A stretch of 64,000 bases of DNA from Sulfuritalea hydrogenivorans sk43H (GTDB taxonomy: Bacteria; Pseudomonadota; Gammaproteobacteria; Burkholderiales; Rhodocyclaceae). How positions within the stretch are numbered: the first letter of the stretch is position 1; each line of letters begins with the position of its first letter. Positions 1 through 64,000 of the stretch are shown here, piece after piece. A program made the translations under genes and the position numbers. The notes under the pieces are model-generated. The model worked only from the letters and a program-made list of their open reading frames with translations, searched no databases and was not told the DNA's origin. Location: contig NZ_AP012547.1 of the NCBI RefSeq assembly GCF_000828635.1, positions 310,001-374,000 on the forward strand, given 5' to 3'.

Positions 1-167
1 CGGCGTATCGCAACGCAAGCTTTGTCGCCGATCGCCGGGTGGTGTTCAACATCAAGGGCAATGACTACCGGCTGGTGGTGGCGGTTCGCTACGATCGGGG
101 GCTGATGTATGTCCGTTTCGTCGGCAGTCATCGGCAATACGACAGGATAGACGTGGAAACGATTTAG
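1..167 (+). CDS. higB: HigB-family toxin, C-terminal part (partial)
   Basis: The window opens inside a plus-strand frame starting at base 3. Its last 54 codons end in TAG at 165-167. The visible residues (AYRNASFVADRRVVFNIKG, later RLVVAVRYD and VRFVGSHRQYD) match the C-terminal beta-sheet of HigB/RelE-type mRNA interferases, which cleave mRNA at the ribosome. The next gene, an HTH antitoxin, starts 9 bases later, the toxin-first order usual for higBA. The N-terminus and promoter lie outside the window, so intactness cannot be judged. Confidence 0.85.
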   Translation, partial: AYRNASFVADRRVVFNIKGNDYRLVVAVRYDRGLMYVRFVGSHRQYDRIDVETI

Positions 168-176
168 GAGACCGAC

Positions 177-569
177 ATGGAACTCAAGCCCATCCGAACC
201 AAAAAGGAATACCAGACGGCGCTGGCCGAGGTCGAGCGCCTGTGGGATGCGCCGGCGAAGTCGGCCGCGTCGGACCGGCTCGACGTGCTGACGATGCTGG
301 TCGAGCGCTATGAGCGGCAGCACTTTCCGATTGCCGATCCCGATCCTATCGAGTTCCTCGGCCATGTCATGGACAGTCGCGATCTGACGCGCAAAGATAT
401 GGAAGCCTACATCGGGCCGCGCGGCCGTGTCGCCGATATCCTGAACCGCACCCGGCCGCTGACCCTGGAAATGATCCGGCGTCTGGCGGATGGACTGCAG
501 TTGCCGGCCGAGGTATTGATCAAGCCCTACCGGTTGCGGCGGGAAGCCGGGGAACTGGCGGCGGCCTAA
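177..569 (+). CDS. higA: HigA-family antitoxin, HTH regulator
   Basis: A 130-residue protein starting at ATG 177, with GGAG at 167-170 overlapping the toxin stop. The C-terminal half has an XRE-like helix-turn-helix (about residues 60-120; GHVMDSRDLTRKDMEAYIG, RVADILNRTRPLTLEMIRR) typical of HigA. The N-terminal half would neutralise HigB. HigA proteins usually repress their own operon with the toxin. Both genes read intact where visible. The module directly precedes an unrelated ABC permease, suggesting insertion into another operon. Confidence 0.88.
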   Translation: MELKPIRTKKEYQTALAEVERLWDAPAKSAASDRLDVLTMLVERYERQHFPIADPDPIEFLGHVMDSRDLTRKDMEAYIGPRGRVADILNRTRPLTLEMIRRLADGLQLPAEVLIKPYRLRREAGELAAA

Positions 570-599
570 GCCGTCCGACTGCCTGATACGACACCTTCC

Positions 600-1382
600 G
601 TGAGCGCACAACTCCTCCTGCCCCAACTCTCGCTGCGCGCCTTCGCCGTCTGGCGGCGCAATTTCCTGGTCTGGAAGAAGCTGGCGATCCCGTCGCTGCT
701 GGGCAATCTGGCCGATCCGATGATTTATCTGTTCGGCCTCGGCTACGGCTTGGGCGGGCTGCTGCCGCAGATCAACGGCGTGTCCTACATCGCCTTTCTG
801 GCCAGCGGCACGGTGTGCGCCTCGACCATGAACGCCGCCTCGTTCGAAGCGCTGTATTCGGCCTTCTCGCGCATGCACGTGCAGCGCACCTGGGAGGCGA
901 TCATGAACGCGCCGGTGACGCTGGAGGATGTGATGGCCGGCGAGCTGCTCTGGGCGGCGGCCAAGGCGACGCTTTCCGGCATGGCGATCCTGGTGGTGAT
1001 CTCGCTGCTCGGTTTCGTCGCTTCGCCGCTGGCGCTGTGGGCGCTGCCGGTGATCTTCCTCACCGGGTTGGCTTTTGCCGCGCTCGGCCTGATCGTCACC
1101 GCACTGGCGCCGTCCTACGATTTCTTCATGTACTACTTCACGCTGTTCATCACGCCGATGGTGCTGCTGTGCGGCGTGTTTTTCCCGCCCGAGCAGCTGC
1201 CGCCGCTGGTGCAGGCGGTGGCGGCCTGGCTGCCGTTGACGCACGCGGTGGCGCTGGTGCGGCCGCTGTTGTTCGGCGAGATTCCGGCCGGCATCGTCGG
1301 CCACCTCGCGGCCCTGCTGGCGGTGGCGCTGGCCGCCTTCTGGATCGCGCTGACGCTGATCCGGCGCCGTCTGCTGAAGTAA
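600..1382 (+). CDS. ABC-2 type transporter permease, NodJ-like
   Basis: A 260-residue polytopic inner-membrane protein starting at GTG 600. About six hydrophobic segments and the ABC-2 features (NFLVWKKLAIPSLLGNLADP near the N-terminus, then MYYFTLFITPMVLLCGVFFP) fit the NodJ branch of exporter permeases. Such permeases work with a NodI-type ATPase normally encoded just upstream. Here higBA occupies that place and no ATPase is visible. Only 9 bases separate it from thiS. The substrate cannot be told from sequence, and a nodulation role should not be assumed. Confidence 0.8.
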   Translation: MSAQLLLPQLSLRAFAVWRRNFLVWKKLAIPSLLGNLADPMIYLFGLGYGLGGLLPQINGVSYIAFLASGTVCASTMNAASFEALYSAFSRMHVQRTWEAIMNAPVTLEDVMAGELLWAAAKATLSGMAILVVISLLGFVASPLALWALPVIFLTGLAFAALGLIVTALAPSYDFFMYYFTLFITPMVLLCGVFFPPEQLPPLVQAVAAWLPLTHAVALVRPLLFGEIPAGIVGHLAALLAVALAAFWIALTLIRRRLLK

Positions 1383-1391
1383 AATTGCCCC

Positions 1392-1592
1392 ATGGACATC
1401 ATTGTTAACGGCGAGCCGCAGCGGCTGGCGGAACCCATGACGGTAGCCATGCTGCTCGAAGCCCGCGGACTGGCCGGCAAGCGCGTGGCCGTCGAAAGAA
1501 ACGGCGAGATCGTGCCGAAGAGCCGACACGCCGAAACGGCACTGGCGAGCGGTGACCGGATCGAAATTGTCGTCGCCGTCGGCGGCGGCTGA
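1392..1592 (+). CDS. thiS: Sulfur carrier protein ThiS
   Basis: A 66-residue ubiquitin-fold protein ending in Gly-Gly-Gly. In this family the C-terminal GG is adenylated and converted to a thiocarboxylate that gives sulfur to the thiazole ring of thiamine. The start MDIIVNGEPQRLAEP and the tail DRIEIVVAVGGG are characteristic. It lies 21 bases upstream of thiG, its partner. No TPP riboswitch is visible in the 9 bases upstream, so it is probably read through from the permease gene. Confidence 0.93.
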   Translation: MDIIVNGEPQRLAEPMTVAMLLEARGLAGKRVAVERNGEIVPKSRHAETALASGDRIEIVVAVGGG

Positions 1593-1613
1593 GTTTTTTC
1601 AGAAAGCAAAGTC

Positions 1614-2423
1614 ATGAGCTCAGATTCTCTCGTCATCGCCGGGAAGGCCTATAACTCCCGCCTGCTGGTCGGCACCGGCAAGTACAAGGATTTCGCGCAG
1701 ACCCGCGAAGCCATCGATGCCTCGGGCGCCGAGATCATCACGGTCGCCATCCGCCGCACCAACATCGGCCAGGAGCCGGGCCAGCCCTCGCTGCTGGAAG
1801 TACTGCCACCCGCGAAGTTCACCATTCTGCCCAACACGGCCGGCTGCTACACGGCAGACGACGCGGTGCGCACCCTGCGCCTCGGGCGCGAACTGCTCGA
1901 CGGCCACGCGCTGTGCAAGCTCGAAGTGCTGGGCGATCCGCAGACCCTGTTCCCCAACATGCCGGAGACCCTCAAGGCCGCGGCGACCCTGGTCAAGGAT
2001 GGTTTCGAGGTCATGGTGTATTGCGCCGACGATCCGATCCAGGCGCGCATGCTGGAGGACATCGGCTGCGTAGCGATCATGCCGCTGGCGTCGTTGATCG
2101 GTTCCGGCATGGGCATCCTCAATCCGTGGAACCTCAAGCTGATCATCGAGCAGGCGAAGGTGCCGGTGCTGGTCGATGCCGGCGTCGGCACGGCGTCGGA
2201 TGCGGCGATCGCGATGGAGCTGGGTTGCGATGGCGTGCTGATGAACACCGCGATCGCCGGCGCGCAGGATCCGGTGCTGATGGCCGGTGCCATGAAGAAG
2301 GCGGTTGAAGCCGGTCGCGAAGCGTTTCGCGCCGGCCGCATGCCGAAGAAATATTACGCGGCGACGCCCAGTTCGCCCAGCGGCGGACTGATTGGCCAAA
2401 GCGGCGGCCACGGCATCAAGTGA
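1614..2423 (+). CDS. thiG: Thiazole synthase ThiG
   Basis: A 269-residue TIM-barrel enzyme that joins 1-deoxyxylulose 5-phosphate, dehydroglycine and ThiS-borne sulfur into the thiamine thiazole. The segment [11 protein letters not shown] near the start, the [13 protein letters not shown] motif, the phosphate-binding [12 protein letters not shown] region and the [20 protein letters not shown] stretch are family hallmarks. The length is normal. The last codons overlap the GTG start of the next gene by 4 bases. Confidence 0.96.
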
Positions 2424-2998
2424 AGCGGTTTCTTGCCGGCGTACTGGGTGCGGCGCTGCTGGGTTCGGCGCAGGCCGCAGACGCGCCGCAAATCGTGACC
2501 CCCGCCGAAGCCCGGCCCGCGCTGGAAGTTCCGCAGAACCGGCTGGGCTATGCCTTCGAGAAACCCGAGATCCTGGTCCGGCAGCGCTTGTTCGGCCTCG
2601 CTCACGGGATATCCCTGCTGGCAGCGGCGTGCCTCGACCTGCCCGCGCATTCGAAGCCGATCCAGGACGCCTACGCCGCCTGGCATGCGAAACAGGGCAA
2701 GGCGATTGAAACCATCGTGCGCGATCTTGCACATTACTATTTCGGACCGCGGGCCAACGAGGCCCGCTGGCCGGATGTGTCGCGCGCCTTGAATCTCGGC
2801 GACGACATCCAGCCCGCATTGAACGACCTGACCCTGCATGCCGCCTGCGCCAGCCTGCCCGAGGCGATCGGCCGGCCGCGTTACGAACTCGACCGGATGC
2901 TGGTCGAGGGATTCGAGGCCGTCGTTGCCAGCCCGCGAAGCGGAAGCCCTGGCACGCAGAGCGCGCCGGCGCCGACTGTTCAAAAGGCTGCCGAATGA
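2420..2998 (+). CDS. Secreted protein of unknown function
   Basis: A 192-residue product starting at GTG 2420, overlapping the thiG stop. The first 20 residues ([20 protein letters not shown]) form a clear signal peptide with cleavage after AQA, so it is probably periplasmic. The rest is soluble and helical, with no motif I recognise. The C-terminal tail from about residue 168 ([18 protein letters not shown]) is encoded by a copy of the dispersed hairpin repeat, so it looks like an added extension. It overlaps trmB by 4 bases. The function is unknown. Confidence 0.75.
2926..2981 (-). repeat. Long mosaic repeat, copy A (hairpin plus repeat end)
   Basis: Bases 2926-2954 form a nested hairpin: outer arms TGCCA and TGGCA, inner arms CCGC and GCGG around GAA. 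Downstream (2967-2981) lies the reverse complement of one end of the dispersed 24-base repeat (CGCCGGCGCCGACTG). The copy encodes the C-terminal tail of the secreted protein. Compare copies B (17886-17915) and C (23300-23328). Confidence 0.7.
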
Positions 2999-3702
2999 GC
3001 GCGATCGACGACGAGGCGGCCGCGGAGCGACGCGCCGGACACATTCGCAGCTTCGTGCTGCGCCAGGGCCGCGTCTCCGAGGCGCAGCGGCGTTTCCACG
3101 AGGAAGGCATGCCGCGCTGGGGCATCCCCTATCGCCCCGGGGCGCTCGACCTCGATGCCGTCTTCGGGCGCCATGCGCCGCGGATACTGGAAATCGGCTG
3201 CGGCATGGGCGAGACCACGGCCACCATCGCCGCCGCGCATCCGCAGAACGACTACCTCGGCATCGAGGTGCACACCCCCGGCGTCGGCAGCCTTCTGAAG
3301 GAGATCGCCACGCGCGAGCTTTCCAACCTGCGCGTGATCCAGCACGATGCGGTCGAGGTGGTGCGCGACATGATCGCGCCGGGAACGCTTTCCGGCATCC
3401 ATGTGTTCTTCCCCGATCCCTGGCCGAAGAAGCGCCAGCAGAAGCGCCGCCTGATCCAGCCCGGATTCGTCAAGCTGCTGGCGACGCGGCTGGCGCCTAA
3501 CGGCTACCTGCATTGCGCGACCGACTGGGAGGAGTATGCTGTCCAGATGCTGGAAGTGCTCTCCGCCGAAGCGCAACTGACCAACATGGCAAAGGACTTC
3601 ACCCCGCGGCCGCCGTATCGGCCGCAGACAAAATTCGAGAGTCGCGGACTCAAGCTGGGTCACGGCGTATGGGACGTGGTCTTCCGCCGCAAGTCGTTCT
3701 GA
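2995..3702 (+). CDS. trmB: tRNA (guanine-N7)-methyltransferase
   Basis: A 235-residue Rossmann-fold methyltransferase that makes m7G46 in tRNAs using S-adenosylmethionine. The SAM-binding motif is [16 protein letters not shown] (about residues 63-78). The catalytic and tRNA-binding signature [15 protein letters not shown] and the ATDWEEYA segment are both intact. The start overlaps the previous stop (ATGA). Its place after thiG is common in betaproteobacteria. The next gene starts 6 bases downstream. Confidence 0.96.
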
Positions 3703-3708
3703 TCGATC

Positions 3709-4863
3709 ATGTTGAATCTTGACCCCCGTACCATCATTGTCCTGGCCGGAGTGATGGGTGCGTTGATGGCGGTGGTGCTGTTCTTCCTGCGCCGCAACTA
3801 TCCGCCATCGATCAAGGGGCTGGCGGAGTGGACCGCTGCCCCGATCATCATCTTTGTTTCCACGCTGCTCATCGGCGCGCGCGGCGTCATCCCTGACTTT
3901 TTATCGGTGGTTGCCGCCAACTTGATTTTGCTGGCCGGACAGGTGCTGTTCTATTTCGGCAGCCAGCGCTTTCTCGGCGTGTCGCCGTCGTTCCGGTTCT
4001 GGGGCGCTCTGATAGTCGTTGCGGCGCCGGTGCTGGTCTGGTACACGCATGTCGAGCCGAGTTACGCAATGCGCCTGCTGCTGATCGCCTTATTGCTGAT
4101 TCTGCTTTCCACCAGCCATGCCTGGTTGCTGTTGCGAAAAGGCATCCGCAGTTTCGCCACGTATCTGACGGCCGCCGCGCTGCTGCTCCAGACCGTGGTG
4201 CAGGCACTACGTTTTATCTCCGCGATCGGCATGCCGGCGGACAACGCGCTCTTCATCCTCTCGCCGGCACAGACGTTCTATGTCGCCACGTATACCTTCT
4301 CCATGCTGATGGTCACCATTGGTGCGGTGTTGATGGCGACCGAAAAGCTGCGTGCCGAACTCGAACATCTGGCCACTCACGATTCATTGACCGGCGCCCT
4401 CAATCGACGCGCCCTGATGGAAGCCTGTGCGACGGAACTGGCGCGCTGCCGGCGCAACCAGCAGGTCATGTCGCTGCTGCTGATCGACCTCGACCACTTC
4501 AAGGCCATCAACGATAACCACGGCCATCTCACGGGCGACCGCGTGCTCGTCGATTTTGTCGCTCGCATCATCCCGCTGCTGCGACAGCCTGACCGCGTGG
4601 GCCGATTCGGCGGCGAGGAGTTTGTCGTGCTGCTGCCGGAAACCTCCCTCGACCAGGCTCGCGTCGTGGCGGAGCGGATTCGTGCCGCGGTCGAATCCGG
4701 CGCCGCTGCACTGCCTGCCTGCACCGCCAGCATCGGCGTGACGGTGAGCCTTTCCGACGATGCGAATCTTGACGGGATTCTCGCCCGCGCCGATGCGGCC
4801 TTGTACCAGGCCAAGGAGCGCGGCCGCAATCGGGTCGAGGTGATCGCCCTGCCTGCGCCGTGA
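3709..4863 (+). CDS. Membrane diguanylate cyclase (GGDEF)
   Basis: A 384-residue protein. The first about 210 residues are strongly hydrophobic, with around six or seven membrane segments, and the rest is a GGDEF domain that makes cyclic di-GMP from two GTP. The active-site loop reads GRFGGEEFVVLLPE (GGEEF near residues 300-304), a functional variant. RQPD sits five residues upstream, matching the RxxD inhibitory I-site, so product feedback is expected. DSLTGALNRRAL marks the domain start. The signal sensed by the membrane part is unknown. It overlaps nnrS by 4 bases. Confidence 0.93.
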   Translation: MLNLDPRTIIVLAGVMGALMAVVLFFLRRNYPPSIKGLAEWTAAPIIIFVSTLLIGARGVIPDFLSVVAANLILLAGQVLFYFGSQRFLGVSPSFRFWGALIVVAAPVLVWYTHVEPSYAMRLLLIALLLILLSTSHAWLLLRKGIRSFATYLTAAALLLQTVVQALRFISAIGMPADNALFILSPAQTFYVATYTFSMLMVTIGAVLMATEKLRAELEHLATHDSLTGALNRRALMEACATELARCRRNQQVMSLLLIDLDHFKAINDNHGHLTGDRVLVDFVARIIPLLRQPDRVGRFGGEEFVVLLPETSLDQARVVAERIRAAVESGAAALPACTASIGVTVSLSDDANLDGILARADAALYQAKERGRNRVEVIALPAP

Positions 4864-6020
4864 AGTTTTCTCGGCACCCCCTGTGGCTGGTCGGATTCCG
4901 GCCGTTCTTCGCACTGGCCTGCCTGTCGGGGCTCAGCCTGCCCTTGCTGTGGGTGCTGATTTATCTGGGCATCCTGCCTGCCCCCCTGTCGCGCATCGCC
5001 CCCGTGCAATGGCATGCCCACGAAATGTTCTTCGGTTTCGGCTGGGCGGTGCTCGGCGGCTTCCTGCTGACATCGACCAAGAACTGGGTGCAGATTCGCG
5101 GTTATCACGGCGCGGCCCTGATGTTCCTTGTTGCGGCCTGGCTGTTCGAACGCATGGGCATGTGGTTCGGCGGGCTCTGGCCGGCCTGGCTGTTCGAGTT
5201 CTCCAACATGCTGTTCCTGGCGGCCATCGTCGCCATGCTGATGTGGACGCTGGCGCGCTACAGCAAGCAGGACAGCTATCGCGACAACTGGTTTTTCCTG
5301 CTGATCCTTCCTGCTTTCCTGATCGCCAAGCAGTCGATGTTGAGCACCGAACATTTCCAGTTCGGCATCGTCATGGCCACCGGCCTGTTCCGCATGGCCT
5401 TCCTGGTGATGCTGGAACGCACCCTGACGCAGTTCATGAAGGGCATTTTCCAGGTCGACATCCTGCGCAATCCGGCGCTGGACAAGGCCATCAAGCTGCT
5501 GGCCCTGTCGCTGGTCGGCGCCGGCCTGATGCCGCCGCCGCTGGCGGGCGGCATCTCGTTCTTGCTGGCACTGCTGCTCGCGGGCCGGCTGATTTTCTGG
5601 AAGCCGCAGTTGGCGATGCGGCGGCTCGATCTGGGCATCATGTACCTGGGTTACGGCGCCATCGTGCTGCAACTGCTGGTCGAATTTCTGGCTCAGGTGA
5701 CGCCGCCGTCATGGGTCGGCGCCTTCTCGATGCATGTCTTTGCGCTGGGAGTCATGGGCCTGATCATTCCGGCGATGCTGATCCGGATCGCGAAGGGACA
5801 CACCGGCAGGAAGGTGGTGTTCGATCGCATCGACAAGCTGGTGCTGTGGATCATGATCGTCGCCTTCGTGCTGCGCGTCATCGCGCCGCAGATCCATCCC
5901 GCCAGCTACGAATTCTGGATTCTGCTCGCTGCCTGCGGCTGGTTCTCGGGTTTTGCGATCCTCGCGTGGCGGCTGATTCCATTCCTGCTGCAAGCACGGG
6001 TGGACGGCAAGGAACACTAG
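4860..6020 (+). CDS. nnrS: NnrS family protein
   Basis: A 386-residue polytopic membrane protein starting at GTG 4860. It opens with HPLWLVGFRPFFALACLSG, followed by WHAHEMFFGFGWAVLGGFLL, both hallmarks of NnrS, a heme- and copper-containing family tied to nitric-oxide resistance and denitrification. Conserved histidines in these segments are candidate heme ligands. It overlaps the upstream diguanylate cyclase gene by 4 bases, so the two are probably cotranscribed. It converges on hemW with a 4-base overlap. Confidence 0.92.
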   Translation: MKFSRHPLWLVGFRPFFALACLSGLSLPLLWVLIYLGILPAPLSRIAPVQWHAHEMFFGFGWAVLGGFLLTSTKNWVQIRGYHGAALMFLVAAWLFERMGMWFGGLWPAWLFEFSNMLFLAAIVAMLMWTLARYSKQDSYRDNWFFLLILPAFLIAKQSMLSTEHFQFGIVMATGLFRMAFLVMLERTLTQFMKGIFQVDILRNPALDKAIKLLALSLVGAGLMPPPLAGGISFLLALLLAGRLIFWKPQLAMRRLDLGIMYLGYGAIVLQLLVEFLAQVTPPSWVGAFSMHVFALGVMGLIIPAMLIRIAKGHTGRKVVFDRIDKLVLWIMIVAFVLRVIAPQIHPASYEFWILLAACGWFSGFAILAWRLIPFLLQARVDGKEH

Positions 6021-7225
6021 TTCAGGAATCCCGCCAGCAGTTGATTCAGGAAGCGTCGGCCGCGCGGCGTCGGCCGCATCGATCCCTCCACGGTTTCGAG
6101 CAGCCCGTTGCGCCGTGCCGCCAGCGCCGACTCTTCGATCATGGATAGCGGCAGCCCGGTGCGCTCGGTGAATAGCCCGAGCGGGAAGCCCTCGTTCAGC
6201 CGCAACGCATTCATCATGAATTCACCGGGCAGGTCGGCGCGGGCAACGACTTGCCGCGTGCTGATGAAGTCGCCACGTGCCGCGCCTTCCATGTAGGCGC
6301 GCGGATTGCGGTGGCGTGCTTCACGCCAGATGGTTTCGTGGTTCGAGAGCTTGCTGTGCGCGCCGGCGCCCAGTCCAAGGTAATCGCCGAAGGTCCAGTA
6401 GTTGAGGTTGTGCTGGCAGTGCTGCTCAGGTTTGGCGAAGGCCGAGGTTTCGTAATGCGTGAAGCCGGCGGCGGCCAATCTCTCTTCGACCATTTCCTGC
6501 ATGTCGGCGGCCAGGTCGTCGTCGGGCAGTGGCGGCGGCGCGTGGTGGAAGGGCGTGTTCGGTTCCAGCGTCAGGTGGTAGGCGGAAATGTGGCCGACGC
6601 CGGAGGCTATCGCGGTGGCGATGTCGCGCTCGGCTTCTTTCAGCGACTGCCGTGGCAGCACGTACATGAGGTCGAGATTGACGCGCTCGAAATGGGTCAG
6701 CGCCAGGTCGATGGCGCGCCGCGCCTCGGCGCTGCCGTGGATGCGGCCCAGCGCCGCCAGCTTGGCGTCGTCGAAACTCTGCACGCCGATGGAAAGCCGA
6801 TTCACTCCGGCCTCACGAAACGCGGCGAACTTCGCGGCTTCGGCGGTGCCGGGATTGGCTTCGAGCGTGATCTCGGCGCCGGGATGCAGCGGCAGGCGCA
6901 TGCGGATCGCGGCGAGCAGCGCATCGGCGGTTTCGGCGCGCATCAGGCTCGGCGTACCGCCGCCGATGAAGACGCTGACCACCGGGCGGTTCCATATCTG
7001 CGGCAGGGCGGCTTCGAGGTCGGCGATCAGCGCGGCGAGGTAGGCGGCTTCGCTGTCGTCATTCACCTCGCCGCGGCTCTCGTGCGAATTGAAGTCGCAG
7101 TAGGGGCATTTCTTCACGCACCACGGCCAGTGTACATACAGCGCCAGCGGTGGTGGGGCGACCAGGCCGGAGCCCTGTCCGACAGTCGGCGCCGACGAGA
7201 CGGCGACGGGGATGATCGGGATCAC
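6017..7225 (-). CDS. hemW: Radical SAM heme chaperone HemW
   Basis: Starts at GTG 7225 overlapping the rdgB stop, giving 402 residues, the usual size; the frame stays open upstream but that part is a shadow of rdgB. LYVHWPWCVKKCPYCDFNSH carries the CxxxCxxC iron-sulfur motif (Cys36, Cys40, Cys43). The HemW-type histidine replaces the Phe of coproporphyrinogen dehydrogenases in related HemN. HemW inserts heme into membrane enzymes and is often misnamed a coproporphyrinogen III oxidase. The first about 20 residues exceed the family norm and include a repeat copy at 7183-7206. Last gene of a five-gene operon. Confidence 0.93.
   Translation of the reverse strand: MIPIIPVAVSSAPTVGQGSGLVAPPPLALYVHWPWCVKKCPYCDFNSHESRGEVNDDSEAAYLAALIADLEAALPQIWNRPVVSVFIGGGTPSLMRAETADALLAAIRMRLPLHPGAEITLEANPGTAEAAKFAAFREAGVNRLSIGVQSFDDAKLAALGRIHGSAEARRAIDLALTHFERVNLDLMYVLPRQSLKEAERDIATAIASGVGHISAYHLTLEPNTPFHHAPPPLPDDDLAADMQEMVEERLAAAGFTHYETSAFAKPEQHCQHNLNYWTFGDYLGLGAGAHSKLSNHETIWREARHRNPRAYMEGAARGDFISTRQVVARADLPGEFMMNALRLNEGFPLGLFTERTGLPLSMIEESALAARRNGLLETVEGSMRPTPRGRRFLNQLLAGFLN
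6110..6133 (-). repeat. 24-base dispersed repeat, copy inside hemW
   Basis: Matches the consensus GAGTCGGCGCTGGCG, two free bases, ACGGCGA with one mismatch. It encodes ESALAARR near the HemW C-terminus. No clear insertion in the protein is visible, so coincidence is possible for this copy. Confidence 0.45.
7183..7206 (+). repeat. 24-base dispersed repeat, copy in hemW N-terminus
   Basis: Matches the repeat consensus with three mismatches and falls in the non-conserved N-terminal extension of HemW, between the start codon and the first conserved strand (LYVHW). Confidence 0.5.
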
Positions 7226-7812
7226 ATGCCCAGCCGCAGACGCTCGATGAGCAGCGCCAGCGCCTTGCCGCGATGCGAGTAGCGGTTCTTTTCCTCGTGC
7301 GGCAGTTCGGCCGCGGTGAGGCCGGTGCCGGGCACCAGGAAGTAGGGGTCGTAACCGAAGCCGCCGGCGCCGCGCGGCACGTCGATGATCTCGCCATGCC
7401 ATTCGCCTTCGGTGACGACCGGCTGCGGATCGTCGGCGTGGCGCATCAGCACCAGCACCGCGACGTAGTGCGCGCGGCGGTCGGCGATGCCGGCCAGATC
7501 GGTCAGCAATTTGGCGTTGTTCTTCGCGTCGGATTTCGGTTCGCCGCCGTAGCGCGCGGAGAACACGCCCGGCGCGCCGCCCAGCGCCGCGACGCACAAG
7601 CCCGAGTCGTCGGCCAGCGCCGGCAGGCCGGTCAGCCGCGCGGCATGGCGCGCCTTGGCGATGGCGTTCTCGACGAAGGTGATGTGCGGTTCCTCGGCCT
7701 CGGGAACATTGAAAGCCGACTGCGGCAGCACTTCAAAATCGAAAGGCGCCAGCAGCTGGCCGAATTCGCGCAGCTTGCCGGGGTTGCCGGAGGCGAGGAC
7801 CAGCTTCTTCAC
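7222..7812 (-). CDS. rdgB: dITP/XTP pyrophosphatase
   Basis: Starts at GTG 7812, overlapping the rph stop by 4 bases, for 196 residues. It hydrolyses non-canonical purine triphosphates (dITP, XTP) to keep them out of [16 protein letters not shown] at the N-terminus, [22 protein letters not shown] and GGFGYDPYF are family signatures, including the substrate-binding Asp pair. The start codon lies within a dispersed repeat copy (7809-7832). The open frame running upstream to about 8685 is a shadow of rph. Confidence 0.95.
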
Positions 7813-7832
7813 CGTGTCACCAGCGCCGACTG
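7809..7832 (-). repeat. 24-base dispersed repeat at the rph/rdgB junction
   Basis: Read on the minus strand it is CAGTCGGCGCTGG followed by TGACACGGTGA, three mismatches from consensus. It supplies the last codons and stop of rph and the GTG start of rdgB. Confidence 0.6.
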
Positions 7833-8540
7833 TTGTGCTTTGACGATGTCGCCGATGCCGGCGGCGGCGAGTTCCAGCAACGTATCGAGTTCGGCGCGCG
7901 AGAAGGGCGCGCCCTCGGCCGTGCCCTGCACTTCGATGATGCCGCCGCTCGCCGTCATCACCACGTTCATGTCGGTGTCGCAGGCCGAATCTTCGGCGTA
8001 GTCGAGGTCGAGCACCGGCTGGCCGCCGACGATGCCGACCGAGACGGCGCCGACCAGTTCGCGCATCGGATGGCTGGCGAGCTTGCCGCCGGTGACCAGC
8101 GTGGACAAGGCATCGTGCAGCGCGACGCAGGCGCCGGTGATCGACGCGCAGCGCGTGCCGCCGTCGGCCTGCAGCACGTCGCAATCGAGCGTGATCTGGC
8201 GTTCGCCGAGCGCGGCCATGTCGGTCACGGCACGCAGGCTGCGGCCGATCAGGCGCTGGATCTCCTGGGTGCGCCCGGACTGCTTGCCTTTCGCCGCTTC
8301 GCGCGCCATGCGCGTGTTGGTCGCGCGCGGCAGCATGCCGTATTCGGCGGTGACCCAGCCGGAACCCTTGCCGCGCAGAAAGCCCGGCACCGATTCCTCG
8401 ACGCTGGCAGTGCACAGCACCTTGGTGGCGCCGAACTCGACCAGCACGCTGCCTTCGGCGTGGCAGGTGTAATTGCGGGTGATCCTGAGGTTGCGCAGTT
8501 GCGACGCGGCGCGGTCGGTGCGTTGAAAGGTGTTGCTCAT
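7809..8540 (-). CDS. rph: Ribonuclease PH
   Basis: A 243-residue phosphorolytic 3'-5' exoribonuclease that trims tRNA 3' ends. Recognisable segments are [20 protein letters not shown] near the start, [19 protein letters not shown], and the phosphate-binding region [39 protein letters not shown] holds the catalytic Asp residues. The start overlaps the phosphatase stop (ATGA). The last six residues (SALVTR) come from a repeat copy and look like a local addition. Confidence 0.97.
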
Positions 8541-9442
8541 GAAGATGCTCCATTGGGGGTAAGCGGAATGCGACGACGGATCGCCGCAATGGCGCTCTCG
8601 ATGTCTTCGTCGCTGATCGGCGTTTCTGCCGCGGTCCTCCGGTCGGCCGGCCTGCGTTCAAGCGTATGCGTGCCGACATCGGCATCGGAAACTCCCCAGC
8701 GCATGGTGATCAGCGTCAGGTTGTCTGCTCCCGGGCCGGCTGCCCGCTCGGCGGCATCGAGCAGGCGCGGGACCGTGGTGCGGGGCGAGGCGCGGCCGAG
8801 CTCGGCCACCAGTGTTTCGCCCAGGGGCGACCAGGCGCCGTCGGTGCACAAGGCGATCAGGTCGCCATCCTGCAGTTTTACGGCCGGCGAGACGTCGATG
8901 TGCGGCGGCACGTCGCCGCCAAGACAGCTGAAAACGCGGTTGCGCAGCGGATGGATGGCGGCTTCCGCATCGCTGATGGCGCCCTGGTCGACCATGCGTT
9001 GCACGATGCTGTGGTCGCGGGTCTGGGCAACGCGGCCGGGCCCTTCGGCATGGCTGTGGATCAGGTAGAGGCGCGAATCGCCGGCATGTGCCCAGAAGGC
9101 CTGTCCGTCCTGCACCACGCAGGCAATGCAGGTGGTGCGCGGTGCGGCATGCGGCAGGATGCGGCAGTCGGCGGAGTAACGGACAATGGTGTCATGCGCC
9201 TGCTGCAATGTCGTCGCGAGAAATTGCGCCGGGTCGGCAAGGCGCGTTTTTGCCTCGCTGCGGAAACGCTCGGTCAGGGTGTCGACGGCGATCTGTGCCG
9301 CGACCTCGCCTTGCAGGTGGCCGCCCATGCCGTCGGCCACCACCATCAGTACGGCATCCTCGGTGGCGAGCCAGGTGGCGCGATCCTGATTGATCGAGCG
9401 GCCGCCGATGCGGCTTTCCTGGGCGATGGTGTAGTTCATCAT
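8537..9442 (-). CDS. PP2C-family Ser/Thr protein phosphatase
   Basis: Starts at ATG 9442 overlapping the kinase stop, for 301 residues; a second ATG at 9439 is equally possible. [20 protein letters not shown] and [13 protein letters not shown] are PP2C metal-binding motifs with their aspartates, and GADNLTLI supplies the late Asp. These enzymes use two Mn or Mg ions to remove phosphate from Ser/Thr. It sits between a eukaryotic-like kinase and rph, so it probably reverses that kinase. Substrates are unknown. Confidence 0.92.
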
Positions 9443-10368
9443 TCGCGCCGCAAGCCGAGCAGGGAAAGCCACGAGTCCGGCCGCTTGTCGCCGGCCTGAT
9501 CGGTGTTGAGCGAGGCCTGCAGCGCGCGGGCATGCTGCGGCCGCCGCGTCGGATCGAGGCGCAGGCATTCGTCGATGGTTGCCAGCAGACGCGGCGAATA
9601 GTCCATGCCCCAGCGCTGGCGGGCCGGCAGCAGCTGGTCGTCGACCAGCCGCTCGTCGGCTGCCTGCGGCGCGGCGCCTGCCAGCGCCGCATAGATGCAG
9701 GCGCCGACGGCATAGATGTCGGTCCACGGCCCCAGCGTGAACTTGCCGTGGTACTGCTCGGGCGCGGCATAGCCCGGCGTGTACATCGCGCGCGGCTCGG
9801 GCGGACCGATATCGACGGCATAGCGCGCGGCGCCGAAGTCGAGCAGCACCGGGCTGCCGTCGTCGCGCAGCCAGATGTTGGCCGGCTTGATGTCCAGATG
9901 CAGCAGGCCGCAGCCGTGTACCTCGCCGAGGCCGTCGAGCAGGCCGCTGAACATGCTGCGCAGAAAGCTTTCCTTCAGGCGGCCGCGATTCTTGCGGATG
10001 TAGTCGCGCAAGGTGCGGCCGATCTCGAAGCGCATCACCAGATAGACGGTGCCATTGGCGCGGAAGAAATTCAGGACGCGCACCACGTTGGGATGGTCCA
10101 GCCCGGTGAGCGCTCGTCCTTCTTCGAAAAAGCATTTCAGGCCGTGATTGAAATCGGCCTGGAATTCCGCCGGGATGGTCGGCGCGATCTGGCCTTCGCC
10201 GCGCAGCGCCAGCGCGTTGGGCAGGTATTCCTTGATTGCCACCGGCGTGCCTTGCGCATCGTGCGCCAGATAGACGATGGAAAAGCCGCCGACCGAGAGC
10301 TGCCGCTCGATGCGATAGCCTTCGAGTTCGTAGCCGGGGGGCAGGGGCTGATTGTTCTGGGAAACCAC
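9439..10368 (-). CDS. Eukaryotic-like Ser/Thr protein kinase
   Basis: Starting at GTG 10368 gives 309 residues. The only longer start is a TTG at 10476, inside the divergent promoter zone, and its extra sequence looks non-coding. Kinase motifs are complete: Gly-rich loop SVGGFSIVYLAHD, VAIKEYLP with the catalytic Lys (about 46), HLDIKPAN (HLD in place of HRD, about 157) and DFGAAR (about 177), then APEQY. No transmembrane segment is seen, so it is cytosolic. It is paired with the PP2C phosphatase and divergent from yicC. Confidence 0.9.
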   Translation of the reverse strand: MVSQNNQPLPPGYELEGYRIERQLSVGGFSIVYLAHDAQGTPVAIKEYLPNALALRGEGQIAPTIPAEFQADFNHGLKCFFEEGRALTGLDHPNVVRVLNFFRANGTVYLVMRFEIGRTLRDYIRKNRGRLKESFLRSMFSGLLDGLGEVHGCGLLHLDIKPANIWLRDDGSPVLLDFGAARYAVDIGPPEPRAMYTPGYAAPEQYHGKFTLGPWTDIYAVGACIYAALAGAAPQAADERLVDDQLLPARQRWGMDYSPRLLATIDECLRLDPTRRPQHARALQASLNTDQAGDKRPDSWLSLLGLRRE

Positions 10369-10499
10369 GGGAATGGGCAACGGGGCGGGAGAGCCGGGAC
10401 AGGTTGATATACTGCCCCGATTTTCCTTGTTCGCCCTTCCAGTGTAAACAACTGCTTTGGGGCGACGTCCGGACAACAGGCACGGAGACTCCCCTCACC

Positions 10500-11372
10500 A
10501 TGATTTACAGCATGACCGGATATGCCGCCGCCAGCCGTGACCTCGGCAGTGCAGTGATGAATCTCGAAATCAAGAGCGTCAATTCGCGCTATCTGGATAT
10601 CGGCTTTCGCCTCAGCGAAGACCTGCGTTTTCTGGAGATGCCGCTGCGCGAGAAGATTGTCGAACGCATCGGGCGCGGCAAGATCGAGTGCCGCGGCTAT
10701 TTGCAGGCACAGCCGGCGCAAGGCGCGGCGCGCCAACGCACGCCCAACCCGGCGCTGCTGGGCGAGCTGGGCAAGCTCGATGACGCCGTGCGCAGCGTGT
10801 TGCCGCAGGCGGCACCGCTGTCGGTGGCCGAAGTGCTGCGCTGGCCCGGCGTGCTGGGCGACGATTCGCTCACCGCGGAACAGTTGCAGGCCAGCGCGCA
10901 GGAGCTGTTCGCAAAATTGCTCGACGAGTTCGTCGCCACCCGCGAGCGCGAAGGCGCCAAGCTGGCCGACGTGCTGCGCGACCGCGCCGCGCGCATGCGC
11001 GAACAGGTGCGTGCCGCCGAGCCCCTGTTGCCGGCCGCGCTGGAGGCCTATCGGGAACGACTGTCGACCAAGCTGCGCGAGGCCGTGGCGAACCTCGACG
11101 AAGAGCGCATTCGCCAGGAAGTTGGCGTCTTTGCCGCCAAGATCGACGTCGCCGAGGAAATCGCGCGGCTGGTGACGCACATGGACGAACTCGAGCGCGT
11201 GCTGAAAAAGGGCGGCGCCGTCGGCAAGCGGCTGGATTTCCTGATGCAGGAACTCAACCGCGAGGCGAATACCCTGGCCTCGAAATCAGTCTCGGGCGAA
11301 GTCACCGCCATCGCACTCGAACTCAAGCTGCTGATCGAGCAGATGCGCGAGCAAGTCCAGAACCTCGAATAG
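10500..11372 (+). CDS. yicC: YicC family endoribonuclease
   Basis: Starts at ATG 10500 for 290 residues, the usual YicC length; the frame open upstream is a shadow. MIYSMTGYAAASRDLG and LEIKSVNSRYLDIGFRLSE at the start, and KRLDFLMQELNREANTLASK and LKLLIEQMREQVQN at the end, are diagnostic. YicC/YloC proteins are now regarded as endoribonucleases acting on mRNA and small RNAs. GGAG at 10484-10487 could serve as ribosome site. In many genomes gmk follows, but here the next item is a riboswitch-led unit. Confidence 0.93.
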   Translation: MIYSMTGYAAASRDLGSAVMNLEIKSVNSRYLDIGFRLSEDLRFLEMPLREKIVERIGRGKIECRGYLQAQPAQGAARQRTPNPALLGELGKLDDAVRSVLPQAAPLSVAEVLRWPGVLGDDSLTAEQLQASAQELFAKLLDEFVATREREGAKLADVLRDRAARMREQVRAAEPLLPAALEAYRERLSTKLREAVANLDEERIRQEVGVFAAKIDVAEEIARLVTHMDELERVLKKGGAVGKRLDFLMQELNREANTLASKSVSGEVTAIALELKLLIEQMREQVQNLE

Positions 11373-11420
11373 GAAGCGCTACCGCCAGGCGGGGCTATGC
11401 CAGCGAAATGCAGGGAGATA

Positions 11421-11449
11421 TTGCGGAAATGCGATTCATGGTTTATAAA
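11421..11449 (+). promoter_or_regulatory. Sigma-70-like promoter for the riboswitch transcript
   Basis: TTGCGG (11421-11426), a 17-base spacer, then TATAAA (11444-11449). Transcription would start near 11456, a few bases before the aptamer, which supports both calls. Confidence 0.55.
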
Positions 11450-11462
11450 TCCATTCCCTAGA

Positions 11463-11560
11463 TTCTGAAACAGGGCAAACCCGTCGAAAGGCGGGGACGC
11501 AAAATCACCGGCCTAACGGGCGCTCCCAGCGGCGCTCCACGGTAGCGGGATTGCCAGGAG
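11463..11560 (+). promoter_or_regulatory. Cyclic di-GMP-I (GEMM-I) riboswitch
   Basis: The conserved GEMM-I elements occur in order and spacing: CAGGGCAAAC (11471-11480), a P2 hairpin closed by GAAA (11486-11489), GGGGACGCAAAA (11493-11504), the receptor strand GGCCTAA (11510-11516), a variable arm, and GGTAGCGGGATTGCC (11541-11555). It ends with AGGAG (11556-11560), which would be the ribosome site of the gene starting 6 bases later. Control of translation start is therefore likely, although attenuation cannot be excluded. Whether it turns the gene on or off is not visible. Confidence 0.93.
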
Positions 11561-11566
11561 ATCGCC

Positions 11567-12112
11567 ATGGGCACCACCGTAAGTCGCCGCGTCATTTTCA
11601 TCAAAATGAAGCGGAAGCCGGCCCCTCCCAGACCAAGATCCAAGCCGCCCATTCGCCATGATGACGAAATGGTCGGCGAGGAGCCGCGCCATTCTTCATC
11701 CGCATTCGCACCGCGCAGTGTCGCGCTGCCTGCCAGTCGGTGGGACATCTGGTGGGTGGCAGGCTATTGGGTTGGCGGACTCTGCATCCTGGCTGGCATT
11801 GTGGCCGCGGTGATCAGTTTCGCCGCCGGATACAAGCCACCCATCGAAGCAGTCCAGACTTCCAGCAGCGGACTGAGTTCTCCCGGATACAGCCGATCCT
11901 ACGGCGGCAGCAATGGAGGAGCGAGCGGCGGCACAGGCTACGTCAGCCGCCCGCCGTCGACGGCGGAAGGCTTTCTCTCCTCGCCACTCAAGCGCAAGCA
12001 AGGCCAGATTACCTGCTCGGCGCAGGTGGGTGGCAGCAAGGAGGCCATCCTTCAGTTCAGCAAATGTCTGGAGCAAGCCAGCGAAACCGAGCCGATCCCG
12101 TCAGGCAGGTGA
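11567..12112 (+). CDS. Unknown single-span membrane protein under the c-di-GMP riboswitch
   Basis: A 181-residue protein starting at ATG 11567, just after the riboswitch AGGAG. A basic, proline-rich N-terminal stretch (about residues 8-30, KMKRKPAPPRPRSKPP) is followed by one hydrophobic segment (about 62-88, WWVAGYWVGGLCILAGIVAA). A Gly/Ser-rich linker comes next, then a small C-terminal part with two Cys (TCSAQ, SKCLEQ). I recognise no family. Control by c-di-GMP suggests a part in attachment, surface or motility change, which is inference from the riboswitch alone. Confidence 0.72.
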   Translation: MGTTVSRRVIFIKMKRKPAPPRPRSKPPIRHDDEMVGEEPRHSSSAFAPRSVALPASRWDIWWVAGYWVGGLCILAGIVAAVISFAAGYKPPIEAVQTSSSGLSSPGYSRSYGGSNGGASGGTGYVSRPPSTAEGFLSSPLKRKQGQITCSAQVGGSKEAILQFSKCLEQASETEPIPSGR

Positions 12113-12160
12113 CAATCCCTGACAAGGCAAGCCGGCATTCAAATTAATCAGTTCAGGATA

Positions 12161-12188
12161 TTGGTTTTGAGTGGCATATTTGTATAAT
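12161..12188 (+). promoter_or_regulatory. Sigma-70-like promoter upstream of the chemoreceptor
   Basis: TTGGTT (12161-12166), a 16-base spacer and a perfect TATAAT (12183-12188). It predicts a start near 12195 and an mRNA leader of about 280 bases before the chemoreceptor. Confidence 0.5.
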
Positions 12189-12474
12189 CGATTCAGCTCA
12201 AGGGGTTCAGGCAGCAACAAGAAACCCTGTAACGAGAAGGGAGTAGCGAAGTTTCCATTCACGCCGCGGAGCAACGGAACGGTATTGTTCGTCGTTGCAC
12301 GGGATGGTGGCGCGATCGATATTTGTGGCCCGTACTTCGCCTCCCTACTTGAGGAATCCGATCCCGATTTGCACCGCAGAGCAGCAAGAGTCACCCGTAA
12401 TTCGATCCGATGACGCGTTCCCAAAACCCGAATGGTCAGCCATTGTTTTAACTACCTAGCGCATGGAGGTCGTT
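12189..12474 (+). other. Long leader or gene remnant before the chemoreceptor
   Basis: About 285 bases without a gene I can support. A plus-strand frame (12171-12413) has a protein-like stretch (VLFVVARDGGAIDICGPYF), but its only start, GTG 12171, lies upstream of the TATAAT box. It may be a remnant, or the leader may be structured RNA. No known riboswitch signature was recognised. Confidence 0.4.
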
Positions 12475-14730
12475 GTGAGTTCATTTTCAGATATGAAGGT
12501 CGCCACCAAATTGTCATTGGGCTTCGGCCTGATCGTTACCCTGATGGTCGTCAGCGGGGGGATGGCTTATCTTGGCCTGACCAGCGTCACCACGAAAATG
12601 AATGACGTCGTCAGGGACAAGGTGCCGAAGATCGTGTGGATTGCGGACGTCAATTACAACGTGCTCGATATCGCACGCTCCTTGCGCAACGCCGTGCTCG
12701 AAGCGGACAACGCGGAGACGATGGAAGCGCAGATCAAGCTCGCGCTGGATGCGCGGCGGAAGATCCGGGAAACTCTGGACAAGCTGGAGCCGCGAATTGT
12801 CTTGCCCGAGGGCAAGGCAATCTTCAAGCGAATTGTTGACGCGCGTGCTGCCTTCGTCGACGGACAGGAGACCGTCATTCGACTGTTGCGCGAAAAGAAG
12901 CCGGATGAGGCGCGCGTCTTTCTGCTGAATGAACTGCGCAAACGCCAGGCCACCTATGCCGATGCCACGCGCGACCTTCAGGCACTGCAAGAAAAGCTCC
13001 TGAATGATCAAGGCGAGGAGGCCGCCAGGGAAGCGGATCGGTCGATCACGGTAATCATCGTTGCGCTGCTGATCAGCGTCGTTCTGGCGATCCTGATCGC
13101 ATGGCTGATCGTGCGCGATCTGGTTGCCCGGTTGGGCGGGGAACCCGGCTACGCCGCCGACAACGTCAAGGCCATCGCCGCCGGCGATTTGTCGCGCAGC
13201 ATCGAAACCCGGCCGGGCGATACGACCAGCCTGCTGGTGGCCATGAAAACCATGCAGGTCGGACTCTCCACTTTGGTGAATGAGATCAAGCAGATGGTTG
13301 CCGCCGCGGCGCGCGGCGATTTCAGCAGCCGGATCAACCTGTCCGACAAGCAGGGCTTCGGCCGTGAAATCGGCGAATCGCTCAACCTGCTTGCCGAGAC
13401 CACCAACACCGGGCTGAACGACGTGATGCGCGTTTCCAAGGCTCTGGCGGATGGCGACTTGTCGCAGAAAATCGAGAAGGACTACCCCGGTGTATTCGGT
13501 CAGACCGGTACCGCCGTCAATGCCACGGTGGCCGCGCTGACGCGCATCGTGGCGGACATCGAAAGCATGGTGCAGGGCGCCAACCGGGGTGACTTCAGCA
13601 CCCGTGTCGACTTGACCGGCAAGCAGGGCTTCCCGCGCGATTTGAGCGTGTTGCTCAACCAGTTGTCGGAAACCACCGAAACCGGCCTCAGGGACGTCAT
13701 GCGCGTGGCAAGCTCGCTGGCGCAGGGCGACCTGACGAAAACCATCGAAAAGGATTACCCGGGCCTGTTCGGCGAAACCCGTGCCGGCATCAACGCCACG
13801 GTGGCGAACCTGAAAGAGCTCATCATGCAGATCATGGACGCCGTTGAATCGATCAACACCGCGTCCAGCGAGATTGCCACCGGCAACCTGGATCTCTCTT
13901 CCCGCACCGAGGAGCAGGCGAGCAGCCTCGAAGAAACCGCGTCGAGCATGGAAGAACTGACTGCGACGGTGAAGGGCAACACCCAGAGCGCAACCGATGC
14001 CAACGAGAAGGCAAGAATAGCAGCGACAGTTGCCGAGCGCGGCGGCGAAACGGTGCGCGGGTCGGTCACGATCATGGCCGAGATCGCCACCAGTTCGAAG
14101 AAGATTGCCGACATCATCGGCGTGATCGACGGCATCGCCTTCCAGACCAATATCCTCGCGCTCAATGCGGCGGTCGAGGCAGCGCGCGCCGGTGAGCAGG
14201 GCCGCGGCTTCGCGGTCGTCGCGACCGAGGTCCGCAATCTCGCCCATCGCTCGGCCGAAGCCGCCAAGGAGATCAAGGGATTGATCAGCGATTCCGTGGC
14301 TCGCGTCGAGGCAGGCAATGCTCAGGCGATCCAGGCCGGTACCCAGATGACCGAAATCGTGGATGCGATCGCCAGCGTCTCGGGGTTGATCAACGACATC
14401 GCATCCGCCAGCGTTCAGCAGACCGCGGGCATCGAGCAGGTGACGCAGGCCGTGAGCCAGATGGACGAGGTCACCCAGCAAAACGCCGCATTGGTGGAAG
14501 AGTCCGCTGCCGCTGCCGAGTCGCTGCAGGAGCAGGCCGAACAGCTGGCCAAATCGGTTTCCGCATTCAAGACGGGCGTCACCAACACGGCTGTTCGTGC
14601 ACCTGTCGCGAGACCGGCGGCGCGGCCGATGAAGAAACTGGGCGGCCCGACACCGCGTCCGAGCGGACCGCTCAAGGTCATTCCCGCCGCGCACGCAGAC
14701 ACCGAAAACGAGTCGTGGGAGGAGTTCTGA
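12475..14730 (+). CDS. Methyl-accepting chemotaxis protein with repeated HAMP-like units
   Basis: GGAGG at 12465-12469 lies 5 bases before GTG 12475, so this start (751 residues) is better than ATG 12463, which overlaps that site. Order: TM1 (about 13-33), a helical periplasmic sensor, TM2 (about 192-214), a HAMP domain, then two further similar units (ARGDFSSRINLSDKQGFGRE and NRGDFSTRVDLTGKQGFPRD). The signalling hairpin has a conserved tip near 575-600 (GEQGRGFAVVATEVRNLA). The C-terminus is SWEEF after a flexible linker, resembling the WxxF tether that recruits CheR/CheB. cheW follows 57 bases later. Confidence 0.93.
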   Translation: MSSFSDMKVATKLSLGFGLIVTLMVVSGGMAYLGLTSVTTKMNDVVRDKVPKIVWIADVNYNVLDIARSLRNAVLEADNAETMEAQIKLALDARRKIRETLDKLEPRIVLPEGKAIFKRIVDARAAFVDGQETVIRLLREKKPDEARVFLLNELRKRQATYADATRDLQALQEKLLNDQGEEAAREADRSITVIIVALLISVVLAILIAWLIVRDLVARLGGEPGYAADNVKAIAAGDLSRSIETRPGDTTSLLVAMKTMQVGLSTLVNEIKQMVAAAARGDFSSRINLSDKQGFGREIGESLNLLAETTNTGLNDVMRVSKALADGDLSQKIEKDYPGVFGQTGTAVNATVAALTRIVADIESMVQGANRGDFSTRVDLTGKQGFPRDLSVLLNQLSETTETGLRDVMRVASSLAQGDLTKTIEKDYPGLFGETRAGINATVANLKELIMQIMDAVESINTASSEIATGNLDLSSRTEEQASSLEETASSMEELTATVKGNTQSATDANEKARIAATVAERGGETVRGSVTIMAEIATSSKKIADIIGVIDGIAFQTNILALNAAVEAARAGEQGRGFAVVATEVRNLAHRSAEAAKEIKGLISDSVARVEAGNAQAIQAGTQMTEIVDAIASVSGLINDIASASVQQTAGIEQVTQAVSQMDEVTQQNAALVEESAAAAESLQEQAEQLAKSVSAFKTGVTNTAVRAPVARPAARPMKKLGGPTPRPSGPLKVIPAAHADTENESWEEF

Positions 14731-14787
14731 ACCCGTGGGTGAAGCAGCAGCACACACATCGAGAACATTCAGAACGAGGAGTTTCTT

Positions 14788-15285
14788 ATGGCTACAGAAA
14801 ACCAGGCCGCTGCGAATGAAAATCCAGGGCTTGCGCAGGAATATCTCACCTTCACCCTTGGTGCGGAGGTGTACGCGATCGACATCCTGAAGGTGCAGGA
14901 AATCCGGGGTTATGAGAGCCCGACGACCATCGCCAACGCGCCGGAATTCATCAAGGGCGTGATCAACCTTCGCGGCACCATCGTCCCGATTGTCGATATG
15001 CGAATCAAGTTCAATGTCGGCATGGCCGAGTACACGCCGGTGACGGTGGTCATCATCCTGATCATTGGCGGCCGGGTGGTCGGAATCGTCGTCGACAGCG
15101 TTTCCGACGTCACAATGCTGAGGCCCGACCAGATTCATCCGGCGCCGCAGTTCGGCGCAGCGGTGGATACGCAATACATCACGGGCTTGAGTTCGCTGGA
15201 CGACCGGATGCTGATCGTCATCGACATCGAGAAGCTGATGCTCAGCGGCGAGATGGCCCTGGTGGCGGAGGCATGCAGTGCCTGA
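14788..15285 (+). CDS. cheW: Chemotaxis adaptor protein CheW
   Basis: A 165-residue single CheW domain ([49 protein letters not shown]). CheW couples chemoreceptors to the kinase CheA. It starts at ATG 14788 with GAGGAG upstream and follows the receptor gene, so the two form a receptor-adaptor pair. No cheA, cheY, cheR or cheB is present in the window, so the pair must use a core system encoded elsewhere. Confidence 0.96.
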
Positions 15286-15311
15286 GAACTGCCAGGAGAT
15301 GTTTGGCTGAC

Positions 15312-15740
15312 TCAGCGCGTCCGGTAGGAGTAGTGGCAGGCGACGCAGGCACTGGTCAGTTTTGGTAACAGGGCCAATGCCTGCTCGCGGTCGCCGCGAA
15401 TCGCCGCCCTGGCGAACTCGCTGGCGGCAACATGGCCGTCGTTGCCGATGCCGTGCATGGCGGGCGGCATGTGCGGACCCGGACGCGCATCGAAGGGCTT
15501 GTCGCGGTGCTTGCCCTGGGCGGATTGCCCGAGCGTGGTTTCCGCCAGCTGGCCGGCCTCCTTCACTTTGCCGGCGGCCATCAGCGTCAGGATTTCGTTG
15601 ATCGCGAGCAGGTTGCCGAGCATCTCCTCGCGCAGGGCCTCTTTTGCCGCGGGCGGCAACGTAGCCAGTTGCCGATGGTCTTCGGCCAGTGCCTGACCGG
15701 CGAACAGCGCGGCCATCAGCGCAAGTGCTTTCACTTTCAT
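15312..15740 (-). CDS. Secreted cytochrome c'-like protein
   Basis: A 142-residue protein with a signal peptide (MKVKALALMAALFAGQALA) and one heme site, CVACH, close to the C-terminus (SACVACHYSYRTR). A CxxCH at the end of a helical protein is typical of cytochromes c' and c-556. It should receive heme in the periplasm through the Ccm system encoded later in this window. The exact role (electron transfer or NO binding) is open. It converges on cheW. Confidence 0.8.
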   Translation of the reverse strand: MKVKALALMAALFAGQALAEDHRQLATLPPAAKEALREEMLGNLLAINEILTLMAAGKVKEAGQLAETTLGQSAQGKHRDKPFDARPGPHMPPAMHGIGNDGHVAASEFARAAIRGDREQALALLPKLTSACVACHYSYRTR

Positions 15741-15750
15741 GTTGATTCCT

Positions 15751-16611
15751 TCAGCGGAATACTACGGTCTTGTTGCCATGGACCAGCACACGGTCTTCCA
15801 GGTGATAGCGCAGGCCGCGCGCCAGCACGGTCTTTTCGATGTCCTTGCCGTAACGCACCATGTCATCGACCGAGTCGGAGTGGTCGATGCGGATCACGTC
15901 CTGCTCGATGATCGGGCCCTGGTCGAGCGCTTCGGTCACGTAGTGGCAGGTGGCGCCAATCAGCTTGACGCCTCGCGTGTAGGCCTGGTGATAGGGCTTG
16001 GCACCGACGAAGGAGGGCAGGAAGCTGTGGTGGATGTTGAGGATGCGTCCCGGGTAGGCGGCGCACAGTTGCGGCGAGAGGATCTGCATGTAGCGCGCCA
16101 GCACCATGGTGTCGCCATGCACTTCCTCGAACAGGCGCTGCACCTCCGCGTAGGCGGCGGCCTTGTTGTCGGGCGTCACCGGCACGTGATGGAAGGGAAT
16201 GCCGTGCCATTCGACAAAGCCCTTGAAGCTGTCGTGATTCGAGATCACGCAGGCGATCTCGATGTCGAGTTCCCTGGATTGCCAGCGCGCCAGCAGGTCG
16301 TAGAGACAGTGTTCCTGCTTCGACACGAGCACCACGACGCGCTTCTTGACCGCGGAATCGTTGATGCGCCAGTCCATTTTCAGTTCATCGGCCACGGCCT
16401 GGAAGCGGCGGCGGAACTCGGCGAGCTGGAAGGGCAGCGAATCAGCCTTGACCTCGATGCGCATGAAGTAGCGGCCATCCAGGTCGTCCGCATGGAAGCT
16501 GGATTCGAGAATCCAGCCCTTGTGCTCGGCGATGAAGCCGGTGACGCGCGCGATGATGCCGACCTGGTCGGGACAGGAGGCGGTGAGCGTGTAGAACCGG
16601 TTTCCGTGCAT
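15751..16611 (-). CDS. purU: Formyltetrahydrofolate deformylase
   Basis: A 286-residue enzyme with an N-terminal ACT domain (FYTLTASCPDQVGIIARVTG) and a C-terminal formyl-transfer fold. It hydrolyses 10-formyl-THF to formate and THF, feeding PurT and balancing one-carbon units. The segment IACVISNHDSFKGFVEWHGIPFHHVPV and the catalytic region ILNIHHSFLPSFVGAKPYHQA are family hallmarks. It starts at ATG 16611, one base after the thrH stop, so the two are cotranscribed. Confidence 0.95.
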   Translation of the reverse strand: MHGNRFYTLTASCPDQVGIIARVTGFIAEHKGWILESSFHADDLDGRYFMRIEVKADSLPFQLAEFRRRFQAVADELKMDWRINDSAVKKRVVVLVSKQEHCLYDLLARWQSRELDIEIACVISNHDSFKGFVEWHGIPFHHVPVTPDNKAAAYAEVQRLFEEVHGDTMVLARYMQILSPQLCAAYPGRILNIHHSFLPSFVGAKPYHQAYTRGVKLIGATCHYVTEALDQGPIIEQDVIRIDHSDSVDDMVRYGKDIEKTVLARGLRYHLEDRVLVHGNKTVVFR

Positions 16612-16612
16612 C

Positions 16613-17221
16613 TCAGATGCGCGCCGCCGCCTTGTCGATTTCGCGGCGCAGTTCGGTGTAGTTCATGGTCACCGGAAATTGCGGGAACTCGTCGATCACG
16701 TTCTGCGGCGGGTGGAACAGGATGCCGGCGTGGGCCTCGGCCAGCATGGCGGTGTCGTTGTAGGAGTCGCCGGCGGCGATCACCTTGAAGCGGAGTTCCT
16801 TGAAGCGCTGTACCGATTCCTTTTTCTGGTTCGGCATGCGCAGGTGGTAGTTCACCAGAAAGCCGGCGGCATCCGCTTCCAGCTTGTGGCAGAACAGTAC
16901 CGGCATGTTCAGTTGCGCCATCAGCGGCATGGCGAATTCGTAAAACGTGTCGGACAGGATGATCACCTGAAAGTCGCGGCGCAAGGCGTCGAGGAAGTCC
17001 CTGGCACCGGCCATCGGCCCCATGTCCGAAATCACCTTCTGGATGTCGGGCAGGCCGAGCTTGTGCTTCTTGAGCAAGTCGAGCCGATACTTCATCAGCT
17101 TGTCGTAGTCGGGTTCGTCGCGCGTGGTGCGGGACAATTCCGGAATGCCGGTGCGTTTGGAAAACTCGATCCAGATTTCGGGGACGAGCACGCCTTCGAG
17201 GTCGAGACAGACGAGTTGCAC
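16613..17221 (-). CDS. thrH: Phosphoserine phosphatase / homoserine phosphotransferase ThrH
   Basis: Starts at GTG 17221 for 202 residues, matching the family; the open frame upstream is non-coding. HAD motifs are intact: I is CLDLEGVLVPEIW (first Asp nucleophile, LEGV as in ThrH), II is ILSDTFYEF, and IV is AAGDSYNDTAML. ThrH dephosphorylates phosphoserine and can move the phosphate to homoserine. A repeat copy lies just upstream (17235-17258). Confidence 0.93.
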   Translation of the reverse strand: MQLVCLDLEGVLVPEIWIEFSKRTGIPELSRTTRDEPDYDKLMKYRLDLLKKHKLGLPDIQKVISDMGPMAGARDFLDALRRDFQVIILSDTFYEFAMPLMAQLNMPVLFCHKLEADAAGFLVNYHLRMPNQKKESVQRFKELRFKVIAAGDSYNDTAMLAEAHAGILFHPPQNVIDEFPQFPVTMNYTELRREIDKAAARI

Positions 17222-17234
17222 TGAAATTCTCCAA

Positions 17235-17258
17235 GAGTCGGCGCTGGCGACACGGCGA
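17235..17258 (+). repeat. 24-base dispersed repeat, intergenic copy
   Basis: Exact match to the consensus GAGTCGGCGCTGGCG, two free bases (AC), ACGGCGA. It lies between thrH and the thioesterase gene, within 15 bases of the thrH start. Confidence 0.85.
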
Positions 17259-17327
17259 CTGACGCGCCGAGCGCCGCTGAGCGCCGCGAACGGGCGCAAT
17301 TTTACCCGTTTGGCCCGACGATCGCGC

Positions 17328-17732
17328 TTACAGCAAGGCGTAAGTGGTGCTCGCGCGGCAAACGCTCTTGCCGTCCCGTGCGCCGCGTATGTCGATTTCG
17401 CCGAAGGCCAGCGCCTTTCCGGCGCGGACCACCTTCGCCTCGATCAGCGCATCCTGAGCCGACAGCGGCTTCAGAAAACTGCTTGAGAACTGAACCGTGG
17501 TGCAGGGACGAAACTCCCCGAAGTGATTGATCAGCGCCAGCACCATGGCCGAGTCCGCCGCCGCCATCATGGCCTGGCCGCACAGCATGCCGCCGACGCG
17601 GGACAACTGGTCGCCCTGCGGCAGACGCAGAAGAACGGATTCCGCGGTGAAGGACTCGACCTTGAGCGCGAGCGCCTGAACCCAGGGGGCAAAGTAGTCG
17701 GCAAGAGCCGCTTGGAGGGTGTCTGTATTCAT
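17328..17732 (-). CDS. PaaI-family acyl-CoA thioesterase
   Basis: A hotdog-fold protein of 134 residues from ATG 17732; a GTG at 17765 would add 11 residues, but relatives begin near MNTDTLQAALADYFAPWVQ. Conserved features are GGMLCGQAMMAAADSAMVLA, with the catalytic-region Asp, and FRPCTTVQFSSSFLKPL. Such enzymes hydrolyse aromatic or medium-chain acyl-CoA thioesters; the true substrate is unknown. It is separated from thrH by about 100 bases and is probably its own unit. Confidence 0.85.
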   Translation of the reverse strand: MNTDTLQAALADYFAPWVQALALKVESFTAESVLLRLPQGDQLSRVGGMLCGQAMMAAADSAMVLALINHFGEFRPCTTVQFSSSFLKPLSAQDALIEAKVVRAGKALAFGEIDIRGARDGKSVCRASTTYALL

Positions 17733-17853
17733 GGAGTTGAGGACTGGCTGGAGGGTGGTTGCCACGAAAAGTGGTTTCCAAACATCATCCGGACATGCTT
17801 TTTACCGCATAACGGGCCCGGCCTGTGCGGCGTATCACTTGCCGGACTCCACT

Positions 17854-18003
17854 CCGGTGGGCGGCGGACATATCCCACCAGGGGACGCCTGCCCGCGAAG
17901 CGGGAATCCCAGGCGCGCAAAGCACCGTCCGCCTTCCGGTGGGCGGCGGACATATCCCACCAGGGGATACCGTCCGCCTTCCGGTGGGCGGCGGACATAT
18001 AAT
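17854..18003 (+). repeat. Cluster of three GGTGGG...CCCACC hairpin repeats upstream of hemA
   Basis: The block CCGGTGGGCGGCGGACATAT occurs at 17854, 17936 and 17981. The first two continue as CCCACCAGGGGA, giving a 6-base stem GGTGGG/CCCACC (17856-17879 and 17938-17961). The third stops in the loop and runs into AATTCG, creating TATAAT at 17998-18003. A hairpin repeat of another family (17886-17915) sits between the first two. The rest of 17766-18121 holds no gene I can support. Confidence 0.75.
17886..17915 (+). repeat. Nested hairpin repeat, copy B
   Basis: Outer arms CGCCT and AGGCG, inner arms CCCGC and GCGGG around GAA. The same architecture appears as copies A (2926-2954) and C (23300-23328), with compensating changes at the fifth arm position (T-A here, A-T in A, G-C in C). 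Confidence 0.75.
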
Positions 18004-18121
18004 TCGTATCTTGGACTGGCTGCGGCGGCTGTAGCGCAGGAACCGGGCTTGTCCTTTGGGTACTATGGGTTTCTAATACTTCCTGTCGGTTGTTTTTTAG
18101 TCGTTTCAAGGGCATATCGCC

Positions 18122-19375
18122 GTGCAGTTGTTCGCTCTGGGCATCAACCATCATACGGCCCCGCTGGCAGTCCGCGAGCAGGTGGCGTTTGACCCGTTAC
18201 GCATGGGGCAGGCCTTGCACGACCTGTTGCGGGCGAAAACCGTGCGCGAGGCCGCGATCCTGTCGACCTGCAATCGCACCGAACTCTATTGCGCCGCCGA
18301 ACAGCCGCAGGCGGCGGCCGACTGGCTGGCGGAATATCACTCGCTGTCGCCGCAGAAAATCCAGCCTTACCTCTACCAGCATCCGCAGCAGGACGCCGTG
18401 CGCCACATGTTCCGCGTCGCCGCCGGGCTGGATTCGATGGTGCTGGGCGAACCGCAGATCCTCGGCCAGATGAAGCAGGCGGCACGCGCCGCGGAAGAGG
18501 CCGGGACGCTGGGCACGCTGCTGGGCAAGCTGTTCCAGCGCACCTTTGCCGTCGCCAAGGAGGTGCGTTCAACCACCGCGATCGGCGCCAATACGGTGTC
18601 GATGGCCGCCGCCGCCGTGCATCTTTCCGCGCGCATTTTCGACAGCATCGCCGCGCAGCAGGTGCTGTTCATCGGCGCCGGTGAAATGATCGAACTGTGC
18701 GCCGCCCATTTCGCCGCGCAGAAGCCGAAGCGGATCACCATCGCCAACCGCACGCTGGAGCGCGGCGCCGATCTCGCCGCGCGCTTTGGTGGCGATGCCA
18801 TGCGTCTCGACCAGCTCGGCGAGCGCCTGGCGGATTACGACATCGTGGTTTCCTGCACCGCCAGTTCGCTGCCGATCATCGGCCTCGGCATGGTCGAGCG
18901 CGCCCTGAAGGCGCGCCGGCACCGGCCGATGGTGATGGTCGATCTGGCCGTGCCGCGCGACATCGAGGCCGAAGTGACCCGGCTCGATGACGTCTTTCTC
19001 TACACCCTCGACGACCTCGGCCAGATTGTCGAATCCGGCCTCGAATCGCGCCAGGCCGCCGTGGTCGAGGCGGAGGCGATCATCACCGACCGGGTTTCGG
19101 GTTTCCTGCACTGGCTCGAATCGCGCGAAACGGTGCCGACCATCCGCGCCCTGCGCGATACGGCCGAACGCGCGCGCCGCCATGAAGTGGAGCACGCGCT
19201 GAAGCTGCTGGCGCGCGGCGACGATCCGGCCAAGGTGCTGGATGCGCTGTCGCACGGTCTCACCAACAAGTTGCTGCACGCCCCGACCCACGCCCTGAAC
19301 CAGGCCGAAGGCCGCGAGCGCGCGGAAGTCGCAGAGCTGATCTCCCGCATCTATCGCCTCAATTCCGGGGAGTAG
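18122..19375 (+). CDS. hemA: Glutamyl-tRNA reductase
   Basis: A 417-residue NADPH enzyme that converts glutamyl-tRNA to glutamate-1-semialdehyde, the entry step of heme synthesis. It starts at GTG 18122 ([19 protein letters not shown]). The catalytic Cys is Cys50 in [30 protein letters not shown] and the NADPH site [13 protein letters not shown] follow, with the dimerisation helices at the C-terminus. It heads a set with plsB, prfA and prmC. A TATAAT made by the repeat cluster lies about 120 bases upstream, but its -35 is weak. Confidence 0.97.
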
Positions 19376-19420
19376 CTGCGTGGCTCCGCATCGAATGCAC
19401 GGGCGCGTGCCCGGCCGCAC

Positions 19421-21931
19421 GTGAGCAAGCTTTCAATGTTCGACTTCATGGGGCTTGCACTTGCCCTGATGCGCCGCGTCCTCTACCTTGGAACGCGGAC
19501 CCAGGTGTTTCCGGACAACCCGGAGGAACTGGAGCTGAAGCCCGACATTCCGGTCTGCTACGTCCTCGACGAACGCCACCTCTCCAACCTGCTGGTGGTC
19601 GACCACGAGTGCGGCCAGATCGGCCTGCCACGCGCCATGCATCCGATGCGGGACGAGGCCTTCAGTTCGCAGCGCTCCTTTTTCTTCCTCTCGCATAACG
19701 AACGCGGCCGCCTGGTACCCAATCCGCGCGTCAGCGCGGCGCCCATGCTCAAGGCCATGGTCAGGGCCGCCTTCGCCGATCCGCGTTTCGACGTGCAACT
19801 GGTGCCGGTAACCGTACTCTGGGGCCGCGAGCCCGGCAAGCAGGATTCGGTATTGAAGGCCCTGCTCGCGGAATCCTGGCAGCAGGTCAGCACCTTGCGC
19901 CATCTGCTGGCGATGTTGATCCACGGCCGCCACACGATGGTGCGATTCAACGCGCCGATTTCCCTGCGCGAGTTCCTCAGCGACGGCATCGACGAGCCAC
20001 ACGCGGTGCGCAAACTCGGGCGCATCCTGCGGGTGCATTTCCGGCGCCAGCGCGAAATGGCGATCGGACCCGACCTGTCGCACCGCCATACCCAGCTGCA
20101 AACCCTGCTCAACATGCCTTCGGTGCACAAGGCCATCGTCGCCGAGGCCGAAGCCAAGTCGATTTCCCTGGTGGCGGCGAAACGATCGGCCCGCGAGTTC
20201 GCGATCGAAATCGCCTCGGATTACAGCTACGCCGTGGTCAAGGCCTTTGCCCTGTTCCTGACCTGGGTCTGGAACAAGGTCTACAACGGCATCGAAGTGC
20301 ATAATTTCGAGCGCGTCACGGCGGTGGCCCCGGGGCACGGCATCGTCTATGTGCCGTGCCACAGGAGCCACGCGGACTACCTGCTGCTGTCCTACATCAT
20401 TTTCACCCGCGGCATGATGGTGCCCCACATCGCCGCCGGCTCCAACCTCAACCTGCCACTGGTGGGCTCCATCCTGCGGCGCTCCGGCGCCTTCTTCCTG
20501 CGCCGCAAGATCAAGGGCGAGCCGCTCTACGCGGCGGTGTTCCAGGAATACGTGCACCTGATGATCGACCGCGGCTTCCCGATGGAGTACTTCATCGAGG
20601 GCGGGCGCAGCCGCAGCGGACGCACGCTGGCGCCCAAGGCGGGCATCCTGGCGATGACGGTGCAAAGCTTCGTGCGCAGCCACGCCCGGCCGCTGGTCTT
20701 CGTTCCGGTCTATATCGGCTACGAGAAATTGATGGAAGGCAGCAGCTACATCGCCGAGCTGCACGGTCGGCCGAAGAAATCCGAATCGCTGGTCGGCCTG
20801 GTGCGTGCCGCGCGCGTGCTGAAGCGCAATTTCGGGCGGGTCCATGTCAATTTCGGTCCGCCGCTGGCGCTGGCCGAGTTCCTCGATGCCCATCATCCGG
20901 ACTGGCGCGACGATAGTCTCGACGCGCAGGCGCCCTGGCTGCGCGGTGCCGTGGATGCGACGGCAACAGAACTGGCGCGCCGGATAAACTCCCTCGCGGT
21001 GGTCACTCCGGTGAATCTGCTTGCGGTCACCCTGCTTTCCACCCCCAAGCACGCCGCCGATTTTCGACTGCTGCAAAAGCAGATCGGGCATGTCCAGTAC
21101 CTGCTGGCCGAATCCCCCTACCACGCCTCGATCATCACCTGCGACCAGCCCGCCGCCGAGGTGATCGACTATGTGCGCACGCTGGAACTGGTCGAATGCC
21201 ACCCCCATCCGCTGGGCGACATCGTTCGCGCCGAGGAGGGGCAGGCGGCGTTGCTGGCCTATTTCCGCAATAACGTACTGCACTTGCTGGCCCTGCCTGC
21301 GTTGCTGGCCTGCCTGGTCAGCCACAACCAGATATTGACGAGGCAGCGCGCGAAACAGGCGATCAAGGGCATCTACGGGCTGTTGCGCGCCGAACTGTTC
21401 CTGCCGTGGGACGCTGCGGAACTGGATGTCGCGATCGACCAGGCGGAAGCGGCGCTGACCCGCCGCGGCCTGATCGTGGCGGACTGCCAGTCAGAACTGT
21501 TGCGGGCTCCGCCCCCCAACAGCGAAGCCAACCCGGAACTGCGGCAACTGGGCAACATCATCCGTCCGACATTGGAGCGGCAGTTCCTCACCCTGGCCTT
21601 GCTGCAGCATCACGGCAGCGGCCGATTGACCCGCGCCGGCCTTGAAGAAGCCACCCACCTGCTGGCGCAGCGGCTGGCCATGCTCCACGAATTCAACGTC
21701 GCCGAGTTTCCGGAGAAGCTGCTGTTCGCCAACGTGATTCGCAACCTGATCGACGCCGAGATTCTGCAAACCGACGCTTCGGGCCTCCTGCAATTCGACG
21801 AACGGATCACCCGTGCCGCCGAGCAAACCGAACTGCTGCTCGCCGCGGATGTTCGCCACAGCATCCAACTGATAGCCCGCGCCGCCGCCCCGGTGCCCGA
21901 AAGCTTGTCCCATGAAGAAAAGCATTCTTGA
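19421..21931 (+). CDS. plsB: Glycerol-3-phosphate 1-O-acyltransferase PlsB
   Basis: An 836-residue membrane-associated enzyme that acylates sn-glycerol-3-phosphate, the first step of phospholipid synthesis. The acyltransferase motifs are visible: block [14 protein letters not shown] (about 311), a following FFLRRKIKG segment, and block [16 protein letters not shown] (about 391). It starts at GTG 19421. It lies between hemA and prfA, genes that are usually adjacent, and its last 20 bases overlap prfA. Confidence 0.95.
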
Positions 21932-22988
21932 AAAACTCCAGCGCCTGAGCGAACGCCTGGAGGAAATCGACGGCCTGCTGGGGGGCGAGCACGTCGCGCG
22001 CGACATGGACAACTATCGCAAGCTGACCCGCGAGCGCGCCGACATCACGCCGGTGGTGGAACTGTTCCATGCTTACCGTGGCGCCAGCGCCGACTTTTCA
22101 GGTGCCGCCGAGATGCTGTCCGATCCGGAGATGAAGGAACTCGCACTGGCCGAGCAGGCCTCCGCCAGCGCGGAAATGGCCCGGCTCGAAGTGGAGTTGC
22201 AGCGTGCCCTGCTGCCGAAGGACCCCAACGACGAGCGCAACCTGTTTCTGGAAATCCGCGCCGGCACCGGCGGTGACGAATCCGCGCTGTTCGCCGCCGA
22301 CTTGTTCCGCATGTACAGCCGCTATGCCGAACGCCAGCGCTGGAAGGTCGAGATCGTCTCGCGCAGCGAATCCGACCTCGGCGGCTTCCGCGAAATCATT
22401 GCCCGAATCGAGGGCAACGGCGCCTATTCCAAGCTCAAGTTCGAGTCGGGCGGCCATCGCGTGCAGCGCGTGCCGGTGACCGAGACCCAGGGCCGCATCC
22501 ACACCTCGGCGTGCACCGTGGCGGTGATGCCGGAAGCCGACGAGCTGGTGGACATCGACATCAATCCGGCCGACCTGCGCATCGACACCTTTCGCGCCTC
22601 CGGCGCCGGCGGCCAGCACATCAACAAGACCGATTCGGCGGTGCGCATCACGCACATTCCGACCGGCATCGTCGTCGAATGCCAGGACGACCGCTCGCAG
22701 CACCGCAACAAGGCACAGGCCATGTCGGTGCTGGCGGCGCGCATCAACGACGCCAAACAGCGCGAGCAGCAGCAGAAGATTGCCTCCGAGCGCAAGAGCC
22801 TGATCGGCTCGGGCGACCGTTCCGAACGCATCCGCACTTACAACTTCCCGCAGGGCCGCATCACCGACCATCGCATCAACCTGACGCTGTACAAGATCGA
22901 CTCCATCATGGACGGCGACCTCGACGAGCTGGTCGGCGCCCTCACGGCCGAGCATCAGGCCGAGCTGCTGGCGGCGCTTTCGGAATGA
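21912..22988 (+). CDS. prfA: Peptide chain release factor 1
   Basis: A 358-residue class I release factor reading UAA and UAG. The codon-recognition tripeptide is PVT in [12 protein letters not shown] (about 187), and the catalytic GGQ is in [15 protein letters not shown] (about 231-233), the glutamine methylated by PrmC. The start ATG 21912 lies inside the end of plsB, 20 bases before its stop, and the stop overlaps the prmC start by 4 bases, so coupling is tight. Confidence 0.97.
22073..22096 (-). repeat. 24-base dispersed repeat-like match inside prfA
   Basis: Matches the consensus with three mismatches and encodes YRGASADF. Alignment with E. coli RF1 from memory shows no added length here, so this copy may be coincidental. 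Confidence 0.3.
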
Positions 22989-23842
22989 CCACCGTTGCCG
23001 CAGCGCTGGCAGCGGCGCGCGCGAAGCTGCCCGCGAGCGAGGCGCGCCTGCTGCTGGGGCATGTGCTGGGAAAGCCGGCGGCCTGGCTGATCACGCACGA
23101 TGCCGACGTGCTCGATGAGGATGTGCTGCTCGGTTTTGCTTCGCTGGTGGCGCGCCGCGCCGGCGGCGAGCCGGTGGCCTATCTGGCTGGTTTCCGCGAA
23201 TTCTTCGGGCGCGAGTTCGAGGTTTCGCCGGCCGTGCTGATCCCGCGCCCGGAGACCGAGTTGCTGGTGGATGTTGTTCTCAAGTCGGGAGTCGGCGCTT
23301 GCCGGCCCGCGAAGCGGAATTCCCGGCAGACAGAGTCCGCTACGGTGACGATGCTCGATCTGGGCACGGGCAGCGGCTGTATCGCCATCACCCTGGCCCT
23401 GGAATGTCCGCAGGCACGGGTTGTCGCGGTGGACGCTTCGGCCGCGGCGCTGGCCTTGGCGCGCCGCAACGCCGAACGGCTTGGCGCGCAATTGCGCCTG
23501 CTGCAAAGCGACTGGTTCGCCGCGCTGGCCGGCGAACGCTTTGACCTGATCGTCGCCAATCCGCCCTACATCGCCGCAGGCGATCCGCATCTTGCCGCGG
23601 GCGACCTGCGCCACGAGCCGTCGACGGCGCTGTCCAGTGGTGCCGACGGGCTGGACGACATTCGCCGCATCATCGCGGCGACCCCGGCGCATCTGGCGCC
23701 CGGCGGGCAACTCTGGCTGGAGCATGGCTACGATCAGGCCGAAGCGGTGCGTGAATTGCTGAAGGCAGCGGACTTGGCCGGGATCGAACAACACCGCGAT
23801 CTCGCCGGCATCGTGCGCGTCAGCGGCGGCCGGCTGAGGTAG
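22985..23842 (+). CDS. prmC: Release factor glutamine methyltransferase
   Basis: Starts at ATG 22985 overlapping the prfA stop, for 285 residues. It methylates the GGQ glutamine of release factors with [13 protein letters not shown], the SAM loop [15 protein letters not shown] and the catalytic IVANPPYI are intact. Between the first two lies an unusual insert ([18 protein letters not shown], about residues 100-118), about 14 residues longer than E. coli PrmC at that point and encoded by a dispersed repeat. The insert keeps the frame, so the enzyme is probably active. Confidence 0.94.
23289..23350 (+). repeat. Long mosaic repeat, copy C, inserted in prmC
   Basis: Begins with GGAGTCGGCGCT, one end of the 24-base repeat. 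It continues with the nested hairpin 23300-23328 (outer arms TGCCG and CGGCA, inner CCGC/GCGG around GAA) and ends with GCTACGGTGA (23339-23348), close to the other end of the 24-base repeat. It therefore looks like the 24-base unit with a hairpin core in its middle. It encodes the extra residues in PrmC. Confidence 0.8.
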
Positions 23843-23949
23843 AAACCCGATACCCGACGGGTGCGGTCGCTGTATCAGCCATTGTCGCTACAATCCGACC
23901 CGCTGGCGGAAGGTTGTGGAGAACCTGCTGGGCGATACGCGAGAAGGAA

Positions 23950-24369
23950 ATGACAATGAAGTGGGACAGCAGTTTCGCCATCGGGATCGAAGAGATCGAC
24001 AATCAGCACAGGAAGATTTTCGAGCACCTGCTTGCCCTCGAAAACTCGGTCGAAAAACGCGACCCGTGGCATATCCTGCATTTCTTCCTGACAGAACTGG
24101 CGGGATACATGAAGTTCCACCTGGCTGTCGAGGACGCCCTGCTGGAAATAATCCGCTATCCCGATCGTGCGAACCATCGCGATTCGCACTCGAGGCTCAT
24201 CGAGCAGCTTGCCAGACTGGAAGATCAGTTGAAAGGCAGGGCAACGGGTGACAACCTGGTCGGCTTCTTCGAGGACTGGTTCATCCGCCATGTCCTGGCC
24301 AGCGACCGGGAGTACGCGGCCTATGTCGCCAGTGAGTTTCCGGCGCTTGCCGGAAAGCGGGCCGCATAG
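23950..24369 (+). CDS. Bacterial hemerythrin
   Basis: Starts at ATG 23950, preceded by AAGGA, for 139 residues. Iron ligands of the di-iron O2-binding site can be followed: IEEIDNQHRKIFEHL, KFHLAVEDALLE, NHRDSHSRLI and IRHVLASDREYA (H...H...E...H...H...H...D pattern). Stand-alone hemerythrins bind O2 or NO and may sense or buffer oxygen. It is alone on the plus strand between prmC and a bidirectional terminator. Confidence 0.9.
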   Translation: MTMKWDSSFAIGIEEIDNQHRKIFEHLLALENSVEKRDPWHILHFFLTELAGYMKFHLAVEDALLEIIRYPDRANHRDSHSRLIEQLARLEDQLKGRATGDNLVGFFEDWFIRHVLASDREYAAYVASEFPALAGKRAA

Positions 24370-24422
24370 GGCTTGGCCGCGGGCTGCCGCAAAGCGCCGC
24401 AACCCTGACTGACAGAAAAACC

Positions 24423-24458
24423 AAGGGCGGCCCCGAATGCCTTCGGGCCGCCCTTTTT
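24423..24458. terminator. Bidirectional rho-independent terminator
   Basis: GGGCGGCCC (24425-24433) pairs with GGGCCGCCC (24445-24453), followed by TTTTT (24454-24458). On the other strand the stem is followed closely by TTTTT (complement of 24416-24420). It serves both the hemerythrin gene and the convergent cytochrome c4 gene. Confidence 0.9.
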
Positions 24459-24471
24459 CAAGCGGGGATTC

Positions 24472-25125
24472 TCAGCGCAGGCCGGCGATATAGTCGGATA
24501 CGGCCTTGATTTCCGCGTCGGTCATCTTGATCGCAACCATGCGCATCATCTTGTTCGGGTCATTGGCGCGCGAACCTTCGCGGAAGCCCTTCAACTGGGC
24601 CTCGGTGTATTCGGCAAACTGGCCGCCAATGCGCGGATATTGCGCCGGAATGCCCGCGCCCGCCGGGCCATGGCAGGCCGCGCAGGCCGGCAGGCCCTTG
24701 GCCTGATCGCCACCGCGATACAGCTTCTGGCCCAGTTCGATGGTTTCGCGGTTCCTGGCGGCTTCGCCCTTCTGGGTCTGCGTTGCAAAATACGCCGCCA
24801 GATCACGCATCTGGCCATCGTCGTAGGCGGCGATCATGCCGTTCATGATCGCATTCACGCGCTCGGGCTGCTTGCCGTCGGCGGCCTTGAAGTTCTTCAT
24901 CTGCTTGAACAGATACTCGGTGTGCTGTCCCGCCAGCTTGGGGTTGGCAGCCAGCGGGCTGTTGCCGTCGGGTCCGTGACAGGCCACGCAAACGGTGGAA
25001 GCGACCGCCTGGCCGCGTGCGGCATCACCTTTCGGAGTTGCCTTGGGGGCGTCGGCCGCCTGGGCGCCGGATGCAGCCATCGCGCACAGCAGGGTAAGAA
25101 GGCAACTGAGCAGGGAACGCTTCAT
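24472..25125 (-). CDS. Diheme cytochrome c4
   Basis: Starts at ATG 25125 with GAGG upstream, for 217 residues; the frame open further upstream is spurious. It has a signal peptide (CLLTLLCAMAASGAQA), then two similar halves, each with one heme site, CVACHGPDG and CAACHGPAG, and later Met ligands (MIAAYDDGQM, NKMMRMVAIKM). Cytochromes c4 carry electrons in the periplasm to terminal oxidases or denitrification enzymes. Maturation depends on the Ccm system. Confidence 0.93.
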   Translation of the reverse strand: MKRSLLSCLLTLLCAMAASGAQAADAPKATPKGDAARGQAVASTVCVACHGPDGNSPLAANPKLAGQHTEYLFKQMKNFKAADGKQPERVNAIMNGMIAAYDDGQMRDLAAYFATQTQKGEAARNRETIELGQKLYRGGDQAKGLPACAACHGPAGAGIPAQYPRIGGQFAEYTEAQLKGFREGSRANDPNKMMRMVAIKMTDAEIKAVSDYIAGLR

Positions 25126-25243
25126 GGACAAAAACTCCTCGGAAACTGCAGAATTCGAAAATTGTAAACCTGATATTCTATCCCAGCTCGCCCGATTTCT
25201 CCACGTCAGCCTGTCCCGGCGGCGTATCTGTGAAGTACCTCCC

Positions 25244-25855
25244 ATGTCCCTGTTCCGCCACGCCAGCTTTGAAATTTCCGTCGCCCAGCCCAGTGGCCTG
25301 CCCTTGCCGGAAGGTGCGGAGATCGCTTTCGCGGGGCGCTCCAATTCAGGGAAATCCAGCGCCATCAATACCCTGGTAGGGCATACGCGGCTGGCCTTTG
25401 TCTCCAAGACGCCCGGCCGGACGCAACTGATCAACGTATTTCGCATGCGAAATGGCGCGGCCTTGGTCGATTTGCCAGGATATGGCTATGCCCAGGTGCC
25501 TTTGGCGGTCCGCTTGCAGTGGCAAGGCCTGCTGGAACACTACCTGACCTGCCGCTCCAATCTGGTCGGGCTGGTGCTGATCATGGATTCGCGACGCCCG
25601 CTGACCGAACTCGACTGGAAGATGATCGGCTGGTTCGGCCCTACCGGCCGGCCGATCCATTGCCTCCTGACCAAGTCGGACAAGCTGACGCGCCAGGAGC
25701 AGGCCAAGACCCTGCGCGAAACCCGCGCGGCCCTCGCCGATTTTGGCGAACAAGTGACCGTCCAGATGTTCTCCAGCCTGAAAAAAACCGGCATGGAAGA
25801 AGCGGAACAAGTGATCGGAGGCTGGCTGAATGGCGCTCCATCGCCAACAATCTGA
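25244..25855 (+). CDS. engB: Ribosome-biogenesis GTPase EngB (YsxC/YihA)
   Basis: Starts at ATG 25244 for 203 residues; the frame open upstream is a shadow of the cytochrome gene. GTPase motifs: G1 GRSNSGKSS (31-39), G2 region KTPGRTQLINVF, G3 DLPGYGYA, G4 TKSDKL. EngB is needed for large ribosomal subunit assembly. It is divergent from cytochrome c4 with about 118 bases between, an arrangement seen often in betaproteobacteria. Confidence 0.96.
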   Translation: MSLFRHASFEISVAQPSGLPLPEGAEIAFAGRSNSGKSSAINTLVGHTRLAFVSKTPGRTQLINVFRMRNGAALVDLPGYGYAQVPLAVRLQWQGLLEHYLTCRSNLVGLVLIMDSRRPLTELDWKMIGWFGPTGRPIHCLLTKSDKLTRQEQAKTLRETRAALADFGEQVTVQMFSSLKKTGMEEAEQVIGGWLNGAPSPTI

Positions 25856-25869
25856 CGCAGTCAGCCAAT

Positions 25870-25908
25870 GCAGTCACCCCCTTTTTTGAAAAGGGGGCCG
25901 GGGGGATA
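25870..25908 (-). repeat. Poly-C/poly-G hairpin repeat, copy 1
   Basis: On the minus strand it reads ATCCCCCCGGCCCCC, TTTTCAAAA, AAGGGGGTGACTG. The same arrangement is found at 49779-49817 in the ccm operon, so this is a dispersed element and not a one-off hairpin. Confidence 0.7.
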
Positions 25909-25921
25909 GCCGTTACAATTT

Positions 25922-25963
25922 GCCCGACGGGCTTTTATTTTGGCTTCGCCAAAATAAAAGCCC
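25922..25963. terminator. Palindromic bidirectional terminator between engB and the hemB-upstream RNA
   Basis: GCCC-GAC-GGGC (25922-25932) is followed by TTTTATTTT (25933-25941), a terminator for engB. The same T-tract is half of a perfect 16-base inverted repeat, GGGCTTTTATTTTGGC (25929-25944) with GCCAAAATAAAAGCCC (25948-25963). On the minus strand the copy at 25959-25951 follows another strong stem. Each strand thus has stem plus TTTTATTTT. Confidence 0.8.
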
Positions 25964-26070
25964 TCGACCAAAGGGGAGGAAGGTCGAGGGCGGAAACACC
26001 TTGAAATGTTCAAGGCACCCGCTCAGGGAGGTGAAGCGGGAGACAACGGGAAGGACAAGGTCCACCGCCA
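25933..26070 (-). ncRNA. Probable small RNA upstream of hemB
   Basis: Four hairpins lie in a row: 26053-26063 (GGAC/GTCC), 26018-26040 (CCCGCT/AGCGGG), 25999-26015 (CCTTGAA/TTCAAGG) and 25960-25991 (10-base stem GCCCTCGACC/GGTCGAGGGC). On the minus strand the last stem is followed by TTTTATTTT, a textbook terminator. TTGAAC (26108-26103), 16 bases and TATCAT (26086-26081) form a promoter. The loops of this RNA are C-rich (CACCTCCCTG, TTCCTCCCCTTT), as in RNAs that pair with ribosome sites. Read on the plus strand the loops carry GGA motifs and could be a hemB leader. A hemB RNA motif is known from betaproteobacteria (from memory), with its strand debated. Confidence 0.65.
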
Positions 26071-26101
26071 TCTGGATACTATGATAGGCCATGTACGTTA
26101 A

Positions 26102-27151
<1,050 letters not shown>

Positions 27152-27391
27152 CGCTCATGGCACCGAGCACCACCCGCGGAAGATGAAACACGCGAAAGAC
27201 GAAGTTTCAGTGAAGGCTAACGCCGGCCTCATCGGCGTTAAGCGCAGCGGCCATAACTAAAAGCGAATTTGTCGCCCGCTCCCTTCCCCCCTCACGGGGG
27301 GTTACCAGTCGGCGCGCTGCGCGCGTCCATTACCGGAGCCTTCGAACACGGTGTTTCACGTTAAGAAAAGTCGGCGCTGGCGGGACGGCGA
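27152..27391. other. Intergenic region with hairpins between hemB and slmA
   Basis: No gene is seen between the convergent hemB and slmA. It contains the stem AACGCCG/CGGCGTT (about 27219-27240, without a T-run), a TGAAACAC/GTGTTTCA pair near its ends, a CCCCCC/GGGGGG hairpin near 27287-27301, and a 24-base repeat copy that abuts the slmA stop. Confidence 0.6.
27368..27391 (+). repeat. 24-base dispersed repeat next to the slmA stop
   Basis: One mismatch to the consensus, with GG in the free positions. It ends exactly where the slmA stop codon begins. Confidence 0.8.
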
Positions 27392-27979
27392 TCAGCGCGC
27401 CAGTATCGGCCACTGCGCCGGCCAGTTGGCCAGCGGATCGTCCTTGAAGCCGCTTTTGACGAAGCGCTGCCAGCGGCCAACCGTGTAACAAACCAGCAGG
27501 TCGGCATGGGCGGAAAAATCGTGCTCGGCCGCCAGCGCGCCCTGGGCCGAGGCGACTTTCAGGCATTGCTTGAGCGTCGACTCGATGCGATCCAGCAACT
27601 GGTTGATGCGCGCCTGCAGGCGCGGGTTCTCGTGCACCAGCGCGTCGCCCACCAGCACCCGGGTCAGGCCGCGGTTCTTCTGCGCAAAGCGCAGCAGTGA
27701 GGCGACGATGGCTTCGGCCTGCTTGAGGCCGGATTCCTCGGCGGCTTCGATCTGGGTGATCACCGAGAACACGCCGCTTTCGATGAACTCGATCAGGCCT
27801 TCGTACATCTGCGCCTTGCTGGCGAAATGACGGTAAAGCGCGGCTTCCGACACCTGGAGCTGCTTGGCGAGCAGGGCCGTGGTGACTTTTTCCACCGCCG
27901 GACGCTCCAGCATTTCGGCAATGGTTTGCAGGATCAGCAGCTTCTTTTCACCAACCTTGGCGGCGCGGGCTTCGTTCAT
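27392..27979 (-). CDS. slmA: Nucleoid occlusion factor SlmA
   Basis: Starts at ATG 27979 for 195 residues. A TetR-type HTH at the N-terminus (VTTALLAKQLQVSEAALYRHF) and the following FASKAQMYEGLIEFIE are typical of SlmA, which binds DNA and blocks FtsZ assembly over the nucleoid. The C-terminal GRWQRFVKSGFKDDP is also characteristic. It lies 17 bases after argB, in the same operon. A general TetR regulator is less likely given this context, which recurs in betaproteobacteria. Confidence 0.92.
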   Translation of the reverse strand: MNEARAAKVGEKKLLILQTIAEMLERPAVEKVTTALLAKQLQVSEAALYRHFASKAQMYEGLIEFIESGVFSVITQIEAAEESGLKQAEAIVASLLRFAQKNRGLTRVLVGDALVHENPRLQARINQLLDRIESTLKQCLKVASAQGALAAEHDFSAHADLLVCYTVGRWQRFVKSGFKDDPLANWPAQWPILAR

Positions 27980-27996
27980 GGCGATTGTTCCGTCGG

Positions 27997-28917
<921 letters not shown>

Positions 28918-28995
28918 CTACCGACAGCGAAAGCAATCAGGGCAACCCGCTGGCGGCGGGTTGCCCTGATTGCAAAACACTTCGCAGCGGCTCCG

Positions 28996-29019
28996 TCGGC
29001 GTAGCGCCAGCGCCGACTC
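28996..29019 (-). repeat. 24-base dispersed repeat between hsp20 and argB
   Basis: One mismatch to the consensus. In this copy TCGGCG (28996-29001) is also self-complementary with the opposite end, so a short hairpin is possible. It lies 9 bases after the hsp20 stop. Confidence 0.85.
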
Positions 29020-29028
29020 CCGCGCTGC

Positions 29029-29442
29029 TTACTGGATGGTGATTCTGCGCGCCTGCGTCGCCGCCTTTTTCGGCAGCACCAGTTCGAGCACGCCATCGGT
29101 GTATTTTGCGGTCACCTGCGCCTCGTCGATCTCCTGCGCCAGCTGGAAGCTGCGCGAGACCTTGCCGAAATAGCGCTCGGTGCGCAGCACGCGCTCGCCT
29201 TCCTTCACGTCCTTCTCTTCGCGCCGCTCGGCACTGATGGACACGATGGCGCCATCGATGGCGACATGAATGTCTTCCTTCTTCACGCCGGGAACTTCGG
29301 CATGGACCAGGTAGCTTTTCTCCTGTTCCTTGACATCGATTTTCACGGCGGGTGCATCAGGCTGCGATCCATATTCGACCGGGCGGACAAAGAAACCGCG
29401 GAACAAGTCGTCAAGCGGATCGCGACGGATCAAGTTGCTCAT
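29029..29442 (-). CDS. Small heat shock protein, Hsp20 family
   Basis: A 137-residue protein whose core is an alpha-crystallin domain (about residues 35-137; VKIDVKEQEKSYLVHAEVPG, GVLELVLPKK). It starts MSNLIRRDPLDDLFRGFFV. Such chaperones hold unfolding proteins for refolding by DnaK and ClpB. AGGAG-like sequence lies just before ATG 29442. It is transcribed toward argB. Confidence 0.93.
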   Translation of the reverse strand: MSNLIRRDPLDDLFRGFFVRPVEYGSQPDAPAVKIDVKEQEKSYLVHAEVPGVKKEDIHVAIDGAIVSISAERREEKDVKEGERVLRTERYFGKVSRSFQLAQEIDEAQVTAKYTDGVLELVLPKKAATQARRITIQ

Positions 29443-29515
29443 TTCATGCTCCTTTTTGAGTTGGGGCCCCGCTCGGACGGGGCATGCGCATTACATGAGC
29501 GCCATGGGAGAAATT

Positions 29516-29974
29516 TCAAGAGCCTTGCCGCGGCATGCCGAGTCGCCTTGGCAATTCGAGGATGGCGTCGCGATTGCTCCATGAAAAGCAGGCCTCGGCG
29601 GCCTGTCGCCACGGCAGCCAGCGCCAGGCCAGATGTTCGTCGGGCGCGATGGTCACGTCGCTTGGTTCAGGCAGGCACAGGCTGAACACGTGCTCGATAT
29701 TGTGCGTGACGCCCGGTGCGTAGCGATAGCGCCACTCGGCGAAGATTTCGTAGCGGTTGGTCACTTGCCAGTCGATGAAATCGGCCGCGACAGCCTTGAT
29801 GCCGGTCTCTTCCAGTACTTCGCGACGGGCTGTTTCGATCAGCGGCTCGTCGTCTTCCTGGCTGCCGGTGACGGATTGCCAGAAGCCGGGGTGGCGGGCG
29901 CGTTCCAACAACAGCACGTCCAGTGCCGCGGTGTGGATCACCACCAGCACCGAGACCGGCTTCTTGTATTTCAT
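29516..29974 (-). CDS. nudB: Dihydroneopterin triphosphate diphosphatase (Nudix)
   Basis: Starts at ATG 29974 overlapping the barstar stop by one base, for 152 residues. The Nudix box runs from GSQEDDEPLIETARREV to LEETGI, with the REVLEE catalytic core. NudB removes pyrophosphate from dihydroneopterin triphosphate in folate synthesis. It normally follows aspS directly in betaproteobacteria; here two small genes intervene. The folate role is by family and context. Confidence 0.88.
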   Translation of the reverse strand: MKYKKPVSVLVVIHTAALDVLLLERARHPGFWQSVTGSQEDDEPLIETARREVLEETGIKAVAADFIDWQVTNRYEIFAEWRYRYAPGVTHNIEHVFSLCLPEPSDVTIAPDEHLAWRWLPWRQAAEACFSWSNRDAILELPRRLGMPRQGS

Positions 29975-30426
29975 CAGCCCGGCTGCGGCACCGTCGGCAA
30001 CCAGGCGATGCCGTCGGCCTGCATGTCGACCAGACACCAGAACGGGATGTTGTCCTCGCGCCAGGTTGCGGCGGCATCCTGAAAGATTTGCATCAATGTG
30101 ACGAAGTCGGCCTCGGCGCGACCATGGATGCCGTCGCAATGGTCGAGGATGACCACGTAGCCGGTCGCCGGCAGCCAGCCCATGTCGAGCAGGCAGTCGG
30201 TCAGCGCGTCCCAGTTCTGGCCGAACCACTCGGGAAAGCGCAGGGCATGGCCGAGTGCGGCCAGCATCTCGTCCTTGTTGCGCGCGGCGGCCAGATCGAC
30301 CCGCAGCACCAGGCAGCCGGCGGCGCCCGCGCCCGCGAGCAGGTCGTCGATGGGGCCGTGCGGCAGGTGATGCACGCCGGCCCGGGAGGCATCGGCAAAC
30401 AGGTTTTCGTAGTGGGCGATAGTCAT
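29974..30426 (-). CDS. Barstar-family RNase inhibitor
   Basis: A 150-residue protein with the barstar core: RVDLAAARNKDEMLAALGHA, then the hallmark FPEWFGQNWDALTDCLLDM (about residues 64-82) and VVILDHCDGI. Barstars bind barnase-type RNases in the cytoplasm and block the active site. The gene overlaps by 4 bases a secreted barnase-like RNase, its obvious partner. It is larger than the 89-residue Bacillus barstar, with an extra N-terminal and C-terminal part. Confidence 0.9.
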   Translation of the reverse strand: MTIAHYENLFADASRAGVHHLPHGPIDDLLAGAGAAGCLVLRVDLAAARNKDEMLAALGHALRFPEWFGQNWDALTDCLLDMGWLPATGYVVILDHCDGIHGRAEADFVTLMQIFQDAAATWREDNIPFWCLVDMQADGIAWLPTVPQPG

Positions 30427-30767
30427 CGCTGAACCCGGCGGAAGGTTTTGTAATGATCGGCAGTGTAGTAGAACACCTGCGGCGGCTTGTCGCCTGCGAT
30501 GATGCGCCGCGCTCCGCGATCCTTGCTGCCGGGTGTCGGCACCGTGTATTCGCGGTAATAGCCCTTCGGCTGTTCGGGGAGGCGGCGCTCACGGTTCTGG
30601 AACACGATGCCGTCGCGGCGGTACGGGAAAGGCCCGCCGGCCTCGATCAGCCTGAGGGTTTCGCGTGCTTCGGGCGGAAGTTCGCCGAGGCTTATCGTCG
30701 ATGACTGGAACGCCGCTGCCGGGATTGCAAGCAGCAGAGCCGCTATGGCAAGCAAGCGGCGCATCAT
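30423..30767 (-). CDS. Secreted guanyl-specific RNase, barnase (N1/T1) family
   Basis: Starts at ATG 30767 (a second ATG is adjacent) for 114 residues. It has a signal peptide (LLAIAALLLAIPAAAF), then a compact domain. The barnase catalytic residues are visible: Glu in YYREYTVPT, Arg in DRGARRIIAG and His in YTADHYKTFRRV. PYRRDGIVFQNRERRLP matches the family core. It should cleave RNA 3' of guanosine outside the cytoplasm. It begins 5 bases after the aspS stop and overlaps its barstar. Confidence 0.9.
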   Translation of the reverse strand: MMRRLLAIAALLLAIPAAAFQSSTISLGELPPEARETLRLIEAGGPFPYRRDGIVFQNRERRLPEQPKGYYREYTVPTPGSKDRGARRIIAGDKPPQVFYYTADHYKTFRRVQR

Positions 30768-30772
30768 GGTGT

Positions 30773-32572
30773 TTAGCCCTTGCCGACCTCTACCTGGGTC
30801 TCGACCTTCTGCCGCAACCGGATGTGCAGTTCGCGCAGTTGCTTTTCGTCCACATCGGACGGCGCATCGGTGAGCAGGCACTGGGCTCGCTGCGTCTTGG
30901 GGAAGGCGATCACGTCGCGGATCGACTCGGCGCCCGCCATCATGGTGACGATGCGGTCGAGGCCGAAGGCCAGGCCGCCGTGGGGCGGCGCGCCATACTT
31001 CAGCGCGTCGAGCAGGAAGCCGAACTTGGCCTGTTGCTCTTCGGGGCCGATGCCCAGCGCCTGGAACACCCGCTCCTGAACCTCGGAACGATGGATACGC
31101 ACCGAGCCGCCGCCCATTTCCCAGCCATTCAAAGCCAGATCGTAGGCCTTGGCCAGGCAGGCGCCGGGATCGGTTGCCATCAGGGCTTCGTGACCGTCCT
31201 TGGGACTGGTGAAGGGGTGGTGGCAGGCCGACCAGCGCTTGTTTTCCTCGTCGTATTCGAACATCGGGAAATCGACGACCCACAGCGGCCGCCAAGCCGA
31301 GCCGTCGACGTAGCCTTTCTCATGGCCGAGCTTGGTGCGCAGCGCGCCGAGTGCGTCATTGACGATCTTGGTCTTGTCGGCGCCGAAGAAAATCAGGTCG
31401 CCCGATTGCGCCCCGGTGCGCTCGACGATGGTCTTCAGCGCGGCTTCATGGAGGTTCTTGACGATGGGCGACTGCAGGCCTTCCTCGTTGAGCTTCGAGG
31501 CGTCATTGACCTTGATGTAGGCCAGGCCGCGCGCGCCGTAGATCTTGACGAACTCGGTGTAGCCGTCGATCTCGCCGCGGGTCAGCGCCGCGCCGCCGGG
31601 CACGCGCAGCGCCGCGACACGGCCGCCGGACGTTGCCGGGCCGCTGAAGACCTTGAAGGCAACATCGGTCACCGCATCGGTGACTTCGGTGAGCTCCAGC
31701 GTGACGCGCAGGTCGGGTTTGTCGGAACCATAGCGTCGCATGGCTTCGGCGTGAGTGATGCGCGGGAAGGGATTGGGCAGATCGACAGCCAGCGCGGTCT
31801 TGAACACGCTGCGGATCATTTCCTCCATCAGCGCGGTGATCTGCTCTTCGGTCAGGAAGGAGGTTTCGATATCGACCTGGGTGAATTCCGGCTGGCGGTC
31901 GGCGCGCAGGTCCTCGTCACGGAAGCACTTGGTGATCTGGTAGTAGCGGTCGTAGCCGGCAACCATCAGCAATTGTTTGAACAGCTGTGGCGATTGCGGC
32001 AGGGCGAAGAACTGGCCGGGATGCACGCGGGAGGGCACCAGATAGTCGCGTGCGCCTTCCGGAGTGGACTTGGTCAGCATCGGCGTCTCGATGTCGATGA
32101 AGCCCTTCTCGTCGAGGAAACGACGGAAGGCCATCGCCACCTTGTAGCGCAGCATCAGGTTCTTCTGCATCTGCGGCCGGCGCAGGTCGATCACGCGATG
32201 GGTCAGGCGCACGTTCTCGGAGAGGTTCTCCTCGTCGAGCTGGAAGGGCGGCGTCACGGCCGCGTTGAGCACTTCCAGTTCATGACAAAGGATTTCGATC
32301 TCGCCCGAGGCGAGGTTGGAGTTCTCGGTGCCGGCGGGACGGCGGCGCACCTTGCCGGTCACCTTCAGCACGTACTCGTTGCGCACGTCCTCGGCGACCT
32401 TGAACATCTCGGGGCGATCGGGATCACAAACCACCTGGGCCAGGCCTTCGCGATCGCGCAGGTCGATGAAGATCACGCCGCCATGGTCGCGCCGGCGATG
32501 GTTCCAGCCGCATAGCGTGACGATCTGGTCGACATGGGAGGCATTCACCTCGCCGCAATAATGGGTACGCAT
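30773..32572 (-). CDS. aspS: Aspartyl-tRNA synthetase
   Basis: A 599-residue class II synthetase with an N-terminal OB-fold anticodon domain ([23 protein letters not shown]). Motif 2 ([23 protein letters not shown] region), the bacterial GAD insertion and motif 3 ([16 protein letters not shown]) follow. Betaproteobacteria generally lack asparaginyl-tRNA synthetase, so it is likely non-discriminating; this is family knowledge only. It starts at ATG 32572, 36 bases after the DUF502 gene. Confidence 0.97.
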
Positions 32573-32608
32573 AGGTTTTCCGAACGGTTGTGGCGGCCCC
32601 GCGGGGCC

Positions 32609-33247
32609 TTACTGATTCTGGGCGCGCCCGAGGGGATTCCTCATGGGCGGGGCGACGACGCCCATGGAGACGATGTACTTCAAGGCTTCGTCGACGTTCA
32701 TGTCGAGTTCGATGACATCCTTCTTCCTGACGAAGAAGAAGAAGCCGTTGACCGGGCTCGGTGTCGTCGGGATGAAGACGCCGACGTGTTCTTCCGGCAG
32801 CATGTCGGCGACATCGACGGCCGGATGTCCGGTCTGGAAGGCCACCGACCACGCCTCAGGATGCGGATAGCGTACCAGCAGGACTTTCCGGAAGGCGACG
32901 CCGCTGCCCGAGAACAGCGTATCACTGACCTGCTTGACGCTGTAATAGATCGACTTCACTACGGGAATGCGCGCCAGCACGCCTTCCCAGAAGCGCACCA
33001 GCTTTTGGCCGACGATGTTCGCCGTCACCAGGCCGGTCAGGAACACCACCAGCAAGGTGAGCAGGGCACCGATGCCCGGGATGTACACGCCGAGCAGGTG
33101 CTCCGGGTGAATCGCCTGCGGCAGCAGCAGCAGGGACTGGTCCATGGAGCGGACGATCAGCGACAGCACCCATGCGGTGATTACCAGCGGGACCCAGATC
33201 AGGAGCCCGGTGATGAAGTATTTCTTCAAGGCTGAAGAGGTGCTCAA
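32609..33247 (-). CDS. DUF502 family membrane protein
   Basis: Starts at TTG 33247 overlapping the fmdB stop (TTGA), for 212 residues; another TTG lies 5 codons upstream. Two hydrophobic segments at the N-terminus (ITGLLIWVPLVITAWVLSLI and IGALLTLLVVFLTGLVTANI) and conserved IPVVKSIYYSVKQ and VGVFIPTTPSPVNGFFFF mark DUF502. The function is not established. The order fmdB-DUF502-aspS is stable in betaproteobacteria. Confidence 0.9.
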   Translation of the reverse strand: MSTSSALKKYFITGLLIWVPLVITAWVLSLIVRSMDQSLLLLPQAIHPEHLLGVYIPGIGALLTLLVVFLTGLVTANIVGQKLVRFWEGVLARIPVVKSIYYSVKQVSDTLFSGSGVAFRKVLLVRYPHPEAWSVAFQTGHPAVDVADMLPEEHVGVFIPTTPSPVNGFFFFVRKKDVIELDMNVDEALKYIVSMGVVAPPMRNPLGRAQNQ

Positions 33248-33504
33248 GTGTTGGCCGCGCAACTGCCGGTCCCGCCCTGGCAGGGTGGCGGATTATCGCT
33301 CTTGGCCGCCGATTGACAGCCGCCACCCTTGAAGTCGGTGGCATACCAACCACTGCCCTTGAGCTGGAAGCCGGGCGCGGTTAACTGCTTGGCGAAGTTC
33401 TCGGTCTTGCATTCAGGGCAGGTAGTCAGCAGCGGATCGCTGACTTTCCGCATGACATCTTTCTCAAAGCCGCATTCGGTGCAGCGATAAGCGTAGATCG
33501 GCAT
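33244..33504 (-). CDS. FmdB-family zinc ribbon protein
   Basis: An 86-residue protein with an N-terminal zinc ribbon: MPIYAYRCTECGFEKDV and TTCPECKTENFAKQ give four Cys ligands. The tail is rich in Gly and Ser and has LKGSGWYATDF, common to this family. The role is uncertain; it is often called a putative regulatory protein. GGAG-like sequence precedes ATG 33504. It is the first gene of the fmdB-DUF502-aspS operon. Confidence 0.93.
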   Translation of the reverse strand: MPIYAYRCTECGFEKDVMRKVSDPLLTTCPECKTENFAKQLTAPGFQLKGSGWYATDFKGGGCQSAAKSDNPPPCQGGTGSCAANT

Positions 33505-33628
33505 GGCATTCTCCGGTGTTCGGCAAAGAGGGGGATTATAGCTGAAGCCCTTGGCGCGCCGGCCAGGACTGCTTTGTTCCGATGCCGGGAAAATGAGGCC
33601 GGACGGCGGGTTTGCAAGAGGCAGACGG

Positions 33629-34483
33629 CTAGAGGCTTATGCCCAGATAGGCTCGGGTCAGGGGTTTGCCCCAGACCAGGGAAATGATTCCCGCGGCAGC
33701 CAGGTAGGGACCGAAAGGAATCGGTACGTTGCGCCCCTGGCGGGCAAAGATCATCAGCGCGATGCCGACCACCGCCCCGACGAACGAGGAAAGCAGTATC
33801 GCCAGGGGCAGCATCTGCCATCCCAGCCAGGCACCGAGCGCCGCCAGCAGCTTGAAGTCACCGTAACCCATGCCTTCCTTGCCGGTCGCGAGCTTGAATG
33901 CCCAATACACGCCCCACAGCGACAGATAACCCGCCATGGCACCGATCACGGCACTCTTCAGGTCCGTATAGACGCCGAAAGCATTCAGAGCCAGGCCCAG
34001 CCAGAGCAGCGGCAGGGTGATGTCGTCGGGCAGCAACTGAGTATCGAAATCGATACCGGTCAGGGCAATCAGCGCCGCGACAAACAGCAGGGCGCCAAGG
34101 CCGGCGGCGGTAAACCCGAAGTGCCCGCCGGCAAAGGCAAACAGCAGCCCCGTTGTGGCCTCGATCAGCGGGTAGCGGATGGATATCGGCGCCGAGCATC
34201 CCTTGCAGCGTCCCCGCAGCAGAATCCAGCTGATGATCGGGATGTTTTCCAGCGCCGTGATCGAATGGCCGCATTTCGGGCAACGCGAACGCGGGTGCGC
34301 CAGCGAGAGCGGTTCAACGACGGGCGCAGCCTCTCCTTTGAACTCGGCGCATTGCGCCGCCCAGTCGCGCTCCATCATGATCGGCAGGCGATGGATGACG
34401 ACATTGAGGAAACTGCCGATCATCAAGCCGAAGAATCCGGCGACGAGAGCAAACAGCGCCGGATCGGCGAGCTGGGCGATCAT
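33629..34483 (-). CDS. pilD: Prepilin peptidase / N-methyltransferase
   Basis: A 284-residue polytopic enzyme that cleaves type IV prepilin leaders and methylates the new N-terminus. The N-terminal cytoplasmic domain has two CxxC pairs (CPKCGHS and CKGCSAP). The aspartyl protease residues are in GIDFDTQLLPDD and GYGDFKLLAALGAWLG (GxGD). It starts at ATG 34483, 33 bases after pilC. coaE and the zinc-finger gene that often follow are not visible. Confidence 0.96.
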   Translation of the reverse strand: MIAQLADPALFALVAGFFGLMIGSFLNVVIHRLPIMMERDWAAQCAEFKGEAAPVVEPLSLAHPRSRCPKCGHSITALENIPIISWILLRGRCKGCSAPISIRYPLIEATTGLLFAFAGGHFGFTAAGLGALLFVAALIALTGIDFDTQLLPDDITLPLLWLGLALNAFGVYTDLKSAVIGAMAGYLSLWGVYWAFKLATGKEGMGYGDFKLLAALGAWLGWQMLPLAILLSSFVGAVVGIALMIFARQGRNVPIPFGPYLAAAGIISLVWGKPLTRAYLGISL

Positions 34484-34516
34484 CCTCTGCGCTCGGTCGC
34501 CAACCCGGCCGCCGAC

Positions 34517-35749
34517 TTAGCCGACAACCGAACCAAGCTTGAAGATCGGCAGGTACATGGCGACCACCAGGCCGCCGATGAGGCCGCCGAGGAAGACCAT
34601 GATCATCGGTTCCATCAGGCTCGACAGCGCCTCGACGGCCTCGTCGACTTCGGCTTCGAAGAAGTCCGCGGTCTTGCCCAGCATCGAATCGAGCTGGCCG
34701 GATTCTTCGCCGATGGCAACCATCTGCGTCACCATGGGCGGGAACAAGCCAGAATTTTCCATGGCCACCGTCAGGCTGGAGCCGGTGCTGACCTCGGCCT
34801 GTATCGCCTTGGTTCCCATCATGTAGACGTAATTGCCGGCGGCGCCACCGACCGAGTCGAGGGCTTCGACCAGCGGCACGCCCGCGGCAAACATGGTGGA
34901 CAGGGTTCGCGTCCAGCGTGCGATCGCGGATTTGGTCAGCATGTCGCCGAAAACCGGCAGCTTCAGCGAAATCTTGTCTTTGGCAATTTGCAGCGCCACT
35001 GAGCGCTTGAAGGCCTGGCTGATGGCGTAAATCACCGCGTAGATGCTGCCGAAGATGATGTGCCAGTTGGCCGTGAAATAGTCCGAGATGGCAATCACGA
35101 TCAGGGTCGGCGCGGGGAGCTCGCCACCGAAACTGGCAAACACGCCCTTGAATGCGGGCACCACGAAAATCATGATCACCGCGGTGATGATGAAGGCGAT
35201 GATCAGGATGGCGATCGGGTAGGTCAGGGCGCTCTTGATCTTGGACTTGATGGCCTGGATTTTTTCCTTGTAGGTCGCCAGGCGATCCAGCAGCGTGTCG
35301 AGAATGCCGGCCTGCTCGCCCGCCTCGACCAGATTGCAGAACAGGGCATCGAAGTACATCGGATACTTGCGGAAGGCCACGGCGAGGTTGGAGCCGGTTT
35401 CAACGTCGGACTTGATGTCGAACAGCAGCTTCGCCAGGGCCGGATTGTTGGTGCCCTTGCCGACGATGTCGAAAGACTGCAACAGCGGCACGCCCGACTT
35501 GACCATGGTGGCGAGTTGCCGCGAGAACAGCGTGATGTCCTTGTCCGACACCTTGCCGCCGGAGCTGGCTTTCAGTTTCTTGAGCTTGGTGACGTTGATC
35601 CCCTGCCGCCGCAGCGCGGCATTCGCCACGGCTTCGCCGGCCGCCTTGATCTCGCCGCGGACCACCTTGCCAGCCTTGTTCTTGCCCTCCCAGGAAAAAC
35701 TGAATTCCTTTGGGCCGTCCTTCTTATCTGCCTTGCCTGCTGTGGCCAT
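34517..35749 (-). CDS. pilC: Type IV pilus inner-membrane platform protein PilC
   Basis: A 410-residue T2SF-family protein with two homologous halves (LLQSFDIVGKGTNNPALAKL and LVEALDSVGGAAGNYVYMMG) and three membrane segments. PilC anchors the pilus motor. It begins with the usual N-terminal region (FSWEGKNKAGKVVRGEIKA). The ATPase gene pilB, normally just upstream, is missing here: the next upstream gene is an unrelated CNNM protein. Confidence 0.96.
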   Translation of the reverse strand: MATAGKADKKDGPKEFSFSWEGKNKAGKVVRGEIKAAGEAVANAALRRQGINVTKLKKLKASSGGKVSDKDITLFSRQLATMVKSGVPLLQSFDIVGKGTNNPALAKLLFDIKSDVETGSNLAVAFRKYPMYFDALFCNLVEAGEQAGILDTLLDRLATYKEKIQAIKSKIKSALTYPIAILIIAFIITAVIMIFVVPAFKGVFASFGGELPAPTLIVIAISDYFTANWHIIFGSIYAVIYAISQAFKRSVALQIAKDKISLKLPVFGDMLTKSAIARWTRTLSTMFAAGVPLVEALDSVGGAAGNYVYMMGTKAIQAEVSTGSSLTVAMENSGLFPPMVTQMVAIGEESGQLDSMLGKTADFFEAEVDEAVEALSSLMEPMIMVFLGGLIGGLVVAMYLPIFKLGSVVG

Positions 35750-35803
35750 CGGCTTCCCCCGCTTGAATTTTTGGCATTCTACGCTCCGAATATGCCCAGA
35801 GTA

Positions 35804-37075
35804 TCACTCTCCGCCGGGTCGGTGAAGACGCACCATCTTGACCTTTCGATCCTGTGTTTGCACGATCTCCATCGGCACGCCGCCCACTCGCACGCCGACG
35901 CCCACCTCGGGGATATCCTGCAAATGTTCGACAATCAACCCATTGAGCGTCCGCGGTCCATCCAGGGGAAACTCCAGGTCCAGCATGCGATTGAGATCCC
36001 GCAGGCCGGCCGAGCCATCGACCAGGACCACGCCTTCATCGCTCCAGGAAAGCGCGCTTCCAAAATCCGACTGGCGTGTGGTGAACTTGCCGACCAGTTC
36101 CTCGATGATGTCTTCCAGCGTGACCAAGCCCTCGATCTCGCCATATTCATCCACCACGAGCCCCATGCGCTGCCGGTTTTCGCGGAAAAACCCGAGCTGG
36201 GTGTAGATCGGCGTCGCAGCCGGAATGAAATAGGGCGCCGACATGCGTTCGCGCAGTGCCGCGTAATCGATCTCGCCGGCAAAGGCTTCGGCCAGCAGCC
36301 GTTTTTGATGCAGGACGCCGACAATGTTGGCCGGGTCGTTCTCGAATACCACGACCCGGGTGTGGAAGCTTGTCGCCAGCTGGGCCTTGATGCTATCGAT
36401 CGGCGCGGCGATGTCGATGGCCTCGATTTCGCCGCGCGGCGTCATGATGTCGGCTACGCTCAATTGCTCCAGCTCGAACAGGTTGAGCAGAATGGACCGG
36501 TGTTGCTGCGGAATGAAGTTGCCGGATTCGAGCACCAGGGAGCGCAATTCCTCGGCGCTCAGTCTTGAGCTGTCGCCACCGCCGGAGGGCTTGAGCCGCA
36601 GCAGCCGCAGCAGGCCATCGACGAACAGGTTGACGAACCAGACGATCGGGTAGGCGGCGCGCAGCAGTGGCCAGATCAGGAAGGCCAGCACGCGCGCCAG
36701 CTTGTCGGCGTGGGCGGCACCGAGAATCTTCGGCGTGATTTCCGCGAACACCAGGATGGCGAAGGTCACCAGCAGGGTGCCGATGGAGAGCGCCCACTTT
36801 TCCTCGCCGAACAACTCGATGGTGATCACCGATACCAGGGTCGCGGTAGCGGCATTGAGCAGGTTGTTGCCGAGCAGGATCACGCCCAGCATCTTGTCGG
36901 TGCGGCCGAGCAGGTCGAGGGCCAATTTCGCGCCGCGATCGCCGTGGCTTGCCATGTGGCGCAAGCGGTGGCGGTTGGAGGCCATCATCGCCGTCTCGGC
37001 CATGGAGAAAAAAGCGGAACAGCCGAGCAATACCGCCAGCGCAATGAACTGCGCGGATAAGGGAATACCGTCCAT
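35804..37075 (-). CDS. CNNM/CorC (HlyC) family membrane protein with CBS domains
   Basis: A 423-residue protein: an N-terminal DUF21 (CNNM) membrane domain (about 1-190; FSMAETAMMASNRHRLRHMA), a pair of CBS domains (ADIMTPRGEIEAIDI to LVTLEDIIEELVG), and a C-terminal CorC_HlyC domain. Relatives take part in magnesium or cobalt efflux and resistance. The start overlaps the last base of ypjD. The metal cannot be read from sequence. Confidence 0.93.
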   Translation of the reverse strand: MDGIPLSAQFIALAVLLGCSAFFSMAETAMMASNRHRLRHMASHGDRGAKLALDLLGRTDKMLGVILLGNNLLNAATATLVSVITIELFGEEKWALSIGTLLVTFAILVFAEITPKILGAAHADKLARVLAFLIWPLLRAAYPIVWFVNLFVDGLLRLLRLKPSGGGDSSRLSAEELRSLVLESGNFIPQQHRSILLNLFELEQLSVADIMTPRGEIEAIDIAAPIDSIKAQLATSFHTRVVVFENDPANIVGVLHQKRLLAEAFAGEIDYAALRERMSAPYFIPAATPIYTQLGFFRENRQRMGLVVDEYGEIEGLVTLEDIIEELVGKFTTRQSDFGSALSWSDEGVVLVDGSAGLRDLNRMLDLEFPLDGPRTLNGLIVEHLQDIPEVGVGVRVGGVPMEIVQTQDRKVKMVRLHRPGGE

Positions 37076-37899
37076 CAGCGGCCGAGGATGACCTCAAGCA
37101 CGAAGCGGCTGCCGACATAGGCCAGCAGCAGCGCGGCGAAGCCGGCCAGGGTCCAGCGCAGCGCAATCCGGCCGCGCCAGCCGCGCAAATGGCGACCCGC
37201 CAGCAGCGCGGCAAAAATCAGCCAGGACAGAATCGCGAACACCGTCTTGTGGTTGAAGCTCAGCGCCTTGCCGAACAGGGTTTCGGAAAAGAACACCCCT
37301 GAAATCAGCGTGAACGTGAGCAGGACGAAGGCGACATGGATCAGGCGGAACAGTAGTGCCTCCATTGTCAGCAAGGGCGGCAAGCCGGCCAGCAGCGGCG
37401 ATATGCGACCTCGATGCAGGCTCTTTTCCGCGGTCGCCATCAGCAGGGCGTGCAATGCCGCCAACGTAAACAGGCTGTAGGCCAGCATGGCCATCAGGAA
37501 ATGCAGGCGAAACGCCATCGAGCCGGCGTTGGCCAGCACATGGCCTTCGGCAAACACACCAGGCAGCAGGGCCGCCACTGCGGCGGCCGGCAAACCGATG
37601 ACCTGCAGGCCCTCCATGCGGGCATAGAAGCTCTCGATCCAGTAAAGCGCGATCGCCAGCCAGAGCATCACCGAAAGCGCGATGGCGAAGCCGAAGCGCA
37701 TGCTGCCGCCATCGAATATCGCCATGCGCAGGCTGACGGCATGCGCCACCAGCGCAATCAGCAGCAAGCCGCGTTCGCCGAGCCTGAGTCCGCCGGACGG
37801 CTGGTCGAGCACCGGTCCGCGCCAGCGGGTGCGCCAAAGATGTACCGCCAGGCCGGCATACAGGGCCGCGGCCAGCAGATGCATTAAGATTGCGGGCAT
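37075..37899 (-). CDS. ypjD: CcsA/HemX-like inner membrane protein YpjD
   Basis: A 274-residue protein with about eight membrane helices and the cytochrome c assembly (CcsA) fold, with the conserved histidines in HFLMAMLAYSLFTLAALHA and the late NHKTVFAILSWLIFAALLAGRHL. It lies divergent from ffh, the usual place for this gene. Despite the fold it is not part of the ccm operon and its role is unproven. The promoter zone shared with ffh is about 60 bases. Confidence 0.88.
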   Translation of the reverse strand: MPAILMHLLAAALYAGLAVHLWRTRWRGPVLDQPSGGLRLGERGLLLIALVAHAVSLRMAIFDGGSMRFGFAIALSVMLWLAIALYWIESFYARMEGLQVIGLPAAAVAALLPGVFAEGHVLANAGSMAFRLHFLMAMLAYSLFTLAALHALLMATAEKSLHRGRISPLLAGLPPLLTMEALLFRLIHVAFVLLTFTLISGVFFSETLFGKALSFNHKTVFAILSWLIFAALLAGRHLRGWRGRIALRWTLAGFAALLLAYVGSRFVLEVILGR

Positions 37900-37958
37900 C
37901 GGCGAAGTCTACACCAAGCCTCCCTACTCTTATTGCATCCGAACCGCCCTTTCCCCCC

Positions 37959-39314
37959 ATGCTCGATAACCTTACCCAGCGCCTCGGCCGCGTCGTAAAA
38001 AACCTGCGCGGCCAGGCCCGCCTGACCGACGAAAACATTTCCGACATGCTGCGCGAAGTGCGTATGGCGCTGCTGGAGGCCGACGTCGCTTTGCCGGTGG
38101 TCAAGGACTTCATTGCCCGCGTCAAGGAAAAGGCGCTCGGTCAGGAAGTCATCGGTTCCCTGACGCCGGGACAGGCGCTGGTCGGCGTGGTGCATCGCGA
38201 ACTCACCGAACTGATGGGCGGTGCCAGTTCGGGTCTCAACCTCGCCACGCAGCCGCCCGCCGTGATCCTGATGTCAGGCTTGCAGGGCGCGGGCAAAACC
38301 ACCACCACGGCAAAGCTCGGCAAGTGGCTCAAGGAGCGGCAGAAAAAAAAGGTGCTGACGGTCAGCTGTGACGTCTATCGTCCCGCCGCCATCGAACAGT
38401 TGAAGGCGGTTTCCACCCAGGCCGGGATCGACTTCTTTCCCTCCACCGCCGGACAGAAGCCGGCCGACATCGCCGCCGCCGCGCTCGATCACGCCAAACG
38501 CCATTACTACGACGTGATCTTCGTCGACACCGCCGGCCGCCTCGCCATCGACGAAGCGATGATGGCCGAGATCAAGGATCTGCACGCGCTGCTGAAGCCG
38601 ATCGAAACCCTGTTCGTGGTCGATGCCATGCTCGGCCAGGACGCGGTGAATACGGCAAAAGCCTTCAACGAAGCGCTGCCGCTGACCGGTGTGATCCTGA
38701 CCAAGTTGGACGGCGACTCGCGCGGCGGCGCCGCGCTGTCGGTGCGCCATGTCACCGGCAAGCCGATCAAGTTCGCCGGCGTCGGCGAGAAGCTCACGGG
38801 GCTGGAAGAGTTCCATCCCGAGCGCATGGCCTCGCGCATCCTCGGCATGGGCGACATCCTCGGCCTGGTCGAGGATGCCCAGCGCGGCGTCGATCAGGAC
38901 AAGGCGCAGGAATTCGTCAAGAAGATGAAGTCGGGCAAGGGCTTCGACCTCAACGACTTCAAGGACCAGATCGGCCAGATGAAGAAGATGGGCGGCATGG
39001 CGGCCATGCTCGACAAGCTGCCGGCCCAGTTCAGCGCCATGGCGCAGAAAGCCGGCGGCGGCATGGAAGACAAGACCGTGCGGCGCCTCGAGGGCATCAT
39101 CAATTCCATGACGCCTGGGGAACGCAGCAAACCCGAGATCATCAAGGCCAACCGCAAGCGCCGCATCGCCACCGGCGCGGGCGTGTCGGTGCAGGAGGTC
39201 AATCGCCTGCTCAATCAGTTCGAGCAGACGCAGAAGATGATGAAGCAGTTCTCCAAGAGGGGAATGCAGAAGATGATGCGGGGGATGAAGGGGATGTTGC
39301 CGGGGATGCGGTGA
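37959..39314 (+). CDS. ffh: Signal recognition particle protein Ffh
   Basis: Starts at ATG 37959 for 451 residues. N domain (MLDNLTQRLGRVVKNLRGQ), G domain with G1 SGLQGAGKTTTTAKL, DTAGR and TKLDGDSRGGAAL, then the Met-rich M domain (QMKKMGGMAAMLDKLP and the tail RGMQKMMRGMKGMLPGM). It binds 4.5S RNA and signal sequences and docks with FtsY. The first 23 codons of the longer open frame are non-coding. Confidence 0.97.
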   Translation: MLDNLTQRLGRVVKNLRGQARLTDENISDMLREVRMALLEADVALPVVKDFIARVKEKALGQEVIGSLTPGQALVGVVHRELTELMGGASSGLNLATQPPAVILMSGLQGAGKTTTTAKLGKWLKERQKKKVLTVSCDVYRPAAIEQLKAVSTQAGIDFFPSTAGQKPADIAAAALDHAKRHYYDVIFVDTAGRLAIDEAMMAEIKDLHALLKPIETLFVVDAMLGQDAVNTAKAFNEALPLTGVILTKLDGDSRGGAALSVRHVTGKPIKFAGVGEKLTGLEEFHPERMASRILGMGDILGLVEDAQRGVDQDKAQEFVKKMKSGKGFDLNDFKDQIGQMKKMGGMAAMLDKLPAQFSAMAQKAGGGMEDKTVRRLEGIINSMTPGERSKPEIIKANRKRRIATGAGVSVQEVNRLLNQFEQTQKMMKQFSKRGMQKMMRGMKGMLPGMR

Positions 39315-39327
39315 AGCCGCGCAGTGA

Positions 39328-39939
39328 CTACCGCGGCCCGATCACCCGCGGCCCCCAGCCCCATTGCTTCTCCCACGCTCCGCGCACCATGTTCGGATAC
39401 TCCGGCTTGCCCAGGCTACCGTTGTAGCGGCCGAGCGCGCGGTAAAGGTCGCCTTTTTCGATGTCCAGATAGTGGCGCAGGATGGTGCAGCCAAAGCGCA
39501 GGTTGGTGCGCATGTGGAACAGGTTGCTGTCCTTGCTGCCGATCAGTTTTATCCAGAAGGGCATCACCTGCATGTAGCCGCGGGCGCCGGCCGAAGATAC
39601 GGAATATTTCTTGAAGCCGCTCTCGACCTGGATCAGACCGAGCACCATCTGCGGGTCGAGTCCGGCGCGCTTGGCTTCGTAATACACGGTCTTGAGGAAG
39701 TCGAGGCGCGCCTCGCGGTCCGGCATGCGGCGCGTCAGTCGCGCCGACATCTCGGTCAGCCAGTTGACCTTCTCCTCGATCGAGGGGAACTGCGGTTCGG
39801 GTGCGGCACGGTCGGCAATCGAGGCGTGCAAGGCCGCCTGCACACTCGCGGCCAGCGGTTCGTATTGCTGCGCTCCGGCGCGGGCCGCTGTCGGCAGCAG
39901 CGCCGCGGCAAGATACAGTGCAAGCGCTAGGCGTCGCAC
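39328..39939 (-). CDS. Lytic murein transglycosylase (SLT domain)
   Basis: Starts at GTG 39939, inside the end of proS (13-base overlap), for 203 residues. Signal peptide ([18 protein letters not shown]), then an SLT domain: catalytic Glu in [28 protein letters not shown], and [15 protein letters not shown]. It cleaves the glycan strands of peptidoglycan in the periplasm. It is cotranscribed with proS and convergent with ffh. The long frame continuing upstream is a shadow of proS. Confidence 0.92.
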
Positions 39940-41666
39940 AGTTTCTGTTTGAGGAAGGCCGCCATTTCGCCGATGGCCACCATGGTGGCCTCGGCGTCGC
40001 TGCGGCCCTTGTATTCCAGCTTGCCTTCCTTGAGGCCGCGCTCGCCGACCACCACGCGATGCGGGATGCCGATCAGTTCCCAGTCGGCGAACATCGAGCC
40101 GGGACGCTCGTCGCGGTCGTCGAGGATCGCATCGATGCCGGCGGCGAGCAGCTCGGCGTGGAGCGCCCCGGCGGCGGCGCGAACGGCTTCCGACTTGGCG
40201 TAGTTCATCGGCACGATCGCCACGGCGAAGGGCGCGATGCCGGCGGGGAAGATGATGCCGCGCTCGTCGTGGCCCTGTTCGATGGCGGCGCCGACGATGC
40301 GCGAGACGCCGATGCCGTAGCAGCCCATTTCCATGACCTGGTCCTTGCCCTGTTCGTCGAGGAAGGTGCATTTCAGCGCTTCGGCATACTTGGTGCGCAA
40401 CTGGAAGATGTGGCCGACTTCGATGCCGCGGCACAGTTCGAGCGTTCCGTTGCCGTCGGGCGAGGGGTCGCCCTCGACCACGTTGCGGATGTCGGCGACG
40501 GTGGCGGGTTGCGGCAGGTCGCGGCCGAAATTGACGCCGGTGAGGTGGAAGCCTTCTTCGTTGGCGCCACAAACCATGTCGCTCATGACCGCGACGCTGC
40601 GATCGGCCACGACCCGGCCCTTGAACCCGACCGCGCCGATGTAGCCAGCCTTGCAGCGCAGCGCTTCGACGATTTCCTCGTCGCGCGCGAAGCGGAATTC
40701 ACCGACCACCTTTTGCGCCTTGATTTCGTTCAAGTCGTGGTCGCCGCGCAGCAACAGCAGGACGAACTCGCTGCCGCTTTCCTTTTCCGCCATGACCGCA
40801 ATGGCCTTCACCGTCTGCGTCAGCGGCAGGCCGAGGAAAGCCGCCACGTCCTCGCATCTGGTCTTGCCCGGTGTGGCTTTCTTTTCCATCGTCGCCGTAC
40901 CGCCAGCGCCGTCCCCGGGGATACCGCTACGCATAACTTTCACAGGAGTCACGGCTTCGGCCAGTTCCACATTGGCTGCATAGTCCGACGCCGGGCAGAA
41001 GGCGATCGCGTCCTCGCCCGAATCCGCCAGCACATGGAACTCGTGCGAGCCGGTACCGCCGATGGCGCCGGTGTCCGCCGCCACGGCGCGGAACTTGAGG
41101 CCCAGGCGGGTGAAGATGCGGCTGTAGGTGTCGTACATGTTGCGGTATTCGCGCTCCAGGTCGGCGTACGAGGTATGGAAGGAATAGCCATCCTTCATGA
41201 GGAACTCGCGCCCGCGCATGACGCCGAAGCGCGGGCGGATTTCGTCGCGGAACTTGGTCTGGATTTGGTAGAAATGGCGCGGCAACTGGCGGTAGCTCTT
41301 CACATCGCGGCGCACCACGTCGGTGATGACCTCTTCGTGCGTAGGGCCGATCACGAAATCGCGCTGGTGGCGATCCTTGAAGCGCAGCAACTCGGGGCCG
41401 TACTTCGGGCCGCGTCCGGATTCTTCCCACAATTCAAAAGGTTGCACCGCCGGCATGAGCAGTTCGATGGCGCCGGCGCGGTCCATTTCCTCGCGCACGA
41501 TGTTCTCGACCTTGCGCAGCACGCGCAGGCCCATCGGCATCCAGGTGTAAATGCCGCCGGCAAGACGACGGATCAGGCCGGCGCGCAGCATCAGCTTGTG
41601 GCTGACGATTTCCGCGTCCGAGGGAGCTTCCTTGAGAGTGGCGATGAAGAACTGGCTGGCGCGCAT
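39927..41666 (-). CDS. proS: Prolyl-tRNA synthetase
   Basis: Starts at ATG 41666 for 579 residues, the length of bacterial-type ProRS with the editing (INS) domain. Class II motifs: [16 protein letters not shown] (motif 1 region), [17 protein letters not shown] and [25 protein letters not shown] (motif 2), and [16 protein letters not shown] (motif 3). The linker [17 protein letters not shown] before the editing domain contains a repeat copy. Confidence 0.96.
40892..40915 (-). repeat. 24-base dispersed repeat inside proS
   Basis: Two mismatches to the consensus. It encodes GDGAGGTAT in a variable linker of ProRS, a tolerant place for an insertion. Confidence 0.65.
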
Positions 41667-41796
41667 GGCAGTAGGCTGAAAGGCGAAAACGGGCATTTTA
41701 CCCGCGGCCGGGAATTTGCAGAGGCGACAGATGCGGCTTTCCAGCGGCCCGCGATTGTGAAAGAATGTTTACCAGTCAATCATTGGAATAAGCATC

Positions 41797-42324
41797 ATGC
41801 TCGATCGTGAAGGCTTTCGCCCGAACGTCGGCATCGTTCTGGTCAACAGTCGAAACGAGGTTTTTTGGGGCAAGCGGATCCGCGAACATTCCTGGCAGTT
41901 CCCGCAAGGCGGCATCAAGAAGGGCGAAACGCCCGAGCAGGCGATGCTGCGCGAACTGGAAGAGGAAACCGGCCTCAAACCCGAGCACGTGCGGATCATC
42001 GGCCGCACGCGCGACTGGATGCGCTATGAAGTGCCGAAGCACTGGATTCGCCGCGAATGGCGGAGTACCTACAAGGGCCAGAAACAGATCTGGTTTCTGT
42101 TGCGCCTGGTCGGGCGTGACAGCGACGTCTGCCTGCGCGCCAGCGAACATCCCGAATTCGATGCCTGGCGGTGGAACAGCTACTGGATTCCGCTGAACAA
42201 CGTGATCGAGTTCAAGCGCGGCGTGTATGAAGCCGCCCTGATCGAACTGGCGCGCCTGCTGTTTGTCCACCCCGACGAGCGCATACCGCGCTGGGAGACT
42301 GACGTCATGGGCGAACCAAAATGA
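41797..42324 (+). CDS. rppH: RNA pyrophosphohydrolase
   Basis: A 175-residue Nudix hydrolase that removes pyrophosphate from the 5' end of mRNAs to start decay. [20 protein letters not shown] and [20 protein letters not shown] lead into the Nudix box ([18 protein letters not shown]). The conserved [11 protein letters not shown] segment separates RppH from other Nudix enzymes. It starts at ATG 41797 and overlaps the next gene by 4 bases. Confidence 0.96.
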
Positions 42325-42863
42325 AGTACTGGTTTGTGCTCCTTTTGGCTGGTGTGGGGGGCGGTGCAATGGCGCAGACTGTTGATCCCAGCGGCCGTAT
42401 CGTGCCGGGCAACTACCAGAGCGAGGAGGAAGAAAAGCCCTGGCAGGAACTTGAAATCGAGATGCCGGCATTTCCCAAGCAGGAAAACCTGATCGAGTTC
42501 TACGTCAGCGCGGTGGCCACCAACAAGTATTTCATCGACGCCAGCACCCTGGCGGTCGGTGCCGACGGCGTGGTGCGCTATGCGTTGGTGGTCGAGACCT
42601 CGGGCGGCGCCCGCAACATCAGTTTTGAAGGCATCCACTGCAAGGGCCGCAACTGGAAGCACTACGCCACGGGTCGCAGCGACGGTACCTGGACCAAGTC
42701 GCGAACCTCCCGCATCGAGTGGCGGCCGATCGAAAACAAGCCCGTCAACCGGCACCATGCGGCATTGAGCCGCGACCTGTTCTGCCCGCTGGGCAACCCC
42801 ATCTTCACGGCTGACGAAGGGCGCAACGCCTTGCGCCTGGGCAAGCATCCCAACTCAAATTGA
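42321..42863 (+). CDS. CNP1-like family secreted protein
   Basis: A 180-residue protein with a signal peptide ([17 protein letters not shown]) and the CNP1-like domain ([59 protein letters not shown]). The family is widespread in betaproteobacteria, often after rppH, and has no known function. It starts at ATG 42321 overlapping the rppH stop. Confidence 0.85.
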
Positions 42864-42879
42864 TAGCGGGGAAATCCGA

Positions 42880-43500
42880 ATGATCGATGCCATCATCCCG
42901 GAAATCGACAAGGCACTGCGTGCCGTATTTGCGGCCGCCCCGACCCGGCGTCCGATGCCGGGCGAAGACCTGCCCGAAGCAGCGATGAGCGATGACGAAA
43001 GGCAGCACGTCGCCGCGCTGATGCGGGTCAACCACTGCGGCGAAATCTGCGCCCAGGCCCTGTACCAGGGGCAGGCACTGACCTCGCGCGATGTCGCCGT
43101 CAAGCGCGAACTGGAACAGGCGGCGTGGGAGGAAACCGAGCATCTCAACTGGACCGAGCGGCGTATTGCCGAACTCGGTGGCCGCAAGAGCGTGCTCAAT
43201 CCGCTGTGGTATGCCGGGTCGCTGGCAATCGGGATGTTTGCGGGAAAGTGCGGCGATGCATGGAGTCTCGGTTTTCTCGCCGAAACCGAACGCCAGGTCG
43301 AGGGGCACCTGGAAAGCCACAAGGCCAGGCTGCCGACGCAGGATCGGAAGTCATGGGAAGTGCTGGAGCAGATGAAGGTCGACGAGATTCGCCACGCCGA
43401 AACGGCGAGTCATTACGGTGCGCGGGAATTGCCGACCCCGGTCAAGCTCGCCATGAAGCTTTCGTCGAAGGTGATGACGAAGCTTTCCTACGTCGCCTGA
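42880..43500 (+). CDS. coq7: Demethoxyubiquinone hydroxylase Coq7
   Basis: A 206-residue di-iron hydroxylase for the C6 hydroxylation of ubiquinone. Ligands: Glu in RVNHCGEICAQALY, EETEHLNW (ExxH), then ETERQVEGHLESH and VDEIRHAETA (ExxH). The N-terminus is IDAIIPEIDKALRAVFA. Betaproteobacteria use Coq7 in place of UbiF. It converges with the OsmC gene, with no spacing. Confidence 0.95.
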   Translation: MIDAIIPEIDKALRAVFAAAPTRRPMPGEDLPEAAMSDDERQHVAALMRVNHCGEICAQALYQGQALTSRDVAVKRELEQAAWEETEHLNWTERRIAELGGRKSVLNPLWYAGSLAIGMFAGKCGDAWSLGFLAETERQVEGHLESHKARLPTQDRKSWEVLEQMKVDEIRHAETASHYGARELPTPVKLAMKLSSKVMTKLSYVA

Positions 43501-43917
43501 TCAGGCCTCGACGACTTCAAAACTGTGGCTGACCTCGGCGGTCTTGCCGAGCATGATCGAGGCGGAACAGTACTTCTCGGCGGAGAGTTTTACCGCACGT
43601 TCGACGACCTCCGGTTTCAGGTTCTTCCCGGTTACCACGAAGTGCATGTTGATGCGCGTGAATACCTTGGGGTCGACCTCCGCACGCTCGGCTTGAAGCT
43701 TCACTTCGCATCCGCTGACTTCATGCCGGCCCCGTTTCAGGATCAGCACGATATCGAAGGCAGTACACCCTCCCGTGCCGGCCAACAGCAGTTCCATGGG
43801 CCGTGGCGCCAGATTGCGCCCACCCGCGTCAGGCGCCCCATCCATGCAGATCAGGTGTCCGCTGCCGGTCTCGGCAACAAAGCTCATTCCGTCATGCCAG
43901 CGTACCGTGCATTCCAT
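43501..43917 (-). CDS. OsmC-family protein
   Basis: AAGGAG lies 8 bases before ATG 43917, so this start (138 residues) is preferred over ATG 43947. The OsmC/YhfA fold has two redox Cys, in GTGGCTAFDIVLIL and AEKYCSASIMLG. The N-terminus MECTVRWHDGMSFVAETGSGH fits the YhfA subgroup. OsmC proteins reduce organic hydroperoxides, but the YhfA branch is less defined. Confidence 0.9.
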   Translation of the reverse strand: MECTVRWHDGMSFVAETGSGHLICMDGAPDAGGRNLAPRPMELLLAGTGGCTAFDIVLILKRGRHEVSGCEVKLQAERAEVDPKVFTRINMHFVVTGKNLKPEVVERAVKLSAEKYCSASIMLGKTAEVSHSFEVVEA

Positions 43918-44230
43918 GCTGCTCACTCCTTCAATCGATATCGCCATTCTAGCGGTGACACCAAGGCGGGAGTGCGGCAGCGCATCAAACCAGGCTGCTG
44001 TGTCACAGCGGGCAATCGATTCGCCGTCATATAGACAAATCTGCTCAGTCGAAATGGAAAATTAATTCTTTAATAATCAATGAAATCAAACTGCTTCCCA
44101 TTTCAAGGCAAAGACAATGGCAGTCGATTGCGCAATGCACAAATATGTCTTGCAATGCAGCAAGGGCTATGGAAGAATCCATTCAACCGAACATTGAGTG
44201 CAGTAAGGGATTCAACGCAGTCCATGTTCA

Positions 44231-44298
44231 ACCCCTGTCTCCTCCACCCTCCTCCTTTGGTGTGGATTAAACGCAGCCCGTTCGGGTTGCGTTTTTTT
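44231..44298 (+). ncRNA. Candidate C-rich small RNA 3' end
   Basis: A short stem CACC (44245-44248) and GGTG (44259-44262) displays the loop CTCCTCCTTT, complementary to ribosome-binding sites, and is followed by a strong terminator hairpin. No protein gene upstream needs that terminator. The 5' end is unknown and could lie as far back as about 44085. This is inference from layout. Confidence 0.35.
44270..44298 (+). terminator. Rho-independent terminator
   Basis: ACGCAGCCCG and CGGGTTGCGT form a stem with a short TT loop, followed by a run of T residues ending near 44299. Confidence 0.85.
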
Positions 44299-44348
44299 TC
44301 GCTTGTTCGTCGAGGATGTGTGCGAGTTACCTGATTTTGCTGTCAGGT

Positions 44349-44377
44349 TTGACAGCATCAGGGAAGGTCTGTACGAT
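44349..44377 (+). promoter_or_regulatory. Strong promoter for the tRNA-Lys pair
   Basis: TTGACA (44349-44354), a 17-base spacer, TACGAT (44372-44377). The -10 is followed by GC-rich sequence resembling a stringent discriminator, as is normal for stable RNA genes. Confidence 0.75.
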
Positions 44378-44393
44378 TCGCGCCCTTCGAGCT

Positions 44394-44469
44394 GGGTCGG
44401 TAGCTCAGTCGGTAGAGCAGCGGACTTTTAATCCGTTGGTCGCGAGTTCGAATCTCGCCCGACCCACCA
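44394..44469 (+). tRNA. tRNA-Lys (anticodon UUU)
   Basis: A 76-base tRNA. Acceptor arms GGGTCGG and CCGACCC pair fully. The D-arm starts TAGCTCAGTCGGTAGAGCA, the anticodon loop is CTTTTAA between CGGA and TCCG, the T-loop is TTCGAAT, and CCA (44467-44469) is encoded. Confidence 0.98.
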
Positions 44470-44492
44470 CCGTAATATATAATTTGCAATTC

Positions 44493-44568
44493 GGGTTGTT
44501 AGCTCAGTTGGTAGAGCAGCGGACTCTTAATCCGTAGGTCCACAGTTCGAATCTGTGACAACCCACCA
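44493..44568 (+). tRNA. tRNA-Lys (anticodon CUU)
   Basis: A 76-base tRNA 23 bases after the first. Acceptor arms GGGTTGT and ACAACCC, anticodon loop CTCTTAA between CGGA and TCCG, T-loop TTCGAAT, encoded CCA (44566-44568). It shares promoter and terminator with the UUU gene, and the bodies are nearly identical, suggesting duplication. Confidence 0.98.
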
Positions 44569-44575
44569 AATCAGA

Positions 44576-44611
44576 AGCCGAATCAACTTAATTAGTTGAT
44601 TCGGCTTTTTT
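44576..44611 (+). terminator. Rho-independent terminator of the tRNA operon
   Basis: AGCCGAATCAACT (44576-44588) pairs perfectly with AGTTGATTCGGCT (44594-44606) around TAATT, followed by TTTTT. Confidence 0.95.
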
Positions 44612-44741
44612 CTTGCGCATGTTTCAACCCAACGCGGCTACCCTGGCTTCAGGCAACTGGCTGACGCCTCGGCTTCAAGCGGGCCTGATGCCGCAGGATC
44701 GGCGCACCAGGCGCCGCCATGTCGACGCCCATTGAAAATCC

Positions 44742-44960
44742 TTACTTCAGCGCGTCGCTAAGATCCTTGTCACTGATCTTGCCCGACCGGTGCAGCCACA
44801 GCAGAATCGCCAGCGGCTTGGGAATATTGCGGCCGGACTCATATCTGGAGCCGCCCGATTGCGTGACGCCATATCTCATCCAGAAATCCTTTTGATTGAG
44901 GTTCTCCTTCTTGCGATCGGTCGCGATGTCACTGAAGTCGAGTTTTTTCTTGCGGGCCAT
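44742..44960 (-). CDS. Small XRE-like HTH protein
   Basis: A 72-residue protein, MARKKKLDFSDIATDRKK at the start. The middle (LNQKDFWMRYGVTQSGGSRY, then ESGRNIPKP) is a helix-turn-helix with the typical Q-x-x-F...G-V-T-Q-S...S-R-Y-E-S-G pattern. The basic N-terminus may bind DNA. It has no operon partners: it is alone between the tRNA terminator and a minus-strand membrane gene. Targets are unknown. Confidence 0.75.
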   Translation of the reverse strand: MARKKKLDFSDIATDRKKENLNQKDFWMRYGVTQSGGSRYESGRNIPKPLAILLWLHRSGKISDKDLSDALK

Positions 44961-45113
44961 GGCGTTCTCCTGCCGGTGAGTAATCGAGGCAATATGCTAG
45001 CGCTTTTTTTCGATCCATGCTTTTGGCAATGCCGAACGGGATTGACGCTGTCGTTCTGGCGAAGTTCCCGGGTTGCGCCATGCGGGGCGTGAGGATGTAT
45101 CGCGCACTTCGGA

Positions 45114-46193
45114 TCAGGATGCCGCGGCGATCACCAGGCCGAGCAGTAACAACACCAGTCCGCGCACTCCGCCCCAGCGGCAGAGCCTGTTGCGCAAGCC
45201 TTGATGCCAGGGCCCCTGCGTACCCGGACGCAGCCAGACCGGCAGCAGATGCGAGGCGGCTCCGCTCACCAGCGGCAGAAGGAAGGCGATGACGAATCCG
45301 GCGACGGCGGGACGGGCCGGCAGCCAGCCAAACCCGTGCGCGATGCCCAAGCCCAGCATGCCGAGCAAGCCCAGCGCGGCGGCCGTCAGGGATGGGGCCG
45401 CACCATGCATCTGGCGCAGCGACTTGCCGAACAATGAAAACCATGCGTGCAGCATGCGCACGACAACCCCTCCGTAGAGCATGACGCCGAGCAGGGCGAG
45501 GGCGGGAGCCAGCCCGGAAGCTGGTGACGGCAGCAATGACGACGCGCCGATGGCAATCAACAGTGCGCCGGTTGCCGCCCATTTGAGGTCACGCCGCAAG
45601 CGCATCACGGCACCAGGGTCTGCCTGGCCCAGGCTGGTGGGCAGCAATACCTGCAAAGTCCCCAGAGCGGTCAGTCCGACAAAGCCGAGCAGGTTGGCAT
45701 GCAGATGAAACAGGCGCAGCGCGTTGCGTTGGGTCGGGAACAGGGGCATCAGGACAACCGCCAGCAGTGCCGCCAGCAAAAAGGCAAGCGCCGCCAGATA
45801 CCAGTCCAGCCCGCGATGACGCGGACCGAACATCCGGCGTGTGCGGCTCACCGTCCAGCCGGCAAGAGTCAGTGCGGCAAGTCCGCCCAAGGCAGCCGCC
45901 AGAGCCAGGCTGGTCGACGAGAAGTCGCCGGCAAATGAAAACACGGCCAGTGCACCGCCGCTCCAGGCCAGCGCCGGAGGTACCCAGGCGGCAAAGCCGG
46001 CGGCGCCGCTGCGCGTCAGTACCGGAATGAAGTAACTCATTGCCGCCAGGATCAGCGGCAGCACGCCCAGCGCGAAGGCGACATGGGCAGCCAGTTGCGG
46101 CGCAGCGTGGCCCGTGATCAGCAATACGCCGGCCGTCGCCAGCGAAAGCAGGGCGGCGATGGTCAGCAATGGCATCAGATAGGTGCGCGACAT
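45114..46193 (-). CDS. Polytopic membrane protein with conserved histidines, possibly NnrS-related
   Basis: A 359-residue protein almost wholly composed of hydrophobic helices (about 11-12). Histidines lie in membrane segments, as in HAAPQLAAHVAFALGVLP, LFHLHANLLGFVGLTALGTL and VVRMLHAWFSLFGK. This layout resembles NnrS and heme-copper oxidase subunit I-like proteins, but I see no full motif of either. It is divergent from the EamA transporter. The function is not assigned. Confidence 0.7.
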   Translation of the reverse strand: MSRTYLMPLLTIAALLSLATAGVLLITGHAAPQLAAHVAFALGVLPLILAAMSYFIPVLTRSGAAGFAAWVPPALAWSGGALAVFSFAGDFSSTSLALAAALGGLAALTLAGWTVSRTRRMFGPRHRGLDWYLAALAFLLAALLAVVLMPLFPTQRNALRLFHLHANLLGFVGLTALGTLQVLLPTSLGQADPGAVMRLRRDLKWAATGALLIAIGASSLLPSPASGLAPALALLGVMLYGGVVVRMLHAWFSLFGKSLRQMHGAAPSLTAAALGLLGMLGLGIAHGFGWLPARPAVAGFVIAFLLPLVSGAASHLLPVWLRPGTQGPWHQGLRNRLCRWGGVRGLVLLLLGLVIAAAS

Positions 46194-46237
46194 GGATGAA
46201 TTGTAAAGGCCGGACCCGCATGCGACACTCGCGCACC

Positions 46238-47128
46238 ATGTCTTCGTCTTCCATTCCGCGCGCCGGACTCATCCTGCTGGGCCTGCTTTCCCTTGGCTGG
46301 GGTTTCAACTGGCCGATCATGAAGGTCGTCATCACCGAAATTCCGCGCTGGATATTTCGCGGCGACAGCATCCTGCTGGCTTCCGTCGGATTGTTCGGCA
46401 TCGCCTGGTTTTCGGGGCACTCCCTGCGGGTGCCCACCGGGCGATGGCCGCAGTTGCTGGGCATGGCAACATGCAACATCGTCGGCTGGAACATGTTCGC
46501 GATTTACGGCGTCAGCCTGCTGCCTTCGGGACGTGCTGCCATCCTCGGCTACACCATGCCGCTCTGGAGCGCCGTGCTGTCGGCGTGGTTTCTCAACGAA
46601 CCGCTTACCCGACGCCGGCTGATTGGCCTGGCGCTGGGGATGAGCGGCATGGCGCTGCTGATCGGCGCCGAGTTCGAAAATCTCGGCAGAGCGCCGATGG
46701 GTGTGATTCTGATGCTCATCGCGGCCATCTTCTGGGCCGGTGGACTGGTGATCTACAAGCGGAATCCGCTGCCCATGCCGATCACCGCACTGACCGCATG
46801 GCAAGCCTTGCTGGGAGGAATACCGATCGCACTGGCCGGCCATGCGCTGGAAACCGTCGAGTGGGGCCGGATCAGCTTCTGGCCCTTGTTCGGCTTCTGG
46901 TACAACGTGTTCATCGGCTTGCTGTTCTGCTACTGGGCATGGAACAAGCTGGTGCAGATGGTGCCGGCCGCCGTGTCCTCGCTGGGCTCGCTGATCATTC
47001 CCGTGGTCGGGGTATTCAGCGGAATGGTGTTTCTGGGCGAGGCCCCGCGCTGGCAGGATTTTGCGGCGCTGGTGCTGGTATTGACCTCAATTGCGACAGT
47101 GCTGCTGCCGGCGCGACCGTCGGCTTGA
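46238..47128 (+). CDS. EamA/DMT family transporter
   Basis: Starts at ATG 46238 for 296 residues; ATG 46220 would add 6. Ten membrane segments in two EamA repeats (GWGFNWPIMKVVITEIPRW and FWAGGLVIYKRNPLPMP, with ALGMSGMALLIGAEF between). DMT proteins of this kind export amino acids or other metabolites; the substrate is unknown. It lies 44 bases before ccmA but is probably not functionally linked. Confidence 0.88.
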   Translation: MSSSSIPRAGLILLGLLSLGWGFNWPIMKVVITEIPRWIFRGDSILLASVGLFGIAWFSGHSLRVPTGRWPQLLGMATCNIVGWNMFAIYGVSLLPSGRAAILGYTMPLWSAVLSAWFLNEPLTRRRLIGLALGMSGMALLIGAEFENLGRAPMGVILMLIAAIFWAGGLVIYKRNPLPMPITALTAWQALLGGIPIALAGHALETVEWGRISFWPLFGFWYNVFIGLLFCYWAWNKLVQMVPAAVSSLGSLIIPVVGVFSGMVFLGEAPRWQDFAALVLVLTSIATVLLPARPSA

Positions 47129-47172
47129 CCCGACACAAGGCGCGGCGCAGCCGTTTCGGGCACAATTGGCCA

Positions 47173-47772
47173 ATGCTCAAGGTTTCAGGTCTCGCCTGTT
47201 CGCGCGGTGAACGCCGCTTGTTTGCCGACGTCGGGTTTTCGCTCGCCGCAGGCGAGTGGTTGCACGTGCAGGGCGAGAACGGCGCCGGCAAGACCAGCCT
47301 GATGCGCCTGCTGGTCGGCCTTTCGCCGGCCGATGCCGGCGAGATTCGCTGGCGCGACGAGCCGACGCCGTCGGTCGAATTTCGCCGCGACCTGATTTAT
47401 CTCGGCCATCACGCGGCGGTCAAGGAAGACCTGACGCCACTGGAAAATCTGCGCCTGGCGGCCGCCCTGGACGGCATCGCACTCGACGAGCGTACCTCGC
47501 TGGCTGCCCTGATCCGGCTCGGGTTGCGCGGACGCGAGGACTTGCCGGTCCGCGTATTGTCCGCCGGACAAAAGCGGCGCGTACTGCTGGCCCGCCTGCT
47601 GACACGTCCGGCGGTTTTGTGGGTGCTCGACGAAGCCTTCAATGCGCTCGATGTCGCCGCGGTGAAGCTGCTCGGCGAACTGATTGCGGAGCATCTGTCC
47701 GCAGGCGGCATGGCGGTGCTGACCAGCCACCAGCCGCTGCCCGTGCCGGGCGGCAAGGCGTTGGTGCTATGA
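47173..47772 (+). CDS. ccmA: Heme exporter ATPase CcmA
   Basis: Starts at ATG 47173 for 199 residues. Walker A GENGAGKTSL (about 34-43), signature LSAGQKRR, Walker B VLWVLDEAFNALD. With CcmB and CcmC it forms the ABC complex that releases heme-loaded CcmE. It is the first of nine ccm genes, nearly all overlapping by 4 bases. The frame open upstream is a shadow of the EamA gene. Confidence 0.96.
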   Translation: MLKVSGLACSRGERRLFADVGFSLAAGEWLHVQGENGAGKTSLMRLLVGLSPADAGEIRWRDEPTPSVEFRRDLIYLGHHAAVKEDLTPLENLRLAAALDGIALDERTSLAALIRLGLRGREDLPVRVLSAGQKRRVLLARLLTRPAVLWVLDEAFNALDVAAVKLLGELIAEHLSAGGMAVLTSHQPLPVPGGKALVL

Positions 47773-48434
47773 ACGCGTTTTTCGCAACCGTGCGCCGCGA
47801 TCTGCTGCTGGCGCTGCGGCGCAAGAGCGAGGTGCTGACGGCGGTGTTCTTTTTTGTCATCGTCACCAGCCTGTTTCCGCTGGGCATCGGCCCGGAACCG
47901 GTACTGTTGAAGAAGATCGCGCCCGGCATCCTCTGGGTTGCCGCGTTATTGGCAACCCTGCTCGGCCTGCCGCGCCTGTTTGCGGCCGATCACGTCGATG
48001 GCACGCTGGAGCAGATGGCCCTGTCGCCCTCTCCCTTGGGCATGCTGGTTGCCGGTAAAATACTGGCGCACTGGTTGTTGTGCGGCTTGCCGCTGGTTCT
48101 GCTGGCGCCCGTGCTCGGTTTGCAGTTCGATCTCGATGCGTCGGCGCTGGGAATTCTGACGCTGGCTCTGTTGCTGGGAACTCCGTTGCTGTCCTTGATC
48201 GGTGCGATCGGCGCGGCGCTGACCCTGGGGGTGCGTGGCGGCGGCGTGTTGCTGGCGCTGCTGGTATTGCCGCTTTATATCCCCGCGCTGATCTTCGGCG
48301 CGGGAGCGGTGGAAGCCCATGTCGCGGGTCTCGATGCGGGTGGGCATTTGTCCTTGCTGGCAGCGATGCTGGCCTTGGCTGTATTTTTTGCGCCGTGGGC
48401 AACCACGGCCGCTTTGAGGATTGCACTGGAGTGA
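47769..48434 (+). CDS. ccmB: Heme exporter permease CcmB
   Basis: Starts at ATG 47769 overlapping the ccmA stop, for 221 residues with six membrane helices. FFATVRRDLLLALRRKSEVL at the N-terminus, LFAADHVDGTLEQMALSPSP and the late VLPLYIPALIFGAGAVE are characteristic. It is the membrane partner of CcmA. The stop overlaps the ccmC GTG start. Confidence 0.96.
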   Translation: MNAFFATVRRDLLLALRRKSEVLTAVFFFVIVTSLFPLGIGPEPVLLKKIAPGILWVAALLATLLGLPRLFAADHVDGTLEQMALSPSPLGMLVAGKILAHWLLCGLPLVLLAPVLGLQFDLDASALGILTLALLLGTPLLSLIGAIGAALTLGVRGGGVLLALLVLPLYIPALIFGAGAVEAHVAGLDAGGHLSLLAAMLALAVFFAPWATTAALRIALE

Positions 48435-49171
48435 GGCAGTCGATTATTCAGTGGTTCAGGTTTGCCAGCCCGCAGAGCTTCTATCCGCTCGCCGGGCGCC
48501 TGATCCCGTGGTTCTGGGCCGCCGCGGCCGTCTTCGGCATTGCCGGGCTGTGGATTTCCTTTTTCGTCGCGCCGACCGACGCGCAGCAGGGCGAGGGCTA
48601 CCGCATCATCTTCGTCCATGTGCCGGCCTCCTGGATGTCGATGTTCATCTATCTCGTGATGGCCTTCTGGGCCGGCCTTGGCCTCGCGCTCAACACGCGG
48701 GTGTCGGGCATGATGGCGCAGGCACTGGCGCCCACCGGCGCCCTGATGGCGGCGCTGTCGCTGTGGACCGGCGCGCTCTGGGGCAAGCCGATGTGGGGTG
48801 CCTGGTGGGTGTGGGATGCGCGGCTGACCTCCGAGCTGATCCTGTTTTTCCTCTACCTGGGCTTCATGGCCTTGCAAGCCGCGATCGACGACCCGCGCCG
48901 CGCCGACAAGGCCGGAGCGATCCTGGCGCTGGTCGGCGTGGTGAATATCCCCATCATCTATTTTTCGGTGAAGTGGTGGAACACCTTGCACCAGGGCTCG
49001 ACGATCAACCTCAACAAGGCGCCTTCGATGGCGCAGACCATGCTGTGGGGCATGCTGCTGATGGCCCTGGCCTTCTGGATGTATTCGATCGCCGTGGCGC
49101 TGATGCGGGTGCGCGCCATCATCCTCGAACGCGAACGACACACGGAATGGGTGAAGCATGCAGTGGAATAG
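48431..49171 (+). CDS. ccmC: Heme exporter/handling protein CcmC
   Basis: Starts at GTG 48431 for 246 residues. The tryptophan-rich WWD-type motif is GAWWVWDARLTSE, flanked by His ligands in IIFVHVPASWMSMF and VKWWNTLHQGSTI. CcmC presents heme to the CcmE histidine. Six membrane helices. The end overlaps ccmD by 14 bases. Confidence 0.96.
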   Translation: MRQSIIQWFRFASPQSFYPLAGRLIPWFWAAAAVFGIAGLWISFFVAPTDAQQGEGYRIIFVHVPASWMSMFIYLVMAFWAGLGLALNTRVSGMMAQALAPTGALMAALSLWTGALWGKPMWGAWWVWDARLTSELILFFLYLGFMALQAAIDDPRRADKAGAILALVGVVNIPIIYFSVKWWNTLHQGSTINLNKAPSMAQTMLWGMLLMALAFWMYSIAVALMRVRAIILERERHTEWVKHAVE

Positions 49172-49352
49172 CGTCGGCGAATTCTTCGCCATGGGCGGCT
49201 ACGCGCTCTACGTCTGGGGCAGCTTCGGCGCCTGCCTTTTGCTGATGATCGCGGAACCTTTGCTGGCCCGGCACCGTCTTACCGAGGTTCGCAAGAGCCT
49301 GATTCGCGAACGACTCGCCGACGAACTCGAACTCCAGCAGAAATCCCGATGA
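49158..49352 (+). CDS. ccmD: Heme exporter protein CcmD
   Basis: A 64-residue protein with one membrane helix ([21 protein letters not shown]) and a basic cytoplasmic tail ([17 protein letters not shown]), as in CcmD, which helps release holo-CcmE from the CcmABC complex. It overlaps ccmC by 14 bases and ccmE by 4. Confidence 0.92.
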
Positions 49353-49777
49353 AGCCCAGACAGAAACGCATCGCCCTGATTGCCGGCGGCCTCGCCTCGC
49401 TGGCCATTGCCGCGGGGCTGGCGCTCAACGCGCTCGACAGCAACATCGCGCTCTATGTGACGCCCACCGAAGTCGCTGCCGGCAAGGCGCCGCAAGGCAA
49501 GGCCTTTCGCATCGGCGGCCTGGTCAAGGAGGGCACGATCAAGCGCCAGGACATGACGGTGAGTTTCATCATTACCGACACCGCCAAGGAGATCCCGGTG
49601 GCCTATACCGGCATCCTGCCCGACCTGTTCCGCGACGGCAAAGGCGCGGTGGTGCAGGGGCGGCTGGGCAGCGACGGCGTATTCGCCGCTACCGAAGTGC
49701 TGGCCAAGCACGACGAGAACTACATGCCTCCCGAAGCCAAACACGCCATCGATCAGGCCCAGAAAGGTAAACCATGA
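49349..49777 (+). CDS. ccmE: Heme chaperone CcmE
   Basis: A 142-residue protein with an N-terminal membrane anchor ([20 protein letters not shown]) and a periplasmic OB fold. The heme-binding His is in [13 protein letters not shown] (about residue 125), with the conserved Tyr following. It ferries heme to the CcmF/H ligase. It is followed by a 112-base gap containing a dispersed repeat, the only real gap in this operon. Confidence 0.96.
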
Positions 49778-49778
49778 C

Positions 49779-49817
49779 ATTCCCCCCGCCCCCCTTTCCG
49801 GGAAAGGGGGTGACTTC
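49779..49817 (+). repeat. Poly-C/poly-G hairpin repeat, copy 2, inside the ccm operon
   Basis: ATTCCCCCCGCCCCC, CTTTCCGGGAAAG, GGGGTGACTTCG. It corresponds to the minus-strand reading of 25870-25908. A second hairpin (CCCCGGC/GCCGGGG, about 49824-49838) follows before ccmF. Confidence 0.7.
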
Positions 49818-49889
49818 GGTTCCCCCGGCAAGCCGGGGTCCGGCCACTGAACGGCTGCCTTTTTGGGGCGGCCCGGCGGAGGCAGCACC

Positions 49890-51833
49890 ATGACCCCCGA
49901 ACTCGGACACTTCGCCCTGATTCTTGCTTTCGTGGTTTCCCTGTTGCAGGGGGTGCTGCCTCTGGTGGGCGCTCAGCGGGGGCAAGCGCAATGGGTCGCG
50001 CTGGCGCGGCCGGCGGCGCAGACCCAATTCCTGCTGATTGCCTTTGCTTTCGCCTGCCTGGCGCAGAGTTTTCTCGCCAGCGATTTTTCGGTGACCTACG
50101 TCGCCCAGCATTCCAACACCCAGTTGCCGACCCTGTATCGTTTCTCGGCGGTATGGGGCGGGCACGAAGGCTCCCTGCTGCTCTGGGTGCTGATGCTGGC
50201 GGGCTGGGGCGCGGCGGTGTCCCTGGCCTCGCGCCAACTGCCCGAAGTGATGGTGGCGCGCGTGCTCGCCGTGCTCGGGCTGGTCGGCATCGGCCTGCTG
50301 GCGTTCATCCTGTTTACCTCCAATCCGTTTGACCGTTTGTTGCCGGCCGCGGCGGAAGGGCGCGACCTGAATCCGCTGCTGCAGGATCCCGGACTGGTGT
50401 TCCATCCGCCGATGCTCTACATGGGCTATGTCGGCTTTTCGGTGGCCTTTGCCTTCGCCATCGCGGCGCTGATTTCCGGCCGGCTCGATGCGGCCTGGGC
50501 GCGCTGGTCGCGGCCATGGACCACGGCGGCCTGGGTCTTCCTCACGCTCGGCATTGCACTGGGCAGCTGGTGGGCGTATTACGAACTGGGTTGGGGCGGC
50601 TGGTGGTTCTGGGACCCGGTGGAAAATGCATCCTTCATGCCCTGGCTGGTGGGCACGGCGCTGATCCACTCGCTGGCGGTGACCGAAAAGCGCGGCGCCT
50701 TCAAGAACTGGACCGTGCTGCTGGCCATCGCCGCATTCTCGCTCTCGCTGCTGGGCACCTTCCTGGTCCGTTCCGGCGTGCTGACCTCGGTGCACGCCTT
50801 TGCGTCGGACCCGCGCCGCGGCGTCTTCATCCTGGTGCTGCTGGCCATCGTCGTCGGCAGCTCGCTGGCGCTGTTTGCCTGGCGCGCGCCCAAGGTCAGC
50901 GCCGGCGGCAGCTTCGGCCTGGTGTCGCGCGAGACCATGCTGTTGATGAACAACGTGCTGCTGGTGGTGGCCACCGGCAGCGTGCTGCTCGGTACGCTGT
51001 ATCCGCTGCTGATCGATGCCCTTGGCATGGGAAAGCTTTCGGTCGGGCCGCCCTATTTCAATGCCGTTTTCGTGCCGGTCATGGTGCCCTTGCTGCTGCT
51101 GATGGCGGCGGGGCCGATGGCGCACTGGAAACATGCCGACCTCAGGGCCATCGCGCGCCGCCTGCGGGTGAGCATGGTGCTGGCCGTCATCGCCGGGATT
51201 GCCCTGCCGCTGCTGATGGGCGCCTGGACGCCGCTGACCGCGATGAGTTCCCTGCTGGCGGTGTGGATCGTATCCAGCGGCGTGTTCCAGATCATGGACC
51301 GGATGAAGACGGGCCGGCCGACCGCGGCCTTCTGGGGCATGCATGTCGCGCACTTCGGCATTGCCGTATTCGTCATCGGCGTGGCGATGGTCGGCGGCTA
51401 CCAGGAGGAAAAGGATGTCCGCATGGAGCCGGGCGACACGGTAAGCGTCGGTGGCTACGGTTTCCGCCTGGTCGAGGTGAAGACCGCTCCGGGCCCCAAC
51501 TATCGGGCGTCCGTGGGCACCGTCGAACTGTCGAAGGACGGCCGTTTGCTGAAGATCATGCATCCCGAAAAACGGCAATACTTCTCGTCGCAGATGCCCA
51601 TGACCGAAGCCGCGATCGATGCCGGATTCACCCGCGACGTGTATGTCTCGCTCGGCGAGCCGCTTGACAACAAGGGGGCGTGGAGCGTGCGGGTGTACTA
51701 CAAACCCTTTGTCGACTGGATCTGGGGCGGCTGCCTGTTGATGGGCCTGGGCGGCGTCATCGCCATGCTCGACCGGCGCTACCGGCTGCGTGCAAGAGTC
51801 GGCGCTGGCGCCACGGCGGGAGTGCCGGCATGA
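49890..51833 (+). CDS. ccmF: Cytochrome c heme lyase subunit CcmF
   Basis: Starts at ATG 49890, with GGAGG upstream, for 647 residues with about 14-15 membrane helices. The WWD domain is GWGGWWFWDPVENASFMP (about 232). Conserved His residues occur in WGGHEGSLLLW, ALIHSLAVTEKRGAFKNW and MHVAHFGIAVFV. It attaches heme to apocytochromes with CcmH/I. The final residues (ARVGAGATAGVPA) are encoded by a repeat copy. Confidence 0.97.
   Translation: MTPELGHFALILAFVVSLLQGVLPLVGAQRGQAQWVALARPAAQTQFLLIAFAFACLAQSFLASDFSVTYVAQHSNTQLPTLYRFSAVWGGHEGSLLLWVLMLAGWGAAVSLASRQLPEVMVARVLAVLGLVGIGLLAFILFTSNPFDRLLPAAAEGRDLNPLLQDPGLVFHPPMLYMGYVGFSVAFAFAIAALISGRLDAAWARWSRPWTTAAWVFLTLGIALGSWWAYYELGWGGWWFWDPVENASFMPWLVGTALIHSLAVTEKRGAFKNWTVLLAIAAFSLSLLGTFLVRSGVLTSVHAFASDPRRGVFILVLLAIVVGSSLALFAWRAPKVSAGGSFGLVSRETMLLMNNVLLVVATGSVLLGTLYPLLIDALGMGKLSVGPPYFNAVFVPVMVPLLLLMAAGPMAHWKHADLRAIARRLRVSMVLAVIAGIALPLLMGAWTPLTAMSSLLAVWIVSSGVFQIMDRMKTGRPTAAFWGMHVAHFGIAVFVIGVAMVGGYQEEKDVRMEPGDTVSVGGYGFRLVEVKTAPGPNYRASVGTVELSKDGRLLKIMHPEKRQYFSSQMPMTEAAIDAGFTRDVYVSLGEPLDNKGAWSVRVYYKPFVDWIWGGCLLMGLGGVIAMLDRRYRLRARVGAGATAGVPA
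51796..51819 (+). repeat. 24-base dispersed repeat at the ccmF C-terminus
   Basis: One mismatch to the consensus, with CC in the free positions. It encodes the last residues of CcmF, 11 bases before the ccmG start. Confidence 0.85.
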
Positions 51834-52354
51834 AGCGCTTCCTGATTCCGCTGGTGGTGTTCGTCGTTCTGCTGGTATTCCTCGGCATCGGCCTGACGCT
51901 CAATCCGCGCGACGTGCCTTCGCCGCTGAAGGACAAGCCGGCGCCGGCCTTCACGCTGCCGCAACTGGCGGCGGCCGACAAGAGTTTTTCGCCGGCCGAC
52001 ATGAAGGGCAAGGTCTGGCTGCTCAACGTCTGGGCGTCGTGGTGCGTCTCCTGTCGTCAGGAGCACCCGTTGCTGGTGTCCTTCGCCAAGGAGGGCAAGG
52101 TGCCCGTGGTGGGTTTGAACTACAAGGATCAGCTTGTCGATGCAAAGAACTGGCTGGCGAAGTTCGGCGATCCCTACGTGGTGTCCGCGGTCGATGCCGA
52201 CGGCCGGGTCGGCATCGATTACGGCGTCTATGGCGTGCCCGAAACGTATGTCATCGACAAGGCCGGCATGATACGCATGAAGCATACCGGCCCGATCACC
52301 CCGGAATCGCTTAAAACGCAGATCCTGCCCCTGGTCGCGGAGTTGTCGAAATGA
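51830..52354 (+). CDS. ccmG: Thiol:disulfide interchange protein CcmG/DsbE
   Basis: Starts at ATG 51830 overlapping the ccmF stop, for 174 residues. A membrane anchor (FLIPLVVFVVLLVFLGIGL) precedes a thioredoxin fold with the redox site WASWCVSCRQEHP. GVYGVPETYVIDKAG carries the cis-Pro. It keeps apocytochrome CxxCH cysteines reduced in the periplasm. Confidence 0.96.
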   Translation: MKRFLIPLVVFVVLLVFLGIGLTLNPRDVPSPLKDKPAPAFTLPQLAAADKSFSPADMKGKVWLLNVWASWCVSCRQEHPLLVSFAKEGKVPVVGLNYKDQLVDAKNWLAKFGDPYVVSAVDADGRVGIDYGVYGVPETYVIDKAGMIRMKHTGPITPESLKTQILPLVAELSK

Positions 52355-52815
52355 AGCTGTGCAGTCTGCTGGTTTGTTGCACCCTGATGTTCACCGGCGC
52401 GGCGATGGCCAGGGAAGCGGCGCCGATGGCGGCCGACGTCGCGATCGAGAAGCGCATGGTCGCGATCAGCGAAGAACTGCGCTGCCTGGTGTGCCAGAAT
52501 GAATCGCTGTCCGGTTCGCACGCCGAACTGGCGCAGGACCTGCGTCGCGAGATCCGCAAGATGATCGGCGAAGGCAAGACTGACCAGGAAATCCTCGATT
52601 TCATGGTCGCGCGCTACGGCGATTTCGTGCGCTACCGGCCGCCGGTGAAGCCGACCACCTGGCTGCTCTGGGGCGGGCCTTTCGTGCTGCTGGCAGGCGG
52701 TATTGGCGCACTGATTGCGTTCCTGCGGCGGCGCGCCAAGGAAGAAGCGGCACCCGTACTTTCCGAAGAAGAACGTCGCCGCGCTGCGGCCTTGCTGGAC
52801 CAATCCAACTCATGA
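52351..52815 (+). CDS. ccmH: Cytochrome c biogenesis protein CcmH
   Basis: A 154-residue protein with a signal peptide (SLLVCCTLMFTGAAMA), the redox motif LRCLVCQNESL (CxxC), and a C-terminal membrane helix (TWLLWGGPFVLLAGGIGALI). The motif RREIRKMIGEGKTDQEILDF follows. It reduces apocytochrome thiols together with CcmG. It overlaps both neighbours by 4 bases. Confidence 0.96.
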   Translation: MKLCSLLVCCTLMFTGAAMAREAAPMAADVAIEKRMVAISEELRCLVCQNESLSGSHAELAQDLRREIRKMIGEGKTDQEILDFMVARYGDFVRYRPPVKPTTWLLWGGPFVLLAGGIGALIAFLRRRAKEEAAPVLSEEERRRAAALLDQSNS

Positions 52816-54101
52816 CCTCCTTTTATCTCGCGGCGGCGACGCTGGCTGTCGTCGCTCTGGCGCTGTTGCTGCGTCCGTGGTGGCGTGCCGGTCGCCGTAG
52901 CGCCAGCGCCGACTCTTCCTTGCCGGCGCTCAATGCCGCCATCCATCGCGACCGCCTTGGCGAACTGGAGCGAGACCGCAACAATGGCAGCCTGTCGGCA
53001 AGCGATTTCGACGAGGCCCGCGAAGAGCTGCAGCGGCAACTGCTTGACGACACCGCCGCGAGCGAGGTGGTCGCTGCTGCCGCGCAGGGCACTTCCGGTC
53101 GCGGCGCCGGCATCGCGATCGCCATCCTGGTACCGCTGCTTGCCGTGGCGCTGTATGCCTGGCTGGGCAGCCCCGCAGCGGTATTGCCCGGCGCGGTACA
53201 AACCCAGCGCGCCGCGGCCGACATGGAACAGCTCGTGGTCAAGCTCGCCAACAAGCTGGCACAGAATCCGGACAATCCCGAGGGCTGGGCCATGCTGGCA
53301 CGCTCCTACAAGTCGCTGGGCCGCTGGGATGATGCCGAACGCGCCTATCTCCGCATCGGGCCGGATTTCAACAGGAATGCCGAACTGCTTGCCGAACTGG
53401 CGGAAATGCTGGTGCAGAAGAACCAGGGTTTCGATTCGCGTTCGCGCGAGTTGACGCAGCAGGCGCTGCGTCTCGAACCCAACAACATGCTGGCCTTGTT
53501 CCTGGGCGGCGGCGAGGCCCTTGACGGCGGGCGCTTCGCCGAAGCCGCCACGCTCTGGGAACGACTGCTGCCCCAGCTCGAGCCCGGCAGCGAAGATGCG
53601 CGCATGGTCGAATCCAGTATTGCCATGGCGCGCGAGCGCAGCGGCGGCGCCCGGGCAAAGGCATCGAAGGGGAAGGATGTCGCGGGCGCGGCGGTTCCGC
53701 AAGACGACGCGCATCGCGGTGTCGCCAAGGCTGGCAAGGGCGCGGCAAAGGCGACAGCGACATCGGTCAGCGGCCGCGTCGAGCTCTCGCCTGCATTGAA
53801 GGACAAGGCCGGGCCCGACGACGTGGTCTTCATCTTCGCCCGCGCCGTCGATGGCCCGCGCATGCCGCTGGCGGCCCAGCGCGCACGGGTGGCCGATCTG
53901 CCGCTCGACTTCATGCTCGACGACGGGCAGGCGCTGATGCCGGAGGCCACGATTTCGTCCGCCAAGCAGCTGCGTGTCGAAGTGCGCGTCTCGAAAACCG
54001 GCAAGGCGACGCCGGGCAAGGGCGATCTCACCGGCAAGAGCGCCGCGGTGAAGCCCGGCGCCAAGGGCTTGAAGATATTGATCGACCAGGTCGATCCCTG
54101 A
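52812..54101 (+). CDS. ccmI: Cytochrome c biogenesis protein CcmI (TPR)
   Basis: A 429-residue protein: two N-terminal membrane helices (about 5-22 and 95-117) around a coiled coil (AIHRDRLGELERDRNNGSLS), then periplasmic TPR repeats (NPEGWAMLARSYKSLGRWDD) and a C-terminal domain that chaperones apocytochromes. Just after the first helix lies RRSASADSS, encoded by an exact repeat copy. It is the last ccm gene. Confidence 0.93.
   Translation: MTSFYLAAATLAVVALALLLRPWWRAGRRSASADSSLPALNAAIHRDRLGELERDRNNGSLSASDFDEAREELQRQLLDDTAASEVVAAAAQGTSGRGAGIAIAILVPLLAVALYAWLGSPAAVLPGAVQTQRAAADMEQLVVKLANKLAQNPDNPEGWAMLARSYKSLGRWDDAERAYLRIGPDFNRNAELLAELAEMLVQKNQGFDSRSRELTQQALRLEPNNMLALFLGGGEALDGGRFAEAATLWERLLPQLEPGSEDARMVESSIAMARERSGGARAKASKGKDVAGAAVPQDDAHRGVAKAGKGAAKATATSVSGRVELSPALKDKAGPDDVVFIFARAVDGPRMPLAAQRARVADLPLDFMLDDGQALMPEATISSAKQLRVEVRVSKTGKATPGKGDLTGKSAAVKPGAKGLKILIDQVDP
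52892..52915 (-). repeat. 24-base dispersed repeat in ccmI
   Basis: Exact match to the consensus, with CT in the free positions read on the minus strand. It encodes GRRSASAD in the cytoplasmic loop after the first membrane helix. Confidence 0.85.
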
Positions 54102-54184
54102 CCGACCTGGCCGTTCCCGAATTGCTGCAAGGGGACGGCCCGCTTGGCCGCCGTATTTCCGGGCGCGGCAAATTTCGTTGAGGC

Positions 54185-54198
54185 TTGATAAACATCAA
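54185..54198. promoter_or_regulatory. FNR/Anr-type binding site upstream of nap
   Basis: TTGATAAACATCAA is a perfect match to TTGAT-N4-ATCAA. Its centre (54191.5) is about 41 bases before the start predicted from TAGGAT (54220-54225), the class II activator position. The rest of 54102-54319 holds no gene. Confidence 0.85.
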
Positions 54199-54219
54199 GG
54201 CTCCCTTCCGGGACAGGCC

Positions 54220-54225
54220 TAGGAT
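54220..54225 (+). promoter_or_regulatory. -10 element of the nap promoter
   Basis: TAGGAT with no recognisable -35, as expected when FNR replaces it. The start is predicted near 54232, giving a leader of about 88 bases to napD. Confidence 0.6.
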
Positions 54226-54319
54226 GCTGCATGTGCACAATCACCCAATTCATGCAGGGTTATTGAGGCGCGGCGACTGAAGCGGCACCGCCATCCGTGC
54301 CGGCCATGAGGGTCAAGCA

Positions 54320-54568
54320 ATGAACATATCCAGCGCCATCATCCACGCCCGTCCCGGTGCCGTGGCCATCGTTCAGGCCGGGTTGGCCGCGCTGGAAGGC
54401 GTCGAGGTGCACGCCGTCTCTCCCGAAGGCAAGCTGATCGTCACCATCGAAACCGAGGATGACGGCAGCAACGTCGCCACTTACGAACGCATTGGCCAGC
54501 TCGACGGTGTCATGTCGGCGGCCATGGTCTATCACCAAACCGAATCTGAGCCATACAAGGAGATCTGA
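54320..54568 (+). CDS. napD: Nitrate reductase chaperone NapD
   Basis: An 82-residue ferredoxin-like protein ([40 protein letters not shown]) that binds the NapA twin-arginine signal until cofactor loading is done. It is the first gene of the nap operon; many relatives begin with napF or napE. One base separates its stop from the napA start. Confidence 0.94.
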
Positions 54569-54569
54569 A

Positions 54570-57119
54570 ATGAAATTGACGCGACGTGAATTCATCAAGA
54601 CCAATGCCATCGCCGCGGCGGCTAGCACGGCCGGCATGAGCATTCCCGGTGTGGCGCTGGCCGCCGCGCCGCAGAGCCAGGACGGCGTGCGCTGGGACAA
54701 GGGTGTCTGCCGCTACTGCGGTACCGGTTGCGGCGTGCTGGTCGGGGTCAAGGATGGCCGTGTGGTGGCCACCCAGGGCGACCCGGACGCGCCGGTGAAC
54801 AAGGGTCTCAACTGCGTCAAGGGCTACTTCCTGTCGAAGATCATGTACGGCAAGGATCGGCTGACCCAGCCGCTGCTGCGCATGAAGGACGGCAAGTTCG
54901 ACAAGAACGGCGAATTCAAGCCGATCTCCTGGGATGCCGCGTTCGACATCATGGCCGAGAAGGTCAAGGCCACCTTGAAGAATCCGGAGCAGGGACAGCG
55001 CGGCGTCGCCATGTTCGGCTCCGGCCAATGGACGGTATGGGAAGGCTACGCAGCGGCCAAGCTGATGAAAGCCGGCTTCCGCTCCAACAGCATCGACCCG
55101 AACGCGCGCCACTGCATGGCCTCCGCCGTGGCCGGCTTCATGCGCACCTTCGGCATCGACGAGCCGATGGGCTGCTACGACGACGCCGAGCATGCCGACG
55201 TCTTCGCGCTGTGGGGCTCCAACATGGCCGAGATGCACCCGATCCTCTGGTCGCGCATCACCAACCGACGCCTCACTGCGCCCCACGTCAAGATTCACGT
55301 GCTGTCGACCTTCAGCCACCGTTCCTGCGAACTGGCCGACAACGAGCTGATCTTCAAGCCGCAATCCGACCTGGCGATCCTCAATTACATCTGCAACTAC
55401 ATCATCCAGAACAAGGCGGTGAATCAGGAATTCGTCAAGAAGAACGTCGGTTTCTTCCAGGGCGTCACCGACATCGGCTATGGCCTGCGCCCCAACCATC
55501 CGCTGGAACAGGTGGCGATGAACAACGGCTACCCCGGCGCCGACGGCAAGCCCAAGGGTGATCCGAACAAGCACGCGCCGATCACGTTCGATGACTTCGC
55601 CAAGTTCGTTTCCGAGTACACCCTGGACAAGGCCCACGAAATTTCCGGCGTGCCCAAGGAAAAGCTCGAAGCGCTGGCCAAGGCCTATGCCGATCCAAAG
55701 GTGAAGGTCACCTCCTACTGGACCATGGGCTTCAACCAGCACACGCGCGGTACCTGGGTCAATAACATGATCTACAACGTGCACCTGCTGGTAGGCAAGA
55801 TCTCCGAGCCGGGCAACAGCCCCTTTTCGCTCACCGGCCAGCCTTCGGCTTGCGGCACGGCGCGCGAGGTCGGCACCTTCGCCCACCGGCTGCCGGCTGA
55901 TCTGGTGGTGATGAATCCGAAACACCGCGAGTTCTCCGAGAAGATGTGGAAACTGCCCGCCGGCACCATTCCGGAGTGGGTCGGCTATCACGCCGTGCTG
56001 CAAAGCCGGATGCTGAAGGACGGCAAGATCGGTTTCTACTGGACGTCCACCACCAACAACATGCAGGCCGGCCCCAACGTCAATGGCGAAATCTATCCGG
56101 GCTGGCGCAACCCGAAGGCCTTTGTCGTGGTGTCCGACGTCTATCCGACGGTGTCCGCGCTGTCGGCCGACCTTATCCTGCCCTGCGCGATGTGGATGGA
56201 AAAGGAAGGCATGTTCGGCAATGCCGAGCGGCGCGGCCAGATGTGGCGGCAACAGGTCAAGGCGCCGGGCGACTGCAAGTCGGACCTGTGGCAATACATG
56301 GAGTTCTCCAAGCGCTTCAAGGTCGAGGAAGTCTGGCCGGCCGACTTGCTGGCCAAGGCGCCGGAACTCAAGGGCAAGACCCTGTACGACGTGCTCTACG
56401 CCAACGGCCAGGTCAACAAGTTCCCCAAGGAAGAAACAGCGAAGGTTAACGCCCACGCGATTCCCGGATACACCAACGACGAGTCCGAGGCCTTCGGCTT
56501 CTATGTGCAGAAGGGCCTGTTCGAGGAATATGCCGGTTTCGGTCGCGGTCACGCCCACGATCTGGCCCCGTTCGATACCTATCACAAGGTACGCGGCATG
56601 CGCTGGCCGGTGGTGGACGGCAAGGAAACCCTGTGGCGCTTCCGCGAGGGTTACGACCCGTACGTGAAGAAAGGCGAGGGGGTGAAGTTCTACGGCTATC
56701 CCGACGGCAAGGCCAAGATATTTGCGCTGCCCTACCAGCCCGCGGCCGAAATGCCGGACAAGGATTTCGACTTGTGGCTGTGTACCGGCCGTGTGCTGGA
56801 ACACTGGCACACCGGTTCGATGACGCGCCGCGCGCCGGAGCTCTACAAGGCCTTCCCCGACGCGGTGGTGTGGATGCACCCGAAGGATGCCGAGAAGCGC
56901 GGGCTCAAGCGCAATGACGTGGTCAAGGTATCCACGCGCCGTGGCGAGATCGAATTGCGGGTCGACACCAAGGGTCGCAACAAACCGCCGGAGGGTTTGA
57001 TCTTCATCCCCTTCTTCGACGAGCATCGCCTGGTCAACAAGCTCACCCTGGATGCCACCTGTCCGATTTCGAAGGAAACGGACTTCAAGAAGTGCGCCGC
57101 CAGGGTGGTCAAGGCCTGA
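54570..57119 (+). CDS. napA: Periplasmic nitrate reductase catalytic subunit NapA
   Basis: Starts at ATG 54570 for 849 residues. Twin-arginine signal [15 protein letters not shown], with cleavage probably after ALAAA. [4Fe-4S] ligands are Cys47, Cys50, Cys54 and Cys82 ([13 protein letters not shown] and NCVKGY). The Mo-coordinating Cys is in [13 protein letters not shown]. It reduces nitrate to nitrite with a bis-MGD cofactor in the periplasm. The open frame upstream of 54570 is a shadow of napD. Confidence 0.98.
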
Positions 57120-57177
57120 TCGAACATGCATGGAGTCGCGGAGGGCGCGGGAAACATGCGCTCTCCGTCCAGCGATC

Positions 57178-58035
57178 ATGGACAACGAGAACACGCCGAG
57201 TGCCGCAGCCCGTCGCCAGTTCCTCGCCGATACCGCGCGCATGGCTTGCGGCGTCGGCCTCTTGGGGCTTGGGGTCGGGCTGTATGCGCGACATGCCAAG
57301 GCCTTGCCGCCGGCGGCGATCCGGCCGCCCGGCGCCTTGCCGGAAAGCGACTTCTCGGCGGCCTGCATCCGCTGCGGGATGTGCGTGCGCGATTGTCCCT
57401 ACAACATCCTGCATCTGGCCAAGCCCGAGGAGCCGATGTCGACCGGCACGCCTTACTTCGTCGCGCGCCAGTTGCCTTGCGAGATGTGCGAGGACATTCC
57501 GTGCGTGAAGGCCTGCCCGACCGGGGCGCTCGATCACTCGTTGAAGGACATCAACAAGTCCAAGATGGGACTCGCGGTGCTGGTCGACCACGAAACCTGC
57601 CTCAATTTCCTCGGCTTGCGCTGCGACATCTGCTACCGCGTCTGCCCGGTGATCGACAAGGCCATCACGCTCGATCCGCAGACCAACGCGCGCACCGGCA
57701 AGCACACCCTGTTCATTCCGGTGGTGCATTCCGACCACTGCACCGGATGCGGCAAGTGCGAGAAGGCCTGCCCCACCGAGGTGGCTTCGATCAAGGTGTT
57801 CCCGCTCTACATGGCCAAGGGCCAGCTCAGCTCGCACTATCGCCTGGGCTGGGTGGAAAAGGAAAAAGCCGGCGGCAGCCTGGTGGCGCCGGACGTCGAG
57901 CATCAGTACAACATGCCCGAGGGCATGAAGTATGAGAGCGGCAAGGGACTGTCGGGAAGTCCGGGCGCCGTCCCGCCAGCGCCGACTCCCGGGCCGGTCG
58001 GCTTGCCCAAGGCCTTCCAGGGGGGCAAGCTGTGA
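57178..58035 (+). CDS. napG: Ferredoxin-type protein NapG
   Basis: Starts at ATG 57178 for 285 residues. Twin-arginine-like AARRQFLADTARMACG, then four [4Fe-4S] motifs (CIRCGMCVRDCP, CEMCEDIPCVKACP, CDICYRVCP, CTGCGKCEKACP). With NapH it passes electrons from quinol toward NapB/NapA. The tail SGSPGAVPPAPTPGP near the C-terminus is encoded by a repeat copy (57965-57988). It overlaps napH by 4 bases. Confidence 0.95.
   Translation: MDNENTPSAAARRQFLADTARMACGVGLLGLGVGLYARHAKALPPAAIRPPGALPESDFSAACIRCGMCVRDCPYNILHLAKPEEPMSTGTPYFVARQLPCEMCEDIPCVKACPTGALDHSLKDINKSKMGLAVLVDHETCLNFLGLRCDICYRVCPVIDKAITLDPQTNARTGKHTLFIPVVHSDHCTGCGKCEKACPTEVASIKVFPLYMAKGQLSSHYRLGWVEKEKAGGSLVAPDVEHQYNMPEGMKYESGKGLSGSPGAVPPAPTPGPVGLPKAFQGGKL
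57965..57988 (-). repeat. 24-base dispersed repeat near the napG C-terminus
   Basis: One mismatch to the consensus, with GG in the free positions on the minus strand. It encodes AVPPAPTP in the low-complexity tail of NapG. Confidence 0.85.
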
Positions 58036-58940
58036 ACTCTGCCCTGAAAACTTCGCCCATGCGTCCCGGCGTCGAAGCCGTTGCCGCGAAAGGCTGGTTC
58101 GCCGCGCACAAATGGCTGATCCTGCGGCGCAGCAGCCAGATTGGAATTCTGTTGCTGTTCCTCGTCGGCCCCTGGTTCGGTTGGTGGATCGTCAAGGGCA
58201 ATCTGAATTTCAGCTACACGCTGAACTTCCTGCCGCTGACCGATCCCTACGTCATCCTCCAGTCGGTGCTGGCAAGGCAGGTGCCGGAGAAACTGGCGCT
58301 GACCGGCGTGGTCATCGTGCTGCTGTTCTATCTGCTGGTCGGCGGCCGCAGTTATTGTTCCTGGGTGTGCCCGGTCAACCTGCTGACCGATGCCGCCTAC
58401 TGGATGCGCGTGCGGCTTGGGCTAAAGGGCAGCGCGCACATCAGCCGGCCGACGCGCTACTGGATGCTCGGCATGACGCTGGTGGCGGCAGCGGTGACCG
58501 GCAGCATCGCCTGGGAAATGGTCAATCCGGTGTCGATGATGCATCGCGGATTGTTCTTCGGCCTCGGTCTGGCATGGGCCGTGTTGCTGGCCGTATTCCT
58601 CTTCGACCTGTTCGTCATGCGCCACGGCTGGTGCGGCCATCTTTGCCCGGTCGGTGCGTTCTACAGCCTGGTCGGCAGGTTCTCGCTGGCACGCATCAAG
58701 CTGCCGGCGCGCGATGCCTGCAACGACTGCATGGACTGTTTCGCCGTCTGCCCCGAACCACAGGTCATCCGGCCGGCGCTGAAAGCCATCGACGGCACGC
58801 CGCCGTTGATACTGGAAGCCAACTGCACCAATTGTGGTCGCTGCATCGATGTCTGCTCGAAGGATGTGTTCGCCTTCGGCACCCGTTTCGGCACTACCGT
58901 CGCACCTGTTACCGGCGTCCCGCACGCGGCGCCAAAGTGA
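58032..58940 (+). CDS. napH: Quinol dehydrogenase membrane subunit NapH
   Basis: Starts at GTG 58032 for 302 residues. Four membrane helices, the conserved CSWVCPVN and CGHLCPVG motifs facing the membrane surface, and two C-terminal [4Fe-4S] motifs (CNDCMDCFAVCP, CTNCGRCIDVC). It oxidises quinol and feeds NapG. With no napC in the operon, NapGH is the only visible route from quinol to NapAB. Confidence 0.95.
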   Translation: MNSALKTSPMRPGVEAVAAKGWFAAHKWLILRRSSQIGILLLFLVGPWFGWWIVKGNLNFSYTLNFLPLTDPYVILQSVLARQVPEKLALTGVVIVLLFYLLVGGRSYCSWVCPVNLLTDAAYWMRVRLGLKGSAHISRPTRYWMLGMTLVAAAVTGSIAWEMVNPVSMMHRGLFFGLGLAWAVLLAVFLFDLFVMRHGWCGHLCPVGAFYSLVGRFSLARIKLPARDACNDCMDCFAVCPEPQVIRPALKAIDGTPPLILEANCTNCGRCIDVCSKDVFAFGTRFGTTVAPVTGVPHAAPK

Positions 58941-58971
58941 TCAACCTTCAATTTCGTCTGGGGAGTCCATC

Positions 58972-59403
58972 ATGAAGAAAACCGTCACCATCCTTCTGGC
59001 ATCGTTGCTGACCGTCATTGTCGGTTGCGCCAGCTACGAGCCTCTGGTTTCGATGCGCGGCGCGGACGTCGCCGCGCCGGACAAGGCACCCGCACCGACC
59101 AAGTACATGGGTGCGCGGCCCGGCACGCAGCCAACCGTTGCACGGACCTACGCCCAGCAGCCGCCGGTGATTCCGCATGCGGTGGATAACTTCGATGAAG
59201 TGACGCTCACCGAAAACCAGTGCATGGACTGCCACGGCCCGGACAATTACGTGAAGAAGAACTCACCGAAGCTGGGCGACAGCCACTTCGTTGCCGCGAC
59301 CAAGGCTTTCGATGCATCGCGCCATGTCTGCACCAGCTGCCACGTGCCGCAGGCCGATGCGCCCGCGCTGGTCGAAAACCGTTTCATCGGCAACATCAAG
59401 TAA
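58972..59403 (+). CDS. napB: Diheme cytochrome NapB, apparently a lipoprotein
   Basis: Starts at ATG 58972 for 143 residues. Heme sites CMDCHGPDN and CTSCHVPQADAP, plus PPVIPHAVDNF, identify NapB, which hands electrons to NapA. The signal sequence KKTVTILLASLLTVIVGCAS ends in a lipobox-like IVGC, so Cys19 could be lipidated; NapB is normally soluble. The following residues are Pro/Ala-rich, like a linker. Confidence 0.94.
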   Translation: MKKTVTILLASLLTVIVGCASYEPLVSMRGADVAAPDKAPAPTKYMGARPGTQPTVARTYAQQPPVIPHAVDNFDEVTLTENQCMDCHGPDNYVKKNSPKLGDSHFVAATKAFDASRHVCTSCHVPQADAPALVENRFIGNIK

Positions 59404-59409
59404 GTTTTT

Positions 59410-59436
59410 CGTCCGGTGGCATTGCGCCGCCGGACG
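59410..59436. other. Hairpin between convergent napB and napF
   Basis: CGTCCGGTGGC (59410-59420) pairs with GCCGCCGGACG (59426-59436) with one G-T pair. No clear T-run follows on either strand, so termination is possible but unproven. Confidence 0.5.
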
Positions 59437-59910
59437 CTATTTCAGGGTGATTGCCGCCGCCGGGCAGGACGCCACGCAGGCGCCGCAGCCCGTGCAGGAG
59501 CCGGCATCCACTTCGGGCAGGGGCGGCCCGCCGAGGCGCGGGCTGAAGCGGATGGCGGCCACCGCGCAGGGGTCGCCGCAGACCCGGCATTCCACGCCAT
59601 GTCTGGCCAGGCAGTTCTCCGCTACCTGCGCCCTGATCGTCCAGGGTGTGGACTCGTTCCCGGCACGCAGCAAGGCGCCGTGTTTGCAGGCTGTCGCGCA
59701 GGCACCGCAAAAGCTGCATTCGCCGCGCTTGAAATCCACCTCCGGATAGCCGCGCACCACCACGATGATTCGCGTCGGGCAGACCGGAATGCATTCGCCG
59801 CAACGCGAACAGGCACCGAGGAAGGCTTCCTCGGTCAGCGCCCAGGGTGGGCGCTGCGGTGCGCGGCGGGCCTTGAAATCCCCCCGCATAAATTGTCGGC
59901 GACTGACCAT
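59437..59910 (-). CDS. napF: Ferredoxin-type protein NapF
   Basis: Starts at ATG 59910 for 157 residues. Cys-rich motifs CSRCGECIPVCP, CSFCGACATACK, CRVCGDPCAV and CTGCGACVASCP are visible, and the N-terminus is MVSRRQFMRGDFK. NapF acts in the cytoplasm and interacts with NapA before export, probably for iron-sulfur assembly. It is transcribed against the nap operon, so it is not part of the FNR-led transcript. Confidence 0.92.
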   Translation of the reverse strand: MVSRRQFMRGDFKARRAPQRPPWALTEEAFLGACSRCGECIPVCPTRIIVVVRGYPEVDFKRGECSFCGACATACKHGALLRAGNESTPWTIRAQVAENCLARHGVECRVCGDPCAVAAIRFSPRLGGPPLPEVDAGSCTGCGACVASCPAAAITLK

Positions 59911-60129
59911 GGCTTGAGTTTTTGCGAGCTGATGGCGGATTTTGCCTGCGGACAGTCGCTGACGCCACATTGTTCGCGGACCGCCGGATCGGGTTCAAAG
60001 TACGGGGCTGCGGGACGCACACAAATTCTCACAATCCGTCCATTGCACAGCCGGTAAGTTAGACTAAGCTAATATTGTCTTCGAGCACAAAGTGATCGAG
60101 GCATTTCACTCAACCAAAAGGAAAACATC

Positions 60130-60564
60130 ATGAAGCTCACACATATCGCGCTGCTTGCGTTCCTGGGTGCATCGATTGCAACACCGGTTTTTTCGCAGCC
60201 TGCCGGGGGGCAGGGAATGGGTCCCGGGCAAGGCATGGGTCCCGGGCAAGGCATGGGTCCCGGCCAAGGCATGGGTCCGGGAGGCGGCATGGGCCCGGGT
60301 CAGGGCATGGGTCCCGGAGGCGGCAAGGCAATGCGCTTCAACTTCGACAAGAACAATACGCCGGGCTGGGCACTGATGAGTGCCGAAGAGCGCACGGCGC
60401 ATAGCGGCAAGATGCGTGCCGCCAAAACCTACGACGAATGCAAGGCCCTGCAGACCGAACATCACCAGGCCATGGAGGTTCGTGCCAAGGAAAAGGGCGT
60501 CACGCTGCCCGCGCCACGCCAGAATGGCTGCGACCGCATGAAGGCTCGCGGCTTCTTCAAGTAA
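60130..60564 (+). CDS. Secreted GQGMGP-repeat protein
   Basis: A 144-residue protein with AAGGA before ATG 60130 and a signal peptide (IALLAFLGASIATPVFSQ). Next come six GMGPGQ/GMGPGG units (about residues 27-65), then a soluble C-terminal part with two Cys (YDECKALQTEHH, RQNGCDRMKARGFF). Methionine-rich repeats hint at copper or other soft-metal binding, in line with the CDF metal exporter downstream, but this is inference. No family recognised. Confidence 0.75.
   Translation: MKLTHIALLAFLGASIATPVFSQPAGGQGMGPGQGMGPGQGMGPGQGMGPGGGMGPGQGMGPGGGKAMRFNFDKNNTPGWALMSAEERTAHSGKMRAAKTYDECKALQTEHHQAMEVRAKEKGVTLPAPRQNGCDRMKARGFFK
60217..60324 (+). repeat. Six 18-base tandem units
   Basis: Units ATGGGTCCCGGGCAAGGC and variants start at 60217, 60235, 60253, 60271, 60289 and 60307. 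The first two are identical and later ones drift, so recent in-frame expansion by slippage is likely. Confidence 0.92.
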
Positions 60565-60603
60565 GCGTGTGGCGCGGCGGGCAATGACGAACTTCGCGGG
60601 CCG

Positions 60604-61512
60604 ATGAGCGGGCATTCGCACCATCACGGCCCGGCGTCGTTCAGCCGGGCCTTTGCCATCGGCATTGCGCTGAACCTCGGCTTCGTCGTGGTCGAGGCCG
60701 TCTATGGCTGGCGCGTCGGCTCGCTGGCCTTGCTGGCCGACGCCGGCCACAACCTGTCGGATGTCGCCGGGCTGGTACTGGCCTGGGTCGCGGCGCTGGC
60801 CGCGAGCCGCCAACCCGACCATCGCAATACCTATGGCTGGCAGCGCGCCTCGATTCTTGCGGCCTTTGCCAATGCCGTGCTGCTGCTGGTGGCGATGGGC
60901 TCCCTGCTGTGGGAAGCCGCCCACCGCCTGCAATCTCCGGCACCGACCGACGGCTTGACCATCATCGTCATCGCCGCCATCGGCGTGCTGGTCAATGGCG
61001 CGACCGCCGCCCTGTTCATGTCGGGCAAGGAATCCGACATGAACATCCGCGGCGCATTTCTGCACATGGCCGGCGATGCCCTGGTTTCGCTGGGTGTGGT
61101 GGTGGCCGGCGCGCTGTATCTGCGGACCGGATGGGCCTGGCTCGATCCGGTAACCAGCATGGCGATCGCGCTGGTGATCATTGCCGCGACCTGGGGCCTG
61201 TTCCGGAAGTCCCTGCACCTGCTGTTCGACGGCGTGCCGGAGAGCGTGATCCTCGCCGAGGTCGACGCCATGCTGCGCGCCCTGCCCGGCGTGACGGAAG
61301 TTCACGACCTGCATGTCTGGGCCATGAGTACCACCGATATCGCCCTGACGGCCCATCTGGTCATCCCCGGCGGACATCCGGGCGACGCCTTCCTGGAAGG
61401 CATTGCGCAGCAACTGCATGAGCGTTTTCACATCACGCATCCGACGATCCAGATCGAACTCGACGGCCTCGATCACGGTTGCGCCCAACCACTGAACAAT
61501 CCCTCGACATGA
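60604..61512 (+). CDS. Cation diffusion facilitator metal exporter
   Basis: A 302-residue CDF protein with six membrane helices. His-rich start (SGHSHHHGP), metal site ADAGHNLSDV on helix 2, HMAGDALVSLGVV on helix 5, and a C-terminal cytoplasmic domain (EVHDLHVWAMSTTDIALTAH). This pattern is the CzcD/ZitB branch, exporting Zn, Co or Cd in exchange for protons. It starts at ATG 60604 and overlaps the next gene by 4 bases. Confidence 0.93.
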   Translation: MSGHSHHHGPASFSRAFAIGIALNLGFVVVEAVYGWRVGSLALLADAGHNLSDVAGLVLAWVAALAASRQPDHRNTYGWQRASILAAFANAVLLLVAMGSLLWEAAHRLQSPAPTDGLTIIVIAAIGVLVNGATAALFMSGKESDMNIRGAFLHMAGDALVSLGVVVAGALYLRTGWAWLDPVTSMAIALVIIAATWGLFRKSLHLLFDGVPESVILAEVDAMLRALPGVTEVHDLHVWAMSTTDIALTAHLVIPGGHPGDAFLEGIAQQLHERFHITHPTIQIELDGLDHGCAQPLNNPST

Positions 61513-62567
61513 ACCCACCCACCACTGCCGCCCCGCTCAGCTTTTCCCTCATCGTCAAAACCTTCGCTCCCGGCTGGCCGGCGGCGGTCATGGGCACCGG
61601 CGCCTTCGCCCTGTCGACGCTGCATTTCTCCCATCAACTGCCGATGCTGGCAGGCCCGGCCTGGGCTCTGCATTACTTCAATCTGGCGCTGTTCGCCGCG
61701 ATCAGCATCCCCTGGCTGCTGCGCTGGTTGATGGCCTGGCCGGCGGTCGCCAATACCTTCAGGCATCCGGTGGCAGCCAATTTCTATCCTTCCTATGCCA
61801 TCGCCCTGCTGGTGCTGGCCGGACAATTGCGCGCCTTCGGCGGCCACGAATCGCTGGCGCTGATCGCCTGGTGGATCGGCGTGGCGCTGCTGTTCAGCCT
61901 GACCCTGGCCGTGCTGCTTTCGATCTTTCAGGGCGAGCATGTCAACCTCGATCACATCACGCCCGGCATCTTCATGCCGCCGGTGGGCCTGGTGGTGATC
62001 CCGGTGGCCGGCGGGCCGCTGCTCGCCGTTCAGCCGGAGGCGCTGCGCGATCTGGCGCTGACGATCAACGGCATCGGTCTCGGTTCCGGCATCTTCATGT
62101 ACACGGCCTTGCTGGCACTGGCCTTCCATCGGTTCTATGTACATAAGCGCCTGCCGCCGATGATGGCGCCGACCTTCTGGATCAACCTGGCGCCGCTGGG
62201 CGTCACCGTGGTCAGCGTGCTCAACCTGGTGGCCGCCACGCCTTTCGCCGGCGACAAATCCGCCTACCTGATGGCGGTCTTCCTGCTCTGGGGCTTCGGC
62301 GCCTTCTGGCTGGTGCTGGCGATGCTGTTTACCTGGTCCGTCAGAAAGATTGACCCGCTGCCGTTCTCGCTGACGTGGTGGGCCTTCACCTTTCCGCTGG
62401 GCGCGTTCACCCTCGGCAGCCAGCGCCTGAGCGAGGTCAGCGGCCTGGCTACGCCATTGGCATTCGGCTGGCTGGCGTGGGCCCTGCTCGCGGGCATCTG
62501 GACACTGACCCTGGTCAAGACCATCGGCGGCGTGGCCAGCGGAAAACTGTTTCAGCCCCATCCCTGA
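61509..62567 (+). CDS. TDT family (SLAC1/TehA-like) transporter
   Basis: Starts at ATG 61509 overlapping the CDF stop, for 352 residues and about ten helices. FAPGWPAAVMGTGAFALSTL at the start, ITPGIFMPPVGLVVIPVAGG in the middle and TWWAFTFPLGAFTLGSQRLS near the end are typical of the tellurite-resistance/dicarboxylate (TDT) family. Substrates in the family include sulfite, malate and tellurite; none can be chosen here. Confidence 0.88.
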   Translation: MNPPTTAAPLSFSLIVKTFAPGWPAAVMGTGAFALSTLHFSHQLPMLAGPAWALHYFNLALFAAISIPWLLRWLMAWPAVANTFRHPVAANFYPSYAIALLVLAGQLRAFGGHESLALIAWWIGVALLFSLTLAVLLSIFQGEHVNLDHITPGIFMPPVGLVVIPVAGGPLLAVQPEALRDLALTINGIGLGSGIFMYTALLALAFHRFYVHKRLPPMMAPTFWINLAPLGVTVVSVLNLVAATPFAGDKSAYLMAVFLLWGFGAFWLVLAMLFTWSVRKIDPLPFSLTWWAFTFPLGAFTLGSQRLSEVSGLATPLAFGWLAWALLAGIWTLTLVKTIGGVASGKLFQPHP

Positions 62568-62588
62568 TAGCGGGGCATGGCGACTTGC

Positions 62589-62637
62589 TTGACATATCGG
62601 AGGACCGTCAATAAGATAGTAACTAATTACTATCTTA
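62589..62637 (+). promoter_or_regulatory. Promoter with overlapping palindromic operator for the TetR operon
   Basis: TTGACA (62589-62594), 17 bases, TAAGAT (62612-62617). The -10 lies in a perfect inverted repeat TAAGATAGTAA (62612-62622), CTAA, TTACTATCTTA (62627-62637). A TetR dimer bound there would cover the -10 and the start site, so simple self-repression is expected. Confidence 0.85.
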
Positions 62638-62651
62638 CGATCGAAGAAACC

Positions 62652-63266
62652 ATGGATGTCAGCGCCAAGCCACGAAACCTGCCGGCCGAACTGCGACGGG
62701 CGGTGACGATTGAAGCCGTTGTCGAACTGACTGCCGAGCAGAATCCCGGTGATATCACCACGGCGGCGATTGCCAAGCGGATGAATCTCACGCAGGGTGC
62801 GCTGTTTCGCCATTTTCCGAGCAAGGATGCGATCTGGCAGGCGGTCATGGAATGGGTGGCCGAGCGATTGCTGCAGCGGGTAGACCGTGCCATTCAAGGC
62901 GCGGACTCGCCGCTGCTCGCGCTGGAAGCGGTGTTCATGGCCCACATCAAGTTCGTCGCCGAGCACCCCGGCGTGCCGCGACTTTTGTTCGGCGAGCTGC
63001 AACGCGCCGAGGACACTCCCGCCAAACGCATGGCGCGTACCCTGATCGGGGGCTACCGGGAACGCTTGAGCGGTCTCATCGATGCGGGGAAAGCCCGCGG
63101 CGAAGTGGCTTTGGAGGTCGATACTGCGGCGGCCGTCATAGCCTTCATCGGCAGCATCCAGGGCCTGGTCATGCAATCGCTGCTGAGTGGCAAGGCCGGA
63201 CAAATGCGCGCCGACGCGCGAGGTGCCTTCGCCATCTACCGTCGCGGAATCAGGAGCATCACATGA
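62652..63266 (+). CDS. TetR family regulator
   Basis: Starts at ATG 62652 for 204 residues; the longer frame would run through the promoter. N-terminal HTH (ITTAAIAKRMNLTQGALFRHF) followed by PSKDAIWQAVMEWV; C-terminal ligand-binding part with TetR_C-like helices. It is first in an operon with a small membrane protein and an efflux adaptor, overlapping by 4 bases, so it probably controls an efflux pump. The ligand is unknown. Confidence 0.92.
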   Translation: MDVSAKPRNLPAELRRAVTIEAVVELTAEQNPGDITTAAIAKRMNLTQGALFRHFPSKDAIWQAVMEWVAERLLQRVDRAIQGADSPLLALEAVFMAHIKFVAEHPGVPRLLFGELQRAEDTPAKRMARTLIGGYRERLSGLIDAGKARGEVALEVDTAAAVIAFIGSIQGLVMQSLLSGKAGQMRADARGAFAIYRRGIRSIT

Positions 63267-63670
63267 AGTCCGAGCGCATGCTGAAATGGCTGGCCATTGC
63301 TGCCATCGCTTTCGGCGCCCTCACGGTGTTCAGCGGTGGCCGTGCATTGTTCGGCGGCATGGAGGCGCGCGCCGAGTTGGGCAACATCGTGCCCTTCGTG
63401 CTCTGGTTCAATTTTCTGGCGGGCTTTGTCTATGTCCTCGCCGGGGCGGCGCTGCTGCTGGCCAAACGCTGGGCTGCCCCGATGGCCTTGTTCCTGGCAG
63501 TGTCGACCGTTCTCGTCTTCCTGGCCTTTGCGGCGTACATCGTTACCGGCGGCGCGTATGAAGCGCGCACCGTCGGCGCCCTGTCGCTGCGCTCGCTGTT
63601 CTGGATCGCGGTGGCGCTGGCCGCCCTGCGCGCGATGAAGGCGACTGCGGCGGGGAGCAGCCCGCGATGA
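63263..63670 (+). CDS. Small four-helix membrane protein
   Basis: A 135-residue protein starting at ATG 63263 (overlaps the TetR stop) with four hydrophobic segments (LAIAAIAFGALTVFSGGRAL, LWFNFLAGFVYVLAGAALLL, MALFLAVSTVLVFLAFAAYI, SLRSLFWIAVALAAL). I recognise no family. It is overlapped at its end by the efflux adaptor gene, so it is probably part of the same response. Confidence 0.78.
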   Translation: MKSERMLKWLAIAAIAFGALTVFSGGRALFGGMEARAELGNIVPFVLWFNFLAGFVYVLAGAALLLAKRWAAPMALFLAVSTVLVFLAFAAYIVTGGAYEARTVGALSLRSLFWIAVALAALRAMKATAAGSSPR

Positions 63671-64000
63671 AACTCTCCTTCGATCGTCGCACCACCCTCA
63701 TTACTGCCGCCGTCGTACTGTTGGCCATTCTGGTGTTGTTCGTCGCCCGCAGCGGGCCGCTGGCATCAATGCGCGTCACCGTTGCACCGGCCGCGCGAGC
63801 CGACCTGGCGCCCTTGCTGTTCGGCATCGGCGTGGTCGAAGCGCGGCACGGCTATCTGGTCGGACCCACCACGGCCGGGCGCGTGCGCCACGTCGCCGTG
63901 GATGTCGGCGACGTCGTGAAGGCCGGACAGTTGCTGGCGGAGATGGACCCGGTCGACCTCGATCAGCGCATCGCCGCAACGAGCGCGGCCGCCAACCGCG
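63667..64000 (+). CDS. RND/HlyD-type efflux periplasmic adaptor, N-terminal part (partial)
   Basis: From ATG 63667 the frame stays open to the window end (111 residues seen). One membrane anchor (LITAAVVLLAILVLFVARSG), then a beta-strand section (VTVAPAARADLAPLLFGIGV) and the lipoyl-like half-motif TAGRVRHVAVDVGDVVKAGQ leading to LLAEMDPVDLDQRIAA. This is the start of a membrane fusion protein. The pump gene should follow beyond the window. Confidence 0.88.
   Translation, partial: MKLSFDRRTTLITAAVVLLAILVLFVARSGPLASMRVTVAPAARADLAPLLFGIGVVEARHGYLVGPTTAGRVRHVAVDVGDVVKAGQLLAEMDPVDLDQRIAATSAAANR

Follow-up and report, generated by a model that had tools for sequence, protein, structure and literature searches.

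A word of some two dozen bases recurs throughout the DNA of Sulfuritalea hydrogenivorans sk43H, inside genes as well as between them, and the question raised is what kind of sequence this is and what keeps its many copies alike. The stretch in which it was noticed, referred to here as the window, covers 64 kb (positions 310001-374000) of a genome consisting of one contig of 3,802,648 bases (G000); other genomes are given similar handles.

Abundance and consensus of the word

At up to three mismatches the window holds 11 copies, two of them with no mismatch, five with one, one with two and three with three. The eleven positions and strands given in a preliminary description of this DNA, including its two exact copies and its five with one mismatch, proved exact throughout. 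In 100 dinucleotide-preserving shuffles of the window, the mean number of matches to the word was 0.00. The whole genome possesses 661 matches at up to three mismatches (335 forward and 326 reverse) against 0 forward and 0 reverse for the reversed pattern, so that the earlier claim of a density far above chance stands, as does the word itself under the genome-wide count that had been proposed as a check. A slightly more permissive pattern (R at position 1, Y at position 5), applied to 464 kb of the genome, finds 24, 25, 26, 11 and 3 copies with 0 to 4 mismatches respectively, with 0 in each of these classes for the reversed control; at 5 to 7 mismatches there are 9, 55 and 257 matches against 5, 77 and 307 in the control. 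As the spectrum falls to the control level past four mismatches, the copies form a discrete family with no composition tail. Chance or composition as the source of the word is ruled out by the shuffles, the reversed controls and this spectrum.

A set of 79 copies, taken from the window and from another twenty 20-kb stretches of the genome, was aligned and gave the consensus RARAGTCGGCGCTGGCGRBACGGCGA, with no conserved flank beside the word. The repeat had been described as a 24-base unit; its existence is confirmed but not its length, the conserved unit being about 26 bases with two purine-rich bases preceding the 24. Likewise, two of its bases had been called free, which does not hold for the first of these (among 86 own copies it is a purine 74 times and T in none), and letter preferences are apparent at the 'free' bases of the word. 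Conservation extends over 20 of the 24 positions (76-100% identity in each of four genomes, among copies chosen at up to three mismatches) and is not concentrated in a short core of 9-12 bases, as in the uptake sequences of the Neisseriaceae (DUS) and Pasteurellaceae (USS). The two strands are about equally used in this genome and in most other genomes of the genus, and informal counts by stretch gave no apparent strong strand preference along the sampled part of the own genome. The spacing of copies is slightly more even than Poisson (variance/mean 0.76-0.89 in 5-kb bins).

Copies within the window

Two copies share the radical SAM gene with a HemN_C domain (ORF 6017-7597, minus strand), one with a single mismatch near its 3' end and on the same strand (6110-6133, minus) and one with three mismatches in its first part on the opposite strand (7183-7206, plus). 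At 7809-7832 (minus, three mismatches) the word provides the last codons and the stop of the RNase PH gene (ORF 7809-8540, minus), while the exact copy at 17235-17258 (plus) lies immediately upstream of a HAD hydrolase gene on the minus strand or coincides with its very start. A copy with three mismatches sits inside a release-factor-1-type gene with PCRF and RF-1 domains (22073-22096, minus), a site which is of equal length in other genera. Two copies with one mismatch each, at 27368-27391 (plus) and 28996-29019 (minus), lie between predicted genes. The last codons of the CcmF gene are formed by a copy with one mismatch (51796-51819, plus), the early part of a CcmH/CycH-like gene has an exact copy (52892-52915, minus), and the gene for a 4Fe-4S protein has a copy with one mismatch close to its 3' end, where the sequence varies in length (57965-57988, minus). 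The copy with two mismatches is the right part of a longer form, L1, inside a prolyl-tRNA-synthetase-like gene (40892-40940, minus). The host genes look like ordinary housekeeping genes, namely those for RNase PH, the release-factor-1-type protein, the prolyl-tRNA-synthetase-like protein and cytochrome c maturation.

Other long forms in the window are a putative L4 at 23289-23348 (plus), assigned by its sequence pattern, with similar ends and an inverted hairpin module inside, and a degenerate form of type L3 with a changed right end at about 2918-2978 (minus). The latter encloses coordinate 2926, given earlier as the start of the family, where no copy of the short word is present.

The window's five Rfam matches all lie away from the copies of the word. 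Rfam places a c-di-GMP-I riboswitch at 11464-11558, an anti-hemB RNA at 25952-26043 and a Betaproteobacteria toxic small RNA at 44236-44300, and two tRNA genes are found at 44394-44565.

Long forms and hairpins

In forms L1 and L2 a hairpin-bearing module follows the first five or six bases of the word with similar ends kept, while in L3 and L4 the hairpin module lies further in. The candidates from pattern searches numbered 12 and 9, with one or two doubtful, making about 18-20 long forms in all, and 549 distinct short copies were counted in all loci examined. The long forms keep both ends, and the L3 hairpin is also found without these ends. Some sites have a long form in one genome and the short word in another. 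Site 40892 has L1 in G000, L2 in G023, the short word in G012 and G001, the short word with an insert in G027 and a decayed form in G010; site 17235 has the short word in G000 and L3 in G004 and G023. Between G001 and G027, length differences of 21, 36, 39 and 45 bases occur inside recognisable ends at four sites. We know of no uptake sequence having hairpin forms which alternate with the short word, and these long forms are what a plain uptake signal would chiefly leave unexplained.

The short word itself may form a weak imperfect hairpin on its top strand (TCG.CG / CG.CGA). One copy with its flanks folds better than all 200 shuffles (z -3.2), and the mean DNA folding energy in the C dialect (see below) is -5.5 kcal/mol, with -3.6 for shuffles, and in the T dialect -4.4 kcal/mol, with -2.7 for shuffles. 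Covariation was not seen, with no pair of ten exceeding shuffled partners by more than about 1.3 standard deviations, and the T dialect converts one C-G pair of the hairpin into T-G.

At two loci, L163 (near 1893, reverse strand) and L167 (near 5857), copies of the word are directly adjoined by a hairpin repeat, CTGGATTCCCGC..GGAATGACGG, which we take to be dRS3-like.

Genomes carrying the word

At up to two mismatches, 10 to 513 copies are present in each of the 31 genomes of the genus examined. Six genomes from other genera of the same family have one copy in three cases and none in the other three, and 24 genomes from other families of the order have 0 copies at this threshold. A scan of a named collection matched at least 120 stretches; among the matches listed, which are largely from Rhodocyclales with many from Sulfuritalea, 63 of 80 bear the names Sulfuritalea, Sulfurisoma, Propionivibrio, Rugosibacter, Rhodocyclaceae or Rhodocyclales, six of 80 belong to unnamed betaproteobacteria and 11 of 80 are named otherwise, in some cases perhaps through errors of binning.

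Orthologues in other genera had been suggested as a test of the family, and at five window sites the alignable genomes, 3 to 6 of them at each, are without the word. Old coding sequence common to other genera is ruled out as its source by these aligned sites together with the genome-wide counts. Nor was a comparable word found in samples from five other genera of the family (G032-G036, about 390 kb in all, with G033 represented by just 20 kb), in which no 13-mer is present more than 5 times and no 15-mer more than 3 times, the commonest in 100 kb of the own genome reaching 11 and 7; 11-mers are less clear-cut, with up to 12 (GC-rich) in the other genera against 17 in the own sample. A 75-kb sample of G021 (L280-L283) has another repeated word, TTCACTGGGATACAGG and TTTCAAGCCCAGT, among its commonest 12-mers and 14-mers.

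No mention of the letters GTCGGCGCTGGCG was found in the accessible portions of the open-licence literature, and the word was not met in those portions dealing with uptake sequences, dispersed repeats, Rhodocyclales or illegitimate recombination.

Placement relative to genes and islands

In samples of three genomes, 153 copies were placed relative to genes predicted with a simple codon-position model, copies within 1.5 kb of a stretch end being left out: 76 lie within genes, 73 are intergenic and four cross a gene end. As 82% of this sampled DNA is coding, the intergenic part is four to five times richer in copies. This agrees with the initial view of a dispersed and abundant family both inside and between genes, and unlike classical REP elements, as about half of the copies are coding and there is no confinement to intergenic DNA. 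Within genes, four of six readings are common (VGAGxTA with 25 copies, AVxPAPT with 23, RRxASAD with 15 and ESALAxRR with 10) and two are rare, with 2 and 1 copies; 17 of the 76 genic copies lie in the last tenth of their genes.

In a 460-kb sample of the own genome, the 13 of 92 5-kb bins with less than 60% GC have 0 copies and the other 79 bins have 86. Two 20-kb stretches of this genome without a copy are islands with conjugation or IS/integrase genes. Both are low in GC, one (L141, 1900001-1920000) having TraU and HipA and the other (L145, 2300001-2320000) an IS66 transposase, a putative integrase and a RecD2-like helicase. The low-GC effect is not uniform, however, as the eight low-GC bins of three relatives hold four copies: one in a single bin of G001, two in a single bin of G010 and one in six bins of G027. 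The core-genome bias known for DUS and USS is therefore present in the own genome and not clear in the three relatives. Samples of four genomes have no opposed pairs less than 100 bases apart, and so do not have the frequent close inverted pairs of Neisseria; one close inverted pair was found in G001 in a listing of exact T-form copies.

Locus L036 (positions 1-6122 of JALHPU010000019.1, Sulfuritalea sp. bin.273) has an integron-like, attC-like array (GCCCAAC ... GTTGGGC). It also has nine copies of the word in 6.1 kb, all on one strand and at about eight times the density of the own genome; having been picked post hoc as the densest of 120 loci, it provides only a lead. An automatic attC finder at strict settings reported none, even in L036 with its boxes visible by eye, so the remark on integrons rests on reading by eye.

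Dialects and near loss

The exact T form AGTTGGCGCTGGCGNNACGGC has 198, 237 and 228 copies in G001, G027 and G015 respectively, and 0 to 5 in the other 28 genomes. For the exact C form AGTCGGCGCTGGCGNNACGGC the corresponding numbers are 26, 27 and 33, with 80 to 314 in 25 genomes, 41 in G025, 31 in G021 and 3 in G016; the own genome has 314 exact C-form copies and 0 of the exact T form. Among exact copies, 87-90% read AGTTGG in G001, G027 and G015, while the others read AGTCGG almost throughout. In a tree of 30 of the 31 genomes, built from one 7-kb region, G015, G001 and G027 form a clade (support 1.000) nested within C-dialect lineages, and the simplest reading of this is that the C form is ancestral and that the T dialect arose once. 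At position 5 the word thus has dialects following the phylogeny, as do DUS and USS. Position 11 (T or C) differs in proportion, from about 1% C in G002 to over half in G019.

Genome G016 groups with G009, G012 and G003 (support 0.994) and has three exact copies and ten at up to two mismatches, compared to 121, 202 and 142 exact copies in these neighbours. This is most simply explained by the disappearance of most copies along the branch of G016 itself.

Eleven orthologous site groups span both dialects, sites with flanks shorter than 150 bases being left out. Nine of these groups show C to T, one A to T and one is unchanged, compared to 178 of 3426 flanking C (5%) read as T. The change is concerted and in place: it is seen at 10 of the 11 groups, and the copy counts imply it for hundreds of copies. 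Such a change cannot easily be obtained by site-by-site selection or by new transposition. A clade-wide switch of one letter in place points instead to upkeep by recombination or recognition, and not to a transposing repeat.

Conservation of sites and possible replacement in place

Sites are mostly common to species that are 8-14% diverged. Comparison of G001 with G027 (about 91-92% identity) and of G000 with G010 (about 86%) involved 135 copies, of which 21 had one flank only, five were too far apart and 42 had no ortholog in the DNA sampled. Of the 67 with both flanks matched, 51 have the word at the same place, some sites being counted twice as the comparisons were run in both directions. 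Among the remaining 16, six to eight represent the same site with a longer or shorter form, three are just past the threshold, one has a different sequence of equal length and four align poorly or partly. Constraint within the word is present but modest: in the two closest pairs, orthologous copies differ at 5-6% of its fixed letters, compared to about 9% for their flanks, which are mostly coding, and in 105 pairs from many species the values are 12% and 16-18%.

At three coding sites (51796, 52892 and one in L134), relatives without the word have sequence of equal length that departs from it at 6 to 14 of 22 letters, with flanks mostly 78-88% alike and down to 68%; two of the 36 equal-length 'absent' comparisons (G000 with G012 at 52892, in both directions) are a 3-base register shift and no absence. 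At 51796 the different sequence of equal length is found in G010, G012, G016 and G025, and these non-carriers also vary among themselves. The lowest differences (6-7 letters) occur at 52892, where the word is present at up to four mismatches in 13 of 15 relatives examined and not in G016 and G025, both of which have probably lost it. The in-place gains at two sites would be too large for point mutation, given 10-14 mismatches at equal length between flanks that are 81-88% alike. At 57965 the word is absent in G011, G017, G023 and G025. At the intergenic site 28996 the sequences of G001 and G027 are shorter by 26 to 31 bases, in a poor alignment, which could reflect an insertion or deletion.

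The family had been expected to consist of an inserted unit with definable borders and a target duplication, which is largely unsupported: 51 of 67 sites are shared, three coding sites are of equal length in relatives, and no target duplication was seen at the sites compared. A simple transposon as a general account is likewise unsupported, though site 28996 fits an insertion or deletion.

Possible explanations

The reading tentatively favoured here is that of a genus-wide self-DNA word of about 26 bases which would be spread and kept alike by biased recombination, like DUS with their dialects. Concerted change would require a recombination-based drive in which donor DNA with the currently preferred word is favoured, copies being gained, repaired and updated through short-patch recombination. 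The most likely driver would be a DNA uptake receptor of changeable preference, as for the DUS dialects of the Neisseriaceae; a shift of this receptor may have led to the switch from AGTCGG to AGTTGG and its loss to the decay of the word in G016. Counted for an uptake-type reading are the copy number against zero controls, the equal strands and the genus-wide carriage, the in-place dialect switch and near loss in the nested G016, the lack of copies in the low-GC bins and two islands of the own genome, and the equal-length in-place gains at two sites, as reported for neisserial DUS. Counted against it are the length of the word, the rarity of inverted pairs, the hairpin long forms and the modest constraint, as well as the variable stretch at 51796, the non-uniform low-GC result and the insertion-compatible site 28996. 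ComEA (TIGR00426) was over the cut-off in none of the 31 genomes, with no match at all in the own genome, and weaker matches in 19 of 31 lie inside ORFs of about 550-940 aa; as it is below the cut-off everywhere, the case for a canonical competence system is not made. ComEC occurs in 30 of the 31 genomes, G016 among them, and, being kept there, does not track the word.

Owing to the long forms, a self-overwriting mini-element is ranked as the strongest rival, and is possible if rather doubtful. The small dispersed repeats of cyanobacteria serve as the comparison for such a modular miniature element, of which ssDNA or RNA-derived copies would anneal by their shared ends and overwrite the interior, so that sites persist while forms and dialects are exchanged. 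This would account for the series of forms at 40892, the short word and L3 at 17235, the differing interiors at four sites of G001 and G027 and the keeping of both ends, and also for in-place replacement at coding sites and for the one insertion-compatible site. On the other hand, long forms are few beside the short copies, the L3 hairpin occurs without the ends, site positions seldom turn over and no encoding enzyme was identified.

A long recognition sequence bound by a chromosome-organising or regulatory protein, with dialects arising by coevolution of protein and site, agrees with a maintained and strand-balanced word, slightly even spacing and letter preferences at the 'free' bases; it is nonetheless unlikely, as it needs separate selection for the same letter at hundreds of sites on one branch, interiors alternate with hairpin forms, and no strong strand preference was apparent in the informal counts along the sampled genome. 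Spread as a REP-type element by a RAYT (Y1 transposase), which would call for a hairpin with a purine-rich 5' tag, is suggested by the weak imperfect hairpin, its folding better than shuffles and the purine-rich bases before the word, and is made very unlikely by the lack of covariation at ten pairs, the T-G pair in the T dialect, the half of copies which are genic and the in-place dialect switch. The dialect might also be a mutational artefact, in which methylation of the C at position 5 of the word was followed by deamination to T in one clade, since the prevailing change, from C to T, is a transition at CpG and is prominent at position 5. This can scarcely be credited, however, as the other fixed letters of the T clade are about as uniform as those of the C clade (86-100%), about 200-240 exact T copies remain and the own genome has 0 exact T copies against 314 C copies; from the uniform letters and the remaining exact copies, the T word itself seems to be maintained.

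With regard to the uptake-type reading, the word could conceivably, and with some doubt, represent a third natural uptake-signal system, independent of the Neisseriaceae and Pasteurellaceae and found in environmental Rhodocyclales, with a signal of 24-26 bases that changed its dialect by one letter along one branch and almost disappeared along another; without a part for uptake, it could be a word rewriting itself in place by templated replacement. Uptake signals with dialects are known from these two families, and it is disputed whether selfish drive or a benefit accounts for their spread. A third example, this time from free-living bacteria and with both switch and loss in one genus, would make this question testable by comparison. 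If the word is no uptake signal, the concerted editing of hundreds of dispersed 26-base sites would need a new explanation.

Comparison with known systems

The USS of the Pasteurellaceae are abundant and non-palindromic, with a long extended consensus and an AAGT-like start, and the word is like them in all of these features. It differs in that the USS have a 9-base core with AT-rich tracts and their hosts are gammaproteobacteria, the likeness being one of sequence pattern. The small dispersed repeats (SDR) of Nostoc, of about 20 bases or slightly more, are also dispersed and possibly mobile, as the word may be; the word differs from these in its in-place dialect switch, its sharing of sites across species and its occurrence in a different phylum. 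The term 'small dispersed repeats' is mentioned in PMC2884548. With the REP/REPIN elements associated with RAYTs (PMC3116915), the word shares a short, high-copy family, while differing in its weak hairpin without covariation, its half of genic copies and its few close pairs.

Compared to the DUS of the Neisseriaceae, given as 10-12 bases (PMC2397512), the word is longer at 24-26 bases, has fewer copies (661) and few close inverted pairs, and possesses hairpin long forms, with ComEA not found above the cut-off in any of the 31 genomes. It would be DUS-like in its working but is not filed as a DUS, since length and inverted pairing fail to agree. From similar comparisons, Treangen and colleagues inferred that recent neisserial DUS arise by recombination (PMC2397512), and DUS dialects follow phylogeny, some being one letter apart, according to a further study (PMC3630211). 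Like DUS and USS, the word is strongly over-represented on both strands, with 335 and 326 copies against controls of 0.
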